Shown here: in pieces, positions 1 through 64,000 of the stretch | Numbering within the stretch: the stretch's first letter is position 1 | Layout: each line of letters starts with the position of its first letter | Source: Cephalotus follicularis | Taxonomy: Eukaryota > Streptophyta > Magnoliopsida > Oxalidales > Cephalotaceae | Direction: 5' to 3' | Length of the DNA stretch: 64,000 bases | Assembly (NCBI GenBank): GCA_001972305.1 | Contig: BDDD01000265.1 | Span: forward strand, 362,401-426,400 | Notes under the pieces: model-generated | Told to the model about the DNA's origin: nothing | The model's input: the letters and a program-made list of their open reading frames with translations, nothing else | The model's database searches: none | Program-made: the position numbers and the translations under genes

Positions 1-2
1 TT

Positions 3-1037
3 GTGTCAGGATTGCCGAGGTCACGAAACCAGCATGAAGCAGTGTGGGTAGTAGTGGACAGACTCACTAAGTCTGCTCACTTTCTTCCGATGAACATGAC
101 GTATTCTATCGAGAGGCTTGCTCGATTATATATCCAGGAGATAGTGAGATTGCATGGGGTGCCGGTCAGTATTGTTTGCGACCGAGATGCTAGATTTACT
201 TCAAGGTTCTGGAAGAAGTTCCAAACAGTTATGGGAACAACCTTGAATTTTAGCACTGCATTTCACCCACAGACTGACGGACAGTCCGAACGTACGATCC
301 AGACTCTGGAAGACATGTTACGGGTTTGCATGATTGATTTTCCTGGAAGCTGGGAGGACCATCTAGCCTTGATTGAGTTCTCTTACAACAACAGTTTCCA
401 CACCAGCATCGGAATGGCTCCCTATGAAGCTTTGTATGGGAGGAAATGCAGATCACCTATTTGCTGGGATGAGGTAGGTGAGCGACAAGTGTTGGGACCG
501 GACTTGGTTCAAGAGACCACTGACAAAGTGGAAATGATCAAGAAGAGACTTCTAGCTGCACAGAGTCGGCAGAAGAGTTACGCTGACAGCAAGAGAAGAA
601 AGCTAGAGTTTGAGAAAGGAGATCATGTTTTCCTGAAGATCTCGCCTTCGAAGGGGATGTACCATTTTGGCCTCAAAGGGAAGTTAGCTCCGAGGTACAT
701 TGGACCTTACGAGATACTGGAGAGAGTGGGGGAGGTAGCACACCAGATTGCACTACCGCCTAGCTTGTCGGATGTGCATAACGTATTTCATGTTTCCATA
801 TTACGGAAATACGTACCCGATCCATCTCACATTTTGAGCTACGACCCTGGGTTCATCAGTCCGAGATTGACATATGAAGAAAGGCCAACAAGGATTATGG
901 ATCGCACAGAAAAGGTTCTAAGGAACAAGACCATCCCTATGGTCAAAGTATTGTGGCGTTTTCACGGAGCGGAGGAGACTACGTGGGAACGTGAAGAAGA
1001 AATGAGGGAGACATTTCCCCACCTTTTTGAAATGTGA
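3..1037 (+). CDS. pol: A pol, C-terminal part: integrase core and chromodomain
   Basis: Open reading frame of 344 codons continuing from beyond the left edge, so the first methionine is not a true start. Integrase catalytic residues are visible as D19 (in VVVDRLTKS), D60 (in VCDRD) and E96 (in DGQSE), with 35 residues between the second and third, the family's D,D-35-E pattern. Next comes the GDHVFLK / GPYEILERVG region typical of gypsy integrase C-termini, then HNVFHVSILRKY. The last 45 residues (VKVLWRFHG, TTWEREEEM) are a chromodomain of the Tekay/Del kind, thought in this group to guide insertion into heterochromatin. This is the mobile element's own gene, not a host gene. Confidence 0.9.
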   Translation: MSGLPRSRNQHEAVWVVVDRLTKSAHFLPMNMTYSIERLARLYIQEIVRLHGVPVSIVCDRDARFTSRFWKKFQTVMGTTLNFSTAFHPQTDGQSERTIQTLEDMLRVCMIDFPGSWEDHLALIEFSYNNSFHTSIGMAPYEALYGRKCRSPICWDEVGERQVLGPDLVQETTDKVEMIKKRLLAAQSRQKSYADSKRRKLEFEKGDHVFLKISPSKGMYHFGLKGKLAPRYIGPYEILERVGEVAHQIALPPSLSDVHNVFHVSILRKYVPDPSHILSYDPGFISPRLTYEERPTRIMDRTEKVLRNKTIPMVKVLWRFHGAEETTWEREEEMRETFPHLFEM

Positions 1038-1047
1038 TGTAAGAGCT

Positions 1048-1083
1048 AAATTCGAGGACGAATTTTCTTTAAGGAGGGAGGAA
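1048..1083 (+). other. A: hairpin plus polypurine tract
   Basis: A perfect 7-bp stem (AAATTCG / CGAATTT) closes a 4-base AGGA loop at 1048-1065, about 10 bases after the pol stop. The purine run TTAAGGAGGGAGGAA follows and ends at the LTR. The purine run primes plus-strand DNA synthesis in this family; the role of the hairpin is unknown to me. Confidence 0.7.
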
Positions 1084-2613
1084 TGTAAGAACCGCAAATT
1101 CAATTCGTGTACATTGCAATAATGATTAATAAAATGTGCACTTATTTGAATTTAATGTCCAATTATGGCAATTTATGATTGGTGATTTACTTGGAATGAA
1201 TGGCAGTTCGTTTGGTGAAAACCGAACTTATGAAACCCTAATTTCACTCTTGACAGTCGACTGACACAGGGTATCAGTCGACTGCCTGCTGCGTGTTGAG
1301 GACAGTCGACTGCCCATGAATCCAGTCGACTGTAAATTCGACAGAACATGTGTCTGTGCAGGTGTCAACTGAACTTGGGGAGTGGCATGCTTAAGGACAG
1401 GTGTCTGGGACATGCATAAACGACTATGACATGCAAGGAGAGCCCTTGCATGTGCTCTACAACCTGCAAGCCTGCCACCTGCAAGAATCAAGAAAGAAAA
1501 GTAAGAGAAAAGTGAGAAATGACAAGGAATGAAGAGATGCATGTGAGTGAGATAATGGAGTAAATGAGAGGTGATGACTCTGACGAAATTCCAGATTAGT
1601 AAGTCTATATCATCTGTGCATAGACTAATTTTAAGTGTTGTTAAACACTAAAAGAAGAAGGAATTTGTTGAAGGAGTATTTGGGGAATTGCCTTGGAAGG
1701 TTTGGAGTTGAAGCTCAAAGAAAGAAAGCTTGAACATCTCCTCGTAAGTGCAATTCGAACCCTCTGTGTTAATGTGATGTTGTAATCCAACAGTAAGTCG
1801 TCTAGGAGAATGCTTAATCTCTATTAACATGGTTATGATTAGCATCTTCTAGGATTGAATGGTTTTTAAAATAGAACATAGCACTTGGTGCATGAAAGGA
1901 TGTAACCTCTAAATGGATTAGAAGGTTGTTGTTAGTTCCCTAAATAACCTACTGAATTACTCATGAATATGCATATACACCTACTGGTCTCTAAGAGAAA
2001 ATGAATGGAGATGGTTGATAAATGCATAAGAAGTGGTAAAAGAGAGTTATTGTAAAGCTTAATGAAACTGAGGACTTAAGCTACTGATTTGAATGGTTAT
2101 AAATGTTACTGAACCAACTGTTACTGATGCATGTACCTATAACATGCATAGATTGAATCTTCTGAAATTAAAAGGATTGATTGGTGAAAGCTTGGAAAAG
2201 TCTTTGGAAGCTTTAAAGAGAAAGATCATTGCAATTGATCTTGGGATAGCAAATTGAGGTAGGGGTAGTGTTATGTTTTGGAAGATATGATCATGCATGA
2301 CATGTATGTTAATTTGCTTTGGAAAGCTTCCGTTTATCGTTTTAAGGTTGTTATTTTACTGTTGTTATGTACTGGAATGTAATGAACGAATCATGCCTCG
2401 TTTATGATGTTTCCTTATGTTAAGAATAATTTAACTTGTAACCGCACGTAGTATGGGATGCGTGCGAAGGCTTGTAATTATATATATTCTGGCTTATTGA
2501 CTGCTTCCGCATACTGTTTTTGAACTGTTAAATGAAATGCTGGAATGTAGGTTTAATACTGATATCGCCACATATGCTGGTCAATGATGGTAACGAAATA
2601 ACGGGGTGTGACA
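1084..2613 (+). repeat. A: 3' LTR
   Basis: 1530 bp, begins TGTAAGAACC directly after the polypurine tract and ends GGGGTGTGACA, the TG...CA ends usual for the family. No coding potential beyond chance frames. Its partner LTR lies outside the window, so age cannot be read. Confidence 0.88.
1254..1332. repeat. A LTR: four CAGTCGACTG palindromes
   Basis: Perfect 10-bp palindromes start at 1254, 1275, 1303 and 1323, so steps are 21, 28 and 20 bp: two doublets 49 bp apart. They lie 170-250 bp into the LTR, the same relative place as related arrays in C, D and G. Confidence 0.85.
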
Positions 2614-3810
2614 TTAAGACTTATTATTTCATTCTTGGAGGGATTTTAGGTCTCACATTTTAATTAAACCGATCTATTAATTAATTCATTGGTTATTTTA
2701 GCCAAATCCAATTAATTACGGCTTACTTGCAATGACGTTATTGGACAAATTGTCTAACACATGCATCCGAAGTACAACATAAAACATGGTTAGGCTAGGG
2801 ACAATTCTATAGAGATTCACATGAGCCAATGTAATCACCGGGTCTCCTAGATGAACTATTTAATTCTACTTTATTACAAAGAATACCATGCATCTATGGC
2901 CTTCATCTTGGTCTTGCAACTTCCTTGATGTTCCTCTCCATCGATTCTCATCCTTTTGCTTACAAAGCTTTTAATAAAATTTACATTTAAATTTCAAATA
3001 AAAGAATCTATTATAGAGAGGAATCAAAAGATAAGAAATTGAGGTGCTCGCAGGCCACCAAATTACAAACCCAATAAAATAATAAAGCAGATTAAACATC
3101 CAAGAAAGAAATAGAAAATCTAGGTCATGTCCCATAGCCTTACCATCATGCATATCACATTCAAAAATATATCTAATATAAAATTGAATGAAAAACTATA
3201 TCCATTTTAATTTTCGATGGCTAATCGAATCATTCATGGCATTTCTCGGTATAACTCCCACTAGATCAGTGAAAATCCAGTGCCAATAGGATTACATACC
3301 AAGATTCTAAAATTCTGTACTTGTCAAGTTGAAAGCGGCGACGCTCTGCCTTAAGCGTCAGAGGTTACTAGCTAAGCGTCGACGCTAACGTTGACCCTTT
3401 TGCGTAACCTTCAGAGCTTCAAGCGAAGCATCAAACGCATATGTCCCGACCATAGCGGCGACGCTTTATCACAAGCGTTGGCGTTTATTGTCTAAGTATC
3501 GACGCCACTGTCGACACTTTGTGTAACCACCAACAACGCTTCAGACAAAGCGCCATCGCTCCAAAGTATCAAGCATCGTTGCCTACATCCTTAAGCGTCG
3601 ATGCCTTTTGCAAAGAGTCAGTGCTTAAGGTGAGCGCCAATGGTTAGCGCAATAAAAATGCCAAACCGTCAACGCTTCTATGTCCAACAGTCGACTCTTT
3701 GCGCGAAATAGTCAACTGTTAGACAGTACAGGACACAACCAGAGTTCCAAAATAATCCAAAATAGCAACCAAAAACTAAAAACAATGTTTAACTGGGGTT
3801 GATTAACGTC
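2614..3810 (-). other. I: internal region, no coding domain seen
   Basis: AT-rich sequence of 1.2 kb without a credible reading frame. Several landmarks match L's internal region in reverse complement, for example the TAGTGGGAGTT stretch (L near 53377) and GAAGGCCAT followed by GCATGG (L near 53740). Confidence 0.6.
3330..3725. repeat. I: mixed array of GTCGAC-type motifs
   Basis: At least ten imperfect copies of a motif of the form AGCGTCGACGCT (perfect palindrome at 3375-3386) lie just downstream of the primer site. The left-most part of the element's sense strand also has the CAGTCGACT form at 3688-3696 and GTCAACTGTT at 3711-3720. Both flavours seen separately in the gypsy LTRs occur together here. 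Confidence 0.7.
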
Positions 3811-3822
3811 GCTCTGATACCA
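3811..3822 (-). other. I: primer-binding site
   Basis: On the minus strand it reads TGGTATCAGAGC, the standard plant LTR-element site complementary to the 3' end of initiator tRNA-Met, just inside the 5' LTR. It fixes the orientation of I. Confidence 0.8.
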
Positions 3823-4275
3823 ATACTAAGAATAAAACTGTGATTATAGTCATTTTAGGCATTAGGTAGACATGCTGTTCAATTTTAATTTTCATTAAAG
3901 TGGCTGAAACACAATGAACACCCCATAATCTCACACCATAAACAATTATAAACAACCTAGGATCGACTAATCAACACACCAATAAAAAAACCAGTTATAT
4001 AATCATATAGAGAAGGATGGAGTTTATACCAAGCAACCAACTCCTTCCTTCAAGTATCCGTTCTCAGACTTGAAGCTTTCACTCAGGAACGAACAGCAGC
4101 AGAATGACCAATGTAAAACAATTCCTATATTACTAATCCTAGTCTAGGATTAATACAGGGAATGTAGAGCTCAATGCAAGCAATACACCACCTATAGTAA
4201 TGAATTTGTGGTGTGTTTCGGTATTGCTTTCTCTTTTCTCTGTTTTGTTCTCTGAGAACCAAAAACCAGAAGTTT

Positions 4276-4289
4276 TCTTTCTCTCCCCC

Positions 4290-4322
<33 letters not shown>

Positions 4323-4324
4323 TC
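4276..4324. repeat. (CT)n microsatellite
   Basis: About 49 bases of almost pure CT repeat within I's LTR. It produces spurious Arg-Glu-rich reading frames on the minus strand. Confidence 0.95.
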
Positions 4325-5055
4325 TAGTGTCCAGGTTCCAAAAAACCAACTCATCTGTATAACACGTTCTAACTTCCTCTTCTTATCCCCAGAGTTTACT
4401 CCCCAACAATAGGATGATAATAACATTGAAAATCAGTTATCAGGATTTGATTCCCATGAATGCAAATCCCTTTTTCCATATTGTTACCTTGACATATGGA
4501 ATGGATGATAGAAGAAATGTCTTAACGTGTTATATTTATTTAGCTGCCAGCTACCATATTGGAAGTCTAACAACCAATACGTTGATATCCATGTTGCAGC
4601 CTATGAGGAGAGAAATAAATAAAAATCCAATTATTATTTATTACTTAATAAGAGAATTAATAATCTAATTATTAATTAATACCAAAATCATATTAGTATA
4701 TTACGTCAACTAACCAGTCACGTAACATCACTAATACACCACGAAATAACATGTGCTATCACACGTTATAAAACAATACGATATATGTATCTAATACATA
4801 TACTTGTGAGGCGAGACCCGACAGTCCGGAATTAATCAGTAACGATGGTGTATTACTAAGACGCCTTGATCTTAAGTAAAATTACCATAAATAGTCATTG
4901 ACTACTTTTAAGACCCTGAACCTATGGCTATCATATTCCAGGTGTGTAAATTAATCCGATCATGGCCTAGGTAAGGATACGTGTCAACCCTAGATATGTC
5001 GGTATCTATAAATCTGTATTTTACCATCATGACTATCGAAAAGCCTTTCCGGAAA

Positions 5056-5060
5056 CCCTA
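5056..5060. repeat. B: target-site duplication CCCTA
   Basis: CCCTA abuts the left LTR and recurs at 32123-32127 immediately after the right LTR. Joining the flanks across B gives continuous LTR sequence of element I. Confidence 0.93.
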
Positions 5061-8000
5061 TGTAACACCCCCTATTCAGAACTGAGAACACTCCCGATTC
5101 AGGATCGGTGTGTCACACAAAACAGAGCTAAAAACATGTCAAAAATCTTAATCTTAATCCAAATTAACATAATACTCCTTCGAATATACTAACAATTGAA
5201 AGACTCGAGTTCAAAATCAAATGCTCCTCTAAGAAATTTAAATCTCCAAGTTAAGACGTGATGGTCTAAAGACAATCTGATAACATAACATAGTCCGAAA
5301 ATCATAGTCTGAAAATCATATAATTACATTACTAAAAGAATCATCTCCTAAGAAATGCTCAAGTCAAAGGTGTTCCTCTCATCACACATGCCCATGCTGC
5401 CCCTGAAAACCTGCCGCATGGAAAACAAAACGCGATTGAGCAAACCTCAGTACGAATATAGAATCATAAAACAGTTTACGAACAGTTTATGAAACAAATC
5501 AATTACGAAACAACATAATTACGAATCAAAACAGATACGAATTGAAACAGAACGGTTTACGAACAAAACAATACGTAACCAAAACCGTATCCGAAAGAAG
5601 ACAGTTTACAAAACGAAACAGTATTTGAAACAAAACAATATCATGCATAATACAGTATCTGAAACAAACACTATACGATACAAAACATTTTACGAAACGA
5701 AACACTTTTCGAAAAAGAAAAGAACAATTTGCGGAACAAAAGAAAGAAATTTCCGAATAGTACGAAACAAACAGATTATGGAACAGAATAAACAGTAAAC
5801 GATAAACGATAATTTGAAAGCAGTAAGATTTCAAAAGTTAGCTTGGAATAGAAATCTTAAGCAATAAATTAGTTTAAACATTCTTTGAAGTCACATATGA
5901 ACTTTCATAAAAATCAAATCCATAACTTTCGAAACATACACGAAACCTTTCAAAACATAAGTTCCATACTGAGCCACATAACGTATCACATATCGAAATA
6001 CATATAGGCAATGGAGTAGCCAATTCCACATGCCAAGTAGAATTGAAGTGTATGGCACTACACATATCAATTCTCATAACATATCATATCACATATTGCA
6101 TAACTCATCACGTATGCCATATAATAGAATCGATTCATATGCCTCTATCATACATAACGGATCCATAAATCCACCTCATGAGATTTATTCATAACATAGA
6201 GAGACACTGTAGACTAATCACACCGATACAGAAGTGTCATGTCTCCGTGCCAGGCCTACGACATGCCCATGGTACGCCCCATAGGTGGGTACAAATACTC
6301 AGTATTTATTCATTGACAAAATATTGATTTATCATAATCAATTTAAAACACATAAAATATGCTTCTTCAAGACATATTCAAAAATCGTCATCTAGAGATA
6401 TCATTTACATAACATACATTTCATAATCGGAGTATCAACTCATTTATTTCCCACCATAAACGAGATGATCGTAACATATAACATATCATAACTTACATAT
6501 AAAGTCAAGAACATTAAATTCGTAAAAGACTTCATTTTCTGGAACATATCAAATTCATAAACATAACCGAGTTCATAAAACCGAAGGAACAAGCAAAACC
6601 GATTTTCATTCGATAAAACCAGATGGCCAAAGAGAGATAGAAATCCGTACATCTCATTAAAGCAAAACAGATTCAATTCAGATAAAACCGAATGATAACA
6701 AAAACGAAGAATCTGTATTTTATTCGCAAAATGAAACTGAATTTATACTCTAATAAAATCGGTAAGAGTGTATCAAGAAACAAAGATCCGTACTTCATTT
6801 ACTAAAACAAAACCGAATTTATCTCAACAATACCGAAGGAGATAACAAGGAAACAGAATCAATGCTTTATTCATAAAAGTAAAATTAACTTTTTACACTA
6901 ATAAAAACAATAGAGGGGTATCAAAGAACGAAACATTCGTACTTAATAACATATTCCAAATTCATTTCAATAAATCTGATAGAGAAACCAAGGAAAGGAA
7001 ATCCATACCAAATACAGAATCTGGAATTATCTCAAATAAAATGAGAAAGATAGCCAAGAAAGGACATCCGTACCTCATCCAATCACCAAAACAACCTCAA
7101 GAATATATATCGAGACTTCTCTAGACCGATCCTTGGTTGTTGCAAATATCTAACAGAAATAAAATCGTTCTCATAAGGACTTGAAATAAAATCAGACCTC
7201 AACTCATGGGTCATTGTACATTGATCATGACCATATAAGATAATAATAGGTTTGCTAAGTCCAATTTGCAGAAATCACATCTAAACATAATTTTGAATTC
7301 ACCAAATTCAAGCGATCGTCCAGGTCATTCAATTTCGAATCATAAAACCAGTTCAGCTCATAATATCGTAGAAACATCTATAGAAATACATAATTCAACA
7401 GAAAACAAAATTTAACGGAGTAGAATTCAGAGTTTACCGAAAGCATTCAGAATTGAGCACAAAGCCATAATCACACTGCGGAACTGGAATGGATCACATC
7501 TATGCGGAGAACGGAGTCAGAAAAACTGTCTGAAATGTGTCGTCGGAGACTGCCGGAGCGTGGGCTCACGCGCTGCCGCTAGCCGGCGCGTGTCTGTCAC
7601 GCGCGGTCGCCTGTCAGATGCTGGAAAGGGCGGATCTGAAGCGTTGGAGGTCGGGGATCACATATCCGGGGCGCGTTTGCCATGGCGCCGCCACATTTGG
7701 TAGGAACGAACACATTTGACTACGGTTGACTTTGCCACTGATCTGCGTTACCGGCGTTGCCTAGGGTCAGGGCTGGTCGGGTTCGCTTCCCCTTGACGCC
7801 AGGAGTCTGAATATGAGCTTGTCTTGTCGTGCCGATCACCGGAGATAGAGATATGGTGATCAACAGTGGCGGGGAGAGAAGACGTCATGCACGCCAAAGG
7901 GACCGTTTGCCGGGGCGGGGATGGCATCCGGTGTGCTCGGGAGGTTGTGGCGGTTCGACCGGTACCCTCGCCGGCGTCATATCGGTACCGACGCCGATGG

Positions 8001-8326
8001 CAGAGGCTGAATATGAGAGAGAATGGGAGAGAGGATGGCGGGGAGAGAGAGAGAATGGGAGACAAAACAAAGTTAAATAATAAAATAGGGTTTTTGATTT
8101 TTAAAATGTTGAAAATGGTTTTAACACTTAAATAAAAACCAAAATTGTTTTATTTATTCATAGACTTAATATCAAAACCCACTAGGCTAAGGCTAAAACC
8201 CGCTTAGCCCATCCAAGATTAAAACAAACGAAAAATGGGCAGTCCACACACCCAAAAAAAAACAGCCCACACGAAACAGATTGAAAAGCCCGAAATTTTT
8301 ATACAGAAAAAAAACGAGATATTACA
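5061..8326 (-). repeat. B: left LTR (3' LTR of the minus-strand element)
   Basis: 3266 bp, plus-strand ends TGTAACACCC and GATATTACA. AT-rich for most of its length, with a GC-rich block at about 7500-8060 that corresponds to early LTR sense sequence. Short frames in that block are not kept in the sister LTR, so I do not call a gene. Confidence 0.92.
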
Positions 8327-8363
8327 TCTTCACCCCCTTAAAAAATGATTTCATCCCGAAATC
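8327..8363 (-). other. B: polypurine tract and hairpin
   Basis: Read on the minus strand, a 6-bp stem GATTTC / GAAATC with loop GGGAT precedes a run AAGGGGGTGAAGA that ends at the LTR. It is the counterpart of the hairpin seen beside the polypurine tracts of A, C, D, G and H. Confidence 0.65.
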
Positions 8364-9211
8364 TAAACAACTACTAACCTAAAACAAACAGATTATCCCA
8401 ACAGAACACACCATATCTAAAAGCAGTATGGATAACCATTACAAACCATACTCTTAGGATTTCCCGAAAATCGGGTATGATGTATTCATTTATCGGACTC
8501 CATGCCACCTGATAAACCACAGTTTATATGTTTGGAGATCAACTCTCATATCTCATCACAATCTACATGCTAGGGCTCAGCCCGCACCAGACTACATCAC
8601 AACTAAATCAAATATATCATTTGCACAGGAAGTACAATCCTTTCAATACTCTCAATGATGGGCTTAATCATATCCAATACTATCATACGCATGCGAAAGA
8701 TAATCATGTCAAAGAAATAATCAATTGAGTACATTCTAACTCTTATAATCTCCCAAAAATTGGGCATGTAGTATTCGTTTATCAGACATATGCCCCCTGT
8801 AAAGAAAACACAATTTATATCCACACTCCCGAAGGAGGAACAATCAGTTATAAATGGGCTCAACCCTCAGTAAACCACAATTTAAATCCGAATTATCATT
8901 CCAAACTCTCAAGTATGAACTCATGCATATCCACTACATCAACACACATATCTCATAAGCACTACCACATGTCGGCAGGTCGATAACTGAATAAACATAT
9001 CTCTTAAGTTATCTCCTATACATAACAAATCTTATAAATCTTTACAGTTTAGTTTATGAACAAAAGGCCTTCTTTACAAATCATATAAACAAATTCATAT
9101 CCATTATCATAAGCAATAAATGTGTATAGAGGTGTAGCAGATATATATATAATATCGATAATATGAGATGCATACCTAGCATAAAATATGTGAATAATGC
9201 CATATCATATC
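8364..9211 (-). other. B: internal region, left part, non-coding with a diverged direct repeat
   Basis: No credible reading frame. A block around 8450-8540 (CCCGAAAATCGGG hairpin, then a match running to the ACCACAGTTTAT area) recurs in diverged form about 290 bp further on, at 8740-8830. C interrupts at 9211 after its target sequence ATATC (9207-9211). Confidence 0.6.
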
Positions 9212-10526
9212 TGTCACGCCCCCGTTTCGGTAAGACAACAATTAAGCGGTAAAGGCAATTAACATACAAATTCAGCTCATGCAAATATCATAAAATTTAA
9301 ACTTATAAACAGACATCAGTTGCAGAAGCATAAGGTTCATCACCTGAAAACATGTAACGTGCATCCCATACTGCACGCTACCCAATACAAGTCTATCATT
9401 GTTAAAAGCCCTCCAAACGGAGCGTGATCACAGTACAATACCAAATCCCATTAGTAAACAAAACCGTAAGTACAATACATTGGTCCTTAAACAAGCTCGG
9501 TTTATTACAAAACATGAGAAAGTAAAACCAATAACAAAACATCATAACAACTTGTTCTTTGTCCCTGCCAGTCCAGCACCGGTCCACTGCATCAATCTGT
9601 AAAGTAGGGGGTTAGCCTTTGTCCTCACTCGGATAAGTCATAAAAGTAGCTCAGGATCAACATTAGATGCATGTCATGTAATGTATGCATAAAAGATGCA
9701 GTGCAGGAAATACCAGTTTATATATATATGAGAAATATATATATTTTAGTAGTACAGTAAAATATCAGTGGGTACATATATAAGAAAATATATGTATGCA
9801 AGAACAGTACAGTAGTGATCCGGCCAGGATCACATCCACAGTCACAGTAATGTCCGAAAAGGACCAACAGGCAGTACAGTATGTCCATAAGGACCACAAC
9901 AGTCAGGCAGTATATGTAACGCCGCCAACTCCTGGCCCCACGCTACACTCCCACTCCGGTCTCTACTCCAGGCAACCGAGCGAGGCAACAATACAGTACA
10001 GTGAGTCACCCAGCCATACTCCTGGCCCCTAGGTCAACCCTACCACTAGCCGGCGCTGGCAGCCTCCGCCATACAACCAGTGGCTCAAGCACAACCACAT
10101 AGAAATTCAAAGAGTAAACAGTGAATCAAAACAGTAAACAGTACAGTAATCAGTACAGTAGTGATCGTTTTGGATCGACAATAGGTAGTTCATTTTCAAA
10201 TACTCCTGAAAGTAATAAATATTTGAAATATGTAATTCCAGTAATAGAAATACCTTTGAACAATCAGTAGTGTAAATCGTTTACCAGTTCGTTCAAAAAT
10301 ACGTTATTAACCAATACATATTTTCATACTCAAAATAACACATTCCGAGTTCACATATGCATTTCTAAACATCACAACTTTAGAAATCATAAACGATTTA
10401 CAAACAGTAACCAAACAGGCAGTAAACAGTGTATGTGCAATGCATACAAATGCTCTAATGCATCCTAAGCGAAATCGGGATCGTCGCGCTTTGTTTTGAG
10501 CAAAAGGGAACCAAACAGTAGCTTGG

Positions 10527-10700
10527 CAGTCGGCTGGATTCTCCACCAGTCGGTTGTTCTGAGAATTCAGTACGTGAGTAGTCGACTGGTTCCTTTTACC
10601 AGCCTACTTGTTCATCAGGCAGTCGACTGTTATCCTTAAACAGTCGACTGTTTAGGTTGAGTAGTCGGTTGTCGTCCTTTGACAGTCAACTATTCTGGGA
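10527..10700. repeat. C LTR: inner array of CAGTCGACTG-type motifs
   Basis: Doublets start near 10529/10549, 10581/10603, 10622/10643 and 10664/10685, all 20-22 bp apart. Perfect CAGTCGACTG copies alternate with variants such as CAGTCGGTTG and CAGTCAACTA. The sister LTR has the same array at about 26570-26755. Confidence 0.8.
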
Positions 10701-11504
10701 AACAGTTGCTTGAAATCCGAAATACACCACTTAAGCAGATCATTTCAAGCATCCAAAATACGTTCTCAAGGCAGAAAATCATCATTCAGTCCACCACAGT
10801 CTCATAGAACACAACAGTAGCATGCATCTTATCCAGCAATCCAATACCAAGATAAACTCAACATGCATGTACATAGGTTCAACGATTCTCAACAGTAACA
10901 TGGCATGCATAAAACTAGTAGTAATCATGGTCATATCAATTGAGCATCGTGGCTTATATTAGCAGACAACCAATTGCATAACATGTAGTAATATTGAACT
11001 CAAGATACAATCATAACTTCCCCTACCATTTGATTCCAAGTTAGGAATATGTAAGTCCACCTCTTTGTGCTCCAACAGTGACGTTTTGAGCTCCCCAGAA
11101 GCTCCAACTCCAGTCCAGTAGCTCGAATTTGTCTCTTCCAAGCTTTCCTTCTTGGTTCCAAAGTTGGACAAGAAAACAAACCAAACTCTCTCCCTCCTTT
11201 CTCCTTTCAATCTTACTGTGTTTTCCTCTCTTGCATGTACTGGGTGAGAGAGGGACGGTAAGGGAGAGTGTTTTTATGCCATCTCTTCTCCTAACCCGTT
11301 GCATGGCACTAAATGCCATTATTTCCCTTCCATCACTTGCATGCCTCCACACATGTCACTCCTACCCTTCCTATCAGTCTTTGCAGGTTCCAGCAGTAGT
11401 GTGCAAGACATACACATTTTATCTATCATCATATGGCGCCTGCAAGATGCTCCTGTCAGTGGCTGCATGTGATCTCATCACATGCAGTAGAACAGAGCAC
11501 AAAC

Positions 11505-11665
11505 CAATCGGCTGTCCATACCCAACAGCCGGCTGTTCGCCTGACAGTTCGTTGCCATGTGGCTCAACAGTTGGCCAGTCGACTGGTTCATTCCACCAGT
11601 TGACTGTTCCCATACGCAGTCAACCAGTCGGCTGGTCTACTGTACCAGACGACTGTTCATAGTGT
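11505..11665. repeat. C LTR: outer array of CAGTCGACTG-type motifs
   Basis: Several copies of (C/A)AGTCGACTG and variants with GG or TG cores lie 190-345 bp from the sense start of the LTR. The sister LTR copy is at about 27545-27705. Confidence 0.78.
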
Positions 11666-11850
11666 ACTTACTAAGTAAGGTGTACTTACTAAGCAATCAC
11701 ACTTCTAAGTACTTAATTGATTTAAAATCAACATCATCAGAGTTTGGGAAAACATCATCAAATTCGGAAAAATCCATCATTTTATTAATTCCAGAAATAA
11801 GGTACCTTTACGTTGTAAAATTACAACACATGAAATTTCCGGGCGTTACA

Positions 11851-11887
11851 TCCACCCCTCCTTCAAAGAATTTCGTCATCGAAATTC
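11851..11887 (-). other. C: polypurine tract and hairpin
   Basis: The plus strand shows TCCACCCCTCC right after the LTR (the polypurine tract on the sense strand), then a perfect 8-bp stem GAATTTCG / CGAAATTC with a 4-base loop at 11868-11887. Confidence 0.75.
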
Positions 11888-11889
11888 AA

Positions 11890-14800
11890 AACGAGACTAG
11901 AACAAATGCGGGTAGCGCTCTCGGATATCCTCCTCACGCTCCCAAGTTGCTTCATCGGGTCGATGGTACTGCCATTGAACCTTGACCAGGGAGATGGCTC
12001 GGTTCCTCAAAATTTACGTCTTCCAATAAATAATCCGCACGGGCAACTCCTCACAGGATAGGTCATCTCGTACCGGAACAGTATCATAATCCAGGACATG
12101 TGACGGGTCTGGAATATATCTCCTCAGCATAGATACATGAAAGACGTCGTGCACGTTTGACAGTGCAGGAGGTAAGGCAAGCTGGTACGCTACCTCCCCA
12201 ACTCTCTCCAAAATCTCAAAAGGACCAATGTAGCGAGGAGCTAATTTGCCCTTTCTCCCAAACCTTTGCACGCCCTTCCATGGTGAGACCTTTAAGAACA
12301 CATGATCGCCCACACTGAAGGTCAAAGGCCTCCTCTTGACACTGTCTGCATAGCTCTTCTGCCGGCTCTGAGCAGGAAGCAGCTTCTTTTTGACCATCCT
12401 AATCTTTTCCGAAGTTTCCTCCACTAACTCAGTCCCGAGTAAAGGTCGCTCCCCAACCTCATCCCAACATACAGGAGATCTGTACTTCCTCCCATACAAT
12501 GCTTCAAACGGTGCCATGCCGATACTGGAATAATAGCTGTTATTATAAGAGAACTCTATCAAAGGAATGTGATCCTCCCAGGTACGAGCAAAATCAATAA
12601 TGCAATCCCGTAGCATATCCTCCAAGGTCTGGATGGTGCTCTCAGACTGCCCATCAGTCTGAGGGTGAAAGGCAGTACTCAGGTTTAGCTTCGTCCCGAA
12701 AGTTGTCTGAAACCTCTTCCAGAAGTTGGAAGTGAAGATGGCATCTCTATCACATACGATGCTGACTGGAACACCATGTAGCCTCACTATCTCCTTCACA
12801 TACAAACGAGCTAGCTTGCTCGCAGAATCGGTAACGTGTGTAGGCAGAAAGTGCGCTGATTTGGTGAGTCTATCTATGACAACCTACATGACGTTGTGAC
12901 GATTCCGAGTCAGAGGAAAACCTGAAACAAAATCCATCGTAACATGTTCCCATTTCCACTCTGGAATTGGTAAAGGTTGTAGCAAACCTGCCGGTTTCTG
13001 GTGTTCGGCCTTAACCGTCTGGCAAGTCAAACACCTTGCCACATACTCGGCGATCTCTCGTTTCATGCCAGGCCACCAGTAAGTCTTCTTCATATCTTGA
13101 TACATTTTTGTGCTACCAGGGAGAATGCTGTACAGAGATTTGTGAGCCCCGCGAAGTAACTCATTCTTCAACCCTGGTTCATTCGAAAGACACATACGTC
13201 CCCGATAACTCAGGATACCATCAACATGTACCCAAAAATCGGATTCCGAGTCCAGGTTCTCCCGAATTCGTTGCAAATCTGGATCCTGTGGTTGTGCATC
13301 CCTGATGTGATCCAGTAACACAGGCTGTACTCGCATGTCAGCCACAAGGATCCCCAGTGACTGATTGAACGAAGACCACTCTTGGAAGTAATCTAACATC
13401 TTCCATTGCGACACCATCGCACTGGCAACCATAGCCTTGCGGCTCAAGGCATCAGCGACTACATTCTCTTTCCCCGAGTGGTACTAAACACTGCAATCAT
13501 AATCATTAAAGAATTCTACCCACCTGCGCTGTCTCATGTTCAATGTGTCCTGGCAAAACAGGTACCTCAAACTCTTATGATCGGTAAAGATCTCAAACTG
13601 CGCCCCATAAAGATAGTGCCTCCACTTCTGAAGGGCAAAGATAATAGCTGCAAGTTCGAGGTCATGAGTCGGGTAGTTTTCTTCATACGGCTTTAGCTTC
13701 CTCGAGGCATACGCAATCACTCTGCCTCGCTGCATCAATAAATAACCCAAACCCTTACCTGATGCATCACTGTATACTGCAAAGCCCTCATTACCGTAAG
13801 GTAATACCAAGACAGGAGCGGAAACCAACCGATCCTTTAGTTCACGGAAACTAGTTTCACAGTCTTCGTCCCAGACAAAAGGGGTCTTTTTATGGGTCAG
13901 TCTAGTCAAGGGTTCGGCTATCCTTGAAAAGTTCTGGATGAACCTCCTGTAATATCCCGCCAATCCAAGGAAACTGCGCACCTCCGTCACGTTCTTCGGT
14001 TGTGGCCAGTCTCGTACCACTTCAGTCTTTGACGAATCCACCGTCAAGCCTTCCCCAGATATGATGTGACCGAGAAAGATCACATGATCAAGCCAGAACT
14101 CAGACTTTCCAAACTTGGCGTACAACCGATGTTCTCTGAGAACTTGCAATACTAGCCTCAGATGATGAGCGTGCTCCTCCTCACTCCTCGAATATACCAG
14201 TATGTCATCAATAAATACCATGACAAACTGGTCCAGGTATGGTCAGAATACGTCATTCATCAATGACATAAAAGTTGCCGGTGCATTGGTAACACTGAAC
14301 GGCATCACCAAGAACTCGTAATGACCATATCGTGTTCGGAAGGCAGTCTTCTCAATGTTTCCTTCCCTTACTCTCAGCTGGTGGTAGCCCGATCTCAAAT
14401 CGAGCTTAGAAAACACTCTTGATCCTTGCAACTGGTCAAACAACTCCTCAATGTGGGGTAAAGGATACTTGTTCTTGATAGTTGCCTTGTTCAACATTCT
14501 GTAGTCGAGGCAGAGTCTCATTGACCCATCCTTCTTCTTGACAAACAGTACAGGCGCTCCCCATGGAGAAACACTAGGTCGAATAAGACCCTTATCAATC
14601 AGATCTTGCAACTGCAATTTCAGTTCCTTCAATTATGCAGGGGCCATCCTATATGGTGCTTTAAGAATAGGAGCTGTACCTGGTATAAGATCGATAACAA
14701 ACTCCATATTTCTCTTCGGTGGCAAAGATCCCAAGTCATCGGGAAATACATATGGAAATTCGCACACAACTGGAATTTCCTCCAAGCTCAAGCCTTTCTC

Positions 14801-16366
14801 CTTCCTACGATCAATCACGTTGGCTAGATATCCCTCACATCCCTTCTCTAGGTATCTCGATGCTCGAATAAAGGATACGATCGGTGTTGAGAACCCTTTG
14901 TCTCCCTTGAACTGAAAAGTCGTTCCGTCGGGCAGACAAAAATCCACAGTTTTATTGTAACAATCCATACAAGCACGGTGTGTTGATAGCCAATCCATCC
15001 CCAATATAACATCGAAGTCACGGATAGGCAGCACTATCAAATCTGCATACAAAGAAATGCCTGCCATAGACATCTCACAGCCTCTATATATCGAATCAGT
15101 ATACATAGAAGTCCCGGTCAGTGTACTCACATCAAGTATGTATGACATGCAGTCAGGGGCGACATCTAAACAAGATGCAAAACGTGCAGATATAAAAGAA
15201 TGCGATGCTCCAGAATCCATCAGTACTCTAGCAGAAAAACCATATATGTACAGAGTACCTCCAACAACAGAAGTCGACTCTGGAACCTCTGTCTAAGTAA
15301 GTACAAAAACTCTACCTTTTGCGATGCCCTTGCCAGTGTCCTTCCTCTGTGACAGTCCCGCCGCCGCACCACTACTACTCCCCGGCCCAGTAGGCATTGT
15401 AGTAGAACTCTTCGGACAGTCCTTCACCAAATGGCCAGGTGCCCCGCACCTCAGGCACCAACCATTGAACCTCCAGAAATCTTTCTGTTGGTGGCCGGTA
15501 CGACCACAATAATAGCAACCTCCGGATCTAGCATTACTCCCTTGGCTAGGAGTACCTTGTGAAGCTTTCTGTTGAGACTTGTTCTTAGACGACTTCGTCG
15601 GAGAACCACCATCTTGCCATTTCGATGATGCCGGTCGGGACTGTCTAAGACTCTGTTTACTCTGCTGTGCGCGAGCTCTCTCAGCCCGGTCTTCGTTGGA
15701 TATCGTCTCCAACAGTCTTGCTTTCTGAGCAACCTCCACAAAAGTCCTCAGCTCCATAGCTCTAATCCTTGACGGAAGATCTGGTCGCAGGCCTCTTAGG
15801 AACCTCCGAATCTTCTTCTCTTCATCAGCTACCAGATAAGGTGAATGTCTGGCCAGCTCCATGAACCTTGCTTGATACTCAGCCACAGTCGTCTCTCCCT
15901 ATCGCAACTCCAGGAGCTTCGTCTCTCGACGCACTTGCTCAATATGCGGAACATAAGCCTCCAAGAACTCTGTCTTGACTCTGTCCCAAGTGCTGTCCAG
16001 CCTTTGTGATTCCCATTTTGCTTTGACCATTTCGCACCAATGAGTGGCCTCACCCCATACACGGTAAACTGTGAACTTCAGCTTTTGAGTGTCAGTACAG
16101 TCCATCACTTCAAAGATTTTCTCCAGGTCCTGCAGCCATCTCTCAGCAATAGTAGCATCAAGTTCCCCCCGGAAGCTGGGTGGATTCAGCCTCATGAACT
16201 CTTCAATATCTCTCCCAAACTAGTTACCATCCTCCCCCGGGCGGTGGTCGGGAGCACTATGTTGTGGTCAAGCTTGCGCGTAGTACTGGCGCATCTCCTC
16301 CGCATTAGCCCTATTAAAGGCCATCTGTTGCTGAAAATAATCCGCTATTCGGGCCATCGGATCTCT
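11890..16366 (-). pseudogene. gag-pol: C: gag-pol remnant
   Basis: From right to left: gag with the ERWLQDLEKIFEVM segment and a CCHC zinc knuckle (about 15.4-16.2 kb), aspartic protease with the MDSGASHSF active site (about 15.2 kb), reverse transcriptase with [10 protein letters not shown] (about 14.2 kb), RNase H with VYSDASGKG (about 13.8 kb), integrase with the H/C zinc region ending CLTCQTVK (about 13.0 kb), core with [10 protein letters not shown] (about 12.65 kb), and a chromodomain tail near 11.9-12.0 kb. The set is that of a Tekay-type chromovirus and is very close to D's. It is broken in several places and is not expected to give a working polyprotein. Confidence 0.9.
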
Positions 16367-16485
16367 GTCATTGTCACGCCCCGTTTTCCCGTAGACACAC
16401 ATAAAGGTGATAAAGGCAATTAACATATAAATCCAGCTTATGCGAAAAACGAAGAAAAAAATTTAAACTTATAAACAAGATATCA

Positions 16486-16845
16486 TGTAATGACCCAAAT
16501 TCCATGTAAGATATTATTTATGGAAAATGATTGCTATTGTGTATATTGGCAGATAGTTTAAGGGACCCGTAGTATGACCCTACGCTCGGGGAGTATGGGG
16601 GTTCCGCTCCCCGGTGAGCAGACGGGGGGTCCCGCTGCCCGGACAGCGGGCGGGGGTTCAGGGGGCAGCGCCCCTAGAAGAAAATTTTTGGCTAAGAAGT
16701 TGAGAAGGAAAACTGTCCCAAAGCGCCGACGCTTTGGTAGTAACGGTCGACGCTTTGGGTAACGGTCGATGTCCAAATTTTAGACGTCGACGCGTTGAAG
16801 ATTAATGTGTCAGTTGACTTGGACGAAGACTTAAAGCGTCGATGT
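16486..16845 (+). mobile_element. E-type LTR block inside D's left LTR
   Basis: Starts exactly with the E LTR sense terminus TGTAATGACCC and matches the reverse complement of 47816 down to about 47460 in the solo E LTR, including the GC-rich tandem hairpins (about 16606-16665) and GTCGAC-type motifs from 16719. It leaves E sequence inside a TGTCC shared with D. Confidence 0.8.
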
Positions 16846-17494
16846 CCACAAAGGACCACAACAGTCAGGCAGTATATGTAACGCCACCAACTCCTGGCCC
16901 CACGCTACACTCCCACTTCGGTCCCTACTGCAGGCGACCAAGCGAGGCAACAGTACAGTACAGTGAGTCACCCAGCCAACTCCTGGCCCCTAGGTCAACC
17001 CTACCACTAGCCGGCGCTGGCAGTCTCCACCATGCAACTAGTGGCTCAAGCACAAACACAGTACAGTTCACAGAGCAACACATAGCAAACAGTGAATCCA
17101 GGCAGTAAACAGTGCAGTAACAGTACAGTGGTGATCGTTTAGATCGACAACAGGTAGTTCTCTTTTCAAATATTTTAAAAGTGATAATATTTGAAAATAT
17201 ATTTTTCAATAATTGAATTACCTTGAACAAATCAGTAGTGTAAATCGTTTATCAGTTCGCTTGAAAAAACGTTATTAACCAATACATATTTTCATACTCA
17301 AAATAGCATATTCCGAGCTCACATATGCATTTCTAAATATCATATCTTTAGAAATCATAAACAATTTACAAACAGTACACAAACAGGCAGTAAACAGTGT
17401 ATGTGCAATGCATTCAAATGCTCAAATTCACCCTAACAGGAATCGGGATCGTTTCGTATCGTTAGATAAAGGAACCTCCAAACAGTACCCAAAA

Positions 17495-17840
17495 GAAGTC
17501 GATGTCTATCCAAAAGGCGTCGATGTCTTTGTCCATTAACGTCGATGTCCAAGTCCTTAGTGTCAGCGCGATCTGCTGTCTAAAGACGTCGATGTCCATC
17601 ATACGCATCGATGCTCAAGGTCTGGAACCTTAAAACGTCAGCGTATTGCTTACAGCATCGACGTGCTAAGGTGGGAACCTTAGGCGTCGACGTGTAACAC
17701 GTCAAAACCCAGATAGGTATCCTAAGTCGTCGATGTCCTTCCAAAGACGTTGATCCGTTTCACATCAGTAACCAAGCAAAAGACCCAAAGACATCGATAA
17801 TATCAAAAGGCGTCGACGTGTTTCGTGTAACAGTCGTCTT
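17495..17840. repeat. D LTR: inner array of GACGTCGAYGTC motifs
   Basis: A dozen or so imperfect copies of (G/A)CGTCGA(C/T)G spread over 340 bp, 1.07-1.41 kb from the sense start of the LTR. G has a matching array at the same depth. D's right LTR lacks this segment. Confidence 0.75.
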
Positions 17841-18569
17841 CTTCCTCACGACATAATAGACAGTGGCCATTACAAACCATATCCATGCACAATAACAGGT
17901 AATCAAGGCAGTAAACCCACATGCAAATACACATCACATATCTAGCATTTTATGGCATCAATCCAGTGAAAAAAATCAACTCAGTAATCATGCATTTCAT
18001 ACACTAAAACCATAGACCATGCATGAATATTAATCTCAAGGTTACAGTTATGGCTTCCCCTACCTTTTGTTTCACGTTAGGAACTGGAAAGTCCACCTCT
18101 TTTCGTTCCAAACTGGTCACGACAGCCTCTAGGTCCCTCCCGTTACTGCATGCCACCAGTTCCAAGCTCCAAGCTCCAACCAAGTTCAATAATGGCTCTC
18201 CTTCACTCTCTGTTTTCTTACACTGGTGTTTTAGCCGAACCAGGGATGAAGAGAGGAGGCGTTTTATGCAAGTCTCACATCCCTCTTCCCTCTCTGGCCC
18301 GTTGCATGCATCTCATAGGCTCCATTTCCCATTCTTCCCTCTTTCCCAGCTCCGCCTCACTTCTTCTGCAGGAGCAGACGTTGAAGGTGGCACACAGCCT
18401 GCATGCACACCCAAGTGTCATGCCCTTCCTTCCATTCTAGCATATGCATGCCTGGCATCAAGCTAGCATGCTCAACACGTATCGTCCACGTCCCAAGGCG
18501 CCTGCAAAAGGCCCTAAAAAGTTCCCCTTTGCACGTTATTTGTCAGCAGAGTAACGTGCCTGACATTCG

Positions 18570-18725
18570 ATGTTAATGCATCGACGTCTTCTTAAAAGAC
18601 GTCGATGTCTTTTCCCTTTTTACACGAGGGCGTCGATGTCCTCGCCTGCATCGATGTGCATGTGCATGCAGTTACGTGCGCCCCTTGCTTCAAGGACGTC
18701 GATGTGATTAGAAAGGCGTCGACGC
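18570..18725. repeat. D LTR: outer array of GACGTCGAYGTC motifs
   Basis: Includes the extended form AAAAGACGTCGATGTCTTTT near 18595; in the sister LTR (24970-25115) the same site is the perfect palindrome AAAAGACGTCGACGTCTTTT. Lies 180-340 bp into the LTR. Confidence 0.82.
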
Positions 18726-18908
18726 GTTTCTCCAAAAACAGCGTTGTTTCACCCTTTAAACATTCCTTTAACATTTTATTCCAAAATTTAACATTATTAG
18801 GGTTTGGAAAACATCATCAAAGCCTTGGAAATCCACTCTTTTATTAATTTCACAATAAAAACACATTACATTGTGAAATTACAACATAGGGAAATCTCGG
18901 GCGTTACA

Positions 18909-18944
18909 TCCACCCCCCCTTCAAGAAATTTCGTCCTCGAAATT
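18909..18944 (-). other. D: polypurine tract and hairpin
   Basis: TCCACCCCCCCTT on the plus strand (a purine run on the sense strand), then a perfect 8-bp stem AAATTTCG / CGAAATTT with loop TCCT (AGGA in sense) at 18925-18944. Confidence 0.8.
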
Positions 18945-18949
18945 TAAAA

Positions 18950-21900
18950 CAAGACTAGAACAGGTGCGAGAAACGCTCCCAGATGTCCTCCTCATGTTCC
19001 CAAGTTGCCTTATCTGGTCGGTGGAACTGCCATTGAACCTTGACCATGGAGATGGCTCGGTTCCTCAAAGTCTGCGTCTTCCTATCTAGGATCCGTACAG
19101 GCAACTCCTCACAAGACATATCATCTTGTACCGAAACAGTATCATAATCCAGGATATGTGACGGGTCCGAGATATATCTCCTCAGCATGGAGATATGGAA
19201 GACATCGTGCACGTTTGACAATGCAGGAGGTAAGGCAAGCTGGTAGGCTACCTCTCCAACTCTCTCCAAAATCTCAAAAGGACCAATGTAGCGAGGAGCT
19301 AATTTGCCCTTTCTCCCAATCCTTTGCACGCCCTTCCATGGTGAGACCTTTAAGAACACATGATCGCCCACACTGAAGGTCAAAGTCCTCCTCTTGACAC
19401 TGTCCGCATAGCTCCTCTGCCGGCTCTGAGCAGCAAGCAGCTTCTTTTTTATCGTCCTGATCTTTTCTGAAGATTCCTCCACTAACTCAGTCCCGAGTAA
19501 AGGTCGCTCACTGACCTCGTCCCAACAGATAGGAGATCGGCACTTCCTCCCATACATTGCCTCAAAAGGTTCCATGCCGATACTGGAACGATAGCTGTTA
19601 TTGTAAGAGAACTCTATCAAAGGGATATGGTCCTCCCAAGTACCAGCAAAATCAATAATGCAAGCCCGTAGCATATCCTCCAAAGTCTGGATGGTACGCT
19701 CAGATTGCCCATCTGTCTGCGGGTGGAAGGCAGTACTTGGGTTCAGTCTCATCCCGAAAGCTGTCTGAAATCTCTTCCAGAAGTTGGAAGTGAAGATGGC
19801 ATCTCTGTCGCATACAATGCTGACTGGAACACCGTGTAATCTCACTATCTCCTTCACATACAAACGAGCTAACTTGTTTGCAGAATCAGTAACGTGTGTA
19901 GGCAGAAAGTGTGCTGATTTGGTGAGTCTATCCACGACGACCCACATGGCATTATGACGGTTTCGAGTCAGAGGAAAACCTGAAACAAAGTCCATCGTAA
20001 CATGTTCCCACTTCCACTCTGGAATCGGTAAGGGCTGTAGTAACCCTGCCGGTCTCTGATGTTCAGCTTTAACTGTCTGACAAGTCAAACACCTTGCCAC
20101 ATACTCGGCGATCTCTCGTTTCATGCCAGGCCACCAGTAAGTCTTCTTCATATCTTGATACATTTTTGTGCTACCATGGTGAATGCTGTACAGAGATTTA
20201 TAAGCCCCGCGAAGTAACTCACTCTTGAACCTTGGTTCATTCAGAAGACACACATGTCCCTGATACCTCAGAATACCATCAGCATGCACTTGAAAGTCGG
20301 ATTCTGAGTCCAGATTTCCCCGAATTCGTCGCAACTCTGGATCATGTGGTTGTGCATCCCTGATGTGATCCAGTAACACAGGCTGTACTCGCATGTCAGC
20401 CAGAAAGATCCCCGGTGACTGATTGAACGGAGACCATTCTTGGAAGTCTTCTAGCATCTTCCATTCCGACACCATCGCACTGGCAACCATAGCCTTGCGG
20501 CTCAAGGCATCAGCGACTACATTCGCTTTCCCCGGGTGGTACTGAACACTGCAATCATAATCATTGAAGAATTCTACCCACCTGCGTTGTCTCATGTTTA
20601 GTGTGTCCTGACAAAACAGGTACCTCAAACTCTTATGATCAGTAAAGATCTCAAACTGCGCCCCATAAAGATAGTGCCTCCACTTCTGAAGGGCGAAGAT
20701 AATAGCTGTAAGTTCGAGGTCATGAGTCAGGTAGTTTTCTTCATATGACTTTAGCTCCCTCGAGGCATATGCAATCACTCTGCCTCGCTGCATCAATACA
20801 CAGCCCAAACCCTTACCTGATGCGTCACTATAGACCACGAAGCCCTCATTACCATCAGGTAATGCCAAGACAGGAGGGGAAACCAATCGATCCTTTAGTT
20901 CACGGAAACTAGCTTCACAGTCTTCGTCCCACTCGGCTACCCTTGAAAAGTTCTGGATAAACCTTCTGTAATACCCTGCCAATCCAAGGAAACTGCGCAC
21001 CTCCGTCACATTCTTTGGTTGCGGCCAGTCTCATACCACTTCAGTCTTTGACGGATCCACCGTCAAGCCTTCCCCAGATACGATGTGACCAAGAAAGATC
21101 ACATGATCAAGCCAGAACTCGCACTTGCCGAACTTGGCGTACAACCGATGTTCTCTGAGAACTTGCAACACTAGCCTCAGATGATGCGCGTGCTCCTCCT
21201 CACTCCTCGAATATACCAGTATGTCATCGATAAATACCACAACAAACTGGTCCAGGTATGGTCAGAATACGTCATTCATCAATGACATAAAAGCTGCCGG
21301 TGCATTGGTAACACCGAACAGCATCACCAAGAACTCGTAGTGACCATACCGTGTCCGGGAAGGTAGTCTTCTCAATGTCTCCTTCCCTTACTCTCAGTTG
21401 GTGATATCCTGACCTCAAGTCGAGCTTGGAAAACACTCTTGATCCTTGAAGCTGATCAAACAAATCCTCGATGTGGGGTAAATGATACTTGTTCTTGATA
21501 GTTGCCTTGTTCAGCATTCTATAGTCGATGCATAGCCTCATCGACCCGTCCTTCTTCTTGACAAACAGCACAGGCGCACCCCACGGAGAAACACTGGGTC
21601 TAACAAAACCCTTATCAATCAGATCTTGTAACTGTAGCTTCAGCTCTCGTAACTCAGCAGGAGCCATCCGATAGGGTGATTTAGAGATAGGAGCCGTTCC
21701 AGGAACAAGATCAATAACGAACTCCATATTCCTCTTCGGTGGTAAGGATCCCAAGTCATTAGGGAACACATCCGGAAATTCACACACAGCAGGAATTTCC
21801 TCCAGGCTTAAACCTTTCTCCTTCCTTCGATCAATTACATATGCCAGGTATCCCTCGTATCCTTTCTCCAGGTATCTCGATGCTCGAGTAAAGGATATGA

Positions 21901-22400
21901 TCGGTGTCGAGAACCCTTTGTCTCCCTTGAACTGAAAGGTCGTTCCGTCGGGCAGACAAAAATCCACAGTTTTATTATAGCAGTCCATACGAGCCCGATG
22001 TGCTGAAAGCCAATCCATTCCCAATATAACATCAAAGTCACGGATAGGTAGCACTATCAGATCCGCATATAGAGAAATACCTGCCATAGACATCTCACAA
22101 CCTCTGTATACCGAGTCAGTGTACATAGATGTCCCGGTCGGTGTAATCACATCAAGTATGTATGACATGAAGTCAGGGGTGACATCTAAGCAAGATGCAA
22201 AACGTGCAGATATAAAAGAATGCGATGCTCCAGAATCCATCAGTACTCTAGCAGAAAAACCAATATATATACAGAGTACCTCCAACAACAGAAGTCGACT
22301 CTGGAACCTCTGTCTGAGCAAGTACAAAAACTCTACCTTTTGCGATGCCCTTGCCGGTGTCTCTCCTCTCTGACGGTCCCGCTGCCGCCCCACTACTGCT
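18950..22400 (-). pseudogene. pol: D: pol remnant
   Basis: Right to left: protease MDSGASHSF (about 22.2 kb), reverse transcriptase (CIDYRMLNK about 21.5 kb, [10 protein letters not shown] about 21.2 kb), RNase [10 protein letters not shown] (about 20.85 kb) to [15 protein letters not shown] (about 20.5 kb), integrase zinc region ending CLTCQTVK (about 20.1 kb), integrase core with VVVDRLTKS and [10 protein letters not shown] (about 19.9 and 19.7 kb), and a chromodomain tail at about 18.96-19.05 kb. The long RNase H-integrase part is the best kept coding stretch of the window apart from A. Broken elsewhere. Confidence 0.9.
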
Positions 22401-23490
22401 CCCCGGCCCAGTAGGCGCTGTAGCTGGACTCTTCGGACAGTCCTTCACTGAATGACCAGGTGCCCCACACCTCAAGCACCAACCATTAAACCTCCAGCAA
22501 TCTTTCTGTTGGTGGCCTGTACGACCACAGTAAAAGCAACCCCCAGATCTAGCATTACTCCCCTGGTTGGGAGTACCCTGTGAAGCTGTCTGCTGAGGCT
22601 TGTTCTTAGACGATTTCGTCGGAGAACCACCATCTTTCCACTTCGACGATGCTGGTCTGGTTTGTGTAGGACTCTGTTTATTCTGCTACGCGTGAGCTCT
22701 CTCAGCCCGGTCTTCACTGGACATTGTCTCCAACAGTCTTGCTTTTTGAGCAACCTCCACAAAAGTCCTCAGTTCCATAGCTCTAATTCTTGATCGAAGA
22801 TCCGATCGTAGACCTCTCAGGAATCTCCGAATCTTCTTCTCTTCATCAGCTACCAGATAAGGTGAATGTCTGGCCAGCTCCCTGAACCTTGCTTGATACT
22901 CAGCCACAGTCATCTTTCCCTGCTGCAACTCCAAAAGCTCCGTCTCTCGTCTCTCTTGTTCGATACGCGGAACATAAGTCTCCAAGAACTCCGTCTGGAA
23001 TCTGTCCCAAGTACTGTCGAGTCTCTGTGATTCCCATTTTGCCTTGACCATCTCCCACCAATGAGTGACCTCACCCCATAGGCGGTTTACAGCAAACTTC
23101 AGCTTCTGAGCATCAGTACAGTCCATCACTTAAAAGATTTTCTACAAGTCCTGTGGCCATCTCTCAGCAACAGTAGCATCAAGTTCCCCCCGGAAACTAG
23201 GTGGATTCAGCCTCATGAACTTTTCAATGTCTCTCCCGAACTGGTTAATATCCTCCCCCGGGTAGTGATCGGGAGCTCTATGTTGCGGTCAAGCTTGCGC
23301 GTAGTACTGGCGCATCTCCTCCGCATTATCCCTATTAAAGGTCATCTGTTGCTGAAAGTAATCCGCAATTCGGGCCTTCGGATCTCTGTCGTCTTGGGGA
23401 ATATTCATCTCTTGCGGAATATTTTCTTCCTCGGGGGCATTAGCTCCAACAGCCGTAGCCCTAGCACGTGTTCTCCTTCGGTCCATTGGT
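22400..23490 (-). pseudogene. gag: D: gag remnant
   Basis: Begins near 23486 with a MDRRRTRARA-type start shared with C and G, followed by the retrotransposon gag core (VTHWWEMVKAKW, YVPRIEQERRE, RRFLRGLRSDLRSRI) at about 22.75-23.1 kb and two CCHC-like zinc knuckles near 22.45-22.55 kb. Gag forms the virus-like particle in this family. Broken in a few places. Confidence 0.87.
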
Positions 23491-23582
23491 TCCTATAAGA
23501 AGGGTGCCGGTTAGTCACGACTTTAGGAAAACAATTCATTAATTGCCAAGGAAAGTATCCTAGCTAAGCATATATGGAATAT

Positions 23583-23594
23583 GCTCTGATACCA
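23583..23594 (-). other. D: primer-binding site
   Basis: Minus-strand TGGTATCAGAGC, three bases from the right LTR, matching initiator tRNA-Met use. Confidence 0.85.
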
Positions 23595-23597
23595 CGC

Positions 23598-25297
23598 TGT
23601 CACGCCCCGTTTTTCGCTAGACACACATAAAGGTGATAAAGGCAATTAACATATAAATCCAGCTTATGCGAAAAACAAAGAAAAAAATTTAAACTTATAA
23701 ACAAGATATCAGTTGCGGAAGCATAAGATTCATAAGCTGAAACACATGTAACGTGCATCCCATACTGTACGCTACCCAAAACAAGTCCATCATGTTAAAA
23801 GCCCACAAAAACGGAGCGTGATTACAGTACAAGATTAAACCCCATCGTTAACAAAACATAAGAACGATACATCAGTAGTCCTTAAACAAAACCCGGTTTA
23901 TTACAAAACAGGAGAAAAGTAAAACCAAGAATAGGACATCATAACATCTTGACCTTCGCCCATACCAGTCCAACCAGTCCACTACATCAATCTGTAAAGT
24001 AGGGTTAGCCTTTGTCCTCACTCGACTAAGTCATAAAGGTAGGTCGGGATCAACATTAAATGCATGTCATGTAATGTATGCATAAATGATGCAGTGCAGG
24101 AAATACCAGTTTATATATATATATGAGAATATATATATATATATTGTAGTACAGTAAAATAACAGTGGGTACATATATAAGAAATATATGTATGCAAGAA
24201 CAGTACAGTAGTGATCCGGCCACGTCTTCTTCCTCACGACATAACAGACAGTGGCCATTACAAACCATATCCATGCACAATAACAGGTAATCAAGGCAGT
24301 AAACCCACATGCAGATACACATCACATATCTAGCATTTTATGGCATCAATCCAGTGAACAAAATCAACTCAGTAATCATGCATTTCATACACCAAAACCA
24401 TAGACCATGCATGAATATTAATCTCAAGGTTACAGTTATGGCTTCCCCTACCTTTTGTTCCATGTTAGGAACTGGAAATTCCACCTCCTTGCGTTCCAAA
24501 CTGGTCATGATAGCCTCTAGGTCCCTTCCGTTACTGCAAGCCACCAGTTCCAAGCTCCAAGCTCCAACCAAGTTCAATAATGGCTCTCCTTCACTCTCTG
24601 TTTTCTTACACTGGTGTTTTAGCTGAACCAGGGATGAAGAGAGGAGGCATTTTATGCAAGTCTCACATCCCTCTTCCCTCTCTGGTCTATTGCATGCATC
24701 TCACAGGCTCCATTTCCCATTCTTCCCTCTTTCCCAGCTTTGCCTCACTTCTTCTGCAGGAGTAGATGTTGAAGGTGGCACCACAGCCTGCATGCACACC
24801 CAAGTGTCATGCCCTTCCTTCCATTCTAGCATCTGCATGCCTGGCATCAAGCTAGCATGCTCAACACGTATCGTCCACGTCCCAAGGTGCCTGCAAAAGG
24901 CCCTAAAAAGTTCCCCTTTGCACGTTATTTATCAACAGAGTAACATGCCTGACATTCGATGTTAATGCATCGACGTCTTCTTAAAAGACGTCGACGTCTT
25001 TTCCCTTTTTACACAAGGGCGTCGATGTCCTTGCCTGCATCGATGTGCATGTGCATGCAGTTACGTGCACCCCTTGCTTCAAGGACGTCGATGTGATTAG
25101 AAAGGCGTCGACGCGTTTCTCCAAAAACAGTGTCGTTTCACCCTTTAAATATTCCTTTAACATTTTATTCCAAAATTTAACATTACTAGGGTTTGGAAAA
25201 CATCATCAAAGCCTTGGAAATCCACTCTTTTATTAATTCCATAATAAAAACACATTACATTGTGAAATTACAACATAGGGAAATCTCGGGCGTTACA
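23598..25297 (-). repeat. D: right LTR (5' LTR)
   Basis: 1700 bp, plus-strand ends TGTCACGCCC and GGGCGTTACA. Contains TA-rich runs at about 24110-24190 and the 25-nt hairpin-ended block near 24005-24028 that recurs in C, G and M. Confidence 0.92.
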
Positions 25298-25302
25298 GTC
25301 AT

Positions 25303-25492
25303 CTTAGGGAATATCCATCCCTTGCGGAACGTTCGCTTCTTCAGGGGCATTAGCTCCAACAGCTCTAGCCCTAGCACGTGTTCTCCTTCAGTCCATTGGT
25401 TCCTATAAGAAGGTTGACAGTTAGTCACGACTTTAGGAAAACAATTAATTAATTGCCAAGGAAAGTATCCTACCTAAGCGTATGTGGAATAT
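25303..25492 (-). pseudogene. gag: C: gag start and leader beyond D
   Basis: The right-hand continuation of C after D's target duplication. It holds the start of C's gag (ATGGACTGAAGG on the minus strand near 25397, matching the start seen in D and G) and the untranslated leader up to the primer site. Confidence 0.8.
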
Positions 25493-25504
25493 GCTCTGAT
25501 ACCC
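25493..25504 (-). other. C: primer-binding site
   Basis: Minus-strand GGGTATCAGAGC, one base away from the standard initiator tRNA-Met site, four bases from the right LTR. Confidence 0.75.
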
Positions 25505-25508
25505 CTGC

Positions 25509-27896
25509 TTTCACGCCCCCGTTTCGAGAAGACAACATTAAAGCGGTAAGACAATTAACATATAAATTCAGCTCATGTAAAACCATAAAATTTAAACTTA
25601 TAAACAGACACCAGTTGCGGAAGCATAAGGTTCATAAGCTGAAAACATGTAACGTGCATCCCATACTATACGCTACCCAACACAAGTCTGTCATTATTAA
25701 AAGCCCTCCAAACGGAGCATGATCACAGTACAATACCAAATCCCATCAGTAAACAAAACCGTAAGTACAATACATTGGTCCTTAAACAAGCTCGGTTTAT
25801 TACAAAACATGAGAAAGTAAAACTATATAAGAAAATATATGTATGCAAGAACAGTACAGTAGTGATCCGGCCAGGATCACATCCACAGTCACAGTAATGT
25901 CCGAAAAAGACCAACAGGCAGTACAGTATGTCCATAAGGACCACAACAGTCAGGCAGTATATGTAATGCCGCCAACTCCTGGCCCTACGCTACACTCCTA
26001 CTCCGGTCCCTACTCCAGACAATCGAGTGAGGCAACAGTACAATACAGTGAGTCACCCAGCAATACTCCTGGCCCCTAGGTCAACCCTACCACTAGCCGG
26101 CGCTGGTAGCCTCCGCCATGCAACCAGTGGCTCAAGCACAACCACATAGAAATTCACAGAGTAAACAGTGAATCAAAATAGTAAACAGTGCAGTAATCAA
26201 TACAGTAGTGATCGTTTGGATCGACAACAGGTAGTTCATTTTCAAATATTTCTGAAAGTAATAAATATTTGAAATATGTAATTCCAGTAATAGAAATACC
26301 TTTGAACAATCAGTAGTGTAAATCGTTTACCAGTTCGTTCGAAAATATGTTATTAACCAATACATATTTTCATACTCAAAATAACACATTCCGAGTTCAC
26401 ATATGCATTTCTAAACATCACAACTTTAGAAATCATAAACGATTTACAAACAGTAACCAAACAGGCAGTAAACAGTATATGTGCAATGCATACAAATGCT
26501 CTAATGTATCCTAAGTGAAATAGGGATCGTCGCGCTTTGTTTTAAGCAAGAGGGAACCAAACAGTAGCTTGGCAGTCGGCTGGATTCTCCACCAGTCGGC
26601 TGTTCTGAGAATTCAGTACGTGAGTAGTCGACTGGTTCCTTTTACCAGTCTGCTTGTTCATCAGGCAGTCGACTGTTATCCTTAAAAAGTCGACTGTTTA
26701 GGTTGAGTAGTCGGCTGTCGTCCTTTGACAGTTGACTGTTCTGGGAATCCGTTGCTTGAAATCTGAAATACACCACTTAAGAAGATCATTTCAAGCATCC
26801 AAAATACGTTCTCAAGGCAGAAAATCATCATTCAGTCCACCATAGTCTCATAGAACACAACAGTAGCATGCATCTTATCCAGCAATCCAATACCAAGATA
26901 AACTCAACATGCATGTACATAGGTTCAAAGATTCTCAACAGTAACATGGCATGCATAAAACAAGCAGTAATCATGGTCATATCAACTGAGCATCGTGGCT
27001 TATATTAGCAGACAACTAATTGCATAACATGCAGTAATATTGAACTCAAGATACAATCATAACTTCCCCTACCTTTTGATTCCAAGTTAGGAATCTGTAA
27101 GTCCACCTCTTTGTGTTCCAACAGCGACATTTTGAGCTCCCCAGAAGCTCCAACCCCAGTCCAGTAGCTCGAATTTGTCTCTTCCAAGCTTTCCTTCTTG
27201 GTTCCAAAGTTGGAGAAGAAAACAAACCAAACTCTATCCCCCGTTTCTCCTTTCAATCTTACTGTGTTTTCCTCTCTTGCATGTACTGGGTGAGAGAGGG
27301 ACGGTAAGGGAGAGTGTTTTTATACCGTCTCTTCTCCTAACCCGTTGCATGGCACTAAATGCCATTATTTCCCTTCCATCACTTGCATGCCTCCACACAT
27401 GTCACTCCCACCCTTCCTATCAGTCTTTGCAGGTTCCAGCAGTAGTGTGCATGACATACACGTTTTATCTATCATCAGATGGCGCCTGCAAGATGCTCCT
27501 GTCAGTGGCTGCATGTGATCTCGTCACATGCAGTAGAACAGAGCACAAACCAGTCTGCTGTCCATAACCAATAGCCGGTTGTTCGCCTGACAATTCGTTG
27601 CCATGTGGCTCGACAGTTGGCCAGTCGACTGGTTCATTCCACCAGTCGACTGCTCCCATACGCAGTCAACCAGTCGGCTGGTCTACTGTACCAGTCGACT
27701 GTTCATAGTGTACTTACTAAGTAAGGTGTACTTACTAAGCAATCACACTTCTAAGTACTTAATTGATTTAAAATCAACATCATCAGAGTTTGGGAAAACA
27801 TCATCAAATTCGGAAAAATCCATCATTTTATTAATTCCACAAATAAGGTACATTTACGTTGTAAAATTACAACACATGAAATTTTCTGGCGTTACA
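25509..27896 (-). repeat. C: right LTR (5' LTR)
   Basis: 2388 bp, ends at GGCGTTACA just before ATATC. It matches 9212-11850 with about 4 percent differences in sampled stretches and has both CAGTCGACTG arrays (about 26570-26755 and 27545-27705). Confidence 0.92.
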
Positions 27897-27901
27897 ATAT
27901 C

Positions 27902-28819
27902 CATATAAGCCATAACACAACCTGTCATAAGTAACTCCACCATATGTCATCATCCAAAGCCTTTTATCCATATCAATCCATGACCGTGCTATATCCATTA
28001 TGTTTCATATCCGTTTACGGTCCATATCCACTTACAATCCATATCCGTTTATGATTCACAGCCATTTAGCACTCCACTAGGAATGTAGAGGTAAACTCCA
28101 TATGTAGTTGACATCGAGGGGTTGACTAAATACATATACTGTCCCATACCAGCATATAATTAACTGTCACATCAGTTCATTCACAAACTATTTTGAGCAT
28201 CCATGCAATGCCCATCCATTCAATAACAGTCCATCCGATCACTAACCGTTCGGTAACGACCCTTACGATCACTGTCTGATCAATAACGATCCATTCGATC
28301 ACTATCTGATTAATAACGGGTCACACGAACACTATTCATTTAACAACGGTCCTTACAATCATTATCTGTTCAATAACGGTCCTTAACGATACTATACGAT
28401 CGATAACGATACACTAGCCATCCATACACTATCCATTCACAATGACCATTCATATTCTATCTCAATCAACCACTATTCGATACGGAAGCTATTCAGACAA
28501 CACTTATGCCTTTCGGCCCATTCGATCAATCGATTAGCCATTACGGATCATTCGGTCGGTCTTTGAATCGCTACACAGTTGGCTCATTCCGTGCACCCTC
28601 TTGTGCAACAGCTGACTCAGCTTATCGATTAACATTCCTTAGTCGTCCGACTCTACGTGCCATCAAAGAAACAAAACCGAAGCAGGGTAAAAAAAAGAGA
28701 GACAAAAAACTGGAATAAAAAGAACATACCGAAACAACTATTAAGAAATATCCCTAACCCAAATGTCTACCCATCTCACACGTCAAACCTTGATAGGTCT
28801 TCAAAGGTACAAAACCTAT
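27902..28819 (-). other. B: internal region, right part, non-coding
   Basis: Continuation of B after C's target duplication. Rich in short repeats built on CCATATCCGTTTACGG (about 27990-28080) and a 30-bp minisatellite further right. No reading frame of note. Confidence 0.65.
28237..28415. repeat. B: 30-bp minisatellite
   Basis: About six diverged units of 30-31 bp of the form GATCACTATCTGATTAATAA followed by CGGTCCTTAC. Units start near 28237, 28268, 28298, 28328, 28358 and 28389. Confidence 0.75.
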
Positions 28820-28831
28820 TCTCTGATACCA
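28820..28831 (-). other. B: primer-binding site
   Basis: Minus-strand TGGTATCAGAGA, four bases from the right LTR and one base from the standard site. Its presence supports B as a retrotransposed unit despite the absence of genes. Confidence 0.8.
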
Positions 28832-28835
28832 AAAC

Positions 28836-31800
28836 TGTAACACCCCCGATTCGGAACCGAGATCACTCCCGATTCAGGATCGGTGTGTCACACAAAATAG
28901 AGCTAAAAACATGTCAAAAATCTTAATCTTAATCCAAATTAATATAATACTCCTTCGAATATACGAACAATTGAAAAACTCGAGTTCAAAATCAAATGCT
29001 GCCTCTAAGAAATTTAAATCTCCAAGTTAACACATGATGGTCTAAAGACAATCTGATAACATAACATAGTCCGAAAATCATAGTCTAAAAATCATATAAT
29101 TACATTACTAAAAGAATCATCTCCTAAGAAATGCTCAAGTCAAAGGTGTTCCTCTCATCACACATGCCCATGTTGCCCCTGAAAACCTGTCGCATGGAAA
29201 ACAAAACGCGGCTGAGCAAACGTCAGTACGGATATAGAATCATAAAACAGTTTACAAACAGTTTATGAAACAAATCAATTACGAAACAACATAATTACGA
29301 ATCAAAATAGATACGAATCGAAATAGAACGGTTTACAAACAAAACAATACGTAATCAAAACCGTATCCTAAACAAGACAATTTACAAAATGAAACAGTAT
29401 CTGAAACAAAACAATATCATGCACAATACAGTATCTGAAACAAACATTATACGACACAAAAATATTTTACGAAACGAAACACTTTCCGAAACAGAATAGA
29501 ACAATTTACGGACCAAAACAAAACAGTTTCAGAATAGTACGAAACAAACATATTACGGAACAAAACAAACAGTAAACGATAAACGATAATTTGAAAGCAG
29601 TAAGATTTCAAAAGTTAGCTCCAAACAAAAATCTTAAGCAATAAATTAGTTTAAATATTCTTTGAAGTCACATATGAACTTTCATAAAAATCAAATCCAT
29701 AACTTTCGAAACATACATGAAACCTTTCAAAACATAAGTTCCATACTGAGCCACATAACGTATCACATATCGAAACACATATAGGTAAGGGAGTAGCTAA
29801 TTCCACATGCCAAGTAGAATTGAAGTGTACGGCACTACACATATCAATTCTCATAACATATCATATCACATATTGCATAACTCATCACGTATGCTATATA
29901 CTAGAATCGATTCATACGCCTCTATCATACATAATGGATTCATAAATCCACCTCATGGGATTTATTCACAACATAGAGAGACGCCGTAGACTAATCACAC
30001 CGCTACGGAAGTGTCATGTCCCCGTGCCAGGCCTACAACATGCCTATGGTACGCCCCATAGGTGGGTACAAATACTCAGTATTTATTCATTTCAAAAATA
30101 TTGATTTTTCATAATCAATTTAAAACACATAAAATACGCTTCTTCAAGAAATATTCAAAAATCGTCATCCAACGATATCATTTACATAACATACATTTCA
30201 TAATCGGAGTATCAACTCATTTATTTCCCACCATAAACGAGATGATCGTAACATATAACATATCATAACTTACATATAAAGTCAAGAACATTAAATTAGT
30301 AAAAGACTTTATTTTCCAGAACATATCAAATTCATAAACATAACCGAGTTCATAAACCCGAAGGAACATATCATAAAAGCAAAACCGATTTTCATTCGAT
30401 AAAACCAGATGGCCAAAGAGCGATAGAAATCCATACATCTTATTAAAGCAAAACAGATTCAATTCAGATAAAACCGAATGATAACCGAAATGAAGAATAC
30501 GTATTTTATTCGCAAAATGAAACTAAATTTATACTCTAATAAAATCAATAAGGGTGTATCAAGAAACGAAGATCTGTACTTCATTTACTAAAACAAAACC
30601 GAATTTATCTCAACAATATCGAAGGAGATAACAAGGAAAGAGAATCAGTGCTTTATTCATAGAAGTAAAATTAACTTTGTACTCTAATAAAAACAATAGG
30701 AGGGTATCAAGGAACGAAACATCCGTACTTAATAACATATTCCAAATTCATTTCAATAAGTCCGATAGAGAAACCAAGGAAAGGAAATCCATACCAAATA
30801 CGGACTATGAAGTTATCTCAAATAAAATCAGAAAGATAGCCAAGAAAGAAGGACATCCGTACCTCATGCAATCACCAAAACAACCTCAAGAATATATATC
30901 GAGACTTCTCCAGATCGCTCCTCGGTTGTTGCAAATATCTAACAGAAATAAAATCGTTCTCATAAGGACTTGAAATAAAAGCAGTCCTCAACTCATGGGT
31001 CATTGTACACTGATCATGATCATATAAGATAATAATAGGTTTGCTAAGTCCAATTTGCAGAAACCACATCTAAACATAATTTCGAATTCACCAAATTGAA
31101 GCGGTCCTCCAGGTCATTCAATTTCGAATCATAAAACCAGTTCAACTCATAATATCGTAGAAACATCTACAGAAATACATAATTCAACATAAAACAGAAT
31201 TTAACGGAGTAAAATTCAGAGTTTAATGAAAGCAATTGGAACAGAGCGCAGAGCTATAATCACACCATGGAACTGGAACGGATCACACCAATGAGGAGAA
31301 CGGAGTCGGAAAAACTGTTTGAAACGTGTCGTCGCAGACTACCGGCACGGGCTCACGCGCCGCCGCTGGCCGACAATTGTCTGTCACGTGAGGTCGCCGG
31401 TCAGACGCTGGAAAGGGCAGATAGGAAGCATTGGAGGCCGGGGATCACATATCCGAGACGCGTTTGCCATGGCGCCTCCGTATTTGGCCGGAACGAACAC
31501 ATTTGACCGTGGTTGACTTTGCTGTCGATCTGCATTGTCGCCGTCGCCAAGGGTCGGGGCTGGTCGGGTTCGCTTCCTCTTGACGCCAGGAGTCCGAATG
31601 TGAGCTTGGATTCTCTTGCTGATCACCGGAGACAGAGATATGGCGATCGACAGTGGCGGGGAGAGAAGACGTCACGCACGCCAAATGGGTAGTTTGCCGG
31701 CGCGAAGATGGCGTCCTCTCTGCTAGGGAGGCTTTGGGGGTTCGACCGATACCCTCGCCGGCGTCATATCGGTACCGACGGTGACTGCAAAGGCTGAATG

Positions 31801-32122
31801 TGAGAGAGAGCGGGAGAGAGGGTAGCGGGGAGAGAGAGAGAGAATGGGAGAGAAAAAAAAGTTAAATAATAAAAAAGGGTTTTTGATTTTTAAAATGCTG
31901 AAAATTGTTTTAACACTTGAATAAAAAGCCAAAATTGTTTTATTTATTCATAGACTAAATATCAAAACCCACTAGGCTAAGGCTAAAACCCGCTTAGCCC
32001 ATCCAAGAGTAAAACAAACGAAAAATGGGCAGTCCACATACCAAAAAAAAAAAATCGACAGCCCACACCAAACAGATCAAAAAGCCCGAAAATTTTATAT
32101 AGAAAAAAAACGGGATACTACA
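28836..32122 (-). repeat. B: right LTR (5' LTR)
   Basis: 3287 bp, plus-strand ends TGTAACACCC and GATACTACA, followed directly by CCCTA. Near-colinear with 5061-8326. Contains a (GAGA)n tract near 31815-31850. Confidence 0.92.
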
Positions 32123-32127
32123 CCCTA

Positions 32128-32897
32128 GGTTCCAACTCGCCATAACCTGGCCAGGTATTTCAAAGTCCACAATGAATACAGATACTATAGAGCCAATCAC
32201 CCTCACATCAGGTGTGACGATTCCTTGTTGCGTACTCACTTACATTCACATAAATCCTGCAAGACCCAAAAGCTTCCTGTTTGCCGGTCCCGCGAAAGAA
32301 CTGGGTAGGGCAAAAATCAAAGTCAGACAGTCTCTATGCAATGCACAGTAGCAGCTCAGGTCTAAGGATCAAACAAGTCCATTAAGAACTTGCTAGACTC
32401 GTAGAGTCTATACACTACTGTCTCAGATGGGAAACTCTACTGACATGGGATATGTGACCATCCAAATAGAATTCCCATGGTGGTTCAAGTTCAGTGTACA
32501 TGCTCCCAGCACGCACCCCGCATTAGCTTTGGGGTTCAACCCAAGTGGCAATCAGATACTCCACCCTCCCATTCGCGAGAGCAGGCACAATACGACAAGT
32601 TTGTCCGTTTCACCAATGCCCAAAGTAAGTGAACCTATGACTTGGAACAATGTAGTCACAGGGAATAAGGAAGTCGCTCTCATAGCCCTTGGCTCGACAA
32701 CCAACCCTTTAATGTGACAGGGCACCATATATGTAAGCATTGTCATGCTTCAATTATGTAATAAAACATATACGGTTATGCCAATAATAAAATACAATTT
32801 GCACAATGTAACATGAATAGAACAAGACTGTATATTTGAGAAGAGTATAAGTACATCGAGCCACCTAGTGGCTTGACGGGTCACACTCTTTCTAAAA
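32128..32897 (-). repeat. I: 5' LTR, outer portion
   Basis: Continuation of I's LTR after B. Read on the minus strand, the area near 32897 (AGTGTGACCCGTCAAGCC) aligns with the start of L's LTR at 51094 (AGTGACCCGACAAGCC), and the ACATAATTGAAG and GTTCCAAGTCATAGGTTCAC stretches also match. The exact outer end is uncertain by a few bases. Confidence 0.65.
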
Positions 32898-34524
32898 ACT
32901 GGATGCTGAGCAAAAGGTTATGCCCAACTAGCCAAATAACAGTCCTTGACTCACCATCCGAGGATACTCAACAAGGATCAAAATACAACTTGGAGTATAT
33001 ATAAGACATCAAAAGATACGTATAACATCAATGATATGAAACAATAGTAGGAGAGATAAAGATAAAGCAACGTGTCCAAACCCAATTTCCCGAGGACCCA
33101 ACAAAAGGATCAAAACTCCAGGGATCAATTGATCAGAGGAATACTGGTACTTGCCACATTACCAAAACCCACCTCAGCCTTTCACCTCAGCCATATCCAT
33201 TACATCTGCTTACGCCGAGTTTCACGATAGCAATACCTCAATAGTCCCTGACTGGAGATGGAGATTATAGGCTTACAGGGATTGCACCACCAGGCATGTA
33301 TCGATACAGAGAGCCACAAGTCTTGGCCTTCCACCAGAGGTGCCGACTGATGAGTGTCGAACCCAGCCTCTGGGAGACTAGCAGATCACGAACCTCAACT
33401 GAGGGGCCAGCGAATCACCGCAAGGCACCACCCTCGTCGGCAATCGTGTATGAGAACTTCGACAGGTAGGTCAGCGAATCACCGCTCAAACCATCCTTCG
33501 TCAGGAATCCCATAGAAGAGCATAATATCAGACCTCACAATTTCCAGTAACTAGTATCCAGAACCAACAACACATGGTATCAACCAAAAGTCATGACATA
33601 TATTAACAGGATAAAATAAGGGGGAAATATCACCCAGAAGGGCAAGCTCACCAGCTCGAAAATCAATATGAACTGAAAAGAAATATGCCAAAACTAGGAA
33701 GAAACAACTCCCAAAACAGAGACACCATGGAAGGAATATATACACACATGTACATATATGAGGACACAAAAAAAATAGCTTAGGACTCTCAACTACTTCA
33801 AGATAAAAAGAAGGGATGCCCCACTCACCACTTATCCACACCTCCGCACAGCTTCTATAGCTCAGGATCTATGCATGACTCCTCATCTATAAGAACAAAG
33901 AACAACAAGCACAGTCTGTTAAAAAATAGAGGAAAAACATGCTCGTAACCTTCAATGCATGATCGTCTCCTCGGATGGTCACCCTGACCATCCACAACGC
34001 TCAACATTCCACCATGGAGAATCACGAACACCATCACCATCTCTGACTCCACCGTAAACGGGAGGTTTGGCATGCACATTGCCAAACAACTGAGGAAAGA
34101 AGACGAAGAAAGGAAGAGCTCAACTTTACAAACCCAAGGTCCAAGATCTTCAAGCAACACTCATCTTCGCCAAAGGAAAACTTCAGAAGAAAAGAAGAAA
34201 AACACAGAGAACTTACACCTCTCTCAACTATCACTTCTTCTGGCACAACAACGGCTCCTTACCTGCCTATACTGTCTTGACGTGAGGTGGTTGTGTGGCT
34301 TAATATGATGCGACACTGAAATCCCTTACACATCCTGCCACACCCAGGTGCAACACAACCATACCAACAAGCCAAAACGCACAAGGCATCAGCAAACCAA
34401 CCAAATAAGACCAAAACCCAACCAGCCCAAACCAAAAGGCCCAACTCTTCCCAAAAGAAAAGAAAAATTTTCCAAGGCCCAAAAAAACAAGTCCAACGCC
34501 CAAAATTGGACCTGGGTCATTACA
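32898..34524 (-). repeat. Element J: gypsy LTR, partial, split by I
   Basis: Sense start TGTAATGACCCAGG at 34524 on the minus strand. The layout is colinear in diverged form with H's LTR (for example GATCAATTGATCAGAGGAA near 33123 against 41700). CGCAA (34525-34529) follows, and the matching uninterrupted place in H's other LTR reads GGCTACGCAAGC near 41978. The left end is outside the window, so a solo LTR cannot be told from a full element. No gene seen. Confidence 0.65.
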
Positions 34525-35718
34525 CGCAAGCTATCCTTCATCGGCAATCATGCAGTCTGAGCATCGACTAAGAGGCCAGTGAATCACCACTCGACTCCAC
34601 CCTCATAGAAAAATGACAGATGAGAACTTCGGCCAAGAGGTAAGCGAATTACCGCTCAACCATCCCTAGTCGGCAATCTCATGTCCTAGCACTCAACCTG
34701 GCCAAACCAAGGAAGTAGCGGTAATCTCATGTCTCAGCAGTTGCATTGTCTATGATGGTTTGTTGGGTGTGACTATGCCCGGGTTCCATTACCTGGATCT
34801 GCTCATTCCGTTGGGATCCAATGCCACATGTCTCCTCAGCCATGCGAGTCTCACATATCCGAGCTTACCAGTACCCAGCATCCGAGGACAACACATGATA
34901 TCAAAAGCATGAAATACTGAAATAATGGAGGAAAAAATATCCACCCAAGACCACGAGCATACATGCTCGGAAACAGTATCTCGTCATGCAGTATTGAAAA
35001 AAGAAAACAGAAAACAACTCCTGGTCAATGATAATATCATGGAACAAGAACAAGGCACATTAAAATAGAAAACTCTCATAATCAAATGATAGAGAAAAAG
35101 GAGTATCCCACTCACAAGATAACTCCAAGCCTGTCCTCAGACTAGCTCCCTTGGTGTGCGGACTCCAAGCCTGGATCTTCTTCTACAAGATCAACACACG
35201 CACACAACCAACTTAGCACACACTGCGCTAACACAGGACCCAACATCATGCATGAACACCCACATGCATAAAACCAAAACAAAGCCCATCTGGCCTTCAC
35301 AAACCATCGCTCTGCCTCGAAGCTACCACGGAAGATATAGCACGACGAACAACTATACCAGCCCGAGAAGAAGAGCACTTACCGTGCTAAACGCGTAGAC
35401 AGAAAGGTGTTCCAAATCCTTTGCTTCAACGAGAAACGCTTCAAGGAAGAACGGGGAAGAAAGGGAAAGCTCTCAAGCAAGAACACCTTTCTAACGCAAC
35501 AAACAGAATGGACAACTACCACCTGCCTCAACCCAAAACTATACCAACTGCCAAACTTCCTCAAGAAGCTTCACGTGTCCCAATACATCATACAAAATAT
35601 CTCCCTTTTAATCCACTTTGGGCCTTACCAAGACAACAAGCCCAACACTTAGTAAGAAAATATAATTTTCTCAAGGTCCAAAGCATTAATTTGTCCAAAA
35701 TTAACACGGGGTGTTACA
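34525..35718 (-). repeat. H: left LTR (3' LTR), inner portion
   Basis: Matches about 41979-43352 of the right LTR and ends GGGGTGTTACA. The rest of this LTR lies beyond J. A 79-bp segment (34735-34813) is in inverted orientation relative to the other LTR. Confidence 0.85.
34735..34813 (-). other. H: 79-bp segment inverted between LTRs
   Basis: Reverse complement of 42358-42436 with few mismatches, same length, at the same place in the LTR (both followed by GGGATCCAA within about ten bases). Segment ends are the near-inverted repeats CARCAG and CTGCTG. Confidence 0.85.
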
Positions 35719-35754
35719 ATATCTCCCCCTTAAGAAATTTTGTCCTCAAAATTT
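35719..35754 (-). other. H: polypurine tract and hairpin
   Basis: Plus-strand ATATCTCCCCCTTAAG after the LTR, then an 8-bp stem AAATTTTG / CAAAATTT with loop TCCT at 35735-35754. Confidence 0.75.
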
Positions 35755-35759
35755 GAACA

Positions 35760-38700
35760 CTGTTCAGAGGAAGAGGTCGAGATAACGCTCTTTCATTTGG
35801 TCCTCGTGCTCCCAGGTAGCTTCCTCGGCTACATGATTCCTCCACAAAACTTTCACCAATGGTATAGCCTTATTTCGCAACCTTTGCTCTCGACGATCCA
35901 AAATTTGCACTGGTGGTTCTTCATAAGCCAACACTGCCAAATCTCCGGTGGATAACTCGATCGGCTAAACCAAAACATGGGAAGAATCAGCAATGTATTT
36001 CCTCAACACGGATACGTGGAAAACATCGTGAACTCTAGCCAACTCTGGAGGTAAAGCCATAAGATAAGCAACGGGTCCAATCCTCTTCAAAATCTCAAAA
36101 GGACCTATGAATCTCGGGCTAAGCTTGACACACTTACCAAAACGAATGATTCTCGTGTATGGCGATACACGAAGGAACACTTTATCACCCACCGATAACT
36201 CCAAGTCCTTATGGCACTTGTCCGCATAACTCTTTTGCCTGCTCTGGGCGGCACGCAAATTTTCTTGGATGATCTTTACCTTCCCTGCTGCGTCTTGGAC
36301 TAACTCAGGTCCAAAAACCCTTTGCTCTCCCACTTCATTCAAACATAAAGGGGTTCTACAACGTCTGCCATACAAAGCTTCATAAGGAGCCATACCAATG
36401 CTCGCTTGGTAGCTATTGTTGTAACCAAACTCCATCAAGGTCAAGTGGTCATCCCAACTACCTCTGAAATCCATGACACAAGCTCTCAACATATCCTCAA
36501 GAATCTAGATAGCACGCTCAGACTGCCCATCGGTCTGAGGATGATACGCCGTACTGAGTCGTAACTCCGTACCCAACGCTCTCTGTAAACTTCGCCAGAA
36601 TCTCAAAGTGAACCTGGGATCTCTGTCCGAGACAATACTATTGGGAATCCCATGCAACCTGACGATACCGTCCACGTACAACCGAGCTAACTTGTCCAAG
36701 TTAAACTCCATCCTTATCGGTAAAAAGTGAGCAGACTTGGTCAGCCTATCCACTATCACCCACACACCATCGTGCTTCCTTTTCGTCAAAGGAAAACCCA
36801 AGATGAAATTCATGGTTATATGATCCCACTTCCATTCCGGGATAGGAAGCGATTGTGGAAGACCTGAGGGCTTCTGGACCTCGGCTTTTACTTGCTGGCA
36901 CGTCAAGCACTTTGCCACAAACCGGGCAATCTCTCGTTTCATGGCACGCCACCAATACAACTGTCTTAGATCATGATACATCTTTGTACTCCCTTGATGC
37001 ATTGACCAAGCAGAACGATGTGCTTCCTCAAAAATCTCCTTCTTGATCGTCTTAACATGCGGAACGCATATCCTCTGCCCAAACATCAGAGCACCATTAT
37101 CTCTGATGTGGAAGTCAGTCTGAGATCCCTCTCTAAATTGCTTCATAACATTTACTACCTTCCAATCCTGTTCTTGCGCTTCTCGTATCTGTTCCACCAA
37201 CACATATCTTACTTGCAGAGAAGCGAGCACTGCTCCATTGTCCTCGGCCAAAAGCTCTGCGCCCAAAGATCTTAACTGCTCCAACATTGGGAGGTAAACC
37301 GACGGAATGTGAGCCAGGGAAATAGAGGACTTCCTGCTCAACACATCAGCCACGACGTTGGCCTTACCAGGATGATACTCAATGGTGCAATCATAATACT
37401 TGATGAGCTCAATCCATCTTCTCTGCCTCATATTAAGATGTTGCTGCGAGGACAAATATCTTAAGCTCCTGTAGTCGGTAAAGGTCTGGCAAACCTCTCC
37501 ATACAAGTAGTGGTGCCATATCTTTAAGGCAAACACCACCGCTTCCAACTCCAAATCATGGGTTGGGTAATTCAACTCGTGATTCTTCAATTGCCTCGAC
37601 GCATAGGCTATAACCTTCCCGTCTTGCATCAATACAAAACCAAGCCCTTGATGGGAGGCATCACTGTATACCACAAAACCAACATTTGGAGAGGTGAGGG
37701 TCAACACAGGGGCTGACGTAAGCCTATCCTTCAGCTCACAGAAGCTCTTCTCACATACATCCGACCAAATAAACTTCTCTTCCTTCCTCGTCAACTTTGA
37801 CAAAGGAGTTGCTATCAAGGAAAATCCTTCGATGAACCTTCGATAATAGCCAGCCAGACCTAGGAAACTGCGCACCTCGGACACGTTCTTGGGTCGCTCC
37901 CAAGCTAACACTGCTCTGACCTTCCTCGAGTCTACTTCAATTCCTTGTCCCGAGATCACATGACCCAAAAATACCACCTTGTCTAGCCAAAATTCATACT
38001 TACTGAACTTGGCATACAACTTATGGTTCCTCAAGGTCTGCAAAACCGTCCTCAGATATTCCTCGTGCTTGGCCCAACTCCGAGAATACACCATAATATC
38101 ATCTATGAACACCACCACAAAGGTGTCAAGAAAAGGTTGAAACACTTGATTCATAAAATCCATAAATGCGGCATGTGCATTGGTCAACCCAAAAGGCATA
38201 ACCGAGAACTCATAGAGGCCATATCAAGATCGAAAAGCCATCTTCGAAATATCTCCTTCCCCCACCTTTAACTGGTGATATCCAGATTGAATATCTATCT
38301 TTGAAAACACACTGGCGCCTCGCAACTGGTCAAACAAGTCATCAATCCGTGGCAACGAATACTTGTTACGCATAGTGACCTTGTTGAGCTGCCTGTAATC
38401 GATACATAAACGCATAGCCGCATCCTTCTTTTTCAAAAACAAGACCGGAGCACCCCATGGAGAACTACTAGGTCGAGTAAATCCTTTTTCCAGTAATTCT
38501 TACAATTGCACTTTCAACTCCTTCAGCTCTACCGGTGCCATACGGTAAGGAGCAAGGGAAATAAGAGTCGTACCAAGGATCAACTCTATAACAAAGTCAA
38601 TCTCTCTGTCTAGTGGAGGACTTGGTAACTCCTCTGGAAAAACGTCAGGAAAGTCACGAACTACTGGGATGTCCTCCATCTCTGGAAAAGGCATCCGAGC

Positions 38701-39230
38701 ATCCACTACGTGAGCCAAAAATCCTTGTCCACCTTTCCCCAAGATCTTACGCGCTACAAAAGCTGAGATCACCTTCATCGGTACTGAGCGTTGTTCACAG
38801 ACTAGCTCCAAGTCTGATCCGTCAGGAAAACGAAAGGAAACAAACTTCCATGAACAATCCACCACTGCTTGGTGGGTCACAAGCCAATCCATGCCCAGGA
38901 TGGCATCAAAATCGTTGATGCGGAAAGGAATAAGGTCAGCTGGGAATTTTTGCCCCTTAATCACAACATCACAATCCTTGTAAACTCGTTTTACCATGTA
39001 GCTCGGCCCGTGGGAACGGACACAGTGATCTCCTTATCCAAAGAACTCAACACATAGCAAGCATGAATACAAAATGCATGGGCGATAAAAGATAAAGAAG
39101 CTCCCGTATCAAACAAAACCGTGGCATCTCTGCCAAAGATATAAGCCTTACCTATTGCCACATCTGGAGATCCGAGGGCATCATCTCTATTCAGAGCATA
39201 AACTCTCGCAGTCGCTACAGATCTGCCTTG
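35760..39230 (-). pseudogene. pol: H: pol remnant
   Basis: Right to left: protease with a FDTGASLSF active site (about 39.1 kb), reverse transcriptase (CIDYRQLNK about 38.4 kb, [10 protein letters not shown] about 38.1 kb), RNase H (VYSDASHQG about 37.65 kb, [15 protein letters not shown] about 37.35 kb), integrase zinc region ending CLTCQQVK (about 36.9 kb), integrase core (VIVDRLTKS about 36.75 kb, [10 protein letters not shown] about 36.53 kb) and a chromodomain tail at about 35.8-35.95 kb. Chromovirus arrangement; broken in several places. Confidence 0.88.
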
Positions 39231-40490
39231 TGTTCGACTACCATTTGCTCTGGATGTACCCACATGCGAAGCTGTTTATCCGACCCTTGGTCCCGTAGAT
39301 TGCCTACTAGAAGCAACTGGTCCAGGCATTGCCGAGGTCTACTGAACTTGCGGATAATTCACCTTGATATGTCTGACCTGACCACATTGGAAACATACTC
39401 GGGTCTTTACTCTGCAATTTCCAAAATGAGACTTGATGCACCTCAGGAATTTTGGCGGTTGTTGAGAAGCTGTTGTACTCTGATGCGTGCTCTGTTGTTC
39501 ACTACCCGCCACTGGAGCGTAAGATGTCCGCGGAGAAAATGTCCTATGTCCCTCAGACTTCGCATGTCCACGGTTTCCACCGTCAGCTTGTCTAGAAAAG
39601 AATCGTTTCTTCCACTTCCCTTGGCCCTGGACGAACTCTCCCCCTGGACAGCTTATGGGGTATCCTGTTTCTGACCCTTATCTTGTCTGCTCCTATATTC
39701 CAAGATACGATGTTCAACCCTCTTGGCAGATTCTACCAAATCGCCAAAAACAGTCCAGCTCGCTACCACTGTGTGCCTCACCTCGGGTCTCAACCCTTCC
39801 AAGAATTTCTCACACCTCTCTTATTGGTCTGCCACCAACGCTGGCGCGAAATGAGATAGCTCTATAAAATGATACTCATATTGTGTCACGGTCATGCTCC
39901 CCTGGTGCAACTGAAGAAATTCTCATCTCTTCCCTTTCACATACGTAGCAGGGAAGAAATATTGAAGAAACTCTCATTGAAATATTTCCCAGGTTATCGC
40001 CGCAACATCAACATTCCTAGCCTTGAGGGCTTCCCACCATCGAAGAGCATTCCTTCGCACCAAGAAGGATGCAAGCCCAACATGTGAGTCATCGGTGATT
40101 TCCATCTGACCAAAAATCTGTTCTAGATGATTCAACCATGCCTTAGCATCCGCTGGATCATTCGCCCCTTAAAAGATAGTCGCGCCTAAATGCTGCAAAA
40201 GTTCAATCGGCAAAGCTTAAGTCCAAGAAGCACTTAGCGCTTACGCTATCATCGAAGTGAACTGCATCGACTCATCTTGACCACCTGTACCAACTGGAGG
40301 AGGCCCTTGCGCTGCAGATTGTGCCGCCAAAACATCAGCTGCCATCGCCGGTCTAGCCTCTAGTCCTACCACCCCAGGGTCCACCTGCACTCCAGGCTCA
40401 ACAGGAGGTAGTTCCTTATCCACATGTGCTGGGGAGGCTACTCAACCTCTACCCTGACCACGTCCTCTGGTTTGATGGTGGAGCACCATC
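39230..40490 (-). pseudogene. gag: H: gag remnant, heavily decayed
   Basis: Occupies the place between protease and the leader. A gag N-terminal segment rich in Pro, Ala and Gly (MDKELPPVEPGVQ) is visible near 40.24-40.42 kb; the core and zinc knuckle are only hinted at. Identification leans on position. Confidence 0.6.
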
Positions 40491-40592
40491 TACCTTCACA
40501 TGCAAGATTATGGTATTACTAACAGTAATACTCTACATGAAATGTATGCAATGCATATCCCAAAAGAAAACCACTAGGAAAACCCAACAGGT

Positions 40593-40604
40593 CTCTCTGA
40601 TACA
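40593..40604 (-). other. H: primer-binding site, diverged
   Basis: Minus-strand TGTATCAGAGAG, similar to but not identical with the tRNA-Met site, shortly before the right LTR. Confidence 0.55.
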
Positions 40605-40610
40605 AAAAAC

Positions 40611-43352
40611 TGACACAAATCGTTCCCCATGAGCGGACCCGTGCCAGGAGGAAGGATACACCTCCACGATCCTCTACCTCAACCACACCAACTAAAAACC
40701 TCAAAATAATCCGTTATGGGATCCAACGTAAGGTAACGTCTCCCAAGGATAACTATCCGAGCTCCCCAAACGTTCAAGGTACTAAGGTGCTAACTAAACA
40801 ACACCCGAGTTCTCAAATATAACACTTCACAAACCATACACACTCACGTGCTGGGGAGGTAGGTCAGGAAAAACCATGCCGAGGAGACCACAACAACTAA
40901 AACTATAACTTACGTCCGAGGACAGCTATTGTCCGAGGACAAGGTTCCCGTGCTAGCTACAAAACTCTCACCTAGAGGTCAGGTCTGACAGAGCCTAGGA
41001 GAAACAACCTATGCCGAGGAGGGCCAGCCATGGTCTCGGGCATCTCATCCATCTCGGCACCACGGAACTACACCTCAAACATATGAAACAACATCGAAAA
41101 GCATCCCAAGGATCTCATACACATCACAAGGCATAACATCAAATTATCGAGCATCCCCAAGCAATTTACAATGTATGAACACCACAAGTTAAATACATTA
41201 AAGGTTATCATAAAAAACAGGGCTTAAAGATTCCCAAGAATAACAAAGAAATAGAAAAACCCCCAAAATACGCTCCAAATGCATGCAGGTCCAAAATAGT
41301 CGAGGAGCCGACTACGGTGCTCACGCCAAGGTCTACCTATTCCAACGTAAGCCTTGGTTTGGTGGATCAAAAGAACTTCAAACCACGATCTCCACTGCAC
41401 AAAAACTTAGAGGGGATTAGTCCAACTGACTAGTGAGCAAGAACAGAATTTCCCGAGGTTCCATAACCCTTGGATGCCCACAAAACGGCATCTTGGCTAT
41501 GCCCAACAATACATATAACACTGTTCAATAAAACAGAAAAAAAAATGTGAATATGTATATCTCAAGAAAACAAGAGAGTTAAGAAAGGCGTCAGAGTTAC
41601 CAACTCAAAGACATATTTTTAAGAAGATATGAATAGTAATGTGCTGAGGAGCCAACTGCTCCAAGGAAAATCCCACCATGATCAAAAGACTCCAAGGATC
41701 ACATTGATCAGAGGAACATTGGTACTGTACGGATTCACATATCCACTTACCACCCACATCACTGCCGGAACCACCTCGGCCATATCATCCTCTGCACTGC
41801 CGAAACCATATCAGCATCCATAATTAACCACTATGCCCGAACCACATAGGCACTCACAAGTAACAGCTTCGCCGGAACCACATCGACAAGGTCATAGGCT
41901 ACAGGATTGTACACATCCCTCATATACGCATATATATACCACATGTCCAGAGCACCAGCATGAACATCGATCAAAGGGCTACGCAAGCTCTCCTTCATCG
42001 GCAATCACACATTCAGAGTACAACACCACATGAACTTTGATCAAAGGGCTACGAAAGCTCTCCTTCGTCGGCAATCACATAGTTCGAAGTACTGCACCAC
42101 ATGAACTTCGATTGAAAGGCTACGCCAGCTCTTCTTCGCCGGCAATCATGCACTCCGAGCATCGACTAAAGGGCCCGCGAATCACCGCTCTGCTCCACCC
42201 TCATCGGAAAATGATAGAGGAGAACTTTGACCAAGAGGTAAGCGAATCACCGCTCAACCATCCCTAGTCGGCAATCTCATGTCCAAGCACTCAACCTGGC
42301 CTGACAAAGGAAGTACCGGATCCATCGGCTACTCTCACACATCATAGTATCATAAACCAACAGAATGAGCATATCCAGGTAATGGAACCCGGACAGAGTC
42401 ATACCCGACAGCCCATCATAGACAATGCAACTGCTGAATGGAATTGGGATCCAACGCCACACTCCTCCTCAGCCATGCGAGTCTCACATATCCGAGCTTA
42501 CCAGTACCCAGCATCCGAGGAAAACACATGATATCAAAAGCATGAAATACTCAAATAATGGAGGAAAACATATCAACCCAAGACCACGAGCATACATACT
42601 TAGAAACATTATCTCATCATGAAATATTGAAAAAGGACAATAGGAAAACAACTCTTGGTCAATGATGATATCATGGAACAAGAACAAGGCACATTATAAT
42701 GGAAAACTCTCAGAATTAAATGATAGAGAAAAGGGAGTATCCCACTCACAAGATAACTGCAAGCCTGTCCTCAGACTAGTTCCCTTGGTGCGTGGACTCC
42801 AAGCCTGGATCTTCTTCTACAAGATCAACACATGCACACAACCAACTTAGCATACACTGTCCTAACACAGGACCCGACATCATGCATGAACACCCACATG
42901 CATAAAACCAAAACAAAGCCCATCTGGCCTTCACAAACCATCACTCTGCCTCGAAGCTACCATGGAAGATAAAGCACGACGAATAGCTATACCAGCCTGA
43001 GAAGAAGAGCACTCACTGTGCTAAAAGCGTAGGCAGAAAGGCGTTCCAAATCCTCTGCTTCAACGGAAAATGCTTCAAGGAAGAACAAAGAAGAAAGGGA
43101 AACTTCTCAAGCAAGAACACCTTTCTAACGCACCAGACAGAATGGGCAACTACCACCTGCCTCAACCCTAAAGTACACCAACTAGTAAACTTCCTCAATA
43201 AGCTTCACGTGTCCCAAGACATCATACAAAATATCTCCCTTTTACTCCACTTTGGGCCTTACCAAGACAACAAGCCCAACACTTAGCAAGAAAAGAAAAA
43301 TTTCTCAAGGTCCAAGGCATTAATTTGTCCAAAATTAACACGGGGTGTTACA
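40611..43352 (-). repeat. H: right LTR (5' LTR)
   Basis: 2742 bp, plus-strand ends TGACACAAATCG and GGGGTGTTACA. Contains a 71-bp tandem repeat at 41959-42275 and the segment 42358-42436 that is inverted in the other LTR. No GTCGAC-type array seen. Confidence 0.88.
41959..42275. repeat. H LTR: 70-71-bp tandem repeat
   Basis: Units beginning CATGAAC start at 41959, 42029 and 42100; one or two further decayed units follow. Shared core: AAAGGCTACG...AGCTC then TTCATCGGCAATCA. The left LTR shows fewer units. Confidence 0.8.
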
Positions 43353-43357
43353 TTTTC

Positions 43358-43690
43358 ATGTTGAATCTTTTTACAAAAATTTTAAACTCGTTGAAAGCAT
43401 CATTTTTATTTGTTAAAAAAAAAGTCCTTGTAAATCTTGAAAAATCATCTACAATAACTAAAGCATATTGTTTTTCACCAAGACTTCTAGTCCTAGACGG
43501 TCCAAACAAGTCCATATGCAATAGTTCTAATAGCATGGATGTAGAAACTACATTTTTGCTTTTAAAAGACGATCGAGTTTCCTTTCCCATTTGACAAGCA
43601 TCACAAATTTTATCTTTTTCAAACAAAAGTTTGGGAAGCTCTTTAACAAGATCATATCTCAAAATTTTTGAAATTGTGTTCATGCTAGCA
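43358..43690 (-). pseudogene. pol: K: integrase, N-terminal part
   Basis: The translation carries CDACQMGKETRSSF, then LLELLHMDLFGPSRTRSL and VIVDDFSRFTRTFFL, which are hallmarks of the copia integrase with the first catalytic aspartate in HMDLFG. The spacing and wording resemble Sireviruses. H interrupts on the left, G on the right. Confidence 0.85.
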
Positions 43691-43861
43691 TGTAACGCCC
43701 GAGATTTTCGTTATTGTAATATTTCGTTTTAAGATGTAATCTTATGATTGAATAAATGAAAATATCGGAGATTTCGACTTCAATGATGTTTTCCAAACTC
43801 TAAATATTGTTTTTGGGAAAGGAATGTGTATGTTAAACTAAAACGGTGCAGTTTGGGGTAA

Positions 43862-44012
43862 AAGCATCGACGCCTTTGTAAAGATGTCGACGCCTATGGG
43901 AACAAAGGGCGTACGTGAATGCATGTACATGCATGTTGATATAGACGAAGACATCGACACCCTCGTATGAAAGAGGAAAAGACATCGACGTCTAAGGAAG
44001 ACGTCGACGTCT
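43862..44012. repeat. G LTR: outer array of GACGTCGACGTC motifs
   Basis: Doublets at 43866/43886, 43935/43953 and 43984/44003, steps 18-20 bp. Further doublets at 44780/44800, 44831/44850, 45082/45102 and 45170/45191 form the inner arrays. The 3' LTR repeats all of these (about 56500-56655, 57410-57500, 57715-57835). Confidence 0.85.
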
Positions 44013-47000
44013 TTGAAAAGAATATCAGTCGCGTTATGCACTAACAAAATAACATGCAAAGGGGCAACTTTTGAGGCATCATCCAGGAATCTTGACATGC
44101 ACAAAGCGATGTGATGAGCATGCTGGTGTGTTTCCAGGCATGCTCCAAAACGTTTCCTTCACCTGGTGCATGCAAAAAGGATATGCCATCTTCATCTGCA
44201 ACCTGCAAAAAGGGAAAGGAAAGGAACCAAAACAGGAAGGAGAGAGGAGAGCACGGGTGTGTATGGGTGCATGTGAACCAAGAGAGAAGGAAAGGATTCC
44301 TACCAGCATAAAACACCTCTTCCTTCCCTTCCTTCTCAGCTAAACACTGTGAGAAAGAAAAAGGAAAGAGACCAGAGAGTTGGGAGAAAACCGGAAGGAA
44401 AAGTGAGAGGGATTCCACCATTGTTGAACCTTGGAACTGCTGGGATTACAACTGTGGATGAATCTTGGAGCTACTGAGACTGGATTCTTGGAACACAAAG
44501 AGGTGGACTTTCAAGGTTTCTAACTTGAAACCAGATGTAGGGGAAAGTGGTGAAATTTATACATGCATTTTGAGTTTTAAGATAATGAAATGCCATTGAT
44601 GAATTGCATGTTAATGGGTGAATTGAAATCCGTGGATTTGTTGTTATGACTGTTGTGATGTACGGAGTAACCTTGCATGTGTAATTTACATGAATATTCG
44701 AATTGGCTTATGTAAAGGATGGATTGGTAATGGCTTGGTGTGTTAAAACCATGGGGATGACGTTCTAGGCTGAATAGGCGTCGACGCCTACATAACGACG
44801 TCGATGCCTTCGTGTGTGAAAATGACAGACGTCGATGTTTTGGTAGAACATCGACGCCTTTTCTGGAAATCGCAGAACCTTAGTGTTCGTTGTGGATGGT
44901 GAAATGCCTGCCTTTGATTAACTGACTTGTTCATGAATTGATATTTGGTTACGTATTTTGATAACCAGTAGCACACCTTACACGATGAGAGGGTGAGATT
45001 GCTTGTGTGAAGGTTTAAGGGTCGGATTCTTCCCCCTGGAATCAAGGTTTGCGAACGGATACCTCCTGGTATCATAAAGACATCGACGTCTTTGGAAAAG
45101 CATCGATATCTTTGTTCCTAAAATGCCTGGGAATAACTGCATGAAGTGTTGGTGCCGTAGGGTAAATACGTCGACGCCTAGGGGATAAGCGTCGACGCTT
45201 ATTCCCCTGTTTGAAAAGGTTTTACTCGAATGGGACCCGTTAGACCCGAAACAACTCTAGAAACGATCGTAGATGCATTCTGAGCATATGTTTGCATTGT
45301 TACTGAACTGTGAATTGAATTGTGGTTGATTGCTAAAAAGTATTAACCATTTTGAAAATCTTGCATGATTATTATAATCATTAATTGTACAAAAATGTAT
45401 ATTTACCAAATATATATATATATATATATTTTTTTTTTCAAATGACTGGGGAAAGTATTTTCCAAAGATGGTGAAGTGATTAAAGGATTGATTATACAAT
45501 CGAACTGTATTGTTTTAAGTTTTATAACTTATCACAACCTGAGTGTAACGCCCCCGACCCGATCCCGCTAATAGCTCAAAGCGAACCTCGAGGATCGGTC
45601 GCGTTACGTTGGGTGTGAAACGTTACGTCCTTTGGTACACTTCTCTAAAAGTAAATTACAACATAAACTCATATCTTGCAACATAATACATGATCTTGAA
45701 TTCAAACTTTACATATAATCATCTTATGTAAAGATGTCATAACCATATCGTTGGTCTACATATACACAGGATCATCCTTCTACATAAACATATAATACAG
45801 CGGAAAAACTTTGTTCTTATTACATATCAAAACATTAATGCAACATCATCGCATAGCCTTTCTTTCGCAAAAACTCCTTCTTAAGAGCTTTCTCTAAGCT
45901 CATAATCTCCATTCATTCATTTCCTGAAAACATTTTATTTGAAAACAACATTGAAAGGAATGAGCTCAAATTAGCTCAGTAAGGTGTTTTTATAGTAAAC
46001 ACATTTCATCGTAACATTTTTCTAGTCAATACATATAACTAGAACATTTCGTAAAGCATATCACTTTTCTAATTACTAACTCGTAACTAGAACATTTTAT
46101 AAACATAGAAGTCATAAAAACTTTAATGAACCCTTTACACCGCTTCACCGGGGCATTGTGCACTCCCCGACTACTATCCTTACATCACATGCATGTCCGT
46201 GAGCATCTCGCTCCATTAACATTGAGCATCTTTCTCCATTCCCCTTTGATCGCAATCCAAGGGCAGTTCATTCATCATTTACTTTGATTGATCAGCTCAA
46301 AGCATTCATAAAAATCATTTCATAACATTTCTTTCACAATTCAAAAACTTTTCTCTTCATTTGAGTAATTGACTCAAATAAGTTCATAAAAACAGTTTTG
46401 TGTAGCTTTACTAAAACTGATAATTCATATAGAAATAAGCATTTTAGGATAAAACTTAAAACATAAACATTAAATTAGACCTCTTTATGAATTCAGAAAT
46501 CTCAAGATCATGATAATTGGTTGAGAATTGAATCCGTTATGAATTTTTGAAAGTGGCTGGTTCCATATGAAAACAGGGCATGAGCAGTAAAATGAAACAT
46601 CAATTCTCATCAAGAATTAGACAGAATTTAGAGAATCATAAAACATAACAGTTAAATAGGACATCCTATGGTTTTCAAAACATCCAACCATTTAATTTTT
46701 CATTAAGAATCGAGAAAGATATGATTTAAAGAAGTCGCTACATAATCCAGGAATAAAATAGCACCCGAATAGCAATTTAAAACATTGATTTTCATCAAGA
46801 AATCGATAGAATCTTGAAATATTCAAAGAATAAAAGTTGAAGAGGACATCCTAAAGTTTCCATAACATCCAACCATTCAAAAATTCATTGAGAACTGAAC
46901 AAGATATCAATAGAACAATCTGCTGCATAATTTTGAATCAAAACAGAGGAAGCTTTGACATAAATGGGTATAGAATTTCCTTACTTTGCTTTAGAATTTC

Positions 47001-47324
47001 TTTCTCTTTTGCTCTCCCACGAATTCTCCACTTCACTCTTAGCAGGAGCACTTTCTTTCTCAGCCAAAATGACTGAGTTCAACCCTCTTTGCCATTAAAT
47101 AGAAGGGTTACTTGGGAGGCAAGTCTTCTCCCCTTCTCACACAACTCAACTCTCTCTCTTGGCAGCCCATGTGCTCAAATTCAGCCAATCCAAGTGATGA
47201 CACTTGTTAGATAATCTGATAACATCTCATATCATCCTCTCCTGGCCTACCACGTGTCCAAAATTAAAGATTTTCACTCACAAAATGCCAAAAAGTCAGG
47301 TTTTGCATTTTGTCTGTAGCTCAA

Positions 47325-47575
47325 AGCGTCAATGTTTTCTCCATAAGTGTCGCCGTTCACGGGCTTGACCTGAGTTCTCCACTTCTATCCCGACTAAAGT
47401 GATGACGCTTTCTTACAAAGCGTCGTCACTTTAGGTCTTCGTCTAGGTCAACTGACACACTTGACTTCAACGCATCGACATTTACAATTAGAGCGTCGTG
47501 CCCAAAGCGTCAACTCTTTTAATAAAACCGTCGGCGCTTTAGACATCTTTGTCAACTCTTAACCCTTTAGATTGA
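47325..47575. repeat. E LTR: array of AAAGCGTCGACGCTTT-type motifs
   Basis: About ten decayed copies of the motif (GCGTCAATG, GTGTCGCCG, AGCGTCGTCACTTT and similar) 240-490 bp from the LTR's sense start. Confidence 0.65.
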
Positions 47576-47629
47576 CGCTTTCAACATGACATTCATCCAA
47601 AACAAATAGCCAATTCCAATTTTCTTCCG

Positions 47630-47720
47630 GGGGTGCTGCCCCGAGCCCCTGCCCGCTGACCAGGCAGCGGGACCCCCCGTCCGCTCACCGGGGAGCGGAA
47701 CCCCCGAACCCCCCGAGAGT
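47630..47720. other. E LTR: GC-rich tandem hairpins
   Basis: Two adjacent stem-loops, CCCGCTG...CAGCGGG and CCGCTC...GAGCGG, in a stretch of almost pure G and C within an AT-rich LTR. The same pair occurs at about 16606-16665 in the E block inside D, with different loops. Confidence 0.75.
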
Positions 47721-48159
47721 AGGGTCATATTATGGGTCCCATGAACTATTTGCCAATTTACACAATAGCAATCATTTCCATAATTAATATCTTATATGGA
47801 AATTTGGGTCATTACACTGAGAACGGAGTAATATATTTTAAACAAATATATTTGATCAAGTAATTATATTTTATTGCTTGACTTGTACTGTACGGTGTTT
47901 GTGCTTGTTGATTATTAGCCGCTATGCTAGTAACCTGTTGCTTGTTTAGCCGTCATGCTAATCAACCTGTACGGAGGACTTGCCTCAAACCGTTCGCAAA
48001 CGGGGATGGGGTAAGTGTGCATGACGTTGGGGCTAGGAGGTGACGACGGTCGTGACGTCTTGTTTGTCTGGTTCCTTTTGGGACATACTTACTGTTTGTG
48101 TTGATGTAGCCTTATGAGGTTATACCTGTACTGTGAACATGCATATACTTTACATATGT

Positions 48160-48295
48160 ATATACTGTGATATATATACTGCGATATATATATACTGTAC
48201 CGCATCATGATGCATTCATTCATGATACTCATTATCATATACCTAGAACTGCATTTATGAGTTTATTCACTTAGCTGAGTGAGGACAAAGGCTAA
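48160..48295 (+). promoter_or_regulatory. G LTR: candidate TATA region and conserved hairpin-ended block
   Basis: Runs of TATATATA at 48170-48195 are followed about 75 bp on by a 25-nt block (48271-48295) that begins TTAGC(C/T), contains GAGTGAGGACAAA and ends GGCTAA. The block recurs at 58603-58627 and, inverted with the element, at 24005-24028 (D), 9612-9636 (C) and 62613-62637 (M), always about 360-430 bp from the LTR's 3' end. Promoter placement is inferred. Confidence 0.45.
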
Positions 48296-48726
48296 TCCCC
48301 TACTGTAACTGATTGATGGAGTGGGATTTGATATGGAGCACGCAAGGAGACTTAAGGAGAAGACTGAATTGTTTCTCTATGATTATGTTATCTGGATTAA
48401 TGAACAATGATTTGTTAATTAGATTATTGTAACGTGGATTTTATATCTCTCATGTATTGATGGATACCGTGGTTTATTTCATTTCGTACTGTATTATCAC
48501 GATCCGTTTATGGGCGATCGACAGTGATGTTAGGTTTTTATATAAACATTTTGGGTATCACATAGTATGGGATGCGTGGTACATATTTAAATTGAGCTTA
48601 TTTCATGTTATTGCTTCCGCTATTGAAAGTTTTTGTTTTTACGTAAAATCGCATAAGCTGAATTATGTTGGTTGATTGCTTTACCTCTTAATGTTGCCTC
48701 GATATGGAAACGGGGTGTGACAGCAG

Positions 48727-48738
48727 TGGTATTAGAGC
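48727..48738 (+). other. G: primer-binding site
   Basis: TGGTATTAGAGC, one base from the usual initiator tRNA-Met site, four bases after the LTR. Confidence 0.8.
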
Positions 48739-48902
48739 TTATATTCCTTTTATACGCTATTGCTAGGATACTATCCTTGGCAACCAAGTAAATTGATACT
48801 ACAATAGTGGTATTTGAGCATATTCCATATATGCTTAAACAATTAACGAATTGCTTCCTTGATATGATTACTAATGACATCATTTTGTATAGGAACCAAT
48901 TA

Positions 48903-50110
48903 TGGACGGAAGAAGAAGGCGTGGAAGGCCGAGAGTGGTTGAGGAGAATAATCCTCAAGGGGAGAATTTTCCACAAGCAGCAAATGTTCCCGCAGACGAG
49001 AGAGATCCGATGGTCCGTATTGTAGATTACTTTCAACAGCAGATGGCCTTTAATATGGCTAATGCGGAAGAGTTGCGCCGAAATTATGCGCAAGCTCAGC
49101 CATGACATAGGGCTCTTGACCAGTGCCCAGGGGAGGATAGTAATCAGTTTGGGAGAAACATTGAGAGATTCATGCGTCAGAATCCGCCCAGCTTCCGAGG
49201 AGAGCTAGATGCTACCATAGCTGAGAGGTGGCTACAAGACTTGGAGAAAATCTTTGAAGTAATGGACTGTATAGAGGAACAGAAATTAAAGTTTCCCGTG
49301 TATCATCTATGGGGAGAGGCCACTCACTGGTGGGAGATGGTCAAATCAAGGTGGGAGTCAGCTGGACTCCATGCCACATGGGAGAGATTCCAGACAGAAT
49401 TCCTCGATTCCTATGTACCCCGGGTTGAGCAAGAACGGAGGGAGACAGAGCTTCTTGAGTTACGTCAAGGAGAGATGACTATGGTCGAATACCAGGCCAG
49501 GTTTATGGAGCTATCCAGACATTCACCTTATCTGGTAGCCGATGAAGTGAAAAAGATACGGAGATTTCTGAGTGGTTTGCGACCGGATCTTCGGTCGAGG
49601 ATTAGGGCTATGGAGCTGGATACTTTTTCAGAGGTCGCTCAAAAAGCGAGGCTGCTGGAGAGCATATCCAGCGAGGACCGAGCAGAGAGGTCCTAAGCAC
49701 AAAAAAATAAACAGAGCCCGATGAGACCAGCTTCTTCGAAATGGCAAGGCAGTGGTTCACCAACGAAATCATCGAAGAACAGATCTGGGCAGGCTGCCAC
49801 ACAGGGTACTCCTAGCCAGGGGAGTAATGCGGGAACTGGAGCTTGTTATCACTGTGGTCGTAAAGGCCACTTACAGAAAGATTGCTGGAGGATGAACGGA
49901 TTATGTTTGAGGTGTGGGGCATCTGTCCATTCGGTGAGAGATTGCCTGAAGAGTCAGGCTACAACACCTACTGGACCAGCTAGTAGCAGCGGGGCCGCAG
50001 CAGGGCCTTCATAGCGAAGGGACACTGACAAGGGCATTGCGAAAGGTAGGTTTTTTACCCTTTCACAGACAGAGGTTCCAGAGTCTACCTCGGTTGTTGG
50101 AGGTACACTG
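48903..50110 (+). pseudogene. gag: G: gag remnant
   Basis: Starts with MDGRRRRGRPR at 48903, followed by the gag core (ERWLQDLEKIFEVM, THWWEMVKSRW, YVPRVEQERRE, RRFLSGLRPDLRSRI) at about 49.2-49.65 kb and zinc knuckles CYHCGRKGHLQKDC and CLRCGASVHSVRDC at about 49.85-49.95 kb. Closest to gag of C and D. Broken in places. Confidence 0.88.
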
Positions 50111-51093
50111 TATATTTATGGTTTTTCTGCTAGAGTGTTGATGGACCCTGGAGCATCACATTATTTTATTTCATCACAATCTGCATCATATTTAGATGTA
50201 ACACCAAACTGTATGCCATATACCTTGGATGTGAGTACACCTGCTGGAGTTTCCATGTATACATATACCGTATATAGGAGTTACGAGATGTCTATGACAG
50301 GCATTTCATTGTACGGGGACCTGATTGTATTGCCTATTCATGACTTTGATGTCATCTTGGGGATGGATTGGCTGTCAGCACATCATGCTTACATGGACTG
50401 CTACAGCAAGACTGTTGATTTTCGTCTGCCCGATGGTACTCTTTTCCAGTTTAAGGGAGACAAGGGGTTTTCTACACCGATTATATACTTCATCCGTGCA
50501 TCGAGGTATCTCGAGAAAGGATGTGAGGGATATCTTGCTTAAGTAATTGACCGGAGGAAAGAGAAGGGACTAAGTATAGAGGAAATTCCTATTGCAAGTG
50601 AATTTCCGGATGTGTTTCCTACAGACTTAGAGTCATTGCCACCAAGGAGTAATATGGAGTTTGTTATCGATCTTATACCAGGTACAACTCCTATTTCTAA
50701 AGCACCATATAGAATGGCTCCTACAGAATCAAGGGAACTGAAATTGCAGTTACAAGATCTGATCGATAAGGGTTTTATTCGACCTAGTGTTTCCCCTTGG
50801 GGTGCACCTGTACTGTTTGTGAAAAAGAAGGATGGATCAATGAGACTTTGTATCGATTACCGAATGTTGAACAAGGCAACGATTAAGAACAAGTATCCTC
50901 TACCACACATTGAGGAGTTGTTTGACCAGTTGCAAGGAGCGAGAGTGTTCTCGAAACTAGATTTGAGGTCGGGTTATAACCAGTTAAGGGTGAGGGAAGG
51001 AGATATTGAGAAGACTGCTTTCTGGACAAGGTATGGTCACTACGAGTTCCTCGTGATGCCTTTTGGTGTTACCAATGCACCAGCTGCGTTCAT

Positions 51094-52744
51094 TGTTAGA
51101 TATAGTGACCCGACAAGCCATCAGATGGGTTGTTACATTATATCTTACCATGTATAGAACAATCTTATTCTTATATATATGATGCGTGCTAAAATTTGTT
51201 ATGGCTATATCACTTGTATTTTATCACATAATTGAAGTAGTTTAATTATTACCTACTTATACCAGTGATGCCATGACATAAGGTTGGATGCCTGGCATGG
51301 AGGCTGTGAGACTGGTTACCTTATTCCTTATGTCAAACTTGTTCCAAGTCATAGGTTCACAGTTTACCAAAGGTCCTAGTAATGATCAGATATTTTAGCC
51401 ATTGAGGTACTATCTATGGTTGACACATATCCTTATCCTAGACCTCAATCGGGCCAAGTATGACAAGGGATTATAGTGAACACGAACCGACAACTTAGAA
51501 AATCTAGGGTTAATGAGGTGTGTAATAAATTATGTGGAAATTAATTAGATTAATTTTTCTAGATGGATAATATTAGATATTATTCCGAGAGCATTTAAAT
51601 GATCTGGGATCATTTAGAATGGCTAAACTGGACCCGAGGGGTATTTTGGTAATTTATGAACACCTCTCATTTTAACCAAGATTTTAAAGGGTCCCTGCCT
51701 TATAATGATTAGATCTTTAATATGTTGGACATATTAAGTCTTGGTGTTAAATATAGGTTGTGTGGATTTTACATTTTGTGGAAACACATATGTTTGATCT
51801 TACTCAACCAATATTCGAAGGATACACGAGATCACTAAAAGAGTTAGACTCTTTATGCTTGACTGGCCAAAACGCGTCGATGTCTTTTACAAAGACGTCG
51901 ATGCCTTTATCTGATAAAGACGTCGATGTCTTTTAGAAAGCATCGATGTGTTTTTAGTGCCACGTTGCATAGGCGTCGACGTCCTTGGGAAGGCGTCGAC
52001 GTCTTTGAGCAGAACGTGCAACCTGTGCACGACCTCACTTCGTGGGCACTACTTCTCTCACATCCTTAGCCGGTTTCTTTTGATTCTACACGTTTTAGAA
52101 ACGTGGGAATCATGGCTTCGGACTCCCAGGGAGTGAAGTCCATGATTCTAAGTGAATGGGAGATTGGGAGAGAGAATTGTAGGCTGGTTATAAGCATTTC
52201 TGGAGAAAATGGAAAACAAGGTTGAGACATTTTTGCTGGGCAATTGACCTCAAATTCTTCTCTGTATGTGAGTGTTCCTTCATTTGATAAACACCAAGCA
52301 AAGGCTTATCTATGGTGGATTGATTATTGACTTCATTGGTCATAATCAATACTCCTTTTCTAAGCTAAGTGAGAGAGAGTGTGGGTTCAAGCACTTTGAT
52401 CTTGCTGGTTGGATTATTTGCTGTTCCTGAGGCTTGGAGGAGATCGAAGGGAATCTACTTCAAGCTTGTAGTGGCAAAGAACGAAGGAGCCAACACCCAC
52501 TGGTATAAACTCTTGGTCCTTCTTCCTAATACCATGCTTGTGTGTCACCATTGGATGCAATGGTGACACCAATTCAATTTAGTAGATGCTGTGGTGATCC
52601 ATGTGATCTGTGGACATTTCATTATGGATTGGTTTATGTTTTATTGGGTGTTCTTCCGCTGCATGATTGTATGTTTAAAGTTTTAATCTACACCCTACAC
52701 ACCTTAGTCCATCAATGACATTGGACTCGGTATATCCGATAACA
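51094..52744 (+). repeat. L: 5' LTR
   Basis: 1651 bp bounded by TGTTAG and TAACA, with the primer site four bases downstream. It includes a GTCGA-type cluster at 51876-52000 (51876, 51897, 51922, 51942, 51975, 51995; steps 21, 25, 20, 33, 20). Confidence 0.8.
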
Positions 52745-52748
52745 TCAG

Positions 52749-52760
52749 TGGTATCAGAGC
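52749..52760 (+). other. L: primer-binding site
   Basis: TGGTATCAGAGC, an exact match to the standard initiator tRNA-Met site. Confidence 0.87.
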
Positions 52761-53909
52761 ATCCCACATCATCCTTAATTGAATATGTATGCCTTAGATG
52801 ATGTACTGATTAATAGTTTAATCATTGGATATGTTTTTGTGATCAAACTAAATTTTCTAAGTGCCCTAATGAAAATTGCATGAAATTGAATTTCATTGAG
52901 TTTTTATGCTGGGAATGTTGTTTAAATGTGTTTAGAATTAAGTTTGGAACATGCATAGTGCATTTCTGAATGCCAGAATGGTATATTCCATAGTCTAAAC
53001 CATTGATTTCAGTATTTTTCAAAATGCAGAAAATGCCCAGGGGGCTATGGACGTCGACGTCTTTGGTAAGACGTCGATGTCATGTTCAAATTCCCAGGCT
53101 AGACATCGACGTTCTTGATAGACGTCGATGTCTGGATCATCTTTTGTGAAACGCGTCGATGTTCTTGGTAGACGTCGACGCCTTTTTAAACTGTTCTTGT
53201 AAAACGCATTGATGCTCTGTTTTTGCATCGACGCCTTGTTCATGTTTACCCAGAAAACACGTCGATGCCTTTGGTAAGGCGTCGACGTCTTTTATAAAAA
53301 AAAAACTGTTTTTTAATAAAATTGGATTTTATACATTTTGGCACTTGGAAAATTAAAAATCATTGCTTGATTTAGTGGGAGTTTGGTCAATTAATAATCA
53401 TTGAATTAAATTGTGTAATTGGTTATCATTTATGGCATTTGTTTTATTTGTGGTTTTATTATTTTGGATATAATATAGATCTTATGCACAATGGATGGCC
53501 CGAAAAGGACTTTGACCTAGTTAATGTTTTCTTTGTGTTAATGGATTTATTTATTTATTATCTTTAAAGGTCTGTAATAAGGTGTCTGCGTGCATCATTT
53601 ATTTTTCCTTACTTTTATTATTTCTCCTTGTAATTTGTAAAATGTATTTTTTCCTTTTGAAAAATGTAATGTTCTTTTTGTAAAAGAAGACCATGCAAGG
53701 TGAGATAGAGGAAAGGAGAAATGAAGTACAAGATTTTTGAAGGCCATGTATGCATGGTTAATGTTGTAATAAATAGATTTAAATCATTACACCTAGGAAG
53801 ACCTAGTAATGACTTTGGGCTCAAGTCATTACTAATTTTGTCCTGGCCAATTCATTGACATATTTTAGAAATATGTCCAAGGTGCATAAGATAATCGTCT
53901 TGCATGATA
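52761..53909 (+). other. L: internal region with regular GTCGA array, non-coding
   Basis: No reading frame with a known domain. A run of five doublets at 53053/53073, 53105/53124, 53155/53174, 53208/53227 and 53261/53281 has within-pair steps of 19-20 bp and pair-to-pair steps of 50-53 bp, while the sequences between pairs differ. Confidence 0.8.
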
Positions 53910-54360
53910 CTAGTAATGATCAGATATTTTAGCCATTGAGGTACTATCTAGGGTTGACACATATCCTTACCCTAGACCTCAATCGGGGCCAAGTATGACA
54001 AGGGATTATAGTGCACACGAACCGACAACTTAGAAAATCTAGGGTTAATGAGGTGTGTAATAAATTATGGGAAAATTAATTAGATTAATTTTTCTATATG
54101 GATAATATTATATATTATTCCAAGAGCGTTTAAATGATCTGGGATCATTTAGAATGGCTAAACCGGACCCGAGGGGTATTTCGGTAATTTTTGAACACCT
54201 CTCGTTTTAACCAAGATTTTAAAGGGTCCCTGCCTTATAATGATTAGATCTTTAATATGTTGGACATATTAAGTCTTGGTGTTAAATATCGGTTGTGTGG
54301 ATTTTACATTTTGTGGAAACACATATGTTTGATCTTACTCAACCAATATTCGAAGGATAC
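53910..54360 (+). repeat. L: partial second LTR copy
   Basis: 451 bp, nearly identical to 51376-51825 in the same orientation. G's pol sequence resumes immediately after it. Confidence 0.85.
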
Positions 54361-56291
54361 CGCTCCTATTTTGGCGTTGCCCAAGGGTAACGAGGACCTT
54401 GCTGTATACAGCGATGCATCGGGTAAGGGCTTGGGTTGCGTATTAATGCAACGGGATAGAGTGATCGCTTATGCTTCACGAAAGCTAAAGCCATACGAAG
54501 AGAATTACCCAACACATGATCTCGAACTAGCTGCGATTGTGTTTGCTCTTCAGAAATGGAGACATTACTTGTATGGGGCACAGTTTGAGATTTTTACTAA
54601 TCACAAGAGTCTAAGATACCTGTTCTATCAAGATGCACTGAATATGAGGCAGCAAAGGTGGGTAGAGTTCTTTAAAGACTATGACTGCAGTATCCAGTAT
54701 CATCCGGGAAAGGCGAATGTGGTTTCAGATGTCTTAAGTCGCAAGGCCATGATTATCAGTACGATGGTGTCGCAATGGAAAATGTTGGAAGATCTCCAAG
54801 AGTGGTTTCCGTCTACTCAGTCACCGGGGATCTTTGTGGCTGACATGTGGGTACGACCTGTGTTACTCGACCACATAAGGGATGCACAACAACGTGATCC
54901 TGAATTGCAGCGGATTCGAGAGAATCTGGATTCGGAGTTTGATTTTCGAGTACACGCCGATGGTATTCTGAAATTTCGGGGACGGGTGTGTCTTCCGAAT
55001 GATAGCGAGTTGAAGAGTGAGTTGCTTTACGGGGCTCATAAGTCCCGGTACAGTATCCATCCTGGTAGCACCAAAATGTATCGAGATATGAAGAAGACTT
55101 ACTGGTGGTCTGGCATGAAGAGCAAAATCGCCGAATATGTCGCGAAGTGTTTGACTTGCCAGAGGGTCAAGGCTGAATACCAAAAACTGGCAGGACTGTT
55201 GCAGTCATTACTAGTGGCGGTGTGGAAATGGGAACACATCACGATGGACTTTGTTTCTGGATTTCCACTGACTAGGAACCGTCATAATGCCGTGTGGGTT
55301 ATTGTTGATAGACTCACCAAATCAGCACACTTTTTTCCTACACACGTCACTGATTGAGCGAGCAAGTTGGCTCGATTATATGTGAAGGAGATTGTGAGAC
55401 TGCACGGTGTCCCAGTGAGCATCGTTTGCGATAGGGATTCGATCTTCACTTCCAAGTTCTGGAAGAGATTCCAGACAGCCTTCGGAATGAGATTGAATCT
55501 TAGTACTGCTTTTCACCCTCAAACAGATGGACAGTCAGAGCGTACCATCCAAACCTTGGAGGATATGCTTCGGGCTTGTGTGATCGATTTTGCTGGGACC
55601 TGGGAAGACCATATTCCTCTTATAGACTTTTCTTATAATAACAGCTATCATTCGAGTATTGGTATGGCTCCATACGAGGCACTGTATGGGAGGAGTGTAG
55701 GTCACCCATCTGTTGGGACGAGGTTGGTGAACGACCATTGCTTGGGTCGGATTTGGTGGAGGAGACTTCGGAGAAGTCAAGTTCATCAAAGAGAAGTTGC
55801 TAGCAGCACAGAGTCGGCAAAAGAGCTATGTCGACAGTGTGAAGAGAAGGCCTTTGACCTTCAGTGTTGGAGATCACGTGTTTTTGAAGGTATCTCCGTG
55901 GAAAGGGGTGCAAAGATTCGGGAAGAAGGGAAAGTTAGCGCCACGCTATATTGGTCCTTTTGAGATTCTGGAGAGGGTTGGGGAGGTATCTTATCAAGTA
56001 GCCTTGCCTCCTACTTTGTCGGGCGTACATGATGTCTTCCATGTATCGATGCTACGAGGTTATATCCGAGATCCATCACATGTCCTGGATTGTGACTCAT
56101 TTACGGTAAGGTAGGATCTTTCTTGCGAGGAGTCACCCGTGAGAATCTTGGATTGGAAGACACAAGTATTGAGGAACCCGACCATTTCGATGGCAAAGGT
56201 TCAGTGGCAGTTTCATCGACCGGATGAAGCAACTTGGGAACGTGAGGATGATATCCGAGAACGTTACCCGTATTTGTTTTAGTATTGTGTT

Positions 56292-56327
56292 AATTTTGAG
56301 GACAAAATTTCTTGAAGGAGGGGTGGA
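56292..56327 (+). other. G: hairpin and polypurine tract
   Basis: Stem AATTTTG / CAAAATT with loop AGGA (56292-56309), then TTGAAGGAGGGGTGGA up to the LTR. Confidence 0.75.
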
Positions 56328-59054
56328 CGTAACGCCCGGGATATTCGTTATTGTAATATTTCGTTTTAAGATGTAATCTTATGATTGAATTAATGAAAAT
56401 ATCGGAGATTTCAACTTCAATGATGTTTTCCAAACTCTAAATATTGTTTTTGGGAAAGGAATGTGTATGTTAAACTAAAACGGCTCAGTTTGGGGTAAAA
56501 GCGTCGACGCCTTTGTAAAGACGTCGATGCCTATGGGAACAAAGGGCGCACGTGAATGCATGTACATGCACGTCGATGTAGACGAAGACATCGACACCCT
56601 CGTATGAAAGAGGAAAATACATCGACGTCTAAGGAAGACGTCGACGTCTTTGAAAAGAATATCAGTCGCGTTATGCACTGACAGAATAACATGCAAAGGG
56701 ACAACTTTTGAGGCATCATCCAGGCATCTTGACATTCACAAAGCGACGTGTTGAGCATGCTGGTGTGTTTCCAGGCATGCTCCAAAATGTGTCCTTCACC
56801 TAGTGCATGCAAAAAGGATTGCCATCTTCATCTGCAACCTGTAGAAAGGGAAAGGAAAGGAACCAAAACAGGAAGGAGAGAGGAGAGCACGGGTGTGTAT
56901 GGGTGCATGTGAACCAAGAGAGAAGGAAAGGATTCCTACCAGCATAAAACACCTCTTCCTTCCCTTCCTTCTCAGCTAAACGCTGTGAGAAAGAAAAAGG
57001 AAAGAGATCAGAGAGTTGGGAGAAAACCGGAAGGAAAAGTGAGAGGGATTCGACCATTGTTGAACCTTGGAACTCCTGGGATTGCAACTGTGGACGAATC
57101 TTGGAGCTACTGAGACCGAATTCTTGGAACACAAAGATGTGGACTTTCAAGGTTTCTAACTTGAAACCATAGGTAGGGGAAAGTGGTGAACTTTATACAT
57201 GCATTTTGAGTTTTAAGATAATGAAATGCCATTGATGAATTGCATGTTAATGGGTGAATTAAAATCCTTGGATTTGTTGTTATGACTGCTGTGATGTACG
57301 GAGTAACCATGCATGTGTAATTTACATGAATATTCGAATTGGCTTGTGTAAAGGATGGATTGGTAATGTCTGGTGTGTTAAAACCATGGAGATGACGTTC
57401 TGGGCTGCATAGGCGTCGATGCCTACATAAAGACGTCGATGCCTTCGTGTGTGAAAACGATAGACGTCGATGTTTTGGTAGAACATCGACGCCTTTTCTG
57501 GAAATCGCAGAACCTTAGTGTTCGTTGTGGACGGTGAAATGCCTGCCTTTGATTGCCTGACTTGTTCATGAATTGATATTTGGTTACGTATTTTGATAAC
57601 AAGTAGCACATCTTACACGGTGAGAGGATGAGATTGCTTGTGTGAAGGTTTAAGGGTCAGATTCTTCCCCCTGTAATCAAGGTTTGTGAACTGATACCTC
57701 CTGGTATCATGAAGACATCGACGTCTTTGGAAAAGCACCGATGTCTTTGTTCCTAAAATGCCTGGGAATAACTACACGAAGTGTTGGCGCCTTAGAGTAA
57801 ATACGTCGACGCCCAGGGGATAAGTGTCGACGCTTATTCCCCTGTTTGAAAAGGTTTTACTCGAATGGGACCCGTTAGACCCGAAACAACTCTAGAAACG
57901 ATCCTAGATGCATTCTGAGCATGTGTTTGCATTGTTACTGAACTGTGAATTGAATTATGGTTGATTGCTAAAAAGTGTTAACCATTTTGAAAAGCTTGCA
58001 TGATTATTATAATCATTAATTGTACGAAAATGTATATTTGCCATATATATATATATATATTTTCAAATGACTGGGGAAAGTATTTTCCAAAGACGGTGAA
58101 GTGTTTAAAGGATTGATTATACAATCGAACTGTATTGTTTTAAGTTTTAAACCTATCACAACCTGAGAACGGAGTAATATATTTTAAACAAATATATTTG
58201 ATCAAGTAATTATATTTTATTGCTTGACTTGTACTGTATGGTGTTTGTGCTTGTTGATTAATAGCTGCTGTGCTAGTAACCTGTTGATTGTTTAGCCGTC
58301 TTGCTAAGCAACCTGTACGGAGGACTTGCCTCAAACCGTTCGCAAACCGGGATGGGGTAAGAGTGCATGACGTTGGGGCCAGGAGGTGGAGACGGTCGTG
58401 ACGTCTTGTTTGTCTGGTTCCTTTTGGGACATACTTACTGCTTGTGTTGATGTAGCCTTATGAGGTTATACCTGTATTGTAAACATGCATATACTTTGCA
58501 TATGTATATACTGCGATATATATACACTGTACCACATCATGATGCATTCATTCATGATACTCATTATCATATACCTCGAACTGCATTTATGAGTTTATTC
58601 ACTTAGCCGAGTGAGGACAAAGGCTAATCCCCTACTGTAACAGATTGATGGAGTGGGATTTGATATGGAGCACGCAAAGAGACTTAAGGAGAAGACTGAA
58701 TTGTTTCTCTATGATTATGTTATCTGGATTAATGAACAATGATTTGTTAATTGGATTATTGTAACGTGGAATTTATATCTGTCATGTATTGATGGATACC
58801 GTGGTTTATTTCATTTCGTACTGTATTATCTCGCTCCGTTTATGGGCGATCGACAATGATGTTGGGTTTTTATATAAACATTTTGGGTATCACGTAGTAT
58901 GGGATACGTGATACATATTTAAATTAAGCTTATTTCATGTTATTGCTTCCGCTATTGAAAGTTTTTGTTTTTACGTAAAATCGCATAAGCTGAATTATGT
59001 TGGTTGATTGCTTTACCGCTTAATGTTGTCTCGATATGGAAACGGGGTGTGACA
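56328..59054 (+). repeat. G: 3' LTR
   Basis: 2727 bp, from CGTAACGCCC to GGGGTGTGACA, followed by TAGCA. It preserves the pre-insertion site of the solo E LTR and all three GTCGAC-type arrays. Confidence 0.93.
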
Positions 59055-59059
59055 TAGCA

Positions 59060-59420
59060 TGACCTAATCTCCTATGCCATAACCAACTATCAACATTGTT
59101 TATAGAGACAAGACATTTAATAGTTTGAAAATCAAGACTTTTTAAATTTATAACATAAACATTATCTTGTCTATATCCAATAAACTTGATTGAATTATCA
59201 AAGACATTAACTACTATGCAATGTGTCTTTTCGAATGTGACTCTATAACCTTTGTCACACAATTGACTTATGCTAAGAAGGTTATGTTTGAGTCCCTTGA
59301 CATACAAGACATTATCAATAGAGGTTGAAGAGTTTTTACCTATGGTGCCAACTCCTTCAATTTCTCTTTTGCATCGTCTCCGAACGTCACTTGTCCTCCA
59401 TCTTTTGGTTTTAGGGTGAT
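59060..59420 (-). pseudogene. pol: K: gag-pre-integrase segment
   Basis: Carries YVKGLKHNLLSISQLCDKGY and WLWHRRLGHA, the conserved segment just before copia integrases. G's insertion at 59054 separates it from the integrase at 43.36-43.69 kb. Confidence 0.85.
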
Positions 59421-59499
59421 GAACTAATTTTTGTCACCCGCCATATGTTTGGAGTAGCCACTGTACATATACCATTGATTGGTTTTGGCCCTTTAAGTG

Positions 59500-60665
59500 C
59501 TCCTACAAAAAGCATAATCATGTTGATTTCTTTGGTACCCAAATGACTTTGGGTCCTTTAAGGTTAGTTGGTATAGTTCCTTTCGGAACCCAAATCTTTT
59601 TAACATTTATACTATACTTTCTATGCCAACAAACACTTGATATATGTCCAATTTTGCCACAAAAATTACAAGAAACTACATACTTTTTATTCCAACATTT
59701 ACTAGCTATATGTCTATTTTTGCCACAAAAATTACAAGGAACAACATTATCAATTTTCTTTCTATCTAACAAATTTTCAAAATGTTTAACCTTGTTCATT
59801 TCGTTGAAGCCTAAACCGGCTCTATCGAAAACACATCTTTGAACGCCTAGTATTCTATCTAATTTATCACTACTACTAGAAAATTTTGAAAACGTTTTCA
59901 TTAGCGTGTCTACTTCAATTTTAAGTTTTTCATTTTCTTCCTTGAAATCAGTTGATAATTCTAAAGACATATTTAAGATATATAATTCATTTCTCAATGA
60001 TGCATTTTCTTTAGATAAACAACTAATTTCTTTTTTCAACAATCCTATTTCTTCCTTTTTAGATTCATTTTCATTCATTGAAGAAATATTGATTTTTAGT
60101 TCATTGTTTTCAATAGTCAAACATTTAATCTTATTCTTTAAAGAGGAAATGATCGAAGTATACCTATCTACAACTTCTATAATTCATCATAGCTTACCTC
60201 ATTTCCTTCTTTGCTTGCATCTTCTTCATCGCTTTCGCTTTCAGATACTTCTCTTGCCATTAGACACAAACTTGTTACTTCATCATTGTTTTCTTCATAG
60301 ATATGCTCCAACTTATCCCATATTTCTTTGGCCATAATACAAGATAAAATATGATCAAACACGTTGGAATTCAAAGCACAAAACATTAAACGTTTAGCCT
60401 TCGCATTTAATCTCAACATTTCTTTCTCATTATATCTATTTCTTGATTTGGATACATTTTCTTTTGGCAATTCTAGACCAAAAACAATTATATCCCAAAG
60501 ATCATAATCAATGGATTTAATGAATGAAGTCATTTTAACTTTCCATTCATTATAATTATTACCATCAAAGAAAGGAGACATGTTAACAAAACGACTAACA
60601 TTATCATTAACAATTGAAAAGGTTGTCATGGATTGATCTAACTCAACTAAGATAAATATTAGAAA
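59500..60665 (-). pseudogene. gag: K: gag remnant
   Basis: Right to left on the minus strand: a copia gag (UBN2-like) core with FFDGNNYNEWKVKM, KEIWDKLEHIYEE and an acidic stretch SESESDEEDASKEG (about 60.2-60.6 kb), a long Glu/Lys-rich probable coiled coil (about 59.8-60.1 kb), then two zinc knuckles CNFCGKNRHIASKC and CNFCGKIGHISSVC (about 59.6-59.75 kb). The coiled coil and paired knuckles fit Sirevirus-type gag. Broken once or a few times. Confidence 0.83.
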
Positions 60666-60667
60666 CC

Positions 60668-60679
60668 GCTCTGATACCA
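60668..60679 (-). other. K: primer-binding site
   Basis: Minus-strand TGGTATCAGAGC two bases from the LTR; exact match to the initiator tRNA-Met site. Confidence 0.88.
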
Positions 60680-60681
60680 AA

Positions 60682-62211
60682 TGTAGGTCCACTAATAGCA
60701 ACCTAGAGGGAGGTGAATAGGTTATGGGGAAAATAAAACCCCTTTTTAGATTTTAATGATCAAGATTAAATATTCAGTTTACTCCAAACAATTGTAAGCA
60801 ATCAAATAAAACAAATTACAGGAATGTAAAAGAGTAAGGGAAAGAGATGGCAAACAAAATTATAGTGGTTCAGCCAAATGTGCCTACGTCCACTTTTCCA
60901 AGCTGCACTTGAGGTTCCACTAGATTGTAATCCCTCGATCACAATCCCAAACGGTTCTGGATTTTTACAAGATCAATCCTAACTTGGATTTTTGTGAGTT
61001 TAATCCTAACTCGGATTTTTGCGAGCTAAATCCTAACTCTGAATTCAGGTACTAATGACCAGGTCTTACACAAATATTTTCAGTGGTATTGTGTTTGTTT
61101 TGTAACCTCTTAAAGTTTTGAAATCGAAACAACAAGGCTCAAAAGTTATCAGAAAATATAACTTGCAAAGATAACTCAAAATAACTCTAAGAAGGCTGGT
61201 TTTTCTTTCTCCAGTGTTGATGCTTTTCTTTTGTTGTTTTTCTTCACTTGATTCAGCTTCTATTTATAGGCTTCTTGTTGAATTTGACCGTTGCTTTCAT
61301 CAAGGGCGCGTTGCAATCATTTATGGTTAATTCTACACCATTTCAGCATCTTCAATTTTTGCAGATTTTGTGTCTGGCTATCATTGGCATTGACGTGTAC
61401 GAATGGCGTTGACGTCTATCTCTGATTGCGTTAACTCCTTTGGCTCTTCACGTTGACACCAATACCTACTGTTCGATTTTTGCTTTATTCATGTTGACGC
61501 GTATGGATGGCGTTGACGCTAATGTCATTTGAGTTGACTCCACTTGCCTTGTGCGTTAATGTTCAAGTCATTCTCTGATTTGTGCTTTCTTCTGCGTTGA
61601 CGTCAAAATATGGCGTTGACGTGTATCTCAACTGCGTTGACACCAATATATCTTCTCGTTGATGTTTATAGTCACTGTCTGAAATTGCACCTTTTGGCGT
61701 TGACGTTTTCCTCATGGCGTTGACGCTAATATTGCAATTCCCAGCACGTTGACGAGTATAATCAAGGCATTGGCGTAAATCATCTCGCAAAGCCTAGAAC
61801 ACATGCTTAACTCCAGTACGTTGACGCCTATGATCTAGGCGTTAACGCCAATATGTCTGTTCTGCATATTTTGCTTGTTTTTCACTACTACTTTACTTGT
61901 ATGTTTTATTTAAGCATTCATTCACATTAACAAACATGTTAGGACCTTTGTTATCATCAAAACCAAGATTGTAACATACAATGTCAACAAAGTTTACTTG
62001 AATGGGGAGTGAGAGATAAGAGAGGGGAAATGTTTTCCCTTTTTTTAAAGGAAAACATTTTTCTATATTTATATAAAGATTTTCCATTGACTGAAAAATA
62101 TTTTCCGTTGACTTTTTTTCTAAAGGTTATCAAACACGGGAAAATGAGGAAAATATTTTCCTCCAAACAAACGGAGCCTAAGTTTTTTTTGTAATCCAAG
62201 ACTTAATTTCA
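60682..62211 (-). repeat. K: 5' LTR
   Basis: 1530 bp; plus-strand ends TGTAGGTCCAC and TTAATTTCA. A highly regular array of GTTGAC-type motifs fills 61389-61845. No gene seen. The 3' LTR is outside the window. Confidence 0.82.
61385..61850. repeat. K LTR: 103-bp higher-order array of GCGTTGACGC motifs
   Basis: Core starts at 61389, 61408, 61430, 61452; 61493, 61512, 61533, 61555; 61596, 61615, 61636, 61659; 61699, 61719, 61748, 61769; 61820, 61841. Groups of four repeat every 103-104 bp in the first four groups, with steps of 19-23 bp inside most groups. Confidence 0.85.
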
Positions 62212-62214
62212 TTA

Positions 62215-62248
62215 TGTAGGTCCACTAATAGCAACCTAGAGGGGGGGT
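62215..62248 (-). repeat. Start of a second K-type LTR
   Basis: About 34 bp matching the plus-strand start of K's LTR (60682-60715) with one mismatch, three bases (TTA) after the end of K's LTR. M interrupts it. Either a tandem LTR or a neighbouring K copy. Confidence 0.75.
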
Positions 62249-62963
62249 GTCACACCCCGTTCCCAGAACAACAATAAAAGTGGTGGCAATCAACATATAA
62301 ATCCGGCTTATGCAACTTACCATGAATTTAAAACTTTCCATAGCCATTAACAACTTGCGGAAGCATTTAAATATAAGCCGAATTAAAACGTAACATGCAT
62401 CTCATACTACATGCTACAACAATAAACAACATCAAAGTTAACTGCCCACAAACGGAGCGTGAACAATATACATCAATACATAGATTCAGTTATTACAATG
62501 ATCCATTAACGTTTCTCAAAAGTAAAAACAGCATAAAACTCCATTCGCTCCACGGAGCTCAACGGTAACAACCCGCTGCATCAACCTGAAATCAATCTGA
62601 AATTGTAGGGGGTTAGCCTTTGTCCTCACTCGGCTAAGTACAAATACAGTTCGGTTTCAATGATAATGCATGTCATGTATGAATGCACAGTGATGCAGTA
62701 CGGTATATATATATATATATCAATATATACATATATGTATCTATATATGCATATTCACAGTAAAGGTGCAACCCGTTAGGGCTACATCAACACAATCACG
62801 GTCATGTCCTCAGCGGACCAGTCACAATCATGTCCTCAAAGGACCGAATAAACCATCAGTTATGCCTCAACGGGCCAACAATCCAGTAATACATGTCACA
62901 ACGGACAAACAAACCAATACGATCAATCAATCATGTCACCACGGACAACACTCTATGCGGGGA

Positions 62964-63334
62964 TGCTTCCACTCTGTGTTTAGCACCCGGTCACTTCCAC
63001 TCTATGTTTAGCAACCCGGTTACTTCCGCTCTGCGTTTAGTAACTGCCACAACAATCAATCAGTCACTCCAGATATGCTTCTACTCTGTGTTTAGCACCC
63101 GGTTACTTCCATTCTATGTTTAGTAACCCAGTTACTTCCGCTCTGCATTTAGTAACTGCCGAAGGTGGGAGTCCCTGGCTACTTCCACTCTGTGTTTAGT
63201 AGCCCAGTTACTTCCGCTCTGCGTTTAGTAACCATAATATGGGAAACCCTAGCTACTTCCACTTCGTGTTTAGTAGCTAACACATATGAACTCCTAGTTA
63301 CTTACACTCTGTGTTTAGTAACTAATATGGAATT
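62964..63334. repeat. M LTR: tandem repeat of about 28-29 bp with spacers
   Basis: Ten or so units of CTTCCACTCTGTGTTTAG followed by CA(A)CCCGGTTA, some separated by 15-25 bp inserts. Short frames across it are chance. Confidence 0.8.
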
Positions 63335-63761
63335 CCCATCACAGTCAATCGATCAATAATGCTAACCGGCCACGAGTTGGGAAAGCACATGGCTAACCGT
63401 CCCGTGATGCTAGGTAAGCTCAACAATCAATCAATCCAGTCAATTATGTTTCAAGTAGTCTATATTTTCATAAACGTTTGAAATCATATCCATACATATA
63501 GATGTATACAAAAAGGTCCTTTCCAAAACAGTCATCTAGTAGTTTATATAAAATAAAGTACTTGCCCAAAACATATTTACTCAAAATATGTATCAATTCT
63601 TTGAAATCTTCTTTCAACCTTTGAAATATAACATTTCATACAAAATATTGGTTATAACAAAACCATAAACTCATTGTCTAAAATGATAAACACTTTAGCA
63701 ATTATAGACATTTCAATCCATAACAGTATGCAATGCAAACATATGCTCAAAATGCAAACGT

Positions 63762-64000
63762 GCTCTATTCGCGTCAACATGTACAATATAGGCGTTAATG
63801 TTAAACCCAGTCACTTAAGCGTCGCCGCTTAACTCTTAGTGTCAATGCTTTCAACCATAAACTTTACGCGTCAACGTCTCATCCCTTTGGCGTCGATGCT
63901 CTGAGGTAGGAACCTCAGGCGTCAACGGCACACGTGTCCATTCTCACATACAACGAATCATGGCGTCGACGTTTCCTATAGGCGTCGGCGTTTATCGCGA
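63762..64000. repeat. M LTR: array of GCGTCRACG motifs
   Basis: Doublets at 63773/63794, 63821/63841, 63870/63892 and 63965/63985, plus a single at 63921. Within-pair steps are 20-22 bp, pair-to-pair steps about 48-51 bp. Confidence 0.75.

Follow-up and report, generated by a model that had tools for sequence, protein, structure and literature searches.

Palindrome arrays in gypsy LTRs

The window, that is, the whole stretch of 64,000 nucleotides analysed here, contains several LTRs of Ty3/gypsy retrotransposons that carry arrays of short palindromes built around a GTCGAC core. The repeated motif is a palindrome with dyad symmetry, of which the array-bearing LTR stretches hold 4 to 14 sites each, and the motif type is uniform among the arrays of one LTR in families A, C, D and I/E. 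At the left end of the window, the family A gypsy pol ORF (3-1037) terminates 46 bp upstream of the 3' LTR (1084-2315; homology to other copies stops at 2315), in which four CAGTCGACTG sites with a spacing of 21-28-20 form an array on the plus strand (1254-1332), 173 bp from the LTR start. Arrays of the CAGTCGACTG type also occur at 10579-10650 and 11576-11626 in the family C gypsy LTR (9211-11850, minus strand), with corresponding arrays at 26625-26696 and 27622-27701 in its partner LTR (25508-27896, minus strand). The family D gypsy LTR (23597-25297, minus strand, left end inferred) has an array at 24967-25114 with a spacing of 21-31-18-48-20, the first site of which lies 186 bp into the LTR, and three RCGTCGAYGY-type arrays on the minus strand between 16744 and 18725 (16744-16845, 17496-17819 and 18578-18725) are taken as a rearranged left copy of this family. 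Three more RCGTCGAYGY arrays (43864-44010, 44778-44857 and 45080-45198) are located in the gypsy LTR segment I (43692-45543, plus strand), and its sister copy E (56329-58167, plus strand, 95% identical) has arrays at 56501-56647, 57413-57492 and 57715-57833. Four groups of sites are listed without strand: a six-site RCGTCGAYGY array (51874-52002, spacing 21-25-20-33-20), a nine-site array (53051-53288, spacing 20-32-19-31-19-53-34-20), GCGTCGAYGY-like sites at 63868-63972 that are followed, beyond the window, by a 21-bp doublet (64035 and 64056), and a loose array of GCGTCGACGC-like sites (3375-3716) without an 18-22 bp RTCGAY doublet.

LTRs with arrays adjoin a gypsy pol that has RNaseH, H2C2 integrase and SH3_Tf2-1 domains and a Chromo match that falls below its cut-off. 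In family D, as in family A, pol ends 46 bp before the 3' LTR, which in neither family leaves space for an additional gene at that point. Of the six array-bearing gypsy LTR types examined, among which I and E are sisters, five have an array that begins 173-227 bp into the LTR, and in the sixth (at 71994, outside the window) it begins 1,252 bp in; for A, C, D, I, E and K, the distance between LTR start and first site is 141-227 bp. No RTCGAY or GTYRAC doublet was found in the LTRs of family B (5061-8326, plus strand; partner 28836-32122, TSD CCCTA), used as internal negative, or in those of family H (34524-35718 and 42122-43352), in agreement with the original prediction that these two families lack arrays. 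The family tally given there contradicts itself, since nine families with arrays and three without do not make eleven.

Palindrome arrays in copia elements

Arrays are present in both superfamilies, as had been proposed, with family K as the sole, probable copia case within the window; the elements that carry arrays and encode copia domains all lie outside it. The family K LTR (60793-61989, minus strand) probably belongs to a Sirevirus-like copia element, as suggested by the PPT/terminus of a related LTR just beyond the window, which is Sirevirus-like, and by a 112-bp flank match (74%) to a copia array. Its GTTGAC array (61406-61855), which precedes a TATA-like box, differs in kind from the others by being directional: the segment 61380-61860 contains 12 GTTGAC, 0 GTCAAC and 2 GTTAAC. 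Same-direction GTTGAC doublets likewise prevail over opposed ones (28,820 vs 7,305), with a milder bias in reversed controls (2,211 vs 776).

In the C655 copia element the array starts 1,309 bp into the LTR. K and one of the two C655 LTR copies have a TATA-like box downstream of the array, and C655 has two sites beyond this box. TATA-like sites of the gypsy LTRs lie roughly 300 to 1,900 bp past the first array and vary between copies, so that proximity of array and promoter is shown only for copia. The Sirevirus-like C21 LTR pair (2272-2982 and 7235-7966) has sites and no doublet. An extra ORF with Pfam PF20167 follows pol in two copia elements, in one of which, C21, an array block (46286-46542) sits between the RVT_2 pol and this ORF, a putative envelope-like gene.

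Spacing and helical phasing

The window contains 42 GTCGAC, 11 CAGTCGACTG, 6 GCGTCGACGC and 2 GCGTTGACGC. Because 28 GTCGAC are expected under a 4th-order background, the enrichment is merely 1.5-fold and the signal lies in the arrangement of the sites rather than in their raw count. Spacing was analysed in a 264-kb set from three contigs, in which 117,208 of the 264,000 bases were masked as aligning to an earlier stretch. In this masked set, 37 RTCGAY pairs are separated by 18-22 bp, against 3 at 6-17 bp and 4 at 23-29 bp. Local dinucleotide shuffles produced a mean of 0.23 such pairs at 18-22 bp (maximum 3 in 200 runs), and jittering of the sites, which keeps their clustering, a mean of 8.8 (maximum 19 in 2,000 runs). 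Among 6-mers with at least 15 occurrences in the masked 264 kb (strands pooled), AGTCGA, GTCGAC and CAGTCG are, in this order, the top three for 19-21 bp spacing.

The same peak is seen in the whole genome, which has 849,481 GTCGAC sites that form 174,792 pairs 19-22 bp apart. For each bp of spacing this gives 43,698 pairs, about 95 times the value of approximately 457 calculated for random placement from the number of sites, whereas the 490 pairs per bp at 6-17 bp are close to chance. The reversed control word CAGCTG is also elevated at 19-22 bp (1,783, roughly 13 times what is expected for this word at random), and part of the spacing preference is therefore not unique to GTCGAC. Beyond 23 bp, distances follow a 10.2-bp period with a power of 20.5, where jittered sites reach 6.8 at their 95th percentile. 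Second-order RTCGAY distances in the unmasked window include 26 pairs at 48-53 bp, 7 at 31 bp and 2 at 41 bp; the 31-bp step recurs in RCGTCGAYGY arrays (20-31-19) and a 28-bp step in CAGTCGACTG arrays (21-28-20). The arrays of spaced GTCGAC-core palindromes originally described are therefore real and larger than noted: their doublets form a sharp peak genome-wide (19-22 bp) and in the masked set (18-22 bp), in the latter far above shuffled sequence, and the 41-53 bp class between doublets is present.

Conservation and descent

When the window copy of the family A LTR is compared with seven other copies, substitutions amount to 1/280 in the palindromes, 26/273 in the spacers and 181/3,691 in the remaining LTR stretch (Fisher, palindromes: p = 4e-5 vs the rest and 9e-8 vs the spacers, with copies that are not independent). 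Variability in the spacers is twice that of the remaining stretch (p = 0.003). Spacers are also varied in the array listings, whose rows were chosen for intact cores. Where D is aligned with I and E (two alignments), the core is 83-87% identical against a background of 64-65%. Neighbouring units resemble each other beyond the core as well (0.48 vs 0.39 identity at outer positions), indicating that local duplication contributes.

Descent was examined in 31 arrays defined by RTCGAY doublets; K and two C655 LTR arrays lack these and were compared separately. A clustering without motif masking, which lumped 27 of the 31, was superseded by one with motifs masked. With 250-bp flanks, 9 of the 31 arrays, both motif types among them, share diverged flanks, so that the arrays at gypsy LTR starts go back, at least in part, to a single ancestral segment in which the motif type later changed. 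With 600-bp flanks and single linkage 21 of the 31 chain together, which leaves the number of independent origins uncertain. The copia arrays compared stay outside every gypsy group with 250-bp flanks, and 600-bp flanks yield a single short match (37 and 56 bp). Some of the gypsy arrays are thus related by descent, and the copia arrays compared have at most short flank matches to them. Descent from one ancestral LTR segment in every family, named originally as a refutation, applies in part, to the 9 arrays with shared flanks.

Possible function of the arrays

The sharp spacing, the helical phasing and the conservation of palindromes relative to spacers favour an array read by a protein, as originally suggested. 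The arrays would be cis-regulatory sites in retrotransposon LTRs, read as doublets by a dimeric and probably host-encoded protein, a reading to which we assign a probability of roughly 0.6 from sequence analysis. A symmetric dimer would bind each 10-18 bp palindrome around GTCGAC, and the working unit would be two palindromes 20-21 bp apart, i.e., two helical turns and on the same face, on which dimers could sit side by side and cooperate. The protein would most likely be a host transcription factor, or a few paralogues, driving element transcription from U3; the flanks that differ among families (CA..TG, GC..GC, AC..GT) could reflect different paralogues or drift together with a single one. 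The copia array between pol and the extra ORF lies where there may be a second promoter. Protein binding, host origin and activation are what this reading would add to the motif, spacing and phasing observed.

The original prediction knew of no described name for such arrays, yet a near relative exists in the palindromic "repeated motifs" (RM) of Sirevirus LTRs (PMC2829016), and the best reading is that the arrays probably work like these. RM boxes are palindromic and multicopy, occupy the upper half of the LTR from 200-400 bp after its start, upstream of the TATA box, and recur ahead of an envelope-like gene (Bousios et al., 2010, PMC2829016); a minimum of 8 per element is used in that paper. 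The arrays described here share the dyad palindrome, the many copies per LTR and, in one element, the second cluster ahead of a putative envelope-like gene. The grapevine RM CGGTCGACCG even contains the GTCGAC core (PMC2829016). However, RM boxes are called Sirevirus-specific, with a CGG-CCG signature and Tnd-1 as an exception (PMC2829016), and the present arrays differ from them in core (CGG-CCG is absent and GTCGAC is flanked by CA/TG, GC/GC or AC/GT), in superfamily range, many being in Ty3/gypsy rather than copia LTRs, and in strict phasing. A search of the main text of PMC2829016 gave no account of the spacing between RM boxes. Maize Ji, Opie and Giepum have a variable, palindrome-rich regulatory LTR part (Bousios et al., 2016, as cited in PMC5311732); these families are copia, and here palindromes are in gypsy LTRs too. 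A text search of the literature for CAGTCGACTG gave, among the matches listed, no title on plant transposons, and no gypsy LTR case was found in the open-access literature searched, a weak negative. Palindromic LTR boxes now extend past the Sireviruses, their supposed limit.

If this reading is correct, about 175,000 exact doublets and like arrays in two superfamilies would mean that a large share of the retrotransposons answers to one kind of DNA reader. Such a reader could explain concerted bursts of elements, and raises the question of whether the host controls the elements through it or the elements exploit it. That one protein system reads phased GTCGAC doublets genome-wide in gypsy and copia, with a code converged on or traded and a factor that is either a host regulator exploited by the elements or a protein that some elements provide in trans to all, is a rather doubtful proposal.

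It is unlikely that the arrays serve anti-silencing, in which a transposon-encoded protein would bind them and remove silencing marks, as VANC does on VANDALs, which are DNA transposons. Sirevirus-like elements could supply such a protein in trans from an extra ORF, and the PF20167 ORF after pol in two copia elements, with an array directly before one, would suit this, as would the single motif type per LTR in A, C, D and I/E. Targets of VANC are also dense arrays of a short motif in non-coding transposon DNA that change in concert (PMC5735166). However, DNA binding by the PF20167 product would have to be assumed, gypsy A and D lack room for an extra gene between pol and the 3' LTR, and the element-encoded VANC recognises, as these sources describe it, a non-palindromic motif, YAGTATTAY, arrayed in one orientation (PMC5735166, PMC10398659), unlike the helically phased palindromes found here.

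Recognition by a host repressor or the small-RNA machinery, the arrays being retained because they lie within needed regulatory DNA, has a similarly low probability. In maize, the palindromes of Sirevirus LTRs are described as hot spots for small RNAs within a variable region (PMC5311732), and the family A spacers do vary more than the rest of the LTR, but a site serving silencing only should erode under selection and the palindromes are the most conserved part. Very unlikely is a structural role, in which two palindromes would form a hairpin or cruciform at the RNA or DNA level: at a distance of 21 bp, two equal palindromes could make a 10-bp stem, and their complementarity, equal within sites and between neighbours, does not decide the matter, but a fixed loop does not predict phased steps of 31, 41 and 51 bp, and the GTTGAC doublets run mainly in one direction (12 to 0 in K), though the reversed controls have a milder bias too. 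A functionless by-product of tandem duplication or shared descent, which some 19-22 bp tandem units (TRF) and the common flanks could suggest, is highly improbable given cores that persist while spacers differ in family A, phasing that extends past the main peak, and the copia arrays compared, which stay outside the gypsy groups at 250 bp.

Candidate readers

For a regulatory site read by a host dimer, the doublet offers a direct bait in pull-downs of the factor. The bZIP and W-box resemblance originally pointed out is unsupported: the two main motif types share GTCGAC, not ACGT or TTGAC, GACGTC is found in one type and TTGAC mainly in K-like arrays, so that neither bZIP nor WRKY is indicated as the common factor. 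No known plant factor was found to fit all motif types. A lead is the CBF/DREB family, of which we take GTCGAC to be a site. Stress-activated maize elements are described as carrying DREB/CBF motifs (PMC11656987).

Spacing and phasing of the palindromes

The window (C265:362401-426400, in a 1.577-Gb assembly) is dense in nested LTR retrotransposons, whose gypsy pol frames match the Pfam domains RT_RNaseH, Integrase_H2C2 and SH3_Tf2-1, with a sub-threshold Chromo match. Together with the genome size, these families suggest a plant. The paired GTCGAC-core motifs are present where the original prediction had placed them. Because the raw count of GTCGAC is only modestly high (42 observed, 28 expected under a fourth-order model), chance has to be judged from spacing. 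This was done in 264 kb in three blocks (the window plus 200 kb of fetched sequence), in which any stretch aligning to an earlier one was masked, 117,208 bases being removed as repeat copies. The 194 RTCGAY sites left after masking form 37 pairs at 18-22 bp, 3 at 6-17 bp and 4 at 23-29 bp. For the 18-22 bp range, 200 local dinucleotide shuffles gave a mean of 0.23 and a maximum of 3 pairs, so that the sharp spacing originally proposed holds against shuffled sequence; random shifts of at most 15 bp per site, under which the clustering is preserved, gave a mean of 8.8 and a maximum of 19 in 2,000 runs. Of all 6-mers with at least 15 occurrences in the masked set, AGTCGA comes first, GTCGAC second and CAGTCG third in 19-21 bp spacing.

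A period of 10.1 bp fits site distances of 15-110 bp best, and one of 10.2 bp the 139 distances outside the main peak (power 20.5; jittered sets have their 95th percentile at 6.8). Steps of 20-21, 31, 41-42 and 50-51 bp recur, and the sites therefore tend toward one common DNA face; the 28-bp step of CAGTCGACTG quartets is out of this ~10-bp phase. The two main motif types are CAGTCGACTG, spaced 21-28-20 or 21-28-21, and RCGTCGAYGY, spaced 20-31-19 and also forming longer chains. Across 66 paired sites of the masked set, information extends six bases past the core on each side, giving an 18-bp palindrome that is A-rich at its left end and T-rich at its right end. Arrays like that of K, a probable copia family of the window, are built of GTTGAC, with 12 of 12 sites of one array in the same direction; genome-wide, 28,820 GTTGAC pairs are same-direction and 7,305 opposite, the bias being milder in reversed controls (2,211 vs. 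776).

General base composition does not account for the pattern, since six further LTR pairs, examined in all 12 copies, have no RTCGAY or GTYRAC doublet at 18-22 bp. These include families B and H, correctly predicted to lack arrays, and the pairs C21 28731-29619/40170-41045, C655 40332-41283/47501-48444, C655 58013-60640/61651-64285 and C21 2272-2982/7235-7966 on two further contigs, the last of which is Sirevirus-like and has unpaired sites.

Genome-wide counts

GTCGAC occurs 849,481 times in the assembly, from which a random expectation of ~457 pairs per bp of spacing was computed by hand. In counts that take in many copies of each family, and in which one start may count once or once per spacing, there are 5,884 pairs at 6-17 bp (490 per bp), 174,792 at 19-22 bp (43,698 per bp), 6,205 at 31-32 bp (3,102 per bp) and 218,599 over the whole 6-36 bp range. 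Among the first 100 pair places listed, 49 are spaced by 21 bp and 20 by 20 bp. Pairs of CAGTCGACTG exactly 21 bp apart, with at most one mismatch, number 107,643 (reversed control, 293); triplets of the 21-28 type number 9,336 forward and 9,271 reverse (control, 22 and 22), and those of the 20-31 type 2,645 and 2,608 (control, 4 and 4). Against a motif-specific reading, the reversed control word CAGCTG (231,366 sites) forms 1,783 pairs at 19-22 bp, ~13 times its own expectation, so some of the spacing preference is common to other words; at 6-17 bp it forms 1,043 pairs (~2.6 times). A 13-bp pair, GTCGACTCGCTGAGTCGAC, recurs in many contigs (first places C1:172867, C2:1440783 and C4:59333) and is probably a separate repeat family.

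Conservation of the palindromes

Family A (3' LTR at window 1084-2315) was compared using the best 8 of 41 matches, the first being the window copy, taken as reference, and the second its partner LTR. In the seven copies compared, a close set (95.8-99.1% identical), substitutions amount to 1/280 in the four palindromes, 26/273 in the spacers and 181/3,691 in the rest of the stretch, in line with the earlier claim that sequence between motifs changes freely. CpG in methylated elements is expected to mutate fast, and the conservation is notable because each palindrome holds one. Family D (23597-25297) is 64-65% identical outside the sites to its relatives I (43692-45543) and E (56329-58167), compared with 83-87% in the six core bases and 72-76% in the six bases that flank the core on either side. 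In family A, the left LTR (window -3602, C265:358798) leads directly into a gypsy pol reading frame, and the likeness of left and right copies stops at a common LTR point (window 2315), which is also the limit of homology to other copies.

Position and descent of the arrays

The first paired sites lie at similar distances from the gypsy LTR start: 173 bp in A, 227 bp in C (9211-11850/25508-27896), 186 bp in D, and 175 bp in both I and its sister E. Outside the window, the LTR at 71994 has no doublet until 1,252 bp after its start. C, I and E have additional sites ~1,090-1,500 bp from the start, and four A copies (L003, L004, L006 and L007) have extra CAGTCGACT sites 1,130-1,160 bp past the position of the first site. 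These extra sites lie beyond window 2315, the limit of homology with the window copy, as confirmed in L003 and L004.

Descent of every array from one ancestral segment would explain the pattern without a shared reader. When 31 arrays were grouped by 250-bp flanks with motifs masked, 15 groups resulted, the largest uniting nine arrays of both motif types, with related flanks and differing motif type and spacing. Two arrays treated as copia on account of neighbouring gag, rve and RVT_2 frames, C265 -10224 and C21 43861, form a group with each other, and C21 46286 is a singleton; at neither 250 nor 600 bp does any of the three cluster with gypsy arrays. In separate tests with 250-bp flanks, K (60793-61989) and the two C655 LTR arrays had no match among the gypsy arrays. 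With 600-bp flanks, K matched the flank of C21 43861, and one C655 copy aligned to the array at window 53053 in two stretches, of 37 bp (89%) and 56 bp (80%). Together, the masked-flank grouping and the separate matching indicate that the arrays near the start of gypsy LTRs go back, at least in part, to a common ancestral position and that their motifs were replaced later; no such origin can be clearly traced for the copia arrays. The C and D LTRs (9211-11850; 16372-25297) share parts at 86-88% and differ elsewhere, including in motif type, a mosaic that suggests possible exchange of U3 pieces between families.

Among the copia elements, K, whose array lies upstream of TATAAATA, resembles Sireviruses, judging from the PPT and terminus of a related LTR. 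The LTRs of the C655 element (block 54.7-69.7 kb; Retrotran_gag_2, rve and SH3_retrovirus) carry GCGTYRACGC sites, and in one of the two copies these lie upstream of a TATA-like box. The RVT_2 element of the C21 block (43-49 kb) has three PPT-like runs and arrays at 43861-43972 and 46286-46542, the latter between pol and a PF20167 ORF. Extra ORFs after pol matching PF20167 (putative plant transposon protein) are found in copia elements at 3886-4839 and 45388-45939 of the C21:100001-180000 block.

A possible mode of action

Sharp doublets, helical phase, palindromic form, conservation against free spacers and placement in the LTR fit candidate binding sites for cooperating dimers. The proposal of a protein-read array is thus consistent with spacing, phase and conservation, and the protein would probably be a host factor. 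In gypsy families A and D, pol ends too close to the 3' LTR for an additional gene to fit in between, which would make activation by a host factor the likeliest use. Of the systems already described, the Sirevirus repeated motif comes nearest; it is reported to have a CGG-CCG core and to be absent from classic retrotransposons (PMC2829016). The GTCGAC arrays would work like it but depart from it in these two features, and they are therefore not classed as members.

Tandem repeats without GTCGAC also occur in the window, with units of 71 bp (41951-42148), 30 bp (28220-28409) and 29, 45 and 76 bp (62966-63330).
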